Shown: one piece after another, positions 1 to 64,000 of the stretch
How positions within the stretch are numbered: the stretch's first letter is position 1
Layout of the letters: the number at the start of each line of letters is the position of its first letter
Origin: Telmatactis stephensoni
Taxonomy: Eukaryota; Cnidaria; Anthozoa; Actiniaria; Isophelliidae
DNA length: 64,000 nt
Assembly: GCA_029948255.1 (NCBI GenBank)
Contig: JALIZF010001430.1
Location: 186,001-250,000 of the forward strand
Direction: 5' to 3'
The notes under the pieces: model-generated
The model's database searches: none
Told to the model about the DNA's origin: nothing
The model's input: the letters and a program-made list of their open reading frames with translations, nothing else
Position numbers and translations under genes: made by a program

Positions 1-540
1 TACATGAGGCAAACCATTAAAACCTCCAATAAGAGACTTGATAGAATCCTGTAGTGCACTCAATTATAACATTAAGGTAATATCAATACATTGGTATATC
101 AAATTTGAATTATTATTTCATGATCAAGGGTTATTTAAACAATAAAATAGTACAGTACAGAGGTGTAAAGATTATAAAATCAGTCGCTGAAAGGTGCTCT
201 TATATAATATTAGGCCCACTTGATCAAAGAACGATGAGCGCTAAACCCTCATTTAAACCCGGAATCAACACTAAAAATCTTCCCCAGCCCAAGGCGTGGC
301 AAACGATTACGACTAAAATTGGTAAGTGATCTCATTGACACATTGCCAAAGCATGGACGATGTAGCCAACACGATATCACACTCAGTCAGTTTAAAAAGA
401 TGTGAAAGTCCTGGCTTAGTTTCTTGCGGCTTTTAGAAATGAGGATCACAAAAGTGATATACAGAAATAGTAGAAAACTGTCAAAATTTCAAAGGAATAT
501 GATACTTTATATATATAAACCAAAGAATCAATCCACTTAC
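1..540. other. No gene recognised; intron 1 of the minus-strand paralogue
   Basis: This stretch lies downstream, on the minus strand, of the splice donor at 535-540, so it should be intron 1 of the signal-peptide gene. I see no Kunitz cassette or other coding exon in it. The gene presumably continues beyond the window edge. Confidence 0.4.
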
Positions 541-592
541 TCATGGCTAGGATAACACAAAAGTAGACAATTATCTTCATCTTCGTTCTCAT
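541..592 (-). CDS. Signal-peptide exon of a truncated Kunitz-gene paralogue
   Basis: On the minus strand an ATG at 592-590 opens 17 codons, beginning MRTKMKIIVYFCVILAM, a basic start followed by a hydrophobic stretch as in a signal peptide. A consensus GTAAGT donor follows at 540-535 and leaves the exon in phase 1. Exon length (52 nt), phase, donor and the upstream sequence all match exon 1 of the Kunitz gene at 6902-6953, so this is most likely the first exon of a tandem duplicate. No Kunitz domain lies between it and the window edge, so the family assignment rests only on this similarity. The mature protein would be outside the window. Confidence 0.6.
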
Positions 593-656
593 ATGTGGCT
601 GAACGACGTTGCGAGATTTAGAAAACTGAAGTCACCAATCCGTGCCTTAATCCTGC

Positions 657-664
657 TTTATATC
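657..664 (-). promoter_or_regulatory. Possible TATA box of the truncated paralogue
   Basis: GATATAAA on the minus strand, 65 bp upstream of the ATG at 592. The surrounding 120 bp are recognisably similar to the region upstream of the second gene's exon 1 (6954-7070), which suggests conserved promoter sequence. In the second copy the box is degenerate. Confidence 0.35.
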
Positions 665-1817
665 TATAGGGATTACGGACTGGTAGGTCACGTGACACCT
701 GCTGTGATCTCACGTTCTCAACACAACCAAAAAGTTTAGGGCAACACATTGATGTTCTTTCGAAACCAATTGACTTATAAAGAGTACAAACTTATTTCAT
801 TCGTGAAATGATTTACTGCCAGCAAGGAAATTAAGGAGTAAAAGACTTCAAAAACTTTAAGTTAGCAGCACGAAGGCATAGTTTGCGATGATTATAGGAA
901 AGTATTCGTTCATGACGTAATGTCGGCAAATTCAACTGTAAAATTATTTGAAAAGTATTTTTCCTTCTCAAATACATTTAACTTTAGCACCGGTAGCCAT
1001 TTTAAAGGGCCACCATCACCTCTAATTAGTCTTGTCGTTATTACGCACACAGACCTGTATTTCATACTTCTTTGCGATATTACTGCGCGCAGTGATTGAG
1101 GTCAAAAATAAGTTCCTCAACATACTTCACTGCTCTTCCTTCAGACTACGCCAAAACATATGAACAGAATAGTAGAGTGAAGGACTTAAAAACACGCCTT
1201 AAAAAAGGACAGGAACATTGCGATCTTAAAACCTGGCAAAGAGAGAGAATTGTAGAAAGATAAAAGAGGAGCTTCACAAACCCTCCTTGAACCAACAAAT
1301 TAAGTCAAACATACCAATGTATATCTTTGTCTTTCAGAGAGCCACTGGTTTATTAGTTATTGTAACTATTCTGTGCTAAACTCTTTAAATAATTATGTAT
1401 TTTTTCTCGGATAATGCAAAAGGCGGATATGTTTTTCAAATCATTATCATGGAAATAGGCTTGTACTTGTACTAAAAGCTAGAGGGCTTATTTCATATTT
1501 TATGAAGCCAAACAGCCGACGGCAATTTGAATCGACGGGGAGTACTATAGTACTTGTTCTTTTTCCTTTTGTTACCTGTTTGCCCTCTGGAGCTAAAACC
1601 CTTTTATACTAGCTTGTAATTTACAGTAAGTTATTTGTAGTTATTGTTTCAGCTGTTATAATAAAGCGGTTTTTACATGAGTGGGAATTCAAACTTACCG
1701 CGCTGTATTATCACCGTGTTAGTACCGTACATCGTACGTAATGTACTGTCTCATGCACTTAAAAGCATTCGAAATTCCTGCTGTAACACTTTACATTTTT
1801 AAGATAGCTAGGAATCG
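665..1817. other. Intergenic; nothing recognised
   Basis: No ORF with a recognisable domain, no tRNA and no strong repeat structure seen on either strand. Confidence 0.4.
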
Positions 1818-1998
1818 AACTGGACAAAATGAAGGAAAATACATTTTCCTACCCATTTCTTAGATATTTCCTATCGTAGAAAATTACTTGTCATAGGAAA
1901 ATTAAAAGGTAGGAAATATCCAGGAAATTGCAATTTCCTATGGTAGGAAACATTCACGAAAGTCTAGAAAAATATTTTCCCCTACATTTTGTCCAGTT
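1818..1998. mobile_element. MITE with AACTGGACAAAATG inverted ends
   Basis: The 14-mer AACTGGACAAAATG at 1818-1831 is exactly inverted at 1985-1998. The interior is built from repeats of the motif TAGGAAA/TTTCCTA in both orientations, and similar TTTCCTA-rich sequence runs on to about 2060. No coding capacity. The superfamily is unclear and no clean target duplication was found. Confidence 0.6.
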
Positions 1999-2060
1999 CC
2001 TATCATAGGAAAATGTATTATCCTAGATATCCCTAGAGTTTCCTACTATAAAATTAAAAA

Positions 2061-3162
2061 TGGGCACAAATTTTCAGTGTAACAGCAGATACGTTAAATT
2101 ACAATTAAATGCGAAGCTCTTATTGAAGTGGACCCTGGATTTACAACTGATCTACTTCAATGCAATTTTTGCAAAATACGTACATAATTACCATTTATTT
2201 CCAAGCCATTCTATTTGTTGATTTCCAACATTATATCTATTCCCAACACTTTTGCAGGAAGATTTTTTCCAAAACATTTCTAAAGCATATTCAATGAAAT
2301 TGCCAATTATTGTTTGAAATTGCCCTTATTCGTAATGACATCACATCAAAACATTCTATTGTTAAACGCTAAAGGATCATGTTCTTAGGAGGGGGACAAA
2401 ACAGCAATAACACAAAGAAAGTTGATATAAAATGCGTTTTATCGTTGAACAGAGAAAAGAAATGAAATTTATTGCTATGAAATACCATAAATCATTGATG
2501 TTTGTCAAATAGGATCACAGTTCTGAAGAAATACTGGCATTGTAGTACTAAAACACACGATTTTTGATACATGATTTATAATTAGGTTTTTAGCATATTG
2601 CTGAGATCGCCTAGCTGATCAGCTTCACTTCGTTTCCAGTTTCTCTTCCATTGTAAACTAACTAAGCTGAACAGCTTTTCGTTTCTAGAATAAATAATCA
2701 GAAGAAAACATAAGTTGTTTATAAAGAGTCAAGGAAAGGAGGAGAATAGTAATTTGTTTAGGCAGGTCAGTTGTTACGAAGGTATACAATTTTGATAAAA
2801 TACGCTGGAAGATGGAGAAAACAAGAAAAGCAAACTTAGGAACATTTACCCTGTTTTTTGATCGAGTGCTCTATCACAGTACGTAGAAAGACATAAAGTG
2901 ATCGCTTTTAAATAATATTTCCAATGTTTTTGTGCGTACTCTTCTCATATACACACGGTCGCCAGCCAATCAGCGCGCAAATATTTAGTTAGAGTCTGTA
3001 GTCGAGTGACTAGCCTGCGTTGCTAGTGTCTGCGGTTTCCTATGGCATGGCAAGTTCCAAATTTTCGAGTAAGTCATTCAAATATGGTACATTATAACTG
3101 TTTCTTGAATGGTTCTAATGTATCATATATGAAGAACTTACCATTTTTGGCGACCGCTAACC
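2061..3162. other. Intergenic; nothing recognised
   Basis: AT-rich sequence with no domain-bearing ORF. A small imperfect hairpin lies around 3075-3140. Confidence 0.4.
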
Positions 3163-3690
3163 AGGGCTGGTTGTTCGAAAGGTGATTAGCGCTAACCCAG
3201 GATTAAATCTAAAGAAAACTATTGATTTTAACCGGGGGAGGGGGGGGGGGGGGGGTATTCCCATATATCTGCTATACGGGTATGTGCCGCTGGATAGGGT
3301 ATGATTTTTGGCCCTGCTGTCTTGAACAGGGTATACATTTTACCCAAAATTGTCTTAAACTGGATCTATAATTTTGACGAGATCCCAAGCCATATCATCT
3401 TTTTGTGTCTTAGATAGGGTACTATATTCAAGATATACAAAAAAGCGCTTCCTCAGCCGTTTTTTGTCTAATCATATGCAACGGATCGGAATCGAATGAT
3501 GAGGCTAGGGTCGATTTTCTTCTCTTTTGTCTTGAACAGGGTATGTTTTTTTCACTTTCGAGTGTCTTAAACAGGGTCAGGTTTCTAGAACTCTGGCGGC
3601 ACACCCCTATCCAAAATGGGGTTGACACCCCCCCCCCCCGGGATTTTAACACCAGATTAATGCTAACCCGCTTTTCAACAACCGAATCCA
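3163..3690. mobile_element. MITE split by a later G-rich element
   Basis: The left half begins near 3163 with GGGCTGGTTGTTCGAAAGG. The right half ends near 3690 with CCGCTTTTCAACAACCGAAT, an imperfect inverted counterpart. Such GGTTGTTCGAA ends typify short palindromic cnidarian MITEs; a related pair sits at 10188-10459. The element is interrupted at GATTTTAAC by the 409-bp element at 3233-3641. Confidence 0.5.
3233..3641 (+). mobile_element. G-rich-ended non-autonomous transposon, copy 1
   Basis: A 409-bp insertion flanked by the exact 9-bp duplication GATTTTAAC (3224-3232 and 3642-3650). Its ends are a G tract on the left and a C tract on the right. The interior repeats CTTGAACAGGGTA and CTTAAACAGGGTC motifs. 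Length and interior match the copy at 17607-18014, which also has a 9-bp duplication. Nine-base duplications are typical of Mutator-like elements, so a MULE-derived MITE is a reasonable inference. No transposase is encoded. Confidence 0.75.
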
Positions 3691-4103
3691 GAGGAGCACT
3701 GATTTTGTATTAGATATTAATGGTCAATAATGAACTCTCTCTCTCTCAGAGATTATTGTAAAGACAATTGATTGTTTCTGAAGACAATATACCTTTATAG
3801 CCGTTTTACCGACTTGTCAGACATCGCGGAATTTTTTCTTCTTTGTTGTACGGCACTTGTTATTGTACATGTTAACTGTAGGGGAGCCTAAATGATAAAG
3901 TAACGTTTATCAAAACTGCTTATGTGACGGAAATGTGTCATTCTACAGGAGTCCGCTACTGCCAAGGAAAAACAATTCTATTTAAAAATCGAAGGAGCTT
4001 AGTCGAGACGAGCAAGCAATTCCTGCAGTGGTTTACTACACAATCCAAACTTTTGATTCTGGGTCACCAGTAAATATGTTTTCACCTTCCATAAATAAAG
4101 TCT

Positions 4104-4156
<53 letters not shown>
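4104..4156 (+). repeat. (ATC)n microsatellite
   Basis: Uninterrupted run of about 17 ATC units. On the minus strand it reads as a poly-Asp run in a spurious ORF. Confidence 0.9.
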
Positions 4157-4577
4157 TGAAATAGAAAGGTTTACCGCGGACTGCACGCATGTAGGAAGTC
4201 TGCGTACATGAACTAGTCCGGAGTCCCATAGTCTTGTTATTTGTACTAATTACTGTGCATTCTCTATCAGAGAGGATACCCTCGAGATCAACTGATTGTG
4301 AGTAAATAAAGGTTTAGGCGCTTCATAGGACTTTCCGTGTTAGGAGGTTGGGGGGAGGGATTTTGGGGGATTTTTTTTTTGGGGGGGGGGGGGGATGAGA
4401 AGTGCACATTGCCTAAGTGAACTCATATCTTTAATCTGTGCTATATTGTTAACTCGTGAAATCGAGAATCAAAGTTCTAGCTAAATTCTAAAGAGCTATT
4501 ACGCAAGTGCTATATACTTACAAGTAATTTTAAAATCAGCACAACATTTGATAAATTTAACCTTGTCGGTTAATTAT

Positions 4578-6953
4578 TTACTTACAAGTCCCCGTGCAAA
4601 ATTTCTCGCATGCCTGTTTAGTGCAAAAATTGTTCGCATTGCCTCCACGTCCACCATAACAAAACTGCTCACATGTCCCTGTGATTGGGTCATAGAAAAA
4701 CCGAGGGATATTAGCACCACCATAACCATCTTCCTTTGGTAAAGTACACAGACGGTTGATTGGTGGACGAACCCCTATAAAAACAACGATCAACTGCTTG
4801 TTAGTCCAACATCTTTAAAAATTGATTTTGATTCACTACACATTATGAACAGACAGTCATTAACACTTGGGCAGGTTGGTCAACCAGGCCTACAATATGC
4901 TTTAATTTATTCATTGCAACAACAAAGATCTCAATACATATACAAAACGAAAAACTAACTAATACATCATAGCCGAACGCGTGAACTCAAAAACCACTTT
5001 GTGGAAAAAGGGACCGTGTACTCCCAACCAATGCTAAGTTGTGAACCTTTGGGGTTATAAAGTTTACATGAGATGAACTAAGCTATAGAGTCGTAAGGAA
5101 AACAAGGGCGAATCAAAGACGGCGAGGCTGACCGTAGATGACTTACAACACAGCCAGCACCTATTTATGTACTATTACCCGGCTAAGGACATGTAATTTT
5201 CTTAACTTAAAACGTGTAGTTCAAAAATTTTGATCAGTTTTGCCTTACTAGGCAGATGACAGGATATATCCTTCTCCATCGCTTCCTATGTATTTCGTTT
5301 CAGTTTATCTCTGACAATATATTTCATCGACCTTTTTTCTTTATTTAATGTCTTGGGTTTTTCTCGATTATACAAGCAACCTTTGTCCTGTTTGTCTAGA
5401 TGCGTAGTTGAAATATGATGTATCATTACTTCGGGTGCTTTCCATTTAGTGGAACCATACACGTCAATTCCTAGCTCTGGCTGGAATCAGTCCTAAGAAA
5501 TCAGGCCGTTCTGGTCGGTTGGTTCCACTAAATGGAAAGCACCTTTCATATCAATATCTGACTTTCAACAGTTTTGTTAAATTAGTTTAAAACTTACAAG
5601 TATAACACTTGATTTGGCAGTCTCTTTCGGTTTTAAAGTTGTTAGCATTGCCTTGACATCCACCGTAAAAAAATTGTTCACAAGCCTTACTACTTGTATT
5701 GAAGTACCACCTAAGAATGGCTGCCCGGCAAGGACCAACAGTCAGCGGTAAAACACATTCTGGGTTCATGACGGTCCCTTGAGCCTCCTCAATCACACCT
5801 TAAACATGACATATTCGGAAAATAAAGCGATTATATATAATTACTAGTAAGAAATAGATTCTAAATATGTAATCTATTCGTTTTATATAATGTTAGTCGG
5901 ATTGAGTCAATTCAACCAGTCAGAGTGCGCATACGATATTCAGGACGTTATCCGTGCATCTGTAGTGTAATCGCACATGGTTCTAAAACAATAAGAGCGC
6001 GAGTAATATACCGATATTCATATATACTGTAGAACTGATTATTCAGCAGCCTGTGTAACCTGCGTCGTCTTCTATCGCATTCTTTTACTACTGACAAGGC
6101 ATGCAGGGCAGCAAGCCCTCTTAAGTGGTGATAATATGGGATAACTCTTTATGCCTTTTAATTCGACCAACGTTCGTTTTTCGTTCCTTTTTTTTGCAGT
6201 CTGTGTTTCCGCTGTTCAACTTTCGAACATCATCATCATCATCATCATTTATTTCCCACAGGGCACATTACTGGCCTAGGAGCACTCCTGATGGAGAAAG
6301 CCTCTTATTCACCAGGCGCATGAAGGCAGTTTTTGTCCATCATGATTTTCCGTGCTTGGGGTGCGTCGATGCCTAGTAATTTCTCGACATTGATCCATAC
6401 TTTCCTTGACGTTGTAACATCAAACAGTAGCAACCGTGTCCAGAGCTATAGATTTTCGTTAGATGGACGCCTCTTAGAATTTGCCAGTGTTTCTAGTGTA
6501 TCGAGCTTTGATAAATTTTTCTAAAGAGTTCTTCATTTTGTGCCGCTTGCAAGTCAAACAGACGACCCTTAACAGGTAAACTGCAGGGTGTGTGTTGTAT
6601 GATAATCACTGAAATCCACCAGCTTATTCATTTGCATTCTCTTGTGTTAAAACTCAACAATTTGCATACAATTTTCCCTTATTTGGTCCTATTTCTCAGA
6701 TCTCTGATTTGATGTCTAATCATTGTTTTAAGGGATATATAATATCGATAGTAAATGCAATGCAAGTATCGACATCAATGTGTGTGCTATTAATTTATAA
6801 TTATAATGATTAACCAATTATAACATCCCTTGTAGACTTATCTGTAAAAAGATTAAATAAACACAATGAATAATTATGAATAATCTAAACAGTCAACTTA
6901 CTCGTGGCTAAAATAAGACACAATAAGAGTATCATTTTTGTCTCCACTTTCAT
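4578..6953 (-). CDS. Secreted two-domain Kunitz-type protease inhibitor
   Basis: Predicted three-exon secreted protein of about 149 residues on the minus strand. Exon 1 (6953-6902) encodes a signal peptide beginning [16 protein letters not shown]. Exon 2 (5798-5598) encodes a canonical Kunitz domain with six cysteines spaced 8-15-7-12-3. Arg follows Cys2 at the reactive-site position, which predicts trypsin-like targets. Exon 3 (4774-4578) encodes a second Kunitz-like domain that lacks Cys2 and Cys4, has Arg at the Cys4 position, and carries two extra cysteines (FCYGG and NNFC). All junctions are phase 1 with GT-AG borders. The stop TAA at 4580-4578 lies just past a potential donor (4585-4580), so the gene may instead splice to a further unseen exon. 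The family includes both protease inhibitors and cnidarian venom components; sequence alone does not decide between them. Confidence 0.8.
5434..5543. mobile_element. 110-bp MITE inside the Kunitz gene intron 2
   Basis: A perfect 23-bp terminal inverted repeat beginning GGTGCTTTCCATTTAGTGGA lies at 5434-5456 and 5521-5543. It sits between exon 2 and exon 3 of the Kunitz gene. No clear target duplication. Confidence 0.7.
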
Positions 6954-7169
6954 CAATGGCTGAACGACGTCTGAGATTCAAAACTCGATGCAAACCAACG
7001 CGTATCTTATTCCTACTTCATATCCGTGATTTATGGATTTGTAAGACACGTTACAGAGCTCCTCTCAGTAAAAAGGGTTCCTAAAAAGTGAAAAAAGGTG
7101 TGAATTGTTAACTTATCGGACGTTTTACGACCAACTGATACAATTGGGGAACGTACTTGTAAAATAACC

Positions 7170-8570
7170 TGCTGACTGTGTCACATGCCATGTGGATATA
7201 GAAGGACAATAGTCAAATTTCCAGTTGTTAGCAGCCTGTGTACAGTTTTTGATTACCACCCTTCCCCCCTATGGGGAAAATTTGTGTCGCGGCGTCGACA
7301 ATCGTGTTCCAGGTCACGTGGATTTTCGCTTGGATCTAGAGAAGGCAATATGATTGGTTGTTATTGTTGTGAAATTGTTTAGCCGATTGAAATTAAAACG
7401 AACCAGAAACAAAATTATCTTGCAAGCTTTTGTGCGGCCTCGTCGTGACCGCAGAAACCCGTGAAATATCTACTTTGTCGTATTTTTTCGTGTGTTCCTC
7501 AAAATGTATTTTCAAAAGGATTTTGACATTTGTAAATTAGTATTGAATATACTAGTCTATTATCTTACAGAATAAAAATTTCAGATTGTAATTGGCTGCG
7601 ACCTTTAAATCAATTCAAGTACCAAGAACTGATCTGTGTATTTCCGCATGCATTCCATTAAAACTACTCGCATGTAGTTGTTTCAAAAGAGAATTATCTT
7701 GATTTTGTGCATTCTGGTTGGCCAATAAAGTCATGAATTATTGATAAATTTGAGAACTTTTTAAAGTTAAAAAAAAAAAAAAAAAAAATGATACACAAAG
7801 TCCAGAGTCCAGAATCCAGTCCAAAAATACGTCCACTGGTTCAGATTTTTAGTGAAATTCGATAGGCTAAGAATAAATCGCGTGACGTTTCTGGCAATAG
7901 AACAACAATGGCCGTAGAAGTCCCATCGCTTAAAATTTTGCACGGATTCTAGCCATGGCCAAATAAACAGCTAATAATAAAGGCTATAACGGGTAAGTAG
8001 ACTGAATAAAACTCGCTCGTCTAGCTTCCTGCGATTCGTGTCATGTCAATACTTTCTTTGATTTCATACGATTTGATGAAGAGGACGAAGAGTTTGAAAG
8101 CACATTTTGGATTTACGACATTAAAACATTTACTTTGTAGGGCCGGGCTTGTTCGTATATATTTACAAAGATACGTTAGGACTACTGTAAATCATTGTTA
8201 CAGCAAGGTTAGGTAAGTGTTTGTAATTAAGCAGTAAAAAGATTTTCTAGTACTAGTGTCGTTCATCTACCTCACAACTAAAACATCGCAGTGTAAACGT
8301 ATTCGCCTACCAACAGCAGTTCGGTCGTACAAAGTAGATAAAAGGTGTTATTGTTACCTAGATATTTTATGAACATTTTATGAGACTTTAAAATCTTATT
8401 GCTTACGGGTTAAAATTAGACTTGATTAATTTTGAAAATTGAAAACGAAACTGCATAAATTAAGGCACGTCCATCAAATCTAGAGTAATAAATCTGTCTG
8501 TTCTAACTTATTGAGTTTCACGAAAAATCTGAACCACTGGACTTGTTTTTAGACTGGACTTTGGACATTG
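7170..8570 (+). repeat. Dispersed repeat, copy A
   Basis: This segment is closely similar, in order, to 41918-44068 and, beyond an insertion, to 62729-64000. Shared blocks include TGACTGTGTCACATGCCATG (7174), the segment from GTGCATTCTGG (7707) to GCTAAGAATA (7866), and CAGCAAGGTTAGGTAAG (8201). Inside it, 7798-7855 is an imperfect inverted counterpart of 8519-8570 (CCACTGGTTCAGATTTTT and its reverse), so the part from about 7786 to 8592 may be a TIR element in its own right. No coding domain recognised. Confidence 0.7.
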
Positions 8571-8616
8571 GAAAACGCCTGTATATCATTTAAAGAGGGG
8601 GACATGGGAGGGTGCT

Positions 8617-8695
8617 AAGATCCGCAAATCCGCAAGAAAAATCGTTTAAATCCGCAAATCCGCATGATATTTTACGAAAATCCGCAAATGCGGCA
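8617..8695 (+). repeat. Subterminal ATCCGCAA repeats, left end
   Basis: Five copies of ATCCGCAA-type units directly inside the left tip of the giant element. The right tip (36795-36903) has the same motif. Unlike the satellites, the two tips carry the motif in the same orientation, which is odd for a TIR element. Confidence 0.7.
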
Positions 8696-10187
8696 ATTTC
8701 GGTTATATACGTATTTTTAAAATATTACATTTTAAAAGAATGCTAAAAATCGCTTACTAGCACATTTACATACGTGATACTTTGATGTTTCTGTTGTTTC
8801 CTTTTTCTTTTATGTATTTTTTAAAAGAAACTTACCACTTGTACCGTTTAGTAAAGTAAGCGGTTATTAAGATCAGTTAATAATTAAAACCACTCCTCGT
8901 GGTCTCGTGCTTTGAGAATTGCTTTGAATAAAGCGGGGCAATCAGGCTGACCTTTCTCAAAGTAGTAAATCAAAGGCCCCTATGGCCAACTCGTGGATAT
9001 AGCATGAATAGATATGTACCTAATAAGTAATGTCGCACTGCATTGCATGCCGCAAACGTGCTGTATAAGCTTGTTACGATAAATGTAGACGGTTTGACTG
9101 AATCGGAATCTGAGATCTAATACCATTGTTAGAATAAGTGTTTTATCTTTAAATATGCGTAGTATCACACACATTCATACTCTTATGACTTAATATTGTA
9201 ATTCATTCTTAGTTCTTACCAACAATTTGCTTTGGTCTCCCCCTGAGCTTTCAGACAGTGTACGTTTTTCGTAGCAGTTGCTATCTTCACGCTATCATGT
9301 AACCCTTGAAATTATGCATACACCGAAACAGGTTACACTGATGAGAACAATCAAATCGGTTCACTACAATATGGCTGTATATTATACAGTGTTTTTATGT
9401 AACAGGTTGCGTGATAAAGGAAATTGTACATGTTGATTTTCTTTTCAAGAGTCATTTTCATTTTTGTTCCATTTGGTTGAGTTTTCTTGGGATCCCAGGT
9501 ACCCCAAGCTCAGTTTTAGAGAGCGTGTTTTATGCCCGCGATGATTATTAGTTTGGGCTACCTGTGTCGTTTCTCAACTTTATTTAAGACCATTTGGAGA
9601 AAAAAATCTCGCGAAAATCAATACAATTCTACAATCTGAAACAGAATGTCTCTTATTTTATGTAGATTAGATGTTTATGTAACTGTTGGATAGTTTTTGA
9701 GCCTATTTGTGCGCGTTTTGGAGTATTTTTCTCTAATAGTGCCTGTGGGCGGATCAGATTGCAAATTTCAAGTTTGCGAACCGAAAAGGAAATATGACAA
9801 CTTCAAATAAATTGTGATTGGCTGTGATTTTGGATCCTATTGCTACGTCATCATGGATATAAAAACCTAAGCAAACTCAAAATAAGCATTGGGGGTGGGG
9901 GGTGGGAATGTGAGAAATAGCATGAAAAACTGGAAGTAATTGAGAAAATTTATAATGTGATCTAAAGATATCACACTAATATCAGCTTACTTTGTGCTTA
10001 GAACTGATTTGAATACTTAAAGAGTTAGAGTATAAACACTACAAATTAATACATAAATGAGCAGTAGTCTGCTGTGTTCTTATTTCTTTATACTGAGGAG
10101 ACATGCACATACTGGTATGCTATAATTCAAAGCTTCCCTGAGAAAATGGCCTTAGTGACTTTTTTGATAATTTTCAATTCTGGGCCT

Positions 10188-10459
10188 GGTTGTACGAAGG
10201 GTGAATAGTGCTATTCAGTGGATAAATCCTTATCCAGCAGGGCCCGGCTGTACGAAGGTTGGATAAAGTTATCCACTGGATAAGAGTTATCCACTCTATA
10301 GTTTTTGTATAGATTTTATCTGCTGGATAAGGATTTATCCGCTGGATAGCGCTATTCACCCTTCGTACAACCGGCCCCAGATAAAATCAGTACAAAATCA
10401 GTGGATAACTCTCACCCGCTGGATAACTTTATCCAACCTTCGTTCAACTGCACCCAGTG
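10188..10459. mobile_element. Palindromic cnidarian MITE pair
   Basis: Dense inverted repeats of TTGTACGAAGGGTGAATAG, GGATAAATCCTTATCC and GGATAACTTTATCCAACCTT with GGGCC-rich ends. It appears to be two related TGTACGAAGG-ended MITEs, one inside or next to the other. Non-coding. Confidence 0.6.
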
Positions 10460-11373
10460 GTCTAAAATAACATCCATTAACTTTTGTGTCCTAAAAATTA
10501 ATGGTCTGGACATCCATAAAAAATATTGATTGAGTGTTTTCGTTGGATGTAACTCTGATTTATGCCATATAAAATAATGGTGTGTTTCAAGGTGACTTTC
10601 TGTTGGACATTTATTTTAATACATTGTAGTCTAGAAAATCCAATACATAATGTGATACATTGTTGATGGTTTAAATGTGGGAAAAATATGATTGTTTCTT
10701 GTCATTGATTGCATTCAAATAGATATGTATCTCTCAATGCTGTAGCTGCAACATGACTTTATCCACAGGTTTTGTTCTCTGCATGAAGACTATTCATATC
10801 CCACATACATTGCATGCTAACTTCAGAAGATTAATTAATTTTTTGTCCATGAAAAGCCAATACATCATGTGATACTTTGTTGCAGTTCCATTAAAAGTTG
10901 TAAGAAATGGATTAGACCTGCCACCATTGACTCTCACAGTTACCATTTTGTCAATAGACCATATATTATATGTTCCTCAACAGACTTCAACAGGCGTTGA
11001 AAATACAAGTATACATGCATATAAATATATAACTTTGTAATGAATTGAATATAAATTAAATATGGCATATCAGACATTAAATAATATTAAATATTATCAA
11101 TTATGCTGTCTCTGTAAGAAACCCCATTGTCTAGCTGCATTATTCTATTCTAACCAGGAACACTTACCTTATATATGCTAATTAAATTATGATAGTGGAT
11201 TCTGGGGGCATGAAAATGCCCTTTATGTTGTTTTCAAGAAACATAATATTCCCTGGAAGGGGGTTGTCCCCCAATGAATTGTGTAATTTGCAATAATATT
11301 CAGGTTTGTATCACTGTTCAGTGCCAAAACATGAATTTTTGTGGTTTATAGGGTTAGTTAGGATACAAAAGTC

Positions 11374-11720
11374 ATGTTCAGCCCCTAGCTACTTCAAATA
11401 TAACTTAATGTCTCTGTGTCGTAGAGATCAGCAATGAGCTATAATTATAACTTTGACATCATAGCAACATGACTGTTAAACAACATGGGAATAAATATAG
11501 TAATTCTAAAAGTTAATATATGAATTTCAAAATTTTCACAGTTTAACCAATGAGATTAATGAGGGGTTTAAACAAATATAGCACAATAAGCATGTTTGTG
11601 CATTCCAAGCTGTTCAGCCTCCTAGCTCTTACTTGGAATATATATAACTTAATGTGTCTGTGTTGTAGAGATCAGCAATGAGCTATTATAAATATAAGCT
11701 TAACTTTGACATCAAAGTGA
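11374..11720 (+). repeat. Direct repeat of ~100 bp
   Basis: The block around CGTAGAGATCAGCAATGAGC (11374-11470) recurs at 11609-11720 with small differences, separated by about 140 bp. Non-coding. Confidence 0.7.
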
Positions 11721-12689
11721 CGAAGCAAAGTTTGATGAAGAGCGCGGATTAGATTAGATATTTAGATGAGATATTTACTGTTATAAAATATAAACTTCTA
11801 CAATTTACTCATAAATATAGGCTTACATTTATCATATTCAACACAAAATAAAATATAATTTCCACATTAAAGTCAACTGAATCAGTGTACTCACCCCGTC
11901 CACGATCTCAGTCTCTGTTTTATATGAATCCATTTAACCAGTTTGACTGAATCGCTTTGTAAATTATACCATTTCCTAAACACAATCTGAAGGCATTCTT
12001 TGAGGAAATTAATGATTGGAAAATATCGAATAATGTGATCAGAAAATTGCCTCACAACGCTTACAACGTTTCCTGAACTTCGGCCCAGTACTGAACGGCA
12101 AGCGGAGTCGAGCCGAAACAGTCTCGTACCCAGACTCTAACGGCTATCTGCTAACGCCTGAGTGAGCGAGTGACATCGAGTCCCCACAATAACTCGTTTC
12201 TATGCTTCGCATATCCACGAGTTAAAAATGGGTTTTGGGGGTCAATCGGAAGTTTTAATAAGAGTCATATCATCACAGTATATCCAGTACTATTAAAGAC
12301 AAAAAGTTTGGCGAATTTCAAGTTAGATTATGTTTCATATAGAAACACTTACCATATCGTCTCTTTGAGTTTCTTTAGTCTCTTCTCATTCTTATTGATT
12401 CTACATCTGATTTTTTTTTTGCGATAATGTTCTCCTCCTTTGCCTTCTTCGTAATTAAAAGAGTGCAACACAGTCTGATTGAGCTTCAGCCATTATACTT
12501 CATTGTACACTGTTGTATCCCGTCGTCTAGCAGCTAGCCACAGCAAAGTAATCAGTAAATATGACAGAGGTCAAGAACTAGGTCATTAAACCCAGGAAAA
12601 GTCGATTTTGATTGGGCGATATTATGGCGCGCGGAGTGGTCCAAAATTACAGCATTGAATTAGAACACATAATTGTTGGTCGGAGACTA

Positions 12690-13166
12690 AAATAACGTCG
12701 GTCGAAGAAATATAACAAAGTCAGAGAAATAAAACTCGGTCAGAGAAATAAAACGCGGTCAGAGAACTGAAAACTCGGTCAGGGAATGGCTAAAGTCTGT
12801 CAACGACTCAAAAACTCGTTCAGAGAAATAAAACTCGGTCAGAGAAATAAAACACGATCAGAGAAATAAAACACGGTCAGAGAAATAAAACACGGTCAGA
12901 GAAATAAAACTCGGTCAATTCACTAAAACTCGGTCAATTACTAAAACTCGGTCAATTACTAAAACTCGGTCAATTCACTAAAACTCGGTCAATTCCTAAA
13001 ACTCGGTCAATTCTAAAACTCGGTCAATTACTAAAACTCGGTCAATTCTAAACTCGGTCAATTACTAAAACTCGGTCAATTGCTAAAACTCGGTCAATTG
13101 CTAAAACTCGGTCAATTGCTAAAACTCGGTCATTGCTAAAACTCGGTCAGAGAATTGAAACTCGGT
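12690..13166 (+). repeat. Left satellite arm, outer segment
   Basis: Tandem array of a 19-bp unit (ACTCGGTCAGAGAAATAAA and variants with ACACGGTC) that passes into an 18-bp variant (ACTCGGTCAATTACTAAA). It is interrupted at 13167 by a foldback element. The unit's reverse complement forms the right arm at 34990-36545. Confidence 0.9.
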
Positions 13167-13949
13167 CACAGGTAGCCCAAGCTTTTGGTTTGTGTTGATT
13201 TACTATAGAATGTAGGGGGACTTTTAAACAGTCGATTTTTTGCCCTAAAATTTCATAAAATTTAATGAAATACTCACAGTGTCTTCTTGTTGCTCTAAAT
13301 AACCCCCTGACTGAGTTTCAGACGATTTCATTCGGGTTTAGGTACTTTCTCCCCACCAAACATAAGAGGGGTAAAGGTTGGAGACACAGGCCTTCAAATT
13401 GCCTTCGGTGGGCTCCAGTTCACGACGATTTTTTCACTGAAATATACTCTCAACCGAGGTCTGCACGCGTACACAGTTGAAGGAATTATTTCTCGATCTT
13501 CGGACGGCAATCAAACGAAGATCGGCGACTTCCCTCAGCCACCAGCCCACTCGTTGCTCGACAAGATCACAGGCAAACGACGCCATTTTATTCGCCGTTA
13601 TCGAAACTGTGGACAGCGAAAGCCGTTAAAAAATCTGAGAGGACCTGGAACGAGGAAAAATGAGACACCAACGGGTGGTACAGGGGAGTACAATGTCTTC
13701 CCAACAGTGTCATTGTACTCCCCTGTACCACCCGTTGGTGTCTCATTTTTCCTCGTTTGGTGGGGAGAAAGTACCTAAACCCGAATGAAATCGTCTGAAA
13801 CTCAGTCAGGGGGTTATTTAGAGCAACAAGAAGACACTGTGAGTATTTCATTAAATTTTATGAAATTTTAGGGCAAAAAATCGACTGTTTAAAAGTCCCC
13901 CTACATTCTATAGTAAATCAACACAAACCAAAAGCTTGGGCTACCTGTG
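13167..13949. mobile_element. 783-bp foldback element inside the satellite
   Basis: Starts CACAGGTAGCCCAAGC and ends with its inverse. The arms of about 200 bp (13167-13370 and about 13757-13949) are nearly perfect reverse complements. A second, perfect palindrome of about 40-bp arms lies inside (about 13658-13752). The 7-mer ACTCGGT flanks both sides (13160-13166, 13950-13956), consistent with a target duplication, although the tandem host makes this ambiguous. ORFs here are mirror images of one another and not genes. Confidence 0.75.
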
Positions 13950-15172
13950 ACTCGGTCAGAGAAATAAAACACGGTCAGAGAAATAAAATACGGTCAGAGA
14001 AATAAAACTCGGTCAGAGAAATAAAACTCGGTCAGAGAAATAAAACACCATCAGAGAAATAAAACACGGTCAGAGAAATAAAACACGATCAGAGAAATAA
14101 AACACGGTCAGAGAAGTAAAACTCGGTCAGAGAAATAAAACACGGTCAGAGAAATAAAACACGGTCAGAGAAATAAAACTCGGTCAGAGAAATAAAACTC
14201 GGTCAGAGAAATAAAACACGGTCAGAGAAATAAAACTCGGTCAGAGAATTGAAACTCGGTCAGAGAAATAAAACACGGTCAGAGAAATAAAACACGGTCA
14301 GAGAAATAAAACACGATCAGAGAAATAAAACACGGTCAGAGAAATAAAACACGATCAGAGAAATAAAACACGGTCAGAGAAATAAAACACGATAAGAGAA
14401 ATAAAACTCGGTCAGAGAAATAAAACACGGTCAGAGAAATAAAACCCGGTCGGGGAATTATAACTCGGTCAGAGAAATAAAACACGGTCAGAGAAATATA
14501 TCTCGGTCAGAGAAATAAAACTTGGTCAGAGAAATATATCTCGGTCAGAGAAATAAAACTTGGTCAGAGAAATAAAACGCGGTCAGAGAACTGAAAACTC
14601 GCTCAGAGAATGGCTAAAGTCTGTCAACGACTCAAAAACTCGGTCAGAGAAATAAAACACGGTCAGAGAAATAAAACTCGGTCAATTCTAAAAATCGCGG
14701 TCACTTACTAAAACTCGGTCAGTTCCTAAAACTCGGTCAAGTTGCCTAAAACCTCGGTCAATCATTAAAACTCGGTCAATTCACCAAAACTCGGTCAGAG
14801 AAATAAAACACGATAAGAGAAATAAAACTCGGTCAGAGAGTAAAACACGGTCAGAGAAATAAAACCCGGTCGGAGAATTATAACTCGGTCAGAGAAATAA
14901 AACTCGGTCAGAGAAATATATCTCGGTCAGAGAAATAAAACTTGGTCAGAGAAATATATCTCGGTCAGAGAAATAAAACTTGGTCAGAGAAATAAAACCC
15001 GGTCAGAGAAATAGAACACGGTAAGAGAAATAAAATTCGGTCAGAGAATTAAAACTCGGTCAGAGAAATAAAACGCGCGGTCAGAATTAAAACTCCGTCA
15101 GAGAATTGCTAAAATCTGTCAACGACTTGCAAACCCGGTCAGAGAAAGCCGAAAACTCGGTCAGAGAAATAT
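13950..15172 (+). repeat. Left satellite arm, inner segment
   Basis: Continuation of the 19-bp CGGTCAGAGAAATAAAAC array after the foldback insertion, about 60 units. A patch of the 18-bp CAATT variant lies near 14680-14790. Single-base variants alternate (CTCGG, CACGG, CACGA). No coding potential. Confidence 0.9.
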
Positions 15173-15216
15173 ATGGAAGCCGATAAGGGTCGCTGATTTC
15201 TTTCTCCAGTTTCACT

Positions 15217-15517
15217 TCCGAGTTGTCGCTTCTGAGTTGTCGCTTCCGAGTTGTCGCTAGTTTCAGGCCCTCGCGGACGCGACAAGTCGGAAATTTCCGA
15301 GTTGTCGCTTCCGAGTTGTCGCTTCCAAGTTGTCGCTAGTTCCAGGCTCTCGCGGACGCGACAAGTCGGAAATTTCCGAGTTGTCGCTTCCGAGTTGTCG
15401 CTTCCGAGTTGTCGCTTCCGAGTTGTCGCTAGTTTCAGGCTCTCGCGGACGCGACAAGTCGGAAATTTCCGAGTTGTCGCTTCCGAATTGTCGCTTCCGA
15501 GTTGTCGCTAGTTCCAG
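15217..15517 (+). repeat. GAGTTGTCGCTTCC tandem array
   Basis: Short units of GAGTTGTCGCTTCC are organised into longer units of roughly 80-95 bp that also contain CTCGCGGACGCGACAAGTCG. The base composition is clearly richer in GC than the surroundings. The array gives mirror ORFs on both strands that I do not regard as genes. Confidence 0.8.
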
Positions 15518-15617
15518 GCTTGTGAATGCTTGTAGTTACACAGGAATCCCAAAAATGGTCTTAATAGCACAAAGGATGTGATAATTTTAAATAAAAACAC
15601 AATTTTTTTGAGTTTAA

Positions 15618-15660
15618 AACAAGACATGTTTCGGCTTTCATAAAGCCATCTTCAGTTGTT
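15618..15660 (-). ncRNA. Hammerhead-like ribozyme motif, left pLTR
   Basis: Minus-strand copy of the motif described at 16312-16354: core CTGAAGA, GGCTT/AAGCC stem II, GAAA, minimal stem III, and AACAA/TTGTT stem I. Confidence 0.5.
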
Positions 15661-15829
15661 GAAGTGATTACAAGTTTTGACTAAATGTATCTACTAATCT
15701 AGTTACATATAAAATTACAACGGTCATTACATAGTTTGAATATTTAAAATTTGACATATAAACAAACTAAATACGAAAGATATATAAACAAATTACATTA
15801 AATTAGTCTTTCACTCATTTAAAATAAAT

Positions 15830-16171
15830 CGTTTATTTTCTGTTAAAGATCCCATCCCTGATGTTCTTAAATCTTGTGTGGTCTATAAATTTTCTTGTTC
15901 GAGCTGTAACGCTCGATATATAGGTGAAACAGTTCGCCATCTTTCCACACGAATTAATGAACACCTTTTTTCAGACAAACAATCTCATATTTTCAAACAT
16001 TTGTCTTCTAACATAGATTGTAAAAATGCTGCATCATCAGATAGTTTTAAAATAATTGATACAGCAAATAGTCCTTATCAACTTAAAATAAAAGAAGCTC
16101 TTCATATTATGGCTTCTAAACCTGAGTTAAACACTCAGGTTAAGCATTTAAATACCACCATCAATATGTAA
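15830..16171 (+). pseudogene. GIY-YIG endonuclease fragment of a Penelope-like element
   Basis: C-terminal fragment of a Penelope polyprotein. The frame opens without a start codon near 15830 and runs about 110 codons to a stop at 16171. It contains VYKFSCSSCNARYIGETVRH, the paired-cysteine YKFxCxxC module followed by the YIGxT half of the GIY-YIG nuclease motif. It also has the basic LSTRINEH segment that follows in this family. The endonuclease nicks DNA for target-primed reverse transcription. The reverse transcriptase that should precede it is absent, so this copy cannot move by itself. Family identification is strong; function in this copy is unlikely. Confidence 0.8.
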
Positions 16172-16311
16172 TTTGTTTATATATCTTCCGTATTTAGTTT
16201 GTTTATATGTCAAATTTTAAATATTCAAACTATGTAATGACCGTTGTAATTTTATATGTAACTAGATTCTATTATTAGTAGATACATTTAGTCAAAACTT
16301 GTTATCACTTC

Positions 16312-16354
16312 AACAACTGAAGATGGCTTTATGAAAGCCGAAACATGTCTTGTT
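16312..16354 (+). ncRNA. Hammerhead-like ribozyme motif, right pLTR
   Basis: AACAA, then CTGAAGA (16317-16323, matching the CUGANGA core), stem II GGCTT/AAGCC, GAAA (16340-16343), a two-base-pair stem III (AC/GT), the cleavage triplet GTC ending at 16349, and TTGTT closing stem I with AACAA. A U at the base of stem II is unpaired, so activity is uncertain. Minimal type I hammerheads with tiny stem III are known from Penelope pLTRs. Confidence 0.55.
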
Positions 16355-16490
16355 TTAAACTCAAAAAAGTTGTGTTTTTATTTAAAATTATGACATCCTT
16401 TGTGCTATTAAGACCATTTTTGGGATTCCTGTGTAACTACAAGCATTAGTGAAACTGGAGAAAGAAATCAGTGACCCTTATCGGCTTCCT

Positions 16491-16607
16491 ATTTGGCGCG
16501 AAACGAAAGCGAGGCTAAGCACGCACGCGACGCAAAAATCCAAGATGGCGGGCCTACTCGTTGGCGTGGCGTGCGTGCTTAGCCTCGCTTTCGTGTTCAC
16601 GCCAAAT
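16491..16607. mobile_element. 117-bp hairpin MITE
   Basis: ATTTGGCGCGAAACGAAAGC at the left end is inverted at the right end (near-perfect 37-bp arms containing GAGGCTAAGCACGCACGC). It lies upstream of the transposase ORF and could contribute to, or disrupt, its promoter. Confidence 0.7.
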
Positions 16608-16926
16608 AATATTAAGAATCCCGAATAGAAATAGCACTCTCGTCATTTTTTAATTTTTCTTTCGTTGCCTTTTTCCCATCGTCCGCCGATCCGTGTTCAC
16701 TAGTCCGTGTTCATCAGTCCACCGCAATCGACGGGAATGCCAGATTGAGAAATGTTGTACACCACCTAGATTATGTAGTTCCGGTGCCGGTTACCGATCT
16801 TCATTATCGGCTACATCAAATACATATACGATGCTGTGCGGCAAAAACTATTTCTCAATCAGGACTCAGTGATCGACATGTATGTAAGTTGATGCCTCAG
16901 TAGCGCTTTATCGAAATAATTCTATT

Positions 16927-18857
16927 ATGGCTACTTCTAATAGCAATAATGAATATCTAAGTGATTTCATACAATCATGTAGCAGGCTTTTGAAAAAAAG
17001 CGAGAGGCTAAAGGAAACAGAAGACCCTGCAGTTGTTGGAGACCTTTCCAGAAGATTTGAAACCTCGCGTGAAATGACAGGACGCTTGGTCTCTTCAACA
17101 GATAACTTTTTCTCAATAGAAACGAATGCGTGTCTCATTTCCCTGCACAAAGATATAAGTGATCTATGTAATTTCTGGACGAATAAGCGTGGACTTCTTT
17201 CTTCTATTGAAAAGCCAGGAGCTAGTACAGGAGCTTCCAAGAAGCCCGAACTTATATTTTCCGGTCAGCCGGGTAGACCAAGCTTCGACGTGGACATGGA
17301 AAAAGTTAAAATGTTGAGGAGTATTGGTTTCACGTGGAAAAACATTTGTCAGAAAATGGGAGTATCGTCTTCCACAATGAAAAGAAAAGTTTCAAGCCAG
17401 CTCGATACATTCGAAAGATTTACGCAAATATCAGACGAACAGTTGAAGTTGGTAATAGAGGAAATAAAAAATCTATATCCAAGCTGTGGAGAACGAATGG
17501 TGATGGGCATGTTAAAAGCACGCGGGGTACACGTTCAGAGAGAGAGGGTAAGAAACATCATCAGGCGCATCGATCCACTGGTAACTGCAATGCGATGGTT
17601 TGACTCCCGGGGGGGGCACTTGCATATATTTACTATACGGGGACGTGCCGCCCGTCAGGGTCGTGATTTTAGCTCCTGCGGTCTTAGACAGGGTATAGAT
17701 TTTACGATAAATTGTCTTAAACAGGGTCAATTTTTTTCAAATAGTGTAATATTCGAGGCCAACTTATGGTGACGAAGGTATTGCTTGATGTTAGCATACT
17801 AGCGACGTAATTAAAATATTAATGGACTAAAACCGCCTATTCTTTTTTTTTTAATGTACAATTTTCCTCACAGTCTTAAATAGGGTCCCTAAAATGCCCT
17901 CTTGTCTTATATAGGGTATCGTTTTCGAGAATTTAGGTGTCTTAAACAGGGTCAGGTTTGAGGAGGCTGGGTGGCACGTCCCCATCAGATCTGGAACAAG
18001 TGCCCCCCCCCGGGGTTTGACTCGAACACTCGTGTCCCATATCATGTACCTGCTGCAAATTCTCTTTGGCACATTGATGCAAATTTAAAGATGAGACACT
18101 GGGGCTTTGCTGTTCACTGCTGTGTTGATGGATTCTCGCGCCTTATACCATATGTGTTTTGTACTGACAACATGCGCGCAGATACATTGCTTAATGCATT
18201 TGTCAAAGCAACTGAAACTTATGGCGTTCCATCACGTGTACGTGCCGACCACGGGACTGAAAACGTGGGCGTGGAGCGGTTAATGAACAGTGTGCGAGGC
18301 CAAGGTAGGGGCTCTTTTATCAAGGGGAAATCAGTCCACAATCAAAGAGTTGAGCGGATGCACAGAGACGTTACTCGTTGTGTATCTTCCACTTATATAG
18401 ACATTTTTAATTTTCTCGAAGAAAACGCACTGCTTGACCGAGAAAATGAGGCACATCTCTTGCTCTTCATTTCACCTTTCTTCCGCGCATCAATCGTGCC
18501 TTGGAAGAATTTCGCCAAGGTTGGAATTTTCACGGAACATCCACAGAAAGCAATCATACGCCATTTATGCTGTGGCTGGATAGCATTATTGCTCCTGAAA
18601 ATGAACCGAGAGTGTCTGTAAATGATCTGCTAAATGAGAACGACGAACTGTCAAGCGATCCCGCTAACGATCAAATTGTTACGAGTAGCCAAGAAAGTGA
18701 CGACTACGACTTTCCACAAATTACAAATCCCCTTGATACCGAAAACTTTGTAGCTCTTGAAAAGTCAATTGATCCTTTAGAAGAAGATAATAATTATGGA
18801 ATTGACGTATACTTGAAAGTTCTATTGTTTGTTCTTGATTATCCTCGAAACGAATAG
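16927..18857 (+). pseudogene. IS3/integrase-type DDE transposase, interrupted
   Basis: The N-terminal part (16927-17606) has a helix-turn-helix region around GRPSFDVDMEKVKMLRSIGF and an ISDEQLKLVIEEIKNLYPSC segment. After the insertion at 17607-18014 the frame resumes with the integrase core: WHIDAN (first Asp, about 18068), VRADHGTEN (second Asp, about 18240) and [11 protein letters not shown] (Glu, about 18352). These are the DDE residues of the rve fold and resemble eukaryotic IS3-like transposases as I know them. The insertion plus its duplicated site is 417 bp, so frame is kept, but the inserted DNA contains stops. A second break, a one-base shift near 18450, moves the frame to the ORF that continues through [10 protein letters not shown] to the stop at 18857. 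It would mobilise the giant element; this copy looks dead. Confidence 0.75.
17607..18014 (+). mobile_element. G-rich-ended non-autonomous transposon, copy 2
   Basis: A 408-bp insertion with inverted ends CCGGGGGGGGCACTTG / CAAGTGCCCCCCCCCGG. It is flanked by the exact 9-bp duplication GTTTGACTC (17598-17606 and 18015-18023). It interrupts the transposase between its N-terminal region and catalytic core. Same family as 3233-3641. Confidence 0.85.
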
Positions 18858-19149
18858 ATAGCAGTTTTATGACATATTGTTACAAGATACAATTTATATA
18901 ATATATAATTTTCGTTTATATGAATTGTAAACTGAAATGTGTTTTACTTTATCAATTAAACAAACAAGCTAATGATCGGCAATAGCAGTATTTGGGACAT
19001 TGGCTATCACACCCTTAAAGCTTGTGCATGCAATTACCATGAAACGCGCAGCAAGCCGGCGGTATCCAACTTGTTAAATAACCAAAAGCGAGTTTTAAGC
19101 AGAACCTTTACGCTGCAACCCGACCACGTATGAGTACGGATCTACGAGT
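18858..19149. other. 3' flank of transposase; nothing recognised
   Basis: AT-rich spacer without domain-bearing ORFs. Confidence 0.4.
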
Positions 19150-19345
19150 GGCAAGCAACGATGGCCGAGTTGCTAGACCACTCGACTCTCGCCGCTATAG
19201 TCTCTGATTCGATCCCCAGACGGGGTACTTCATACGAGTTGAGTCTTTCCCTTTTCGAGGGTTTTTCGCCTTGTCTTCGGATCACCGCGGGGGTTAGAGT
19301 GTTTAATGTAGTAAGGAGTGTGTGTGTGACGGAGTGTATTCAGTA
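19150..19345 (+). mobile_element. tRNA-derived SINE
   Basis: A-box-like ATGGCCGAGTTGCTAGACC (19161) and B-box-like GATTCGATCCCC (about 19208) are spaced as in a pol III tRNA promoter. They are followed by the GAGGGTTTTTCGCCTTGTCT tail seen in cnidarian SINEs. It does not fold as a full tRNA. A related SINE is at 25585-25760. Confidence 0.6.
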
Positions 19346-20513
19346 GAATTTCGCTATGGTAAAAAGGGGTCCAGGTCTGCAGGTACGGGTCAAAGTTGTA
19401 CCCATGCGCTAGTCCCATAACAACGTAATGGGATGACTTTTAAATGTTTCAAATCATTTTCCCATTGGCTCGTGAGATTATTATTTCAACACTTGTCGTT
19501 CTTTGATGTATCTGTTTTAAAACACTGATAATATACTTGACAATTGACAAAACGTTTAAAGATGATTCACTTAACCCGCTGTGATAATTGTTATCACTGA
19601 CCCCTGTAGGTAAGCTACTTATAAGTTAAGAGCTACTTGTAGTTTTGAAAATGTTTGTACTGTACGTGTACAATGCACAAACCGAAACTACATTTTGCTT
19701 GATCTAAATGACTCCATTTGGGACAAAAAAGAGCTCTCTACCATCTATATTTATGGTAGTTTATAGTTGAAACTTCAGGCAAATCAACCTGAAAAGATGA
19801 GCTACTGAATTGGAATGTCCAACTAAAGACTACACATGTTATCAGTTAAAGAAAAATACTTTCCTCATGAAATGCACTAACTATCATTAACCTTTTCGAG
19901 ACAAGCTTTGCTTTAAAAGTTCGAGTGAAAACAAAAAACATCATTTTAAAATATACATCTGGATGCAAAAAGTATTTGAAAGAGCCACCCTTGAAGCAAG
20001 GTACTGGTTTTTAAAATAAACTACCTGAATTTAATGTATGTACTTTGTTCCGGAGAGGGAGGGTGCGTGCATATGTCGCATTTGATTAACGCAGTAAAGG
20101 GTTTTTATAATTAAATAAATCGCCTGATGAAATTACAGTACATTTCGTCATGCACTCTAAATTCCAAGTTATGTTGAAATCGTTTCCCTATAATCACGTG
20201 GACAAAGCAGGATTTAAGGCTTGGCTTTGAAGAGTTGCATTTACTCTAAGGAATGCGTTGCAGGAGCGACAACACTCTCCCAAAGGTAGGTTGTGACAAA
20301 TGACTATTTATTGTCTGAGCTATATATTAGTACGAAAGAGTATCAGAAGTAATATATTGGAGATGGTTGTGCTTAGATAGATTGAAGCAGCTAATATGTG
20401 TTTTTCTGATTACTTTCCATTCTATCCTCTTCAAGGTTGTACTATCGAACACGTGCTATCGAATAACTGCTCTAATTTACTGAGATTGACAACAGTTTCT
20501 ACTGATTTCCAAT
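19346..20513. other. Spacer upstream of the USP-AAA+ gene
   Basis: No gene recognised. The promoter of the downstream gene should lie near its end, but I see no decisive TATA element. Confidence 0.4.
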
Positions 20514-23500
20514 ATGGGTAAGTTCCATCAGTGAAATTACGATAAACATATTATTAGTTGCCATTCTCTGGAATGACTTGCTATTTAACTTTTTGCAGCT
20601 CATGAACCACGTGCTGATTTGGAGCGTATTCGAAGACTACAAAACGAGCTAGATGACCTGCGAAGAAGAGTTGTTCCGCGAACCAGCGCAAGCAGTGAGC
20701 AGCCTTATTCGACACCCAGCTTTGTAGACGGATCAAGTAATAGATCGTTTTCAAATGTAACTTCCTCTGCGATGGACAACTTATCAAGGCTACAATCTTC
20801 TTTTCCTGGGCCTAGATTTAATCCCGTGACGAGGAGAACGGGAGGGCGTAATCCGTCAACCTCTCGTAGCAAGAAAAAAAGTCAAGGACGGAGATACGAC
20901 CTATCTCTACATGTTTTGGACTATATACCAAACAATCCTGTAGACGCACCTTTTACAGATCACCATGCTCTAGGTACTGCTCAATTGACACTATACTCAG
21001 ACTTCGACCCGAGGCGCTGCGAACTGGAAATCATGGCCACAATCAAACAGATGGATGGTCTCTGTTCCTACAGTGGGAAGTTTACTTTCGTCCAAAGAGT
21101 GGCAAGGCATTCCATCAAAATACCAAGTTCCTCTAGCCTCCATCAATATGATGGTAAAGCTATCAACAAACTTAGAGGTTCTGGGAACCTCTATGTGCGT
21201 CTGTCGTCACCATCAGGTATAGACCACAACCCTCCTTCCAGCCCCGAGGAATTGCGAGACGAAGAAGAAATGGGAGACGAAGAAATGGGAGACGAAGAAA
21301 TGGTTGATGAAGACCAGGTAGAAGTTACTTATGTTGGCAGCAACGCACAAAGCCATTTCAGCGATGGCTGTTTAGGAGAGGAAACTGACGAAATTAACCC
21401 ACATAACCCACAGTCATCGCGAGAGGTATGTAATTACAGTTAATGGCATTAGCTAAAGATCGCTCATTCATCACCCTTTATGTACACACCTTTTAATTAT
21501 TGATTTATATTCTAGTTCTTAGACCTTTTTTAGTTTGTCAAAAACTACATGTACGAATTCACCAAAAATAGTCTTATCGAAAATACCAACTTTTCTATAC
21601 AAGCAATTCTTCATCTTGGGTTTTGGTCGAGAGTCGAGAGTAAAAGTCGACTAGACTACCATGTCGAGAGTCCAGAAAACTATAGAATGAGTGGAAAAGT
21701 ATAACAAAATATATCACCCGTGATAGCAAAAGCTAAGCTTGCTTCTAGGCAACTTGGCCCGAACTTTGTATATTTAGCGGCTAGATAGTGATTGAAACTG
21801 AACCGTAAACTAGTAACGTGTGTCGCGCAAGTTTCGCAATTGCATGTGCATATGATCTATTAGCTTTGCATAATTGCAAAATTTGCATAATGGAGACAAA
21901 AAATCACTGCAACAGTGCATTGTGACCAGAAAATTAAGTAAGTTCGTTTTAATTAATTGTAGTATGTTTTGTGTATTATTACTGGTTCACAGAAAATACC
22001 AAACTGTATCAATTTCGGCTGTAAGTGATGACGAATGATAAACGTGTGTACGTGCATGATATGTTTAGTGGCGCTTCGAATTTTGCTAAAATCTGGCCGG
22101 CTTATAATACGTTTCCTCTCATTCTATAGTTTACTGGTCTCTCAAGATGGTAGTCTTGACTCTTGACTCTCGACCAAAATCCAAACTACCTCCTCCTCCC
22201 TCTCTTCATGTTATCAACATTATTATTAACATGATTAATTCAGGGTGGTGAAGAGGGGGTACCCATCACGAATCACGAACCATTTTTTCGCAATTTCACT
22301 GATCACGGAATAATGATGAGCTATTTCACAAATCGTAGAAGATTTTTACTTTTCATTCAAAAATAAATACTGGTTTTTCATTCCTAAGATTTTTTGCACG
22401 AATTTTGTCCTTATAAACGGACCGAAAGTACGTATAATCGAAGGATCACACTATTTTTCGTTATCTCTTTTCTGCGCGTCACATATTTATAATCTTAATT
22501 TAACGAATCTCGGCAATGAAAAACTGCAAATCCCAGTCACGGACAAAGATGATTTCACGGATCACGGCAAGAATTTTTAGCTTTTCAGGAATCACAAGCC
22601 TAATTTAGGTTGAATTACGGGTCACGAAATACCTCTTCACCACCCTGATTATTGTTATTACAAGAGACTATAATACTGAGAGCAAAACTCAGTGTATATA
22701 CCTCGTTGATTTTCGCGGCAACTGTAAGGCTATTTGTTTTTTTGCCATTGCACGTACATGGCTTGGTAAATTTTGTTTGTTTGTTTTTGCTATTTGACGT
22801 GTGCGCAAACGGGTCCGTGTGCTCTCGACATTTGACATGGGGTCGTGCGAGTTTTTATCGAGGAATTTTTATGCTGATGCTGATTGACTAAGAGCAGTGC
22901 TATTTGAAGAAAATTTGTGCATAAAAAGGAAATTAAGTGCAGATAAAAATATATTTAGTCAAGAGAGCATAAATAAGAGAGGGAAACTTGTTAATGGGGC
23001 GCGCGCCGTGATGATTCCCATCTGTGCTATTTTTAGTAACATGATGCAGTTTAATTTTCCTCTTACCCTACTCCCGTGCGTCATAATTTGACACTTCCGG
23101 ACCCAGAGAACCGTTTAGTGCAGATTTGAGTTTTAAAAAAAGTGTTAAAAACAAAGTTTTCTTAGTTCTGCTTTGTTCGTATTATCTAGTATCAAAAGTG
23201 TGTACTTTCTGATTACAAAGTAACGATTTTGCGCTTACGTTTATTTAAAAATTTTCGCTCATTTAGATAAGGAAAACTCGTTTCTTTCTATCATTTTTTT
23301 ATGATACATTTTTTACTAATAGGATATCCTATGGCATTTTCGTGGAATTTGGAATAAATTTGATATCGATTTTGTGATTTTATGAAGCTCAAATCGCCAA
23401 ATTCCACTCGTTCAAATTTTCAACGCACGGGAGTTGGGTAAGACGAAAATTAAACTGCATCCGGTTACTAAAAATAGCACAGATGGGAATCATCACGGCG

Positions 23501-26500
23501 CGCGCCCCATTAACAAGTTTCCCTCTCTTATTTATGCTCTCTTGATTTAGTGCAAATGTGATTGTAAATCAAAGTTTTCTTGGTTGTGCTGCTGTTAACA
23601 TTTTTTTTAACATCACGTACATTTTGATAAAAATAACGATTTCGATATGACAAAAAAAAAAAAAAAAGAAAAAGAAAAATAGAAAAATAGAAAAAAAGTA
23701 AAGGATTTTGTTGTGTTTATCTGAAATGTGCGCGCGCAACTGACACCATCACAAGTCATCGAGGGCGCGCTAAAACTGTTATTCAGAAATGTTCGCTCTT
23801 TTGCAGAGAAAAAATATATTTGTTTGCATAATCTTTTTACGTGTTAATCATTTATAGTAAATCTCGTGCAATAGGCCATATGCACTAACAGGTCACGTGA
23901 CCCTATCTCTCCTAAATCAAGCACCGCTGTCAAAATGAATTCCAAAAATAGAAAGCACACCTCAATATCAGTAAAAGTACCAAGTTTCAGCTCATAAGGT
24001 GTAATAAAGGAGAAATGACAGTAAATTTAAGATTTGATATTTTCTTAAGATTCGTTCGGAAAAACGCGTTGGATGGCAAGCTCATGCCATCCAACGTGTT
24101 TTTTCGAACGAATATTAAGAAAATATCAAATCTTAAATTTGCTGTCGTTTTTTCTCTTATTAATGTTATAAACCGAAACTGCACTTTTACTAATATCGAA
24201 GTGCTCTTTCTATTTCTGGATTTCATTTTGACGGTACTGCTTGATTTAGGGGAGATAGGGTCACGCGACCTGTTAGTGCATATGGCCTATTTGCCCGGAA
24301 TTTTCTTGACACCTAGGCTCGTGCAATTTTGAACTCTTTGAAATCCCATTCGTTTTGATTTTGTTAGAAAGTGCACTTGAAACCATGCAGTTCCCTATTT
24401 ATTATATACATTAAATAAATATTGACCAGAAAAGTAAACAAACAAGTTTTTTTTCTGCAAAAGATCGAACGTTTTTGAATAAAATCTGAGCCGTGACGTG
24501 TGATGGCGTCAGTTGCGCGAGCTTTTCAGCAAAAAAAACATTCATTCAAAAACACAACAAAATCTTCAACTTGTTCACCTCTTTTCCACTCAAAATGTGT
24601 GTGTGTTTTTTTTTTGGGGGGGGGGGGGGGAATTGTTTTGATGCTAGATTTTTATGCTGTTGTTGAAAACTCAAATTTGCACTAAATTTTCTATTTCTGC
24701 AATAAATGTCTGCTCTTAGTTCTTTTTTCATGTTTATTATTATTCTATAAATTTCATATAGATGGTTTTTGAGACGGGAATATCAAATTAAATGAACAAA
24801 AAATAGCGCGCATGCAGGAAAAACATGAGTAGAATTGATGCGCACGAATGCGCTCGCTCATTACATTAAGACATGTATGAATAAAAGTGGTGTAACTATA
24901 TAAGCAAGATAAAAACCTATCGGAATTTTTATTTGATAGCGTCAACATGGCAATGAAAATACTCGAAGTGAATATCTGAGCAAGATGGTTTATTCAATAT
25001 TTGTCTTTTCAAGATGTCTGGAAAACGTAATCGACAGTTTTGAAAAACCTAAACCAGATTTAGTTTAACTGGTCCAGTTGTTGTGAATGAGGCATCTGTA
25101 TACAGTACTGATTCATCGATGTGTGTTCCTACTAGGGTGAGCAGCTTGACCGCACTTTGCGTGATGTTCTTAAAAATGAGAGAGCCACATTTCAAGACTT
25201 TCGCTTCAACAAATATGGTAAGTGTATAAGCTGGTAAATGTTTTGTAAAGGTTTTACGCCTTCTGTAAGCATGATCTTCATTATTTAGCGTTAAAACCGC
25301 CGTTGCTTCTAAAAAAATTCATTTCTCTAAGTTCCATAACGCTACGTTCCAAGCAAAACGCAAAAGCTTTTCAATCATTCTGAAAAATTGAACTAATTAA
25401 TAAATGTAAGAGCAGAGAATTTAGAGAGTACAAGCTCCATATACGGAAGACGCTAGACATACGGCAAAAAGGATCACATGACCTGTCTTATTACGCTTCT
25501 TATGTTAATACTTATGTGAGCCCTTTCGCTTCTATACGGGCAGCATGTGAAATTGCCACACGCAAATCACCAGAAAGGGAAGCAATTCTGGCCGAGCAGT
25601 GAGAGCGCCGGTCTGTCACTGCTGTGGTCCCTCGTTCAATCCCTGGACGGGGCATCACATGTGGCTTGAGTTTCTTGTTCATTCTCTCCCTTGCTTCGAG
25701 GGTTTTTTCTCCGGGTACTCTAGTTTTTCCTCCCTCAATAAAAACGAACTAGTTTCGATCTAAGCTGTGCTCCGTGACTCAGACATGGGTCGTATGGTGG
25801 CTGCTACGTGTATGTGTACGTAAATTTGTATGTAAATGTGTGATTGTTCAATTGTCTCGTAATGAAAGCGCCCTTGTAAACCTTCGACTCGATCACCGTT
25901 GAGCTGCGCCTTTCGTAACTCAGCACTTAGCTGCAAGAGATTGTCTATTTAATTAATTTGAGGGTTATGTAATATACTATTGCCTCTTTGTTGATAAACA
26001 GTAAATTTTGTTTCACTCTCTACCAGGACTCCTAAATTTGGGCTCCACCTGTGCCGTGTCAGTGGTGATAGCTTTGTTGCAATTTATACCAGCAGTTACG
26101 ATTGCGCTCTCACAAGACACAACAATAGGATCGGCTATTCTAGATGTAAGTAAAATTTCTCCCCCTTTGTGTGTGTGTGTTTGAGGGGTTAGTTGTTATT
26201 TTGTTGTTGTTGAGGGGCTGGTTGTGCTGATGGCCACGCATGGCAATTTCTAAACGCTTGATAGCCGTGAGTTAGTTGTGTACTTTTGGTTCTAAAATGG
26301 CGTTGCTAGGACCCTTAACAAGCATGTGGACCATTGCAAAAATGTCTTAAACTATTAAATTTTAACAGTTAATGGCAGTTCGTGGAAGTGATGACAAGGC
26401 CTTAGTTGAAAGTGCCATTAAATGCTTTTTGTCAAGCATTAATATGGAATATGGGCAACATTTGGATGTTTTGGAAGTTCTTGAAAAAATGATTGCCGCC

Positions 26501-29500
26501 TTGAAAATTTCCGACGAGGTAAGTTTAAGTTTCAGTAAGCTTTGGGCGGGAAAAGGGGGAAAAAAAAATCGGCCAATCCCAAAATCTCTGCTGTCAGTTA
26601 AAGAAAAAAACAAATGATTTGGAGCGAAAAGAATAAAGACAATGGAACTCAATACGGGCCGACAAATCGTAGCAGTTAAGGTGGCATTTAATTAGAAATT
26701 TAACATGTTTTTTAATTATAGTTAATCACCAGCCTTACATATCTAATTTAATACCCTCCTACAGATTTTTCTTCGTGTCTGTGTATTTTCCTTGACCGTC
26801 TTTAAGGTGACTCAAAATAGTTTTCTGTTGAAAAAACCTCCATTTTTCATTTAAGGAAAAACTAGACTTATTGAAAACGGATTGAAACGCCTATTGCTCT
26901 AGCTATCAGGTTTGGATGAAAATTTTGCTTGATGTCCTTAGCAACGATAAACAATGATCGATGAAAAAAGGGTTTTCTAAAATATCTTTCGAGTTTGAGC
27001 AGCCTTAGACACGTGATATGGGCAATAAATTTCACACCAAAGCAAAGAAAATAGAACACAATTGAACTTATTTTTATCAAGTCGATTTTGAACAAATCAT
27101 AAAATTTGTTCGATTCTGAAGCCAGTTTATGTGATATATATATATTCAAAATCGGCTTGATAAAAAAGTTTAAATTGTGTCATATTTATTTGCCTTAGTG
27201 TACAGTTTATTGTTTATATAGCCATATATCTAGAGCTGCTTAAATTCGAGAGATATTTAAGAAAAACTGATTTCCGAGATCTTTGTTTATAGTTGGCAAG
27301 GTAACGCCCATCAACCAGAACAACTTTCATCTAAACCTGATAAGTGGATCAGTCAAAGGCGCTTCGATCCGTCTACAAGAACCCTATTATTTTTTAAACG
27401 AAAAGTAGAAGTTTGTTCACTAGAAAACTCTTTCGAACCACCTTAACTACGGAGAACTATTTGTTACTCAGTATATCATTGCTTTTTGTTATACAGCGTC
27501 TAGCAAAAATTGTCGACAACACTTTTCTGGGTGAATGGTTTAAAGAATTGACATGGAAAGAAACCGTACAGACTAAGACTGCACACTCTCGTATCCTTAT
27601 CAGCTTTATCAAAATTTAATGTTTGACCGAGGCTCATCCCTTGGTATAAACCGCGTCGAAGGAACGCTAAGCAACTTGCGAACATTGTATTTTACTCATA
27701 CGAATTAGTCACACTTTTGTGCTTTCACATTTGTTGTTGTGTGCTTACCTAAATTTAGAGCCTACCTCAACTGTAAAGCGGGTATTTATTTCTTAGAGGA
27801 TCCTTAACCACTTTAAGATGGACCAATCACGTGTGTAGCTCCATCTTTGAGCGGAGACGACGCAATTAAAGTTTATCAAGATCATTACCACTTAAAGAGG
27901 TGCGACACCTTACCACAAGAAGTAGCGGAAAAGTACGCTGACAGTGATACAAGTAAGTATTCCAGTCCTGTAGTTCATTGTAGTCCATCGTTTCGTCTTA
28001 ATGATCAATAATTATATTTGGTGTGCTATTCTCGATTCAGGACCAGTACCAGAAGAAATACTTGAATCCATTATCAGCGACTATCTGCCCGAAGTGTTTC
28101 TACTAGGAATTAGTAGAAATGTTGCTGATCTAAGCAATAAGGTATAGATTCCGTACCAATTAAGTGAACAACATTACATTTATTAAGATACATTTCATTT
28201 AATCCATAATCTTTCCTTTCTTTCAGGACAATACTATCGTTGGTATACCTAATAGTTTTCCATTCCACATTTTGAAAGGCTCGGGGACTGGAGAAGAGTC
28301 CGATGACCACACTAGCTCATACAGCTTGAAAGCCATGATTGTCCATTCAGATGTTCGTTCTCATGTTACTATTGTTATCAAGATTGGCGAAAGCCTCGAC
28401 TCTTGGTAATATAGATACATACCTTCGTAGGCCTATTCCGGGCCCTAAAAAATCGGCTTTTGATTTCGACAAATAATAGATAAATTTTGAGAAAAATGCT
28501 CCTCTCTGAGCGCATGCTTGATGACGTGTGTACGTGATAGCGTGACGCCACAATTCGACCAATTCAGAAACAAATATTCGGAAAAAAGCAAGAAACATAT
28601 TGTTTTTCATCATTTTCTAATGTTTCTACATAGTATTATAGAAATATAAACTTTTCCAAGGATTTTCGACAATTTGAGAAATGCGCAGACGAAATGCGCA
28701 GAAACAATGCCCATGAACGTCCTTAAATCGCCTAATATCGCCTACGATCGCCCAAAATTACGGCGATATTAGGGTCCGGTGTAGGCCTCTTCGTGAATGC
28801 ACCACAAAAATTTAGTGCATAACACTGCATTGTAATGTCTAATTTGCCTTTTGAAACAAAACTGTGGATACAAAGCCCTTCAACTGAAAAGAAAGACAAA
28901 TCTCGTTTTGTTGTTGTTGTTGTTCTTTGCAGGTTATTGTTTGATGACGAAAGAGTAACCCCATTCAAAATGAATGAAACTATCAGGAAGTACTTATACG
29001 GTGGTGAAAGGAACGACAGCATAAGTATCCTTAACTTATCAATTGAATTATGCAGACTAAAGTCCCGTTCACATGAGAGAGGGTGCCCCTGTGTAGTGGG
29101 GATAACTCGTTTTCTTTTCCCTGGGGGACACAAAACAAAAGAGTTCCCTACTGCATATAGGGGCACCCTCTACCATGTGAACGGGCCCTAAATGCTGCAT
29201 AGTCATATCATCAAACGTTTTAGTGGGAGTTGACAAAACTCATTCAGCGTACGATCGGTACAGATCGCGTAAATTTCATAAATCTCCATTTGGCAGTACG
29301 CTCCTTGACTACCCTTTAGTTTGTGCAATTTACGGCCAAACTGCTGCTTTTGGACATTACCCTTTACGTCAAACTGACGAGGAAAAGAGACAGATACTTC
29401 ACAGGTAAAACATAATAACATAGTCTTGTTGAAACCAAATCTCAAGTCAAATACCACTATGAAATGTTCGACCTAAAGATAATATTAATGATTATGATGA

Positions 29501-32500
29501 TAATGAATGATAATCATCATAATCACCGTGATTATTATCATTATTGTTTGTTGTTGTTGCTTTTGTTATTAGCATCACTGGTCACTGTTATACTTGTTAT
29601 TGTTGAAACATTGCGTTTCTAAGCTTACTTTTCTCTTGCCTTTCATCTGTCATCGTCTGTATATCACACTAAAGAGACAGTTTTATGTCATTATTATAAT
29701 CATATATTTTATCAAATCTATAAAAAACATATATGGGCAACTACATTTCATATTTTTCATACCTTAGGCTAAAAGAGGACGGTGTAGTGACATTTAACGA
29801 ATCTGTTAGTAACAGACGATCCCTGGTAAATAGAAATTCTGGAACAGCAATGGATTTATCAGGTGTGGCACTAATTCATGACTGACTAGGGCAAGAAAAC
29901 TTCGTTATAAAGGCTTCAGCTACATAATTCTCTCCTATGGTTTTAGTACCTCATTTGAACTAGCTGCATATTTTTCTCCGCAGTTTGGTTTTCTTAGCTT
30001 GTTTCTATGGATTAATGTATATTGTATTGTGAATATTAAATGCATCATATAGAGTCCCCCCCCCCCCTCCCCGACAGGACCTTTGGATGCTATTTCCCAT
30101 CGTGTTTCAGTAATAAATCTGTACAATGTACTATACCATTGAGTAAATTTTGTATGACTGTGAAAACAGCATTGCACACAGTCACGGCACGGTTACGACA
30201 GGAATTTCGAATGTTTTATAGGCCGCACGGAAATGATACGATCACGGGCGGCGCTGTCTGTTTTACACTCTATGCTAAGAGAGTGAATCGATGTGTGGAC
30301 GTCAGTATGATGTTCGCTCGCGGCGACTAAGCCGGTCATTTTGTAACGCCGTATAAATAAGAGAGAGTTTCCTGACGTCTCAGACATTAGGCGGCCCGAG
30401 TGATGGGGGGGGGGGGGGGGGGGGGCGGTACTCAACCCCATTTTGGATAGGGGTGAATATAGTACCCTATCGAAGACACAAAAAGACTATATGGCTTGGA
30501 ATCTCGTCAAAAGTATAGATCCTGTTTAATACAATTTTAGGTAAAATGTATACTGTTCAAGACAACAGGGCCAAAAACCAGCGGCACATACCCGTATAGC
30601 AAATATATTTGGATGGGATTTGAAGCATTTGATTGAATTAGTTGACTATTAAGTCAGTGGTAACCTTTATATCATTGGATTCATAGATGAATGCGAAAAA
30701 TTATTAACAAGCATCGACAGCCATCTAAGCCACATGCAAGGAATGCCAGAACTGAAGGACCGCCTTCGAAATATTGCGAGGAACTCTGTCCTGGATAGGT
30801 TGCGGTCGCGACTTGGGGCCTCAGTTGTTCGCGAGCCCCTAAATTTGGTTTTTATGGGGAATCCTGGGACAGGAAAAACCACTGTTGCAAGACTTTTTGC
30901 GGCGGGTTAGTTGAAAATCTGATTTTACGCTTTCTTGTTCATTAAACTATTTATTGATCATATTAATATTTTCATCGTTATAATTTTTTTTTTCGTTTTT
31001 TATCGATTTATTTATTTTATAATTTAATACCCTCTTCTGAAAAACATGGTCGAGAAGGCCGAACAGCATATAGAACTGACTTTGAGGGCTTTGACTGTGG
31101 CGTCAAAGAGAACCTACCTTATCGCCGTCACCTAACGTGTGGCGCGACAGGCTCTAACCTCTAACAGTAAAATGCCCTATAAAATTTCAAGTGATATAAA
31201 AAACAATATTGTTGCGTGCCCATTTTTTATCATTGTTTAAGTATAAATTAATAAATTAAAGAAATTAGACAAGGCGCATTTTCGAAAAATCAGATATCTG
31301 GAGGCATTTTGGGGTAGAGGCTGGTAACATAACTATTCTAAACCGATTTTTCATACTGAATGCGAATATGACTGTTACCAATACGTATTCTGCAATCTTA
31401 TGCGTGTAAATGACGTATTTTGTGAATTGCTACAGTCATTTCATACTAACGGCTTTTTCAAAAAACGAAATTTTGTATAAAAACACTTACAGTTATGCAA
31501 GAGATACCAACAAATTTCGATTTTTGAAAATTCGTATCTCCTTGACTTTTCAACTGATATCCTTCAAACTTCACAGTTTTACTGATTTTGATATGCTCTT
31601 TCCAGCCATGGTAATTGTTTTTAAGTTTGGACCCTTTTGGAATTAAATGAAAAAGCCGTTAGTATGAAATGACTGTAGCAATTCACGAAATACGTCATTT
31701 ACACGTATAAGATTGCAGAATACGTCTTGGTAACAGTCATATTCGCATTCAGCATGAAAAATTAGTTTAGAATAGTTATGTTAACAGCCTCTACCCCAAA
31801 ATGCCTTCCGCACTTTTTGCGATCGACTTTTCCAGTTTTGCGCCTTGTCTAAATTATTGTCTAGATGAAATGACGTTTAGTCATTAATAAACTCATTTGC
31901 ATATATATTATGTTCTCAATTTTCTCCCAGGAATTTTAATTCAAAATACTTAAGTACACTGCAAATATGCTTACTGAACGTCTTTTTGTCTGAACAACCT
32001 TTTTGAGGATGACTTAGTCTATATTTAATTAAAAAGACCCTAATACCTCTTTTTGTTCATTGTTTTTTTTTTCAGCTATACTTAAAGATATCGGCATTAT
32101 AAATGAAAACAAGCTTGTAGAGGTGCAACGAGACGACCTTGTTGGAGAACATATTGGGACGACTGAGGCGAAAACGGCCAAAAAAATCAAGGAGGCACAG
32201 GGAGGAATACTGTTTGTAGATGAGGCGTACCAGCTCCACCGCCAGGGCGCAAAAACCGACTTTGGACTCGAGGCGGTTGGGGTGATTATGAAACATCTCA
32301 ACCAGGAATCTTCCAAAAACACCCGAACCATTTTTATTCTGGCTGGTTACGAGAATCAGATGAGGAAGTTCATGTCCATGAACAAAGGTCTTTTTAGAAG
32401 ATTTCGAGAGCCAATTCTCTTCAGAGACTACAGTACAGAAGAACTGAGCAGCATCATGGACCACCTCATAAGACGCCAAGGTTTCGTCTGTGAAGCCTTA

Positions 32501-32788
32501 AACTGGGAAGACTTCTTTGCGTCGTTTCCTCCACGTTATATTGCCCTTTTTAACGGCGCCTTGTGCAACAGGACCCTGGTGAAGTTGAAAGAAGCTTTGA
32601 CAGAAAGAATGAGCTTCTCCAACGTCACCAGAGATAGTCTCTTCAAATTCACTATAGAAGATTACCACAAGGCCAAGGCTGCTATGATGGCAGATGCCAT
32701 CTTTGCTGTAGGTAATGATCAGAGTAAACGAGTCGATAAAAGCACCCAGACTAGCGATAGCGATATAGAGGAAAGTGACAACTCTTAA
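20514..32788 (+). CDS. USP-like protease (C19) fused to CbbX/SpoVK-type AAA+ ATPase
   Basis: Fourteen exons join in frame: 20514-20517, 20599-21425, 25136-25217, 26027-26145, 26369-26518, 27497-27590, 27839-27952, 28041-28141, 28227-28405, 28933-29024, 29224-29404, 29768-29862, 30687-30905, 32076-32788. All have GT-AG borders; the sum is 2970 nt, or 989 residues with no internal stop. Exon 1 is only ATGG. Residues 1-300 are low-complexity, basic then acidic. Residues 305-595 resemble a ubiquitin-specific protease: LLNLGSTC (Cys313), a His box IVHSDVRSHV (His543 candidate) and WLLFDDERV (Asp561/562). Residues 680-950 are AAA+: Walker A GNPGTGKT (737-744), Walker B ILFVDEA (797-803), sensor-like LAGYENQM and arginine motif GLFRRF. 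The tail is acidic. It lies between the satellite arms, so it is likely transposon cargo. Substrate and role are unknown. Confidence 0.8.
21616..22184. mobile_element. TIR element in USP-AAA+ intron 2
   Basis: TTGGGTTTTGGTCGAGAGTC at the left end is inverted at the right end; about 50-bp imperfect arms rich in TCGAGAGT. The interior of about 470 bp has no coding domain. Confidence 0.65.
22241..22647. mobile_element. MITE with CAGGGTGGTGAAGAGG ends
   Basis: Exact 16-bp inverted ends at 22241-22256 and 22632-22647. The interior repeats ATCACGAA/TTCACGGATCACGG motifs. Non-coding and intronic. Confidence 0.75.
22957..23550. repeat. Large inverted repeat in intron 2
   Basis: Arms of about 130-140 bp (22957-23090 and 23408-23550) are near-perfect reverse complements, including TTAATGGGGCGCGCGCCGTG. 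The spacer is about 320 bp. Probably a foldback element. The ORF at 22897-23091 is a by-product. Confidence 0.75.
23871..24290. mobile_element. 420-bp palindromic foldback element
   Basis: ATAGGCCATATGCACTAACA at the left end is exactly inverted at the right end, and similarity continues to a centre near 24081 (GGATGGCAAGCTCATGCCAT). It can fold into one hairpin of about 200 bp. The two mirror ORFs it contains are not genes. Confidence 0.8.
24616..24630 (+). repeat. Poly-G tract
   Basis: About 15 G after a run of T. One of several G or C homopolymers in the window (also 4381-4394 and 30405-30425). Confidence 0.8.
25585..25760 (+). mobile_element. tRNA-derived SINE in USP-AAA+ intron 3
   Basis: CTGGCCGAGCAGTGAGAGCG (A box) and TCGTTCAATCCCTGG (B box), then the CCGGGTACTCTAGTTTTTCC tail typical of cnidarian SINEs. 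Same class as 19150-19345. Confidence 0.65.
26818..27400. mobile_element. Imperfect foldback element in intron 5
   Basis: The left arm contains AGCTATCAGGTTTGGATGAAA (26899 onward) and the right arm its diverged inverse; arms extend about 250 bp around a centre near 27125. Older and more diverged than the 23871 palindrome. Confidence 0.55.
29056..29192. mobile_element. MITE in intron 10
   Basis: Ends CTAAAGTCCCGTTCACATG and CATGTGAACGGGCCCTAAA are inverted, with GAGGGTGCCCC inside both. It fills most of the 199-bp intron between 29024 and 29224, showing that this intron tolerated insertion without loss of the donor GTATCC or the acceptor. Confidence 0.7.
30400..30614 (-). mobile_element. G-rich-ended element, copy 3, internally deleted
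   Basis: Reverse-oriented relative of 3233-3641: poly-G, CAACCCCATTTTGGATAGGGG, then a jump over about 150 bp to TAGTACCCTATCGAAGACAC, ending GCGGCACATACCCGTATAGC. The far G/C tip is missing. Lies in intron 12 of the USP-AAA+ gene. Confidence 0.7.
31263..31855. mobile_element. 593-bp TIR element in intron 13
   Basis: Arms of about 195-205 bp beginning AATTAGACAAGGCGC are inverted around a centre near 31555. They share AATACGTCATTTACACGTAT-type sequence with few mismatches. Non-coding. It separates the Walker A exon from the Walker B exon. Confidence 0.75.
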
Positions 32789-33766
32789 CTGATAGCGCGG
32801 CAAACATTTGATAAGCACAGCCCTTTAGGGGTGGGATCGGGTAACTCCTCTAGTTAAAAAGGATCGGTGATACTTTTCAAATCTCTGGAATGAAAATCAA
32901 CGGTCTGTTATTGCTGGGAGCGAAGCGAGCAGCAACACTATTATTGGTGTGGGATTCCTGTGCGATTAATGACGTCACCTTAATATTGATCCGCGAACTC
33001 GATTTTTATGTACGGTGGTATGTTCATGGCGAACCTTGACGTCACACGGATGAATTGGGATTCCTGTGCGATTCCATTCGAGAGGTTTTATGTTTCTCGA
33101 AGTATAAAGAAAGTCACAAAATGCTAAGTGATATTTTTTCGAGAGGGCAATGTTCTGTTACGGGTCATTTTGCGTGTTACTGTTCGAATCGAAGCTCGTC
33201 TACGGGCCGAATCAATTCAAGCCAAGATAATAAGTATGAAGTGAGGTCGCGCTGAGAATCTCTGCAATATATTTGGTTACTCTATGAAAGAAAATTTTAT
33301 ACTTTGTATGTGATGGAATTGTATTTATCATTCGTTTGATCTAAAGCGTCAAATAGTACAGTAGACAACGCGGCATCTTCGACCGTGATGCAACGTACAA
33401 CTATAGCTTTTAAAATCAGTTAGTTTTATAATCATTGCCAACGCTAGCCGTTTGTGATTGTTTGAAAAATTCCTGAAAATTGCTTTACTCAAAGTGCTAA
33501 ATATTTTGAACTGTGTGTGTCCAACACTGATCCTGGAGAATTATGTTTTGAAGGTCAACTAGCAGTGTTCGTCACACAACGCACAGGAGATAGACAAGAA
33601 ACATTCCATATATATCAGAGAAAGCGGTGTACTTTCGTGAGTTTTAGGGGAACAGTTCTGCTAACGTGGATACACCAGCTGTTTTCTGCTCGCAGCACTT
33701 CACTTTCTATTAGAAATGGCTAGTTTTTATCTATGTTTAAATTTAAGTTTAGAGTTTTCACTTTTT
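32789..33766. other. 3' flank of USP-AAA+ gene
   Basis: No gene recognised. GGGATTCCTGTGCGATT occurs twice (32950 and 33057) as a short direct repeat. Confidence 0.4.
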
Positions 33767-34030
33767 GTGATATAGCTATTTCAATTAACATTGTCGCTGA
33801 AAAGACTAAAGGCTAAAGCCTTTCAAATATCTTTTGTGTGCTCACAAACTTTTCTGTAGGCCATCTGAGAAATCAAGGAATACGCGCGTCCAAGTTGTAG
33901 AATTTGCAAGCATGGCAGTGAGTTTCTTACTTGTAATAATGTCACGGTGAAAAAAAAATCATGATTCCTATCTCAAAGCTTTAGGCTTTTTTTCAACGAC
34001 AACGTTAATTGAATTAGCTATATCTTTTAG
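33767..34030. mobile_element. ~260-bp MITE with ATATAGCTA-type ends
   Basis: GATATAGCTATTTCAATTAACATT at the left (first 24 bases, given in part) is inverted at the right end near 33985-34030. The terminal sequence resembles the MITE at 46079-46375, suggesting one family. Confidence 0.6.
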
Positions 34031-34989
34031 GGTACGAAAAGAGCCCATCGCTTATAATCTTGTGAGAAGCTAGAAACAGTTTGACTAACAAAAGCGAGGC
34101 GGCCGTCCAATTTTCTGCTCACGAAAAAAAGTATTCATTAGCTTGTTGTCTCACTTTTAAAAAAGACTTACTGTACCTTTGAGGGGTACTTTGTTTTCAA
34201 AATTTCGATGAGTATACTCAATCCTTTTGCAATATAGAATTTCTTCAGGGTTTGGGAAATAGGAAGCAAGTATAACATGATTGCAAACTGTTTCGCAGCG
34301 TAAAAAAAACAGAACCTCATTTGCGTACATATATTTGAAAGATTCATCCCGGCCTTTATAGTTTTATCTGCTATGAGCTTTTGGAATCCTCAAGTTGAGT
34401 ATCACTGCTAGCATATTAATACAAGTGGCAGCATGTTCTTCGTCAGCTCATTAAATAGTTATTATATTTGATATTTTCTATATAATGTTTATCATAACGT
34501 TTCTAACCAGTATATTTTACAATTTTGTATGCAAACAAACAAATGAATAACTGATAAATAAATGAATAAAAAGAATGGATGATTACTATAAAACTGGAAG
34601 TACTTGTTTTTAGGCGTGGCTCCATACCTAGGATTACTTTGGGCCTAAGCATTTATCATTATGCAAGATTTCATATGGACACCCCAAGAGGAAAACCTTT
34701 TGTATCAATTTCATGTATAATGTTTTCCATAGTTATAGGACTCCAAGAAGCATTTAGGGGGCGTGGCTCTCAGTCAAAAATTACCCAGCATACTCTACCT
34801 TATCATTATCCTTCATTACACCTTTTTGTATTTTAGATGCTCTAGATCTTTGTCTTTGTTTCTGAGATAATTAATTCCAAAATATTGATATCATTGATTT
34901 TTGGGCGAGAACCTCTATCAGCGTGCCAAGTTTCTTGTTAAACAAATTTGCCCAATTCTACATAAACTCTGCACCATTTTCCTGGACTA
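34031..34989. other. Spacer before the right satellite arm
   Basis: No gene or strong repeat recognised. A GGGCGTGGCTC-type motif occurs at 34614 and 34760. Confidence 0.35.
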
Positions 34990-36545
34990 TCTGACTGAGT
35001 TTTGTTTCTCGATCTGACCGAGTTCTATATTTCTCTGACCGAGTTTTAGCGATTGACCGAGTTTTAGCGATTGACCGAGTTTTAGCTTGACCGGTTTTTA
35101 GCGATTGACCGAGTTTAGCGAATTGACCGAGTTTTAGTGAATTGACCGGACGTTTTAAGTGGAATGGACACGATGTTTTAGTGATTGAGCCGAGTTTAGT
35201 GAATTGACCGAGTTTAGTGAATTGACCGAGTTTTAGTGAATTGACCGAGTTTTAGTGAATTGACCGAGTTTTAAGTGATTGACCGAGTTTAGTGAATTGA
35301 CCGAGTTTTATTTCTCTGACCGAGTTTTTGAGTTTTTGACAGACTTTAGCCATTCTCTGACCGTGTTTTATTTCTCTGACCGAGTTTTATTTCTCTAACC
35401 GAGATGTATTTCTCTGACCGTGTTTTATTTCTCTGACCGAGCTGTAATTCTCTGACCGAGTTTTATTTCTCTGACCGTGTTTTATTTCTCTGACCTAGTT
35501 ATATTTCTCTGACCGAGTTTTATTTCTCTGACCGTGTTTTATTTCTCTGACCGTGTTTTATTTCTCTGACCGTGTTTTATTTCTCTGATCGTGTTTTATT
35601 TCTCTGACCGAGTTTTATTTCTCTGATCGTGTTTTATTTCTCTGACCGTGTTTTATTTCTCTGACCGAGTTTTAGTAATTGACCGAGTTTTAGCAATTGA
35701 TCGAGTTTTAGTGATTGACCGAGTTTTAGTAATTGACCGAGTTTTAGTAATTGACCGAGTTTTAGCAATTGACCGAGTTTTAGGAATTGACCGAGTTTTA
35801 GGTAATTGACCGAGTTTTATTTCTCTGACCGTGTTTTATTTCTCTGACCTAGTTATAATTCTCTGACCGAGTTATATTTCTCTGACCGTGTTTTATTTCT
35901 CTGACCGAGTTATAATTCTCTGACCGTGTTTTATTTCTCTGACCGTGTTTTATTTCTCTGACCGAGTTATAATTCTCTGACCGAGTTTTATTTCTCTGAC
36001 CGTGTTTTATTTCTCTGACCGAGTTTTATTTCTCTAACCGAGATACATTTCTCTGACCGTGTTTTATTTCTCTGGCCGTGTTTTATTTCTCTGACCGTGT
36101 TTTATTTCTCTGACCGAGATATATTTCTCTGACCGTGTTTTATTTCTCTGACCGTGTTTTATTTCTCTGACCGTGTTTTATTTCTCTGACCGAGTTTTAT
36201 TTCTCTAACCGAGATATATTTCTCTGACCGTGTTTTATTTCTCTGACCTAGTTATAATTCTCTGGCCGTGTTTTATTTCTCTGACCGCGTTTTATTTCTC
36301 TGACCGAGTTTTAATTCTCTGACCGAGTTTTATTTCTCTGACCGTGTTTTATTTCTCTGACCTAGTTATAATTCTCTGACCGAGTTATATTTCTCTGACC
36401 GTGTTTTATTTCTCTGACCGAGTTATAATTCTCTGACCGAGTTTTAATTCTCTGGCCGTGTTTTATTTCTCTGACAGTGTTTTATTTCTCTGACCGAGTT
36501 TTATTTCTCTGGCCGTGTTTTATTTCCTCTACCGACGTTATTTTA
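34990..36545 (-). repeat. Right satellite arm (inverted orientation)
   Basis: About 80 units of TTTATTTCTCTGACCGAGT (19 bp) and an 18-bp TTTAGTAATTGACCGAG variant. This is the reverse complement of the left arm at 12690-15172. Blocks of the two variants alternate as on the left. Flanked outside by the inverted copy of the left-arm boundary block (36545-36610). Confidence 0.9.
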
Positions 36546-36779
36546 GTCTCTGACTAACAATTTATGTGTTCTAATTCAATACAGTAATTTTGGACCACTC
36601 CGCGCGCCATACGATATAGATGACAAATGTATTACAAATATAAGGTCAGATAACAGATTACCGGAAATTGTCGAAATTGATCTCTTATCACAATCATGTT
36701 GAAATTTGACTTTGGTGTCACGCAATGTAAGGTCTTGCAAATATGTCCGCAAGTAGAAACTTGTAAAACTTAAGTTTTT

Positions 36780-36904
36780 TATTGGATCAGTTCGTCAAAT
36801 CCGCAATTTTTTACGTTGTGAGTGATCCGCAAATCCGCAATTAGGAATATCGAGAATCCGAAAATCCGCACTAAAAAATGGCTCAATCCGCCGATCCGCA
36901 AACC
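36780..36904 (+). repeat. Subterminal ATCCGCAA repeats, right end
   Basis: Copies of AATCCGCAA, GATCCGCAAATCCGCAA and AATCCGCC next to the right 20-bp tip of the giant element. They match the left subterminal motif in the same orientation. Confidence 0.7.
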
Positions 36905-36949
36905 CCCATGTCCCCCTCTTTAAAGTTTTCAAACTTATTCATAATTTAT

Positions 36950-37412
36950 GAAGGGTGGTTAAAAATGTAGAGTTTGTTAGGGGAAGGGACAGAGGGTTAG
37001 GTCCGCTTATGGGAGCTGTCTGCTTATTGGAGATGATGTCCGTTTGTGGTATAGAGGTTCGACTGTAATTACTAAGAAAATTACATCGAGTCAATAAAAT
37101 GACATCTTTGTCAAACTGCATGACGCAAGCTGTACAGTCAACAAACCTCCACCGCTAACGGGCACTTCCCATAAGCGGACAGCAATCCTTGGTCCGTTCT
37201 ACTAACAAACTCTACGTTTTTGTCCAGTTAAGAGGACACCTCTCGTAAACAGACACCTCCTGTAAGCAGACACTTCTCATAAGCAGACAGCAACTCTCGG
37301 TCCCTTCTCCAAAAAAATCTACATTGTTAACCTCCCAATAGCAGACACCTCTCATCAGCGGACACCAATTCTGGTTCTGAGGGTGTACGCTTGCAGGAGG
37401 TTAAACTGTACT
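36950..37412. mobile_element. Element(s) with TACAGTCAACAAACCTCC ends
   Basis: TACAGTCAACAAACCTCC (37133) is inverted as GGAGGTTAAACTGTA (37396-37410). Between them are tandem units of the type AAGCAGACACCTCTC. A related half element with a GAGGTTCGACTGTA end lies at 36950-37072 in the opposite orientation. Non-coding. Confidence 0.65.
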
Positions 37413-37419
37413 GGTTGAA

Positions 37420-38150
37420 GCTTGTCTGATTAATAAAAACTTTTTATTAGAGAAAAATATTATTGAAAGTATAATTTGTTTCCGAAATTTGTACTGGAAA
37501 AGAAATTGTATTTCAATTTGTCATCCCCACTCTTCACCCGTTCACTTTTCTAATTGTCTGTTGATTTACTAAAGATATATCAATTACAAGTGACTCCATA
37601 TTAGGAATGTGTTGCGTGAAGAAGGAAAGTAAGATCAAAAGAAATTCGCTGAGACTCAATTAAGGACTGTCTAGATCAGCCGAATATTTGAAGTAAATAT
37701 TCTAAGCTTTATGGAGTCACTTATATAGTCTCTCGAAAATCAACAAATTTGATCTTAAATTCGGACACGAAAAGTTACTCGATTCTATTTGGCTGCGAAC
37801 AGTGCAGTTCAAGCTAGTGTAACAGTGCAGAAAAGCTGTAATACAGTGCACATCACCTTCAAAATGGTTTTAAAACATATTTTCCTTCGCACTAATCTAC
37901 GGATCTGGTTGAATGTCAGTCAAAAAATATTTTGATGAAGTGCGCCTGCTACTGAAGTGCATTGGCCACGATTTTTAATTTATATAGATTAGTTGCAAAA
38001 CACATCTATTCATCCTTTGAACTCATTATTAACATCATGTATGTCTATATAGATTATTAGTTACAGTACTTTATTCATCCATTTTAACTCATTCTTAAAA
38101 TTATTGTATGTATATATAGTTCATTAGTTTTAGTCCATGATGAATGTAGA
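37420..38150. other. Spacer with local duplications
   Basis: No gene. GAAGTGCGCCTGCTACT at 37938 recurs at 38744. GTGCAGAAAAGCTGTAATAC near 37827 recurs at 38313. Confidence 0.45.
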
Positions 38151-38162
38151 GCTACTCTAAAC

Positions 38163-38164
<2 letters not shown>

Positions 38165-38242
<78 letters not shown>

Positions 38243-38266
38243 ATAGTAGTAGTAGTAGTAGTAGTA

Positions 38267-38300
<34 letters not shown>
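38165..38300 (+). repeat. (ATT)n then (AGT)n microsatellite
   Basis: About 13 ATT units followed by about 30 AGT units with two small interruptions. Confidence 0.9.
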
Positions 38301-38301
<1 letters not shown>

Positions 38302-38467
38302 AAAACCTAGTGCAGAAAAGCTATAATACAGTGCAATGCAAATCACACCCCATTTTTTTCGTAGCCTGCCTTTGTAAACATTAAGAGATATACATTTTTC
38401 GTTCATTATGTTTGTTTGAAAAAAAGGCGAAACATTTGAGGAGTTGGTCGTCAGCCAAAAAAAAAAG

Positions 38468-38740
38468 AAGAGAAGAGAGGAGAAGAGAAGAGAAGAGAAG
38501 AGAAGAGAAGAGAAGAGAAGAGAAGAGAAGAGAAGAGAAGAGAAGAGAAGAGAAGAGAAGAGAAGAGAAGAGAAGAGAAGAGAAGAGAAGAGAAGAGAAG
38601 AGAAGAGAAGAGAAGAGAAGAGAAGAGAAGAGAAGAGAAGAGAAGAGAAGAGAAGAGAAGAGAAGAGAAGAGAAGAGAAGAGAAGAGAAGAGAAGAGAAG
38701 AGAAGAGAAGAGAAGAGAAAAGAAAAGAAAAAAAAAAAAA
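38468..38740 (+). repeat. (AGAGA)n pentanucleotide satellite
   Basis: About 50 uninterrupted AGAGA units, then poly-A. It lies just upstream of the TPR-CHAT exon. Long ORFs reading REEKR across it are artefacts of the repeat. Confidence 0.95.
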
Positions 38741-38812
38741 AGAAGAAGTGCGCCTGCTACTTAAGTGCGTAAACTTTCGCTAACGATTCTTATTTTCTTA
38801 ATGTTACAGATA

Positions 38813-41448
38813 ATGGACTATAAACTGATAGGCACGTTCTTACGATTCATCATTGCAGTGGAAACATTACTTAAGCTGACAAACGAGGAGCTTGTCAGCT
38901 TTTATAAGGAGTGCTTGGTAATGGCTGAGTTTCTGAAAGACATAAGTTCGATATTTTGCTGTCACTTCTCGCTTGGTTTTTTGTATGCAGGAAAACTGTT
39001 TCGATACCAAGACGCTAAAGAGAGCTTTGAACAAGCATTGCGTGCAGCCCTTCTTTTGGATGACAAGGAATGCGTTTGTCGGGCGTATTGTGATTTGGGA
39101 AATGTGTGTCGGTGGTTTGAGAAATACGATGATGCTATGATGTATTGTAACAAAGCTTTAGACATTTCTAAAGAGATTGGTAACCATAAACTTGTTGTAT
39201 CAGCCCATAATTATTTAGCACTTACTGCTGTGTCTCTAGGTAAATATGGTGCTGCCATCAAACATTGCGAGGAAGCCTTACATATCGCCAAAACATTGGG
39301 TGATAAACATGGAGAGAAATTCGCTTGTAAAAACTTAGGAGATATATATACCAACATCAGTGGAAACCCTGAAAAAGCGATTACTTTTTTCAAAACTTCA
39401 CTGGATATCGCCATAGAAACCGGCGACTGGTTTGACCAGGCAGATGCTTGTGGACGAATAGGTCGCTGCTATCATTTGCAAGGCCAAGGTGTTGATGCCA
39501 AGAAATGTTTCGAGAAACAACTAAAAATTGCTAATGAAATGGGTGATAAGAATTTACAGCAAAATGCATATAATGACTTGGGCGACTATTTTCGTTCTAT
39601 TGGTAATCTTCATTTGGCTTCAGATTATTACAAAAAGATAATCCCAATTGCAAGAGAGTTAAGGACCACGAGCTTTTTCGGTACTGCGTATGGCAATTTG
39701 GGAATTGTGTATGGTGAATTACAGCTGAATTTGATAAGGCGATTGTTTGTTATAACATAGCTTTGAGAACCGCCCAAGAGCTGAATGATAAGCACCAAGA
39801 AGCAATTGTGTATACCAACCTTGGTACAACATATCTGGTTAAATCATTTCGCGGTCTAGAAAAGCTTTCATCCTCTTCCACCTCTTCTAGCGCAAAAGAA
39901 AGAGAAGTGATCATAAAGGGACCAGATAAAGGAACGCTTCTAGAAACCGTTGCCAAGTCTGAGTATAACTATACAGAAGCCATAAAAAGATGGGAATGGT
40001 TATTTGATCAATTACAAGAACATCATCATTTTCAAATAACTTTCTTTGATCTAATGGTTCAAGCTTACATAGGTCTGATCTTCATTCTCATTTCAAAAGG
40101 ACAAAAACAACAGGCACTGCTTTACTCAGAACGAGCACGAGCACGTGTTTTGGTGGACTTATTGACAACCAAATATGGTATGGTTAAGGTAACCACTCCC
40201 TCGTTGAGTTATAGTGACCTCGAGACAGTTTGGTCACATGGTCAATTTTGCATCTTGTGTTACAGTTGTAACAAGGCAAAAGGAGGAGGTTTTGTATGGA
40301 TCCTACCCGGACCACCAAATGACATTCAAAACAATGAGTGTTTCGTGGTTAAAGATTTCGTTAATGATCCTATCAATCCCATTTCGGAATTAATATCAAG
40401 AGCTTATAGATGCTTGAAGATCGAAGTAGATGTGAAGTGTGAGAACAGATCACTTGAGCCTCCTGAGAGTTCTCACAAAGTGACATCACCTTCAAGTACA
40501 ACAACAACGAGAGGAAATGATAGCAACAGCAATGTCAAGCCAAATGACAAACGGCACACAATACATCCACTCAAAAAGTTGTTTACTTTACTCGTTTCTG
40601 GTGCGCCTTCCATGCAGCAGGAAGAAGTAGTCATTATTCCTGAAGGACCATTGTATACTGTTCCTTTTGCTGCTCTTGTTGATCCCAACACAGGCAGATA
40701 TCTGTCAGATACAAAACGCATTCGGCTCGCTCCATCAATAACGTTTCTTAAACGTTTACAGGAATGTCCAGCGGACTATCACAGTAAAACAGGCGCACTC
40801 ATCATTGGTAATCCAGACGTTGGACAAGTCATATTTAGAGGTGAAATGACGTCATTTAAATCTTTACGAGGGGCACAACAAGAAGCAGAAATGATTGGAG
40901 GATATTTTGACGACACTCCATTGATAGGGGCTCAGGCTTCTAAAGATAAGGTTATGACCAAATTGAAAGAGGGTGTTGCACTCATTCACATTGCAGCACA
41001 CGGATGTCCAGAGAACGGCGAGATTGCACTGGCACCATCAGCCATGTCTAGAGAAGGGGGTAGAATTCCTGAGGAAGAAGACTATTTGTTGACCATGAAA
41101 GAGGTTCAGGAGACTGGGGTTCGAGCACAGCTGGTTGTGTTAAGCTGCTGTCACAGTGGTCGTGGTGAGATCAGAGCAGAGGGTGTGTTGGGACTAACAC
41201 GAGCCTTTCTTGCTGCTGGAGCTCGTTCAGTTGTAGCGTCATTATGGGCCGTTAACGACCAAGCAGCTCTAAGCTTCATGTTAAGTTTCTACAGGTTCTT
41301 GATGGACGGTAAAAGTGCAAGTGTAAGCATGCAGTGCGCAATAAAGGAATTGAGAAGAGAAGATTACAGTTCACCAAGACACTGGGGTTCCTTCTTTCTG
41401 ATGGGTGATGATGTCACCATCCCAAGATGGAGTCTACTAACTGACTGA
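38813..41448 (+). CDS. TPR-CHAT protein (TTC28-like), one frameshift
   Basis: A single large exon. The acceptor TTACAG ends at 38809 and the first in-frame ATG is 38813; upstream exons may exist. The N-terminal half has seven to eight tetratricopeptide repeats spaced 40 residues apart (for example YCDLGNVCRWFEKYDDAMMY and YGNLGIVYGE). The C-terminal half is a CHAT caspase-like domain: VIIPEGPLYTVPFAAL, then LIHIAAHG (catalytic His), then LVVLSCCHSG (catalytic Cys), then VVASLWAVND. Both catalytic residues are present. Near 39728 the frame shifts by one base inside a TPR (expected EFDKAIVCYNIAL), splitting the ORF into 38813-39760 and 39763-41448. The shift could be an assembly error or a recent lesion. 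CHAT proteins are peptidases linked to regulated proteolysis and cell death; the role here is inferred only. Confidence 0.8.
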
Positions 41449-41917
41449 GATGATGATATAAACCATCAAGAGCCGTGACTAGGAAGACCGCTGACCAGTT
41501 ATTTACACAAAGCACTTACAATAAACAATAATATAGTACTGTGATGTGACTGGCACGAGGTGATATGCAGGCAATTCGTACTCCCACCAACAATTAATAG
41601 TTGAATATATATTGAAAATATAATCTCTTTCCAGTATAGTAAATATACTAGACAGCTTTTACACATGTACAGTTCTGATTGATATCATGATCAAATTTGA
41701 TAATGCTGTTTTGTTTATCAAGAAATACTAATGTGAATGAATAAAGCAGAATTTGTACAGTGTATGAAAATTGAACGATAAAAATATTTAGCTCACTAAC
41801 ACGTTTTGGAAATATATTAATTATTAAACGTTGATAGAGATCTTTTTACAAACGGAAACTAACGAGTCAACTAGTTTGTTCTGAGACTGTGTATCAAGAT
41901 AGAATATTTATAAAGCT
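41449..41917. other. 3' flank of TPR-CHAT gene
   Basis: Presumptive 3' UTR and intergenic sequence. AATAAA-like signals occur (AATAAAGC at 41741). No other gene seen. Confidence 0.4.
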
Positions 41918-42370
41918 GACTGTGTCACATGCCATGTGGATGTAGAAAAGACAATAGTCAAGTTTCCAGTTGTTAGCAGCCTCTGTACATTCTTTAATTA
42001 CCACCCTTCACCCTTCCTATGGGGAAAATTTGTGTCGCAGCGTCGACGATCGTGTTCAAGGTCACGTGGATTTCCCCCGGATCTAGAGAAAGCGATATGA
42101 TTGGTTGTTATTGTTGTGAAATTGTTTAACCGATTGAAATTAAAACGAACCAGAAACTAAATTATCCTGCAAGCAGAGATTTGTTTTCTAATACTCTGCT
42201 AGCTGTAGGAAGACGAAGGTGCGTTACGTAAAATTTCGCACATGCGCAAACATTTGATCGTATTGTATTTATAAAGTGTTTTCACTTCCGATCACGTGAC
42301 GTGATTTTACGTGATCCAATTGTTTTAGCCTTTTCTGGAGCTCTAACCGAAATCAAAGTAACTGTATCTG

Positions 42371-42528
42371 CAGACTCGTACCCAGTCGTCACTTATTTTT
42401 CATTCTACAAAGGAATCTGGGAAGGGATCGGGGCGCGCAAAGGCACTTCCCTTGATGCAACGGGAGCTTGCTAAATCCTTCCCATCAATCCCTTCGCGAA
42501 TAAGAAGAAGCGACTGGGTACGAGTCTG
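42371..42528. mobile_element. 158-bp MITE with 10-bp target duplication
   Basis: CAGACTCGTACCCAGTCG is inverted at 42511-42528. Flanked by the exact duplication ACTGTATCTG (42361-42370 and 42529-42538). A lone related end, TCTCGTACCCAGACTC, occurs at 12122. Duplication length suggests a Mutator-like source. Confidence 0.8.
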
Positions 42529-43129
42529 ACTGTATCTGAAAGAACAACCAAAACTGTGTTTGTGTGCAAATGTTGGAGTCAAATGTTTTTTCTTTACCAA
42601 GATATAAATATTTCACTTTGCTTCAATGTTTGGTAAGAATGTATGGAGCCGCCATGTTGGAGTACCACTGTGGAACCCCAATGTGGCGGCCACAACACCG
42701 AGCGTGGAAATGACATTATTATAACCAATGCGGGGTAATCTATTTATTTTGCTGAAAATATTCAAAAACAGTATAAGATTATTCATTGACCAATTCATTG
42801 ACGTAAAATTTGTGGCAAATATAATTGTTATGTTTTTATGCCATTCAAAAACGCGTGCTGACAGTATGGCGTGACAGCAATTCGGTCACCAATTATTCGA
42901 AAGCCGAACATCGAAAATTAATTGCTCAAACTTTCAGTAGATAATTTCCTCGATGACATGTAAAAAATGTTAGCTTACCAGCATTTTTCAATATATGATT
43001 TTGATTTTAGCTTGTGAATGACGTCACGTGAAAAGGTCTGAAAACGCTTTATTTTACAGAAGAATCAAACAATGTAAGCCACTTTTTTAGCCCCTTTTTC
43101 CCTTTGAGCTCTGAGTTTATAAACACGGT

Positions 43130-43375
43130 TCATGGTCTACAGAGGGGAGGGGTGGCTGGCTAAGTGATGACAATCATGAACTAGCTATAGTGATAATTTA
43201 CTGCATTAAATACAAGATCATACACTCAAGGCATACCCAACTGTTGTCATGGTACACCGGTGTATTAGTAAGTAAGTAAGTAAGTAAACTTTTGAGTTTA
43301 TAAACACGGTTCATGGTATAGGGAGGGGAGGGGTGGCTGGCTAAGTGATGAAACTTATGAACTAGCTATAGTAAA
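43130..43375 (+). repeat. Direct repeat flanking an (AAGT)n tract
   Basis: GTTTATAAACACGGTTCATG plus the following GGGGAGGGGTGGCTGGCTAAG occur at about 43113 and 43294, roughly 180 bp apart. A short AGTA tetranucleotide run (about 43268-43288) lies between them. Confidence 0.7.
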
Positions 43376-43609
43376 TTATTTAAAATGCTGTTTATTGCTG
43401 CGTACATTTCATTGACACTACTCTGAGTCACAAGCCCTGTTCCACAAGAGAATGGTCTTGGTTTTGTGCATTCTGGCTGGCCAAGAAAGTCTGATGAATT
43501 ATTGATAAATCAGTTTAAGAACTTTAAATTATACACGGAGTCCAGAGTCCAGTCCAAAAACAAGTCCACGGGTTCAGATTTTTAGTTAAATTCGATAAGC
43601 TAAGAATAT

Positions 43610-43776
43610 GCCAGTTCAGAGTTCAAGAATCATTTCTAATGCGCATGCGATTTTACCCGAATGTTTCACCTTTTGTTTGATCCTGAAAACAAAAGGTTTA
43701 AACAAAAGAAGGTGACTGAGAAGCTCGGGATAAAATCGCATGCGCACTGAAAACGATTCATAAACTCTGAACTGGC
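43610..43776. mobile_element. 167-bp MITE inside repeat copy B
   Basis: GCCAGTTCAGAGTTCAAGAA is inverted at the right end, with GCGCATGCGATTTTA also in both arms. Copy A lacks it at the equivalent position (7866), so it inserted after the repeat copies diverged. TA-type target. Confidence 0.75.
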
Positions 43777-44121
43777 TTATAGGTGACCCGTCTTTATATC
43801 AGAACAACAATGGCCGTGGAAGTCCCAACACTTAAAATTGCATGAATTCTAGCCAAATAAACAGTAAAAACTATAGGTAAGTAGACTTGATAAAACTCTC
43901 TCGTCTTCCTGCGATTCGTGTGTCAGTGTTTTCTTTGAATTCATATGATTTGAAACTCTTACTTTGCAGGGCTTGTTTTGGCCTATCGACGCATGGCGTA
44001 GGTATATACAAAGATATGTAAGGACTGTAAGTCATTGTTACAGCAAGGTTAGGTAAGTTGACTGTTTGTAATTACTCGGGCTACCTGTGGTAGCTCGAGT
44101 CTAGGTTTACCTTTTCGGTCT

Positions 44122-44156
44122 ATCTATCAATCTATCAATCTATCAATCTATCTATC
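44122..44156 (+). repeat. (ATCT/ATCA)n microsatellite
   Basis: Tandem CTATCAAT and CTATCTAT units. Confidence 0.8.
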
Positions 44157-44189
44157 AACGTCGCAAATGGGCAAATTACCCAGAATTCT

Positions 44190-44564
44190 GTGGTTACCGC
44201 TGTCATGAAAACGAGGCTACGCACGAGGTCAGTAAAGTTCTGCAAACTCGCACTACTCCATCTTGGAAGAGGAAAAATGTTCACTTGGATTTTGTTCGGT
44301 TTTCTGCTTGGAATGCTCACATCACTTACAAATACACACGCCGTTCGCGGTAGACCTACACTAAAACACATTAGTGAGCACATTTTGGCCAGGTCGTTCC
44401 GCGAACTCAAAGAGAACTCATTGAAAGCAAACTATGAAACGAAGCTTACTGAACTATCATTGAAAGCCAATCAAATAGATACGAATAGTGTTTATAGGAT
44501 ATGCAATTCAATAGGGCATTTGGTTGTGTGCAGAAAAGGGTGTGTGTGTATAGGGTGGCAATAA
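44190..44564 (+). CDS. Unrecognised ORF with one hydrophobic segment
   Basis: An ORF of 124 codons near the left end of the Helentron. After a basic start it has a hydrophobic stretch (FTWILFGFLLGMLTSLT) that could be a membrane anchor or signal, then a charged Leu-rich part. I do not recognise a family. Followed by about 400 bp of purine-rich low-complexity sequence, so it may be a fragment of a spliced or decayed Helentron ORF. Confidence 0.3.
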   Translation: MVTAVMKTRLRTRSVKFCKLALLHLGRGKMFTWILFGFLLGMLTSLTNTHAVRGRPTLKHISEHILARSFRELKENSLKANYETKLTELSLKANQIDTNSVYRICNSIGHLVVCRKGCVCIGWQ

Positions 44565-44569
44565 AGAAC

Positions 44570-44990
44570 TAAAAATAATATTTAAAAAGGTGGATGAAAA
44601 ATAGAAAGAAAAATAAATAAGTAGAAATATAAATAAACTTAAAAATGGGCAAAAAAGAGGGGAAAAAAAACCAAACCAAAAGAGGAAAAATGTTTTGAAA
44701 AGAAAATAAAAATAGGATAAGTGGATAGCTAAAATAGTGAAATAGGAGAAAAAAAGTAAGTGAACAAAACATAAAAATAATGAAAATAAAAAATAAAAAA
44801 TAAAAAATAAAGAATACAAAGAAAGGAAATAAAAATAAAAATGAATAAAAATTAAAATTAAAGATAAAGGAGGGTAAAGCCGTGTAAAGAAAAAAAGGGG
44901 TGGTGGGGGAGGGGAGGGGAGTGTGGATAGGGAATGAGGTGAGGTGAGGAACGGAATGTAGGGAATGTGGGGAATGTGGGGAATGTAGGT
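44570..44990 (+). repeat. Purine-rich low-complexity tract
   Basis: AAATAAAAATAAA-type sequence grading into GGGGAGGGG and GGAATGTGG repeats. The long minus-strand F/L/P-rich ORFs are compositional artefacts. Confidence 0.75.
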
Positions 44991-45029
44991 AAAATGTGCG
45001 TGGAAGGAATGATGTGGCGAGACTGTTGT

Positions 45030-45118
45030 CGTTGGAATTCAAAACCTGATGTGAAGACTACCAACTCTTATATTGCCAGTTATTGCTATCGTTGGAATTC
45101 AAAACCTGATGTGAAGAC
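45030..45118 (+). repeat. Direct repeat, 28 bp
   Basis: GTTGGAATTCAAAACCTGAT plus TGAAGAC occurs twice, about 60 bp apart, upstream of the protease ORF. Confidence 0.8.
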
Positions 45119-45271
45119 ACGAATTTTGTACAGCGAAGAGACAGACGCCATTTTGGATGCTTCGACTCAAACTGTTCAAGATATTAGCCAAATAAAGGAC
45201 CGTTTAAGGTTTTTTTTCATTGCTTCTTTTAGCATTATTATAATATTAAAGATGATATATTTTGCAGTTGA

Positions 45272-46080
45272 TTGTTTACTGTCGAAGGTGTGTTTATTTG
45301 CTTCATGCATCTGCTATTAGTTAAACTTATGTCATCAGAGGAAGTGATCGTGGAGAATAACAAATGTGATAAATGCAATAATTCTTTACAGTTATCAGTT
45401 AGGTTTTATCATCATAAAGAAGAGTCATTAAAAGAATTAAGGTCTCGCTATGCCAGGTTTATTAATTATCAGTGTGTTGGACACAAGCCTCAAGTCGTTT
45501 CACGTGATCGAGAACCAAGTAGAGTCCCAGTTAAACTCACACGTCTTTTGCACAAAAGCAGAAATATACGGAAAATGGTTCGTAAGTATATTGTACAAAA
45601 TGTACCAAAGTCATCTAGGATTCACTGCTTTGTAAATAAATGTAATTATTACCACGAGGAAGTAAAGGTTTGTCCCCAAATATATCGTTCAGAGTTTATC
45701 TTTAGAGTGTTACGCAGAGCTGCTGCTTCACCGAGAATGAAGAGAAAACTGTGGTCTAGAAAACCATTTCATAAGAAACAAAATTTCAGTAAAAGAGCAG
45801 TGAGTAAAAAAAATAAATATTATCAGCCATTGTTGACGTACCAAAGTTTACAAAGATATGCTGCTTACTGCAGTTTATCCCATGTGTATAAAAATCTCAA
45901 TCACAAGACCAATCACTGTAAGTTTACCCTTAGTAGAGATATAGAGAAAAATCCTGGGCCTTCAACAGTAATTGATTCCAACAAAACAATATGTGCTCCA
46001 TATTCACAAGGTAACATTGCATTATTCGGGTCAAATGCTGGTCGTCAGTGTATGGCCATGTCACTGTGTGCATTAATTAA
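45272..46080 (+). pseudogene. Helentron ORF, N-terminal part: 2A peptide and protease Cys box
   Basis: The ORF encodes an N-terminal segment with CDKCNNSLQL and CFVNKCNYYHEEV cysteine/histidine pairs and very basic regions. It then has the 2A ribosome-skipping signature DIEKNPGP (45938-45961). Directly after it comes PYSQGNIALFGSNAGRQCMA, the start of a cysteine protease in which QC is the likely nucleophile region. Such 2A-protease ORFs are known from animal Helentrons and other transposons. The reading frame is broken at about 46080 by a MITE and then by the 6-kb element. The matching continuation starts near 52400. Confidence 0.7.
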
Positions 46081-46375
46081 TATACACCTATTTCAAAAAA
46101 TGTTGTCGGGCGAGAGGCTTCAAGTCTACGCAACTAGACTACAAAGGAGTATGGGTAGTTGAAAACATTTACTCTCTATTTGGCTTTGGTCTTTATTCTA
46201 AGCATCAGTGAATAAAGGAATTTGTTGTATAAGCTCAACACCAGCTGGTGCATGAGAATTGTCGTGCTGATATTTATGTAGTTTCATAGCTTTTAGTTAT
46301 TCCTACCCATACTCCATTTCGGGTGAGCCGCGTAGACTTGAGTCTATTTGCCGACAACGTTAATTGAAACAGGTA
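46079..46375. mobile_element. TA-target MITE in the Helentron protease ORF
   Basis: TATACACCTATTTCA at the left end is imperfectly inverted as TGAAACAGGTATATA at the right; AGGAGTATGGGTAG and its inverse are also shared. Removing it with one TA restores a continuous protease frame across the junction, which supports both the boundaries and the target. Related ends are at 33767-34030. Confidence 0.7.
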
Positions 46376-46489
46376 TATAACCATAGAAGTCCAATAACTG
46401 GCTTGTACTTCATGGTGGAATACATATAGGCACCTTACTAATTAACTGTATACTAGTATAATCTCTGTATATTAGTGTGTTCTCTGTAT

Positions 46490-49145
46490 ACTAGTGTATT
46501 CCCTGTTATCTACTGTATTCCCTGTTATCTACTGTAATCCCTGTTATCTACTGTAATCCTTGTTATCTACTGTAACCCCTGTTATCTACTGTAATCCTTG
46601 TTATCTACTGTAATCCCTGTTATCTACTGTAATCCTTGTTATCTACTGTAATCCCAGTAATCTACTGTAACCCCTGTTATCTGCTGTAATCCTTGTTATC
46701 TACTGTAATCCCTGTTATCTACTGTAATCCTTGTTATCTACTGTAATCCCTGTTATCTACTGTAATCCTTGTTATCTACTGTAATCCCAGTAATCTACTG
46801 TAACCCCTGTTATCTGCTGTAATCCTTGTTATCTACTGTAATCCCCGTTATCTACTGTAACCCCTGTTATCTACTGTATTCCCTGTTATCTACTGTAATC
46901 CCTGTTATCTACTGTAACCCCAGTTATCTACTGTAACCCCTGTTATCTACTGTAATCCCTGATATTTACTGTAACCCCTGTTATCTACTGTAATCCCTGT
47001 TATCTACTGTACTCCCTGTTATCTGCTGTAACCCCTGATATCTGCTGTAATCCCTGTTATCTGCTGTAATTCCTGTTATCTGCTGTAATCCCTGTTATCT
47101 ACTGTAATCCCTGATATCTACTGTAATCCCTGATATCTACTGTAACCTCTTCTATCTACTGTAACCCCCGTTATCTACTGTAATCCCTGTTATCTACTGT
47201 AATCCCTGATATTTACTGTAACCCCTGTTATCTACTGTAATCCCTGTTATCTACTGTACTCCCTGTTATCTGCTGTAACCCCTGATATCTGCTGTAATCC
47301 CTGTTATCTGCTGTAATTCCTGTTATCTGCTGTAATCCCTGTTATCTGCTGTAATCCTTGTTATCTACTGTAATCCCTGTTATCTACTGTAATCCTTGTT
47401 ATCTACTGTAATCCCTGTTATCTACTGTAATCCTTGTTATCTACTGTAATCCCAGTAATCTACTGTAACCCCTGTTATCTGCTGTAATCCTTGTTATCTA
47501 CTGTAATCCCCGTTATCTACTGTAACCCCTGTTATCTACTGTATTCCCTGTTATCTACTGTAATCCCTGTTATCTACTGTAACCCCAGTTATCTACTGTA
47601 ACCCCTGTTATCTACTGTAATCCCTGATATTTACTGTAACCCCTGTTATCTACTGTAATCCCTGTTATCTACTGTACTCCCTGTTATCTGCTGTAACCCC
47701 TGATATCTGCTGTAATCCCTGTTATCTGCTGTAATTCCTGTTATCTGCTGTAATCCCTGTTATCTACTGTAATCCCTGATATCTACTGTAATCCCTGATA
47801 TCTACTGTGATCTCTGTTATCTACTGTAATCCCTGTTATCTACTGTAATCCCTGATATCTACTGTGATCTCTGTTATCTACTGTAATCCCTGTTATCTAC
47901 TGTAATCCCTGATATCTACTGTAATTCCTGTTATCTGCTGTAATGTCTATTATCTTCTGAAATCCCTGTTATCTGCTGTAATCCCTGTTATCTACTGTAA
48001 TCCCTGTTATCTGCTGTAATCCCTGATATCTACTGTAATCCCTGTTATCTGCTGTAATCCCTGTTATCTACTGTAATCCCTGTTATCTGCTGTAATCCCT
48101 GTTATCAACTGTAATCCCTGTTATCTGCTGTAATCCCTGTTATCTGCTGTAATCCCTGTTATCTACTGTATTCCCTGATATCTACTGTAATCCCTGTTAT
48201 CTGCTGTATTCCCTGTTATCTACTTTAATCCCTGTTATCTGCTGTAATCCCTGTTATCTACAGTAATCCCTGTTATCTGCTGTAATCCCTGATATCTACT
48301 GTAATCCCTGTTATCTGCTGTAATCCCTGATATCTACTGTAATCCCTGTTATCTGCTGTAACCCCTGTTATCTACTGTAATCCCTGTTATTTACTGTAAT
48401 CCCTGATATCTACTGTAATCCCTGTTATCTACTGTAATCCCTGATATCTACTGTAATCCCTGTTATCTGCTGTAATCCCTGATATCTACTGTAATCCCTG
48501 TTATCTACTGTAATCCCTGTTATCTGCTGTAATCCCTGTTATCTACTGTAATCCCTGTTATCTACTGTAATCCCTGATATCTACTGTAATCCCTGTTATC
48601 TACTGTAATCCCTGATATCTACTGTAATCCCTGTTATCTACTGTGATCCCTGTTATCTACTGTAATCCCTGATATCTACTGTAGCCCCTGATATCTACTG
48701 TAATCCCTGTTATCTACTGTAATCCCTGTTATCTACTGTAACCTCTGTTATCTACTGTAATCCCTGTTATCTTCTGTAATCCCTGATATCTACTGTAATC
48801 CCAGTTATCTACTGTAATCCCTGTTATCTACTGTAACCCCTGATATCTACTGTAATCCCTGTTATCTACTGTAATCCCTGTTATCTGCTGTAATCCCTGT
48901 TATCTACTGTAATCCCTGATATCTACTGTAATCCCTGTTATCTACTGTAACCTCTGTTATCTACTGTAATCCCTGTTATCTTCTGTAATCCCTGATATCT
49001 ACTGTAATCCCAGTTATCTACTGTAATCCCTGTTATCTACTGTAACCCCTGATATCTACTGTAATCCCTGTTATCTACTGTAACCCCTGATATCTACTGT
49101 AATCCCTGTTATCTACTGTAATCCCTGATATCTACTGTAATCTCT
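46490..49145 (+). repeat. 19-bp satellite, left arm, with 665-bp higher-order repeat
   Basis: About 140 units of CTGTAATCCCTGTTATCTA with variants (GATATC, CTGCTG, ATTCC). CCCAGTAATC and the next ~200 bp at 46786 recur at 47451, exactly 665 bp or 35 units later, so blocks were duplicated. No coding capacity. Confidence 0.95.
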
Positions 49146-49445
49146 GTTACTTTTTGCCAAAAGGAACTGTGGTCACGCTATTATATCGCTATCCAGCGCG
49201 GAGATATGAGTCGCCTATCGACCATTGTGTCCAATAAGGTCTTTACTGCATGGTACCGGCATTGCTCTGGTATTTATTCAATGAAAATGAAGCAATTCCT
49301 GTTACCCCAAGTTTCCTTTCTGTCCTGCAATCACTAATTGCCGATTGCCATTCGTCCCGTCAATCTTATTTGAAATAGCTATATTTGTAGCGCGCACATA
49401 TTCGCTAAAATTTCATTCAAAAAGCGAACAAAATCCTCTACGTTT

Positions 49446-49733
49446 TTGTCTTTTTTTCCATCAAAATCGTTACTTTGTAATTCACCTTCCCGGAGTTTCC
49501 CAGAATTCTTTATGATTTGCGCACGCAAGCGAGGTCAGGGGACAAAAATATTAAGAAATGATGGCATTTATCGGGAACTCTTGCATTTATATGAGAAAAA
49601 CGTTGATTATGACATAACAGAAGTAGTAGAATTTCTTCAAAACCATTCTTATGAACTGTTATTGGAGTTTATAGGTACAATACTCGTTTTTTGGCGAATT
49701 TTCCCAGTGTATCTAAGACTCGCTGTATTCTAG
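49446..49733 (+). CDS. Unrecognised ORF inside the 6-kb element
   Basis: An ORF of 95 codons in the plus strand with a middle segment RNDGIYRELLHLYEKNVDYD and a hydrophobic C-terminus. Family not recognised. It could be one exon of a transposon gene. Confidence 0.25.
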   Translation: MSFFPSKSLLCNSPSRSFPEFFMICARKRGQGTKILRNDGIYRELLHLYEKNVDYDITEVVEFLQNHSYELLLEFIGTILVFWRIFPVYLRLAVF

Positions 49734-50304
49734 TGTATTTACTGTATTCTTAGCTATATTCATCTGATCATTCTACACTTTATTCATATATTATTTTATA
49801 TACATTTCAAACATGAAGAACATTAGCTCTAATTAACGAAAGATTTTATTTCCTTGATATGATATGATACAAAAAAATAATGAAATATTACTAACCATAA
49901 CACTGAAGGATTTCAGTTCTTTTTTCACTGAGTTTTATGCGATGTTCATTTTTGAATCTATGCTTTTCTTCTCAGATTGTATGACTGTCAAAGTGTGTTT
50001 AAAGACAGGGAGACAGGCTAAAATTGTGATGCTGTTCATGCAATCAACAATTGCTATGTATATTTCTTTGCAAGTTTTTAGATCACAAAAGATTCCATTT
50101 TTGTTTTTTGTGTAGGAAAGAATGGCGTATAATATAAAGTATTCCAGTATGTTCATTTTCCCCTCCTTTTTAATTTCGCCTTTATCTTCAATGGAAATTT
50201 TTGATTTTTTAGGCTTGATTGTTAATTTCATGTTATGCAGTCTTTTCCTTGGTGTTCTTTTCTTTTTACTAGTGCTTAAAAGTTCATTACCACCACAGCC
50301 GTTT

Positions 50305-51239
50305 TCATGGCACTTTCCTGCATGTACATCTGCATTGGGCCGTGCACTCACCATTTACTTGAATACATCGACATCTACTTTTGTAGGTGCGTGTATGCTT
50401 GGACGCGTACTTCTTTTTTTCACCACATCGGCATGGCTTCTGCGGCTTTTCTCTCGAAGCGTTTCTTGATTCACTTTGCTTAGTGTTGTGCATTTCTTCT
50501 TTTCCACTAGATACGGTAGAAAATCGAGTGGGAGCAAGTACATCATAATGAACTGGTCCTGTTGGATTATATGCCAACGTGATATAGTGGTTCGATGGCT
50601 GTAGCTCCTCTGGAGAAACTGTCAAAAAGGGTGTCAAGTACAAAGGATTGAGAATGAACAATGGTATTTGCAATGTATTCGCGATTGCTAATGGAATGAT
50701 GTCGCCAACACGACCAGAGAATGTACCTGATTCTCTAAAGCGTTCGGCTTCAACCAATATGTCAACAAAACTTGGCAGGAAGCTTTGGTAGAACTCTGTG
50801 CGATCGCCTTGTAGCTCTTGGACGACCTTGCATCTTAAGTGACTGGCAAGCTCATCCACAGTAAATTAACTCCGAAACCCCATGTGTTTGAGGTACTCAG
50901 ATAATGGGTCATTATCACTAAGCAGGAATACAAGTTGTGCTGCCACAGCAGTAATTATATATTAAACAGACAATTTCCATCACCTTCTACAACATTTACA
51001 TCAAATCCCCACGATGATGCTATGTTTTGAATTCTTGTATCAATGTCGATTTGAGGCAGGTCTCTCTGTTGATGACTTTCTAGATTGCACTCATTGGCTA
51101 CACTTTGAGGACGCGTGAAAATGGGTAGGTCTCTGTAATTAAAAACTTTAGTTCCTAATTTGCCTTTTAGAATAACAGCCAGCTTCAGCCGTTGAAGACC
51201 ATCGCGTATGATACTTAACAGTTCTACTTGTGACGACAA
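50305..51239 (-). pseudogene. OTU-type cysteine protease, decayed
   Basis: Minus strand. The segment 51239-50955 ends VVEGDGNCLF, the OTU Cys box (DGNC). The segment 50859-50305 contains SNHYITLAYNPTGPVHYDVL with the catalytic-His region HYD, then a C-terminal cysteine-rich tail with CRC, CTAQCRCTC and similar pairs. Between them AVAAQLVFLLSDNDPLSEYL is readable but needs frame changes, and an in-frame TAA interrupts before DELASHLR. OTU proteases cleave ubiquitin chains, and OTU genes are frequent transposon passengers. The breaks suggest this copy is not functional. Confidence 0.7.
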
Positions 51240-52003
51240 AGGGCTCTCAAAATCTTCCGACTTTGGTTGGCAATCTCGTTGATGATCATAGTTATTTCCG
51301 ACTGCAAATGTGCTATATGCGAAGACGTCAATTCTTTCAATATTACTTTGGTTCTTTCTCGTTTTTCACATTTTTTGGGCCGTTTTAAAGCTGAGTGAGA
51401 ATCTGATTTCAGTTCTTCGATAACTAGTTCTTCAATTGAAGGTATGTTTAAACCTTTTTTTTCTATTCTCGTTATAGATTGTTTTTTCCATCCGCGCTTT
51501 TGCGAGATCGACACCTATTCTGTTTTTCACCGCAATCTTTTTTAGATCCCTGTGAAGCCTTTCATTTCTAATAGTTCCACATCCTGGAGGAATCTTTGCT
51601 TGGATATACATCCTTTTTACATCTGAACTTCGATGTTCTTCAACTCTTTTATAATATTTTTGCTCAAAGGTAAACTTTCGCCAGCATTCCTCATGTTTTT
51701 CCACTTTTCCATAAACCTGTTAAGGTTAGCAATAAGTGTTTGTGCATTTGGCGTGGGTTGACGCCTTTGCTCACCCTGGTCATTTTGCTCTCTGAAAACT
51801 AAGGAGTAGTCTCTACTCATTTCCCTATAGTGAGCAGAACGTTTGGAGAGTTTTTTTCGGTAAGTCTTTGTACTGCGTGAAACAATGAATCCAATTTTAC
51901 TGCACATTTGGAAAAACAGTTGAAAGTTGGTGACGCCATTTGCAACAATTGTCAACATATATAGCGGAAATCGACTTGTTTTTTCCTCGTAAATTGTTTG
52001 CAA
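51224..52003 (-). pseudogene. Transposase-like ORF remnants upstream of the OTU segment
   Basis: Three overlapping minus-strand ORFs in different frames (52003-51617, 51704-51432, 51514-51224). The middle one has IPPGCGTIRNERLHRDLKKI followed by IGVDLAKARME, a G-T-x-R-N-E-R-L-H motif I associate with DDE-type transposases that accompany OTU genes in cnidarian elements (from memory, not checked). The frames would have to be joined by several indels, so the gene is decayed. It is the best candidate for the 6-kb element's own transposase. Confidence 0.5.
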
Positions 52004-52069
52004 GCGATTCGAAAAGACATTTCACCTCATCAAAACTCTCAGTCATTGTGAATTTCCATCGAATAACTT

Positions 52070-52305
52070 GCAGTAGATAACAGGGATTACAGTAGATAAC
52101 AGGGATTACAGTAGATAACAGGGATTACAGTAGATAACAGGGATTACAGTAGATAACAAGGATTACAGTAGATAACAGGGATTACAGCAGATAACAGGGA
52201 ATACAGTAGATAACAGGGATTACAGTAGATAACAGGGATTACAGTAGATAACAGGGATTACAGTAGATATCAGGGAATACAGTAGATAACAGGGAATACA
52301 CTAGT
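52070..52305 (-). repeat. 19-bp satellite, right arm
   Basis: About 12 units of TAGATAACAGGGATTACAG, the reverse complement of the left-arm unit. Much shorter than the left arm. Confidence 0.95.
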
Positions 52306-52403
52306 ATACAGAGAACACACTAATATACAGAGATTATACTAGTATACAGTTAATTAGTAAGGTGCCTATAGGTATTCCACCATGAAGTACAAGCCCAATA
52401 ACT

Positions 52404-53225
52404 TCTTCAACAGACTTGGTAAACATTATGAATATTGGGAATGAGTTATATTCTGTCCTATCAAGATTACACAACCAAGATTTTTTGCTATTGACAGAAT
52501 TACCTTGAATGGTAACAGTGTTAGAAACTAATTACCAGATGGAATACAGCCCAAGCTATTCTGGTAATATACAGGTTTCATCTACTGTGGATTTCCTTTA
52601 CTGCATGCCCTTGGGTAATGCTTTGCAAATTTTAATTGCAGAAAATTACCAGTCATTCCTATTGACTATTCAATGTAATACAATAGCTATTTATTGTTAT
52701 GGTGATGACAGATTTCAGATATTTGATTCTCATGCTCGAGATTCATTTGGCCTCCCCCATCCTCAAGGTACTTCTGTACTCTTAGATGTAAATGGCTTTA
52801 ATGCTTTAATAAATTACTTTCAGACTTTCTATGCCAACTCAACAGGTTCATTTGAACTCAGAGGTGTGCGTATTACTGAAATGTGTGTGCAAAACAATGC
52901 TACTCGAAATTTCTTTGGTCCACATATTAACAAATCTAAAGAATGTGAAGTGATCCCTATTGATGATGATGAGCAGAGCAAGTACCATGGCAATAAAACA
53001 AATTTAAATGAAAATATGACTAATAATGTTAATTTAAGATGTTGCTGTGCTCTATCATTTTATTGTGTTTGTTTTTCTATTATTAAACCCTGCAGCTATT
53101 GGAATTCAGATACATTGGACTCAATATCTGATCATGGACACATTTTTCTATACTCAAAGCCTCAACAAGAGTGTATCAATGATTACCAGCAAGCCTTAAG
53201 ATATATGATGCAGATATTAGTGTGA
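52404..53225 (+). pseudogene. Helentron cysteine protease, C-terminal part
   Basis: Continuation of the 2A-protease ORF after the nested insertions. The frame restarts with TSSTDLVNIMNIGNELYSVL (52403 onward). It is broken by a TGA before the ATG at 52509, then runs to 53225. FQIFDSHARDSFGLP carries an Asp-Ser-His motif, and together with the upstream QC box the arrangement resembles C76-like DxH cysteine proteases (herpesvirus tegument deubiquitinase type). It probably processes the Helentron polyprotein or ubiquitin; that is inference. Confidence 0.6.
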
Positions 53226-53410
53226 CTTCTAATTTTCAAAAGCAGGTCAAATTGTGCACCAAATCTGACACTAGCAAACTAGAACTCCAGAAGATAATAA
53301 TAAATAATACAAAAGGTCATACAAGATTTTTAGCCGTGGCTATCCACTTTTTGTGTTTGCTGCATTTTTCACCATATATCCACAACTTGCTTTTCACTTC
53401 ATGGTCTTAA

Positions 53411-54286
53411 ATGACAATGGAAGCTTTAATATCTTTGAAAGGTGAACAACGTATCCTCCTTAGTCCAGAAAATTATGGATATTGCAACAAAAACAGTTCA
53501 ATGTTATGGGATAGATTGCCACATTTTATTTTGTCATGCTCGACCCAGTTGTCAAATACTATGAGAAAAAATATCATGAGAAAACACAAATCAAATGCAC
53601 AAAAAAAGGTTATTTATGAAAAATATAACTTAAACTATGGAAACATGGAACCACCTCTTAAAAAACAATACTTCTCTCTAGAACCAGAACAATATAGATC
53701 TATCAAACAGGCCAAAAAAGAAAAGAATCTATCTCGCATGCGATCTAACAGTCAAACATGGTACAATGCCATGGATGCAAAAAAGAAAGAAAACCGTTTA
53801 TCAGATATGTGCACTAACAGTCAAGCATGGTATAATTCCATGGATACTACAGAAAAACAAAACCGTTTATCAGACATGCATAGTAACAATCAAGCATGGT
53901 ACCAGTCTTTGAACCCTGCAGAAAAAGAAAAGCGTTTATCAGACATGCGTACTAACAGTCAAGCATGGTATAATTCCATGGATACTACAGAAAAACAAAA
54001 CCGTTTATCAGACATGCATAGTAACAATCAAGCATGGTACCAGTCTTTGAACCCTGCAGAAAAAGAAAAGCGTTTATCAGACATGCGTACTAACAGTCAA
54101 GCATGGTATAATTCCATGGATACTACAGAAAAACAAAACCGTTTATCAGACATGCAATCTATTTCTCAGAATTGGTTTCACTCTATGAATGTGTCACAAA
54201 GACAGCAACTCAATAAAATGAAAACAAAAAAAATATTCACTCTAAGGAAAGGCAAACTAGTACGCATGAAATGGATCACTATATAA
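53411..54286 (+). CDS. Helentron ORF with 23-residue repeats
   Basis: An ORF of 291 codons. Residues from about 110 on are repeats of a 23-residue unit, e.g. RLSDMHSNNQAWYQSLNPAE, alternating in two types to make a 138-bp DNA unit present about 2.5 times. Such N-terminal EKxxRLSxMR-type repeats precede the Rep domain in many animal Helitrons. Highly charged, probably coiled or DNA-binding. Continuation with the Rep ORF is lost through frameshifts. Confidence 0.5.
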   Translation: MTMEALISLKGEQRILLSPENYGYCNKNSSMLWDRLPHFILSCSTQLSNTMRKNIMRKHKSNAQKKVIYEKYNLNYGNMEPPLKKQYFSLEPEQYRSIKQAKKEKNLSRMRSNSQTWYNAMDAKKKENRLSDMCTNSQAWYNSMDTTEKQNRLSDMHSNNQAWYQSLNPAEKEKRLSDMRTNSQAWYNSMDTTEKQNRLSDMHSNNQAWYQSLNPAEKEKRLSDMRTNSQAWYNSMDTTEKQNRLSDMQSISQNWFHSMNVSQRQQLNKMKTKKIFTLRKGKLVRMKWITI

Positions 54287-54289
54287 AAC

Positions 54290-55106
54290 AACTTTTCAAA
54301 AGAAAGATAGGGAAGGCCACATACTAATATGCACTGTCGTGAAAGGTTATTATATAGAAAAAACAGTTATCATACTACAAGAAATTAACATACAAAAATT
54401 CAACAAACTGTTTTAAAGGAAAAGACATCAATTGGATGAAAAACAATTAAATTTGCAAAACCTGTCATTCTAAACTCCTAAAACAACAAATACCATGTCA
54501 AGCGCTACATAATAATTTTGCAAGTAGATGAAATCCACCTGACTGCAGTTTGGAAAAAACTTGAAAAAGATACTTATTGCACAAAAGAATGTCTTTTCAA
54601 AAAATAGTATGTCATGCCCAAAGGTCAACAACGAAAGATTAAAAGGTGCAATCTGTAATGTACCGGTGGATTGTGATCAAACATGTAATATATTGCCACG
54701 TTCCCCCTGAAAGATCAGGTATTATATTGTTAAACTAAAAAGAAAAATGGAATTTAGAGGTCATGTGTACTTTCAAGCAGTGCGTCCTCAAGCAATATTA
54801 CATGCTCTTTTCCTGGCTTAAAATAATAATCCATTGTATAGTGATATAGACTATTGATTTTGGTAACATTGATACAAGTCTTACTAGTCTGCAGCATAAT
54901 GAAAACATCTTAGAAGAACATACAGCTATGGATGATCAAGCCTCATTGAATAAGAACAACAATAGCTTAGATGAAGAAACATAGAAAAAAACAACACATA
55001 CACAATTAATTATGAGGAGGAGGAAAAGATGACCCTTTGAATGAGCACAGAGCACCAACAAATGAAACATGCTTACAGTCTATTATACCAGATTACCCTG
55101 TAACTG
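54290..55106 (+). pseudogene. Helentron pre-Rep region, heavily decayed
   Basis: Fragments in several frames are recognisable: CKTCHSKLLKQQIP near 54458, PKGQQRKIK near 54618, VPVDCDQTCN near 54665, and KLKRKMEFRGHVYFQAVRPQ near 54738. These follow the order of the zinc-finger and N-terminal part of Helitron replicases. Many stops and frameshifts. Confidence 0.6.
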
Positions 55107-56189
55107 ATGAGACAAAATGATCGAGTATCACTAGGTAATGAAATCTATAATATTGCACCAGGTGAGAACAGACATCCTGTCTCATTCATGACTGATAAAC
55201 AGTGTGAAGAGCTGGCATTCCCTGTATTATTTCCTAAAGGAAAATTTGGTTATTACGCTGATCGTGATATTAAATTATCACCAGTAAAGTATTTCAATGC
55301 ACGGCTATTACATTATAGTGGACGCTTTGCAACCAATCCGGAATATCTATTTTTTGCACAGTTTATAATAGAACAAAAAAAGGTATCTGACAGTATAAAC
55401 ATTGCATTAAAAAAAGTACACAGCCAGCCAATTTCTGCAAATCAATTAAGATCTAATGTACAAAGCTTACAAAACCTCATTTGTCAAGACCAAGCTTACT
55501 TGTTTTTACGACAAATTCCAGGAACACCTCCTTACTGGCAAAAGTTTATGTATGAGGTGGTTGCCATGGTGAAACAACTTGGTATCCCAACATGGTTTAT
55601 GACTTTGTCCTGTGCTGACCTCAGATGGCCTGAGCTGTTTCAGATTATTGCCAGAACACAAGGCATGAATATGACTGATGATGAGGTTGAAGCTTTATCT
55701 TATAATGAAAGGTGTCAAATGCTGAATCTTAATCCAGTAGTTGTTGCAAAACACTTTCAGTACAGAGTAGAAACATTTTTCACTGAAGTTCTACTAACAA
55801 ATGCAAACCCCATAGGTAAAATAATTTATTATGCACTGCGTATTGAGTTTCAAATGAGAGGCTCTCCTCACTTACATGCATTGATATGGACTTCTGACTG
55901 TCCTAAACTTACATCTGAAACTAAAGCAGGAGTATATGACTTTGTAGATCAACATGTACAAGCCTACCTCCCTAATCAAGAACAAGACCCTGAATTGCAT
56001 GAATTAGTCAAAACCTATCAAAAGCACAATCATTCTAAAACCTGCAGAAAATACAGAAACACTAGATGCAGATTTAATTTTGGACAGTTTTTTACAAACA
56101 GAACAATTGTGGCTGAACCTCTCTCAGATGATATTGACGAAGACATGAAAACTAAACATACTGAAAAAGAAGGGAAACTCTTACTTTAG
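55107..56189 (+). pseudogene. Helentron replicase, HUH Rep domain
   Basis: An ORF of 360 codons matching the Helitron-like N domain and Rep nuclease. It has AFPVLFPKGKFGYYADRDIK, then TWFMTLSCADLRWPELFQII, then the two-histidine nuclease motif in RGSPHLHALIW (about 55857-55889). HUH nucleases nick single DNA strands to start rolling-circle transposition. The frame ends early at 56189 by a frameshift around 56166 and continues in another frame toward the Tyr motif. Confidence 0.8.
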
Positions 56190-57428
56190 TAAAGAGAAGA
56201 TAGATGATGTACTTAATCCAAGTAAACCAAATTATGACTCTACACTTACAGAATCTGATATTTTCAGTTCCATTGGTATAAACAGAAGATCAGTACTACT
56301 CAGCATTATCTGTTTTCACTTGATTCTGATTATGAAATTACACCTGAAACGAGACCAATTGACAGTTGTTTTATTAACAATTACTTGTAGGCTGGAAGAT
56401 AAAGGGGTTTGCTGCTACGTTGATTTACAGCCAGTATTCAATCACTACAAGTGTATCACTTATGTGTGTTCATACTTCACCAAAGATGAGACTGAATGCT
56501 CACAAGCAATTATGAATGCAGCAAGGGAAGCTAAAGAATGCCATATGAACATAAGAGATGGATTGAAAAAAAAATTGGTGCAGCATTCCTGTCAAACTAG
56601 AGAAGTCAGTTCACAAGAAAGCGCATATAGGTGTATGCCGGAATTATGGCTAAGGAAAATATTCCCAGCAGCAGTGTTTGTCAGTACTGACTTACCAGAC
56701 AAACGAGTACGTATTGCAAAATCACAAGAGGAGCTTGAAGAACTTGATGATGAAAGCACAGATGTGTACAAGTCCAATATAATTGAGCGATACACAAGAA
56801 GACCACAATCTATTCCTTCTGTTAACAACTTATGTCTATAGCACAGTTTGCTGCTCATTATTACAAGGATTATAAAAAAGAATGTCAAGAAACAGCTGAT
56901 GCTCAGCCAGAAGTGCTCACTGACAACTTGATTGAATTACAACATATCTCACAAAATGAAGAGTCTTTACCTCCACATGAAATAAGATTAATAGATACCA
57001 ATGAAATTATGAAACGTAGAAAAGTCAAGGCAGTTATACGATATCATACACCAAACAAGAGAAAAGAGCCTGAAAAGTACTTTCATCATTTGCTAATGCT
57101 TTACTATCCATGGAGAGATGAAACTAAGCTACTGGGTAGTGATGGTACCTATGCATCAACATTTCATAACCCTGAGATTAAACCAATAGTAGAACACAAT
57201 AGGTCCATATTTGAACCTGATGTGGATGCAGTTACTGAAGCATTTGAAAGTCTAAGAAATAATCAGAGCATCATTCATTCTTATGACTGTATCAATGATC
57301 AAGAAAATGATGACATACACATTGAAATTCAAGATGACACAAATGCAGAAGAATCTTTTAATGAACAAATACCTTCACATTTGTCTTCATCATCTGGTTC
57401 TGATCAACATGTACCTGCAGGAATATAA
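56190..57428 (+). pseudogene. Helentron replicase, catalytic-Tyr region and linker
   Basis: Two overlapping ORFs in different frames (56320-56841, 56832-57428). DLQPVFNHYKCITYVCSYFTK contains the paired tyrosines (YxxxY) expected of Helitron Rep (about 56428-56490). It is followed by SAYRCMPELW, YTRRPQS and QFAAHYY motifs linking Rep to helicase. At least two frameshifts separate it from its neighbours. Confidence 0.75.
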
Positions 57429-58888
57429 CCTACAGTCATTTCTGATGATGAACTACGTAAATGTGTCAGATCTTTAAATAACAGACAGCGATATGCATTT
57501 GATCATGTTCTAACCTGGTGCAGAAATAAAATGAAAAATATGAATAGTCTTAAACCACAAGAAGTAAAAGAAATATTTCTTTTTATCACTGGAGGTGCTG
57601 GGGCTGGTAAGAGTCACTTGATCAAAACAATATATCATGCTGTAACAAAGACCTTCAGACATGCACCAACAAACCCTGAGTTACCATCTGTGCTTTTAAT
57701 GGCTCCAACTGGAGTTGCTGCTATAAACATAAATGGCACAACTATAAACACAGCTCTGGGAATTCCAAAAGAAACAGGTACTACTTTAAAACCACTAACA
57801 GACCAAAATAGAACTCAAATGAGGCTCTTTTTATCTGAACTTAAGCTTATTGTAATAGATGAGATTTCTATGGTTGGTAATACTACATTACTTCACATTC
57901 ATCAAAGACTAACTAAAGAGAAATATTTGACTCACCAGCCTCTAAACTTTTTGCTGGAATAAGCATCATTGCAGTAGGAGATATGTATCAATTACCACCA
58001 ATAAGGAGAAAACCAGTATTTGAAAACTATAACAATGATACTTATAACCTGTATCACCCCTGGCATCTATTCACAATGATAGAACTCATTGATATCATGA
58101 GACAAAAAGATGACAAGCCATTTGCTGAGATGTTAAACAGATTTCGTACTGCTACCCAAACTGACGAAGATATAAAGTCCATTCACTCAAGATTAATAGA
58201 CCCAGCAGATGATAACTATCCATCAGATGCTATTCATATATTTGCTGAAAATAGACCTGTCAATGAACACAACAATAACAAACTAGCTCAAATACCTGGA
58301 CCCATGTTTCAACTTAGAGCAACAGATCAGTATCCCCCAAATGTTTCTCAAAATGATATTGATAGAATTCTATCAAAAGGACGATCTGAAACTGGTGGAC
58401 TAGATTATGACATATTTGTCAAAGAAGGTGCTAAGGTAATGTTAACCAACAACATTGACATTGCAGATAGACTCATCAATGGTCAAATAGGAACTATTGT
58501 TAAAATTGATGTCAATCAAACTACACATAAACCAACTATTATTTACATAAAATTTGATGATGATAAAGCTGGGAAAAACCTAATTGCAAAATGTAGCAGC
58601 CCATTTGTTAGAGAAAACAATGTTGTACCTATTGAACCAATACTGGCTAGAATTAAAATAAGACCAGGTAAACCATCGTCACCAGAAATACAAAGAGTGC
58701 AATTTCCTGTTACATTAGCATATGCTGTAACCATACATAAAGTTCAGGGTCTCTCATTGGATAAGGTTGTAATTAGCTTTGAGTTATTTAAACAGAGATC
58801 TTTCAATCATGGACAAATTTATGTTGCCTTAATTAAGCCGTTCAACTTCCATAAATGGAATTTACATTCTAGGAGAGCTACAAACTAA
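57429..58888 (+). pseudogene. Helentron PIF1-like helicase
   Basis: Motif I FITGGAGAGKSHLIK (57583 onward), motif II VIDEISMVG (57850 onward), QLPP motif in VGDMYQLPPIRRK (57976-58014) and the C-terminal motif VTIHKVQGLSLDKVVISF (58730 onward). A one-base shift in the run AACTTTTTGC near 57950 splits it into 57531-57962 and 57983-58888. It would unwind DNA during rolling-circle transposition. All key motifs survive, so decay is recent. Confidence 0.85.
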
Positions 58889-58931
58889 ACATGTAAGAGC
58901 AGACCCTAGGGTACATAAAGAATATGAAAGA

Positions 58932-59637
58932 TTGAGAGAAACTTCACTATTACAGCTGCAAAAAGCTATTTCAGAACACAGCTCAACATTAACTATTTCT
59001 CTTCTTAATGTAAGGTCATTGCAAAAACACAGTATTGATGTTAAACATGACTTAAACATTTTCAATACTGACATAATATGTTTCACAGAAACACAGCTTT
59101 TGCTTAGTAGCAATGATAGTGAATATAGAAATAAAGCTTTATCCCTTCACATTGTACAGACAGATCATGTCTCTGACAGATATTCCAGTTTTAGCAAATC
59201 TGTTCAAAAGCCAATATAGAAAATCAAGGAACATGACTACATTCCTGAAATAAATGCACTCAAATTTGTCGTTGTAAAATAATATGCCTGGCCCAGTGAT
59301 TTCCATCACACTCCTTCTACTTTATCGTAAACATAGTTTAAATATACCACAATACATAAATGCAATAAGATATATTCTCAGTAATCATGAAGTGGATATC
59401 ATACTAGGTGACTTTAATGTGAATTATTTAAATGATAATGAAGTCCAACCACTTGTTTCCCTTATGGAATCTCTAAGCTATACACAAACTGTTCGAATTC
59501 CAACATTCATATCAACAGGCAGTTTACTAGACCACGTATATGTAAGAAATACACTGCTACCCTCAACTGACTCTTCTGTAGTCCCAGTATACTATTCTGA
59601 TCACGATGCAATTAAAATGTTGCTAAACTTTAAATAA
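58932..59637 (+). pseudogene. EEP endonuclease domain of the Helentron
   Basis: LTISLLNVRSLQKHSIDVKH and DIICFTETQLL (58932-59219), then VDIILGDFNVNY and SLLDHVYV and YYSDHDAI (59284-59637) are, in order, the motifs of the exonuclease-endonuclease-phosphatase fold. Helentrons carry this domain after the helicase, which is the main reason for calling the element a Helentron. Split by a stop and frameshift near 59220. Confidence 0.8.
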
Positions 59638-59639
59638 AT

Positions 59640-60316
59640 TGTAAGCTTTCCTGCATTTACATGTATAATAATTCTATTTTTTGACGTCTCGATCATCAAC
59701 TGAAGAACTGAAGACAATATCAACTAGCTGTCACATAATCCAATCGACCATCCAATCACGATACTAGGTATAGTTATTTTAGCATTAATACAAAACTAAA
59801 ATTCTCAAAACTTGCACAACCAGAATGTGTGTTATCATTCAGAGCTATGTTATAAACAGTCATACATAATTTATAGTCATGAATATTATATAATTATTAA
59901 CAGAAAAGATTGTTAAATACTGTTAGCTATTTATTGGCCTATCCCACTGCAAGTGGGACCATTAGACACCTTAATGGTGTCTAATAACACATTCAACAAC
60001 ACAAGGTAGGTAAAATGCTGTATACTTTGACAACGTATTAGTCAATTAGATAATTTAATATATGACTAATAATTGAAATCATTCTTTTGCAGATTGCCCA
60101 ATTACAATCTTATCTACAAATTATCATATAAGCTACAATGTATGTATGTTCACTCCTAATTAAAGCACTAATATTTTAAAAAATAATAAGAACCAGAAAT
60201 TATGACAACAAAAAAGCTATATATTTTTTATTAGTACAATGCATAACTATAGAGTATACATTAATAGAACCATTCATGACAAGCAATTGTAATAATTATT
60301 AAGCAAAATTGTAAAG
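59640..60316 (+). other. Helentron 3' region with two hairpins
   Basis: CCCACTGCAAGTGGG (59943-59957) and TTAGACACCTTAATGGTGTC plus TAA (59963-59985) form two adjacent perfect stem-loops. Helitron-type 3' ends carry such hairpins as terminators of rolling-circle transfer. No coding capacity in the rest. Confidence 0.55.
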
Positions 60317-61070
60317 CAAACCAAGAGGTGGACCTTTAAAGAACAATGGAAACTTCAACTCTATTGTAATATAGATGACAAACCAAGAGCTGGCCTTTAA
60401 ATACAATGGACACTCAATTACTACATTGTTATATCTATAATGGCAAACCAAGAGGTCAGGCCTTCAAGAACAATGGACACTTCAACTCTTTTGTAATATC
60501 AAATGGCAAACCAAGAGGTGGCCTTCAAGAACAATGGACACTTCAACTCTACTGTAATATCAAATGGCAAACCAAGAGCTGGCCTTTAAATACAATGGAC
60601 ACTCATACTACATTGTTATATCTATAATGGCAAACCAAGAGCTGGTCTTTAAATAAATGGACACTAGCTTAGACTACATTGAACTATTTATCTATGGCAA
60701 ACCAAGAGATGGCCTATAAGTACAATTTATTAATAATAACTTTGACTACATTTTAATATCTATCAACTATGGCAAACCAAGAGGTGGCCTTTAAGTACAA
60801 TGGATACTTTGACTACATTCTAGATAATATCTATCAACTACATGTATGGCAAACCGAGAGGTGGCCTTCAATTTTATGATGGATACTTATAACAGACCAC
60901 ATCATAACATCTGTAGCAAACCAAGAGGTGGCCTTTTTAAAAGTGCAATGGACACTTTCACTAGCCTCCAAGTATATTGCTGGATAACTTTGATGAAAAC
61001 ATTTGTCATCATAAAACAAATTATTATGGCAAACCAATAGGTGCCACCTTCAAAGACAATGGATAATTTT
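60317..61070 (+). repeat. GCAAACCAAGAGGTGGCCTT minisatellite
   Basis: About 11 diverged units of 60-70 bp, each opening with GGCAAACCAAGAGGTGGCCT followed by an ACAATGGACACTT-type stretch. Spurious ORFs read GKPRGG. Lies between the Helentron hairpins and the right end of the insertion. Confidence 0.85.
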
Positions 61071-61622
61071 ACTACATTCATTTTATTATTAGAACAATAC
61101 ATTGCATCTATCGTAACTTTATATTAGAATCAACTAAGAAGTGATTAGAATCAATAATATTAATATTATGTGATCTTCAACAAATGCATAGCTTTATGAT
61201 TCAATTAATACCTACTAATGCCACAGATTTAATACATACCCTGCAAGCAGTCTAGATCTCCCTTATGAATACAAATCAGATCGTTATGAACTCTTTTAAA
61301 ATAGTTACACCTATGAGCAGTTTTTAGATAAAATTAGGGTTAGTACCTGTCTTGGAGTAACATACATTGTAGCTTAACTATCAAATATTTCAAATTTGAA
61401 ATATTTCAGCGAAATACAAGTTTCAAAATTGACAATGAAATGTATAAAGCTTATTTTACAACATTTGACTAAAATCTTGCAATCTGATTGGCCGAGAGCC
61501 ATTGTTAATAAGAGTACTGACAATAGCTGACGCCAACATGTCACGCTCGTCCTTACAGAAAAAAGTTTGGGACAGTTTTTCAAACAGATTTGGACGGAAA
61601 AGATCTAAGATAATGTTGTAAA
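61071..61622. other. Spacer; nothing recognised
   Basis: AT-rich. A small perfect palindrome around 61383-61410 (AAATATTTCAAATTTGAAAT). No gene seen. Confidence 0.4.
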
Positions 61623-61807
61623 AAACAAATTGAAGATAGTTTTCCATTGTCAGTACTCTTATTAATCATGGATGACGTCAAAAAATGTCCAAAACTTAGC
61701 AGTGAAACCACTCGCTGCGCTCGTGGTTCCACTTTAGTTTTGAACATTTTTTGACGTCACCATGATTAATAAGAGTACTGACAATGGAAAACTATCTTCA
61801 ATTTGTT
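61623..61807. mobile_element. Palindromic MITE, 185 bp
   Basis: AACAAATTGAAGATAGTTTT at the left end is exactly inverted at the right. AGTACTCTTATTAATCATGG and TGACGTCA continue inside both arms. The centre is CGCTGCGCTCG-like. A third partial copy of the arm is at about 61503-61525. Confidence 0.8.
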
Positions 61808-62478
61808 AAATAACATTACAAAATGTAAATAAACTTAAGTTAAGTTAAATGATGACAAAAGTATGTAAAAAAATTTAACAAATCGCTAACATAAGAAACA
61901 AGAATGATCAGTAAACTTTTTTATACCAAAAAGCATTTAGGATTACCTTATTTATAGGCTCAGCTCTACACATTATGACGGTGCTGCTTCATTACCAGCT
62001 GGTAGCTTCTACTATTTCAAAATGGCCGCCAGTTCACTGCATGTCTCGGTACCAGGCCTAATCCATACATCTCCAAACAGATATCCCAATCATCCCAAAA
62101 CTCTTTGTTTACTTTTCCGTTGTTTACAACCGTTATCGTTTTTAAAATCTAACCCAGTGAAGTTCAAATTCTATTTTTGGGACTAGTATTGAAACGGATA
62201 TGTACGTGTCAATCAAATCACAAAATAGAAAGATTTAATTGTTTTCTCAGACGTTCGCAATAAAAATCAGCCAATAAAAGTCTGCATGCGATCCATATCA
62301 CTACATCTGAAACTAGCAAATTAGAACTCTAGAACTGAAATCCGAATGAATAATTACAAATAGTAAATATAATCTGTGAAACTGAAAATGGCTAGTTTGT
62401 ACCAGCTGTAAATAGAACAACAACAACAACAACAACAAAAGAAAAGAAAAGAAATGGGTACTGTTTGCATTTTTACCC
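61808..62478. other. Spacer; nothing recognised
   Basis: No domain-bearing ORF. A short (CAA)n tract at about 62420. Confidence 0.4.
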
Positions 62479-62585
62479 TATTCCGTTTCGAATTGGTCTC
62501 CTTCGCAGCCGTTTTTGGGAAAATTCGCCTGGCGTGACGAGACTAAAAACGGCTGCAAAGCTAAGGAGACTAGTTTTGAATAGCT
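62479..62585. mobile_element. ~105-bp hairpin MITE
   Basis: TTGGTCTCCTTCGCAGCCGT and its near-inverse ACGGCTGCAAAGCTAAGGAG flank a short loop containing GGCGTGACGAGA. Confidence 0.65.
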
Positions 62586-62728
62586 TTGCTTCATTTTTTC
62601 ACTGTACATTTACTATTACAGCATGACTTAACTGACTTCATCTAATGGTCTTAAATGCTACAGATTACGTCATTTGCACAAATTCCAGTAGCCCGAGTAA
62701 ACGCACCATTGTGCGTCTAGTTCAGCAG

Positions 62729-64000
62729 TAAAAAGCTTTTTTAGTGGCGTTCATCGGCGTTTATGGTTAGGGTTTTTTTTCACCAATTTGATTTCCGTAT
62801 CGAAAGAAAAATTGAAAATTGAAGTCGAAACCAATTTTTGATTTTTGATTCTTGTATTTCTTAATTTTATATATCAATTTGATGGATTTGACCAAGAGAA
62901 ATATTGGAATTTCCCGGTATTTAAAAAAAATAGCATTTATTAGATTATTTAGAAAATTGAAAATCAAAACGACCAAGTAGGGGAGAAGTTGCCTCCGAGT
63001 TTCCCCGAAACGGGCGAGAGGTACTGGACTGTTTATCTTCGAGGCGGGGTGCGTCAAGCAAACAAAATGGCGTCGTCTTGACAAGACAAGAGAAAATCAA
63101 AGCTCAGTAAAGGTCCTACAAGAAAACGTTATGAATTACTTAGTGAATAAATCATTGTTGCCCACTCGGATTGAAATCTATAACAGTTACAAGCGAAGAT
63201 ACTAGGGTGATCATAAACTAAGCACGAAAATGGAATATTTAGTAGTTTCCCTTGTCTTCATTGTTTACGATTCTTACTGATCATCAAAGCCAACATTTTT
63301 CGCGGCACTGGTCATGTTTTCGAGAATGTCCTAGGAATTTAAACAGCACAGTGTCTTTTCTAAACCATCAGCTTTTTCATATCCATTCAAGGAATTCAGC
63401 TCAAGTAGTTGATTTTAACATGCGTAATTTAAGCAGTTCGGCATGACCTAGTATTCTATTAGGATTTTTACTGAGTTTTAATTTTCTCGTCTTGTCAAGA
63501 CGATGCCATTTTGTTTGCTTGACGCACCACGGAGATGAACACTGAGACCAGTCCCTTTGATCCCGTCAGGGAGGAACTCGGAGGCAATCCTCCCCTAGCT
63601 ACTTGGGGGAAAATGGTCGTTTTCATGTTCAACTTTCAAGATAATCGATTTGGAAAAATCGACTGCATATTTTGAAGAAAGAACTTTTGTTTCATGATAT
63701 TTTTAAAAGATTTTCAAGGAAATTATGATTTTTCTCTTTGTCAAATCCATCAAAAGGAGGTTTGAAACTGAAAAATACAAATATCGATTTCAACCTCAAT
63801 TTCAATTTTTCTTTCGATAAAACTCTTTCAACTTAAACATCGTGTAAAACAACCAATTCGCCTACCACAGACAGCTGTTGTCGTAGCTAAACTTTAGATA
63901 AAAGTATATAGAGATTTTATGAACATTTTAGGAGACTCAATCATGTTGCTTATGGGTTCAAATAGACTGGTTTAGTATGAACATTGAAAATTAAACTGCA
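62729..64000 (+). repeat. Dispersed repeat, copy B, right half
   Basis: CAGCAGTAAAAAGC (62729) and GTGGCGTTCATC match 8228-8265. AACATCGTGTAAAACAACC and the sequence to the window end match 8282-8455. It is interrupted by a foldback element. The repeat's far inverted end should lie about 100 bp beyond the window. Confidence 0.65.
62770..63825. mobile_element. ~1.05-kb foldback element inside copy B
   Basis: Arms of about 320 bp (about 62795-63095 and 63483-63821) are imperfect reverse complements. They share TATCGAAAGAAAAATTG, TTGATGGATTTGACCAAGAG-type sequence, and GCGTCAAGCAAACAAAATGG. The central 390 bp is unique and non-coding. Copy A lacks it, so it arrived after the copies separated. 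Confidence 0.7.

Follow-up and report, generated by a model that had tools for sequence, protein, structure and literature searches.

A 24-kb IS3EU-type transposon with inverted satellite arms, nested in an unrelated transposon of Telmatactis stephensoni

Two exact inverted 20-mers lie 28.3 kb apart (8589–8608 and 36905–36924) in a 64,000-nucleotide stretch of Telmatactis stephensoni DNA (hereafter the window), and they enclose two inverted satellite arrays, a transposase gene and a spliced gene with protease-like and AAA+ parts. Do these parts constitute one giant transposon, as had been proposed from the sequence alone? We find that the 28 kb comprise two elements, a 24-kb inner transposon and the unrelated transposon in which it is nested (Table 1). 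The inner 24 kb has the anatomy of a single inserted unit of the IS3EU-type cut-and-paste DNA transposons, with termini that read TATGG..CCATA and an exact 6-bp duplication, CGATAT, directly flanking it on both sides.

Table 1 Features of the nested elements, in window coordinates
Feature	Positions	Strand	Basis or remark
Outer, unrelated element, left part	8589..12622	+	Has tip and ATCCGCAA repeats
Left target duplication	12617..12622	.	CGATAT
Inner element, IS3EU type	12623..36611	+	23,989 bp; 28-bp perfect inverted ends, 6-bp duplication, rva_4 transposase
Left inverted tip	12623..12650	+	28 bp; exact inverted match to right tip
Left arm, outer part, 18/19-bp repeat	12698..13168	+	TRF; orientation of CTCGGTCA core
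Fold-back insertion within left arm	13165..13951	.	197-bp perfect arms; ACTCGGTCA repeated next to the insertion (visual reading)
Left arm, inner part, 19-bp repeat	13950..15171	+	TRF; core orientation
Inverted-repeat unit with GIY-YIG match	15175..16489	+	Probably an insertion
Transposase gene in pieces	16927..18857	+	rva_4 core with separate N- and C-terminal parts
Insertion with inverted ends in transposase	17607..18014	.	Direct repeat GTTTGACTC at 17598 and 18015
Protease-like (UCH/USP) part of spliced gene	20514..29024	+	Model of ten exons; PF00443
Two uncertain exons between both domains	29224..29862	+	Open frames and possible splice sites alone
AAA+ part (CbbX-like), two exons	30653..32788	+	PF00004; CbbX; Actinia homologue
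Right arm, inner edge	34029..35014	.	Sequence identity; parts common to other copies
Right arm, 18/19-bp repeat	35015..36535	-	TRF; core orientation, inverted
Right inverted tip	36584..36611	-	28 bp
Right target duplication	36612..36617	.	CGATAT
Outer element, right part	36612..36924	+	Has tip; starts with the duplicated CGATAT

A single 28-kb transposon, in which the satellites would form the inner portions of the arms, is suggested by the exact 20-mers that enclose both arms, but two observations make this reading highly improbable. The outer 20-mer occurs at 36 sites in the genome, 34 of them outside the window, and 18 of the 19 sites read show left- or right-type ends like those of the window, with other flanks. 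The inner ends, moreover, have a duplication of their own, and at the other loci where they recur no outer tips accompany them within the sequence read. Judged from sequence, the outer 20-mer is thus the tip of another repeat family than the inner element, and the claim of one transposon spanning 8589 to 36924 has to be abandoned. The ATCCGCAA repeats have the same orientation at the two outer ends. The 20-mer contains the six-base palindrome TTTAAA, which is probably the target sequence, in whole or in part; the duplication reads as TTTAAA (6 bp) or TTAA (4 bp), and part of these bases was included in the pattern used to locate the other tip sites. Assignment of the outer element to a TTAA-type (Kolobok-like) group is not supported.

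Filed by its termini, duplication length and transposase domain, the inner element appears to belong to the known IS3EU superfamily as an unusual version. Excerpts of two accounts (PMC10045372, PMC12730594) describe a 6-bp duplication, ends of the form TA..TA and TAYGG..CCRTA, and an integrase-type DD(34-35)E transposase; CGATAT and TATGG..CCATA match the first two. Fungal members have inverted ends of over 30 bp in these excerpts, and in the window the 28 perfect base pairs lie within an 86-bp left end that matches the right end at 92%. The window transposase matches the rva_4 domain (E 5.9e-55), which we infer to be the IS3EU transposase, and has the conserved D, D and E, with 34 residues separating the second D and the E. 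The integrase-type transposase of the sequence-only reading is confirmed. Its gene, however, is interrupted by an insertion of about 0.4 kb and changes frame near 18450–18500, and the interruption probably leaves the window copy unable to move by itself. Polintons (Mavericks) make 6-bp duplications too, with AG..CT ends and a protein-primed polymerase; the window element ends in TATGG and shows no polymerase match among the ten frames scanned.

The arms of 18/19-bp repeats extend over about 1.7 kb on the left and 1.5 kb on the right, with best TRF scores of 1443 and 1615, respectively. The left arm contains all 60 forward repeat cores of the window and the right arm 59 of the 63 reverse cores, and 50 mononucleotide shuffles of the window gave a mean of 2.46 forward cores and a maximum of 6; the arrays and their orientation exceed chance. 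Stretches of the right arm's inner edge recur in other copies, at 96% (C7), 89% (C125), 81% (C488) and 74% (C323) identity. The unit that follows the left arm has a GIY-YIG match just under the cut-off (PF01541, E 2.9e-4). Introns and nested insertions make up much of the length of the inner element.

The spliced gene was modelled by hand at 979 residues (989 in the earlier model). Its first part matches PF00443 (UCH, E 1.1e-8) with 45% identity to LOC116290481 of Actinia tenebrosa, and its second part matches PF00004 (E 3.2e-15) and CbbX (3zuh, E 1.9e-40) with 66% identity to Actinia LOC116290464. In what we take to be the first UCH box, the window protein has Cys where the Actinia homologue has Asp, and what we take to be the His box is not canonical. 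We call the predicted product ubiquitin-protease-like (UCH/USP). The sequence-only reading is borne out on a transposon whose kilobase satellite arms enclose a transposase and a protease-like/AAA+ gene, as well as on the inverted 20-mers and boundary blocks, and relatives with the same arms are present in the genome.

Five copies of the inner family, representing four independent insertions and including the window, have inverted arrays at both ends. Six facing end pairs were found, and the four besides the window that span 2.1–6.2 kb, together with a fifth of 21.7 kb that has repeats at one end alone and contains other insertions, do not bear out a class of giant transposons. Perfect duplications flank three independent insertions (window, C125 and C4=C1118), and those of relatives include TATGAG and TCACGT; the C195 duplication agrees in 5 of 6 bases, with repeats at one end alone, and that of C488 is unreadable. 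Repeat arrays, here shorter, were present at 9 of the 11 related tips scanned, and short derivatives keep them; array length varies widely, and C111 has no repeats in its first 2 kb. GGTC lies near the tip in 26 of 29 ends, which lends weak support because those ends were found by similarity to one tip.

Whether the transposase, protease-like and AAA+ genes always travel with the satellites had been posed as a check; all three genes together are known from the window copy only. A deleted relative on contig C323 keeps the gene start, the AAA+ exon and the right-arm repeats in window order, at a second locus bordered on both sides by non-coding sequence; gene and arm therefore occur together in at least two copies. 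Two observations had been named in advance as counting against the single-unit proposal, and they came out differently: the 20-bp tips are indeed independent, but another copy does combine an arm with parts of the gene. The three short (2.1–6.2 kb) copies that were read through showed no passenger gene, and weaker AAA+ matches (C686, C400, C429, C818 and C356) have no repeat cores in their short flanks.

An intact relative, C110, is 8,965 bp long, with the duplication GACATT, a 502-aa rva_4 frame and, close to its end, a short array of repeats of about 21 bp. Its family, with about 140 bp of subterminal repeats, comprises near-identical copies for which short arrays suffice, an argument against kilobase arms being required. 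By motif, minus-strand frames of the C911/C110 family looked HECT-like and frames of a second window element OTU-like, but neither set had a Pfam match, singly or joined; a wider link of IS3EU-type transposons with ubiquitin genes was dropped as unproven.

Whether the genes and the arms belong to the transposon can each be questioned. The protease-like/AAA+ pair might be a host locus that the element captured or that two element ends came to enclose, a reading to which we give somewhat less than even chances. This genome has one copy of the large protease-like exon, the records of both Actinia homologues give a contig of 274,500 bases, the gene keeps open frames in contrast to the broken transposase, and other element copies read have no such gene, except for the parts in C323. 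Yet those parts accompany a right arm at a second locus, the window pair lies inside a unit with matching ends and a duplication, and a copy of the protease-like exon outside elements was not found in this genome.

The arms, similarly, could be by-products without a role in transposition, formed when slippage lengthened tandem repeats in end sequence that the element can spare. Greatly differing array lengths, the repeat-free end of C111, the insertions that the arms hold and the IS3EU-similar satellites of oyster and beetle are consistent with this, but the inverted arrays at both ends of five copies, their presence at most related tips and their retention in short derivatives make it rather unlikely. 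We consider probable the nested-insertion reading, in which the inner IS3EU-type transposon has arms that serve as extra transposase sites and carries passenger genes. In this model, the transposase would recognise the GGTC-containing repeat, unequal exchange or slippage would have extended each arm into a row of extra binding sites, and deletion derivatives would keep the arms because these sites are enough for mobilisation in trans. Both the protease-like and the AAA+ genes would be passengers of this lineage, either as transposase helpers or as captures from a host locus.

The analogy behind this model is Galileo, whose long inverted ends have internal tandem repeats holding transposase binding sites (PMC3688188), and by that analogy the arms are most likely amplified transposase-binding sites; the protein-binding platform proposed earlier may hold in this sense. 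Tetris, a Drosophila fold-back-like element, also combines long inverted ends with tandem repeats, of a unit of about 220 bp, and has 8–10 bp duplications (excerpts of PMC4079207). The window element shares such ends, but Galileo and Tetris are P-type or probably Mutator-type, whereas rva_4 and a 6-bp duplication place the window element elsewhere; at most, it works like Galileo without being a member. The oyster and flour beetle satellites similar to IS3EU (CgiSat35, CgiSat47 and TCAST10) have longer monomers (129 and 690 bp; TCAST10 is half-related) and are not described as inverted element arms in excerpts of PMC8268682 and PMC5844308. Teratorn and other giant eukaryotic transposons likewise exceed 20 kb and have extra genes (excerpts of PMC6431247, a review whose text contains 'IS3EU' 0 times), but the window element owes its length largely to introns and nested insertions. 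Helitrons with a deubiquitinase (ubiquitin-protease-like) domain (excerpts of PMC9741609) are rolling-circle elements with VTD or OTU domains, and the window domain is UCH/USP-like as predicted from sequence.

The IS3EU descriptions in the excerpts of PMC10045372 and PMC12730594 mention neither kilobase arms of a 19-bp repeat nor a protease-like/AAA+ gene. Such arms are absent from the excerpts of PMC10045372, PMC12730594, PMC8268682 and PMC5844308 and may be in print elsewhere. The gene adds to the passengers reported for fungal IS3EU/GingerRoot members, TET/JBP and alpha-kinase (excerpts of PMC10045372 and PMC12730594). Satellite growth can be compared within one transposon type in one genome, from about 140 bp in the C110 family to kilobase arms, and the intact relative would make the binding-site idea testable. 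A bolder possibility, which we consider doubtful, is an animal IS3EU lineage whose kilobase satellite arms are arrays amplified from the binding site of its own transposase and which moves a ubiquitin-protease-like/AAA+ pair as a helper module shared among anthozoans. If true, satellite DNA and a protein-handling module would both belong to a single transposition machine.

The window contains two nested elements. Scanning it for exact inverted matches of at least 16 bases revealed two pairs outside the satellite arrays, an inner one of 28 bp and an outer one of 20 bp, and the direct repeat CGATAT lies immediately outside the inner pair on both sides. In the genome (483.5 Mb, 1,782 contigs, with the window on contig C534), the outer 20-bp tip has 36 sites when one mismatch is allowed, 34 of which are outside the window, and a reversed control pattern gave no genome sites in the same search. 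Twenty of these 34 sites were fetched and the 19 that fitted the display pattern were compared for end type; eight resemble the left end in the window and ten the right end, locus L059 is different, and the flanks are varied. Thus, the outer 20-mers terminate a separate repeat family. The sequence arrangement indicates that the inner unit (roughly 24 kb) is inserted into one copy of this family, which would measure about 4.3 kb without the insert. The sequence-only reading had treated the whole 28 kb as a single transposon, but these bounds are wrong because the 20-mers belong to the other family and the inner pair has its own CGATAT duplication; the giant-transposon class proposed from them is not supported. 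The inner unit itself is a real transposon and, as that reading described, has satellite arms of kilobase length together with a protease-like/AAA+ gene.

Features of the window
Positions	Feature	Details
8589-8608 / 36905-36924	Tips of outer element	
12623-12650 / 36584-36611	Ends of inner unit	
13165-13951	Fold-back insertion	197-bp perfect arms; within left satellite arm
15175-16489	Inverted-repeat unit between left arm and transposase	GIY-YIG match just under Pfam cut-off; Penelope-like at a guess
22959-23545, 23870-24291, 31302-31806	Inverted-repeat pairs in passenger-gene introns	From inverted-match scan; probably further small insertions lengthening the element
38765-41448	Frame with TPR repeats, then CHAT domain	Just beyond outer element; PF13424 E 2.6e-35, PF12770 E 4.6e-55
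46400-52395	Second satellite-armed element	24-bp inverted tip; 8-bp duplication CAATAACT; left arm ~2.7 kb, right arm ~0.3 kb, different 19-bp repeat
53737-54156	Tandem repeat, 69/138 bp	Within open frame 53411-54286
55107-58888	Helitron-type frames	Helitron_like_N E 7.8e-36; weak helicase C-terminal match

The inner unit fits the known superfamily IS3EU. Pfam assigns two of its transposase pieces to rva_4 (E 5.9e-55 and 1.9e-11), and alignment of the transposase core with nine other proteins reveals an invariant first D and a nearly invariant second D and E, the latter two spaced by 34 residues. The unit ends in TATGG..CCATA and has a 6-bp duplication. IS3EU elements are described in part of one source as having TA..TA ends and duplications usually of 6 bp (PMC10045372), and an excerpt on rust-fungal members gives TAYGG..CCRTA (PMC12730594), a description that encompasses the ends seen here. 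This anatomy supports cut-and-paste by an IS3EU transposase. The window copy is probably non-autonomous, because its transposase gene is split by an insertion between copies of GTTTGACTC and shifts frame further on. Among the 150 of 210 candidates scored, the closest other transposase match to the core shares 52% identity across 141 residues, with values up to 56% in some short fragments, so the core itself is unique in the genome whereas its type is abundant. The second satellite-armed element has a duplication unlike IS3EU in length; no transposase was found among its frames of at least 60 residues, nor any Pfam match for the two frames tried, and it may lie inside the Helitron.

The 86-bp left end occurs at 35 places in the genome, 12 of which form six facing pairs. 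Inverted arrays of the repeat are present at both ends in five pairs and at one end in that on contig C195, where reverse-transcriptase-like frames seen by eye (L009-L011) are probably nested retroelements. The C4 and C1118 pairs share the same flanks and duplication and so represent a single insertion that the assembly contains twice; this identical insertion (L013/L014 and L034/L035) indicates that some loci may be represented there by both alleles.

Copies sharing the left end, with repeat cores counted as forward/reverse
Contig	Pair length	Duplication	Left half	Right half
Window	24.0 kb	Perfect		
C195	21.7 kb	5/6	18/1	1/1
C4	6.2 kb	Perfect	14/4	0/9
C1118 (cores in end pieces)	6.2 kb	Perfect	11/0	0/11
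C125	2.7 kb	Perfect	47/0	14/18
C488	2.1 kb	Not readable; right tip altered	14/0	0/25
C7 (first 2 kb)			46/0	
C142 (first 2 kb)			41/0	
C111 (single end, first 2 kb)			0/0	

From the 23 unpaired places, 17 with a related tip were fetched (L036-L052), and 11 of these were scanned with TRF. Nine have arrays in which a similar unit of 18-21 bp recurs, one has a weak array and one has none. Because GAGTATA precedes the tip at 13 of the 17, these places may belong to a larger repeat whose true boundary is further out.

The passenger gene lies between the transposase and the right arm. Its model begins with ten exons whose modelled junctions carry canonical splice sites, continues with two uncertain exons and ends with two AAA+ exons. 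The 979-residue product matches UCH and AAA; the middle joints were set by hand, and the donor choice for exon 6 is doubtful. The best named matches of both parts are Actinia tenebrosa proteins (LOC116290481, 45%, for the protease-like part; LOC116290464, 66%, for the AAA+ part), which makes an anthozoan source likely. As these are separate gene models, the window may hold two genes. A length of 274,500 bases is given for the longest contig of both, pointing to a single contig but demonstrating neither adjacency nor a transposon. The nearest solved structure to the AAA+ part is CbbX, and the sole genome match of the large protease-like exon is itself.

As for whether transposase, gene and satellites travel together, gene and right arm occurred jointly in at least two copies, the window and C323; the complete set is known once. 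C323 matches window segments 20115-20500, 20527-20650, 30874-31213, 31856-31898, 31903-32635, 34030-34525 and 34529-34582 in order, followed by degenerate right-arm repeats. C323 resembles an old copy that has lost a large internal stretch; its AAA+ frame contains a stop codon, and the fetched 10 kb showed no left arm or left element part. Protein-level matches to the protease-like/AAA+ gene were absent from C195, C125, C4, C7, C111 and C142 (3.4 to 22.5 kb fetched each) and from C488. Short DNA matches of 41 to 367 bp from C195, C4, C7 and C111 to the window introns and downstream region look like dispersed repeats. C142 retains the transposase start beside its left arm (97% DNA identity over 851 bp). 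C187 carries the AAA+ exon region alone (92% over 704 bp), and the next 5 kb downstream lack a repeat array.

The arms are probably amplified transposase-binding sites, by analogy with Galileo. At 26 of 29 ends, the TGGTC of the repeat has a counterpart that begins 15 bases from the tip, but this adds little because the ends were gathered by likeness to one tip. Array length varies among copies, C111 lacks arrays and the young C110 family has short ones, all of which argue against this idea. The C110 copy (8,965 bp, duplication GACATT, ends TATGG..CCATA) belongs to one family with C911 (99.7% identity over 6.3 kb) and encodes an open 502-residue rva_4 frame (E 7.8e-77). Near its end, inside a 478-bp inverted repeat, tandem repeats of roughly 21 bp span about 140 bp. 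The near-identical IS3EU-type copies L074-L077, in which the transposase frame is open, probably represent a recently active family. Comparison of the window and C110 families suggests that the window arms are an enlarged version of the C110-type array. Satellites similar to IS3EU are already on record in portions of two sources (PMC8268682, PMC5844308); this IS3EU-fitting transposon has two uncommon features, the kilobase length of its satellite arms and its protease-like/AAA+ gene.
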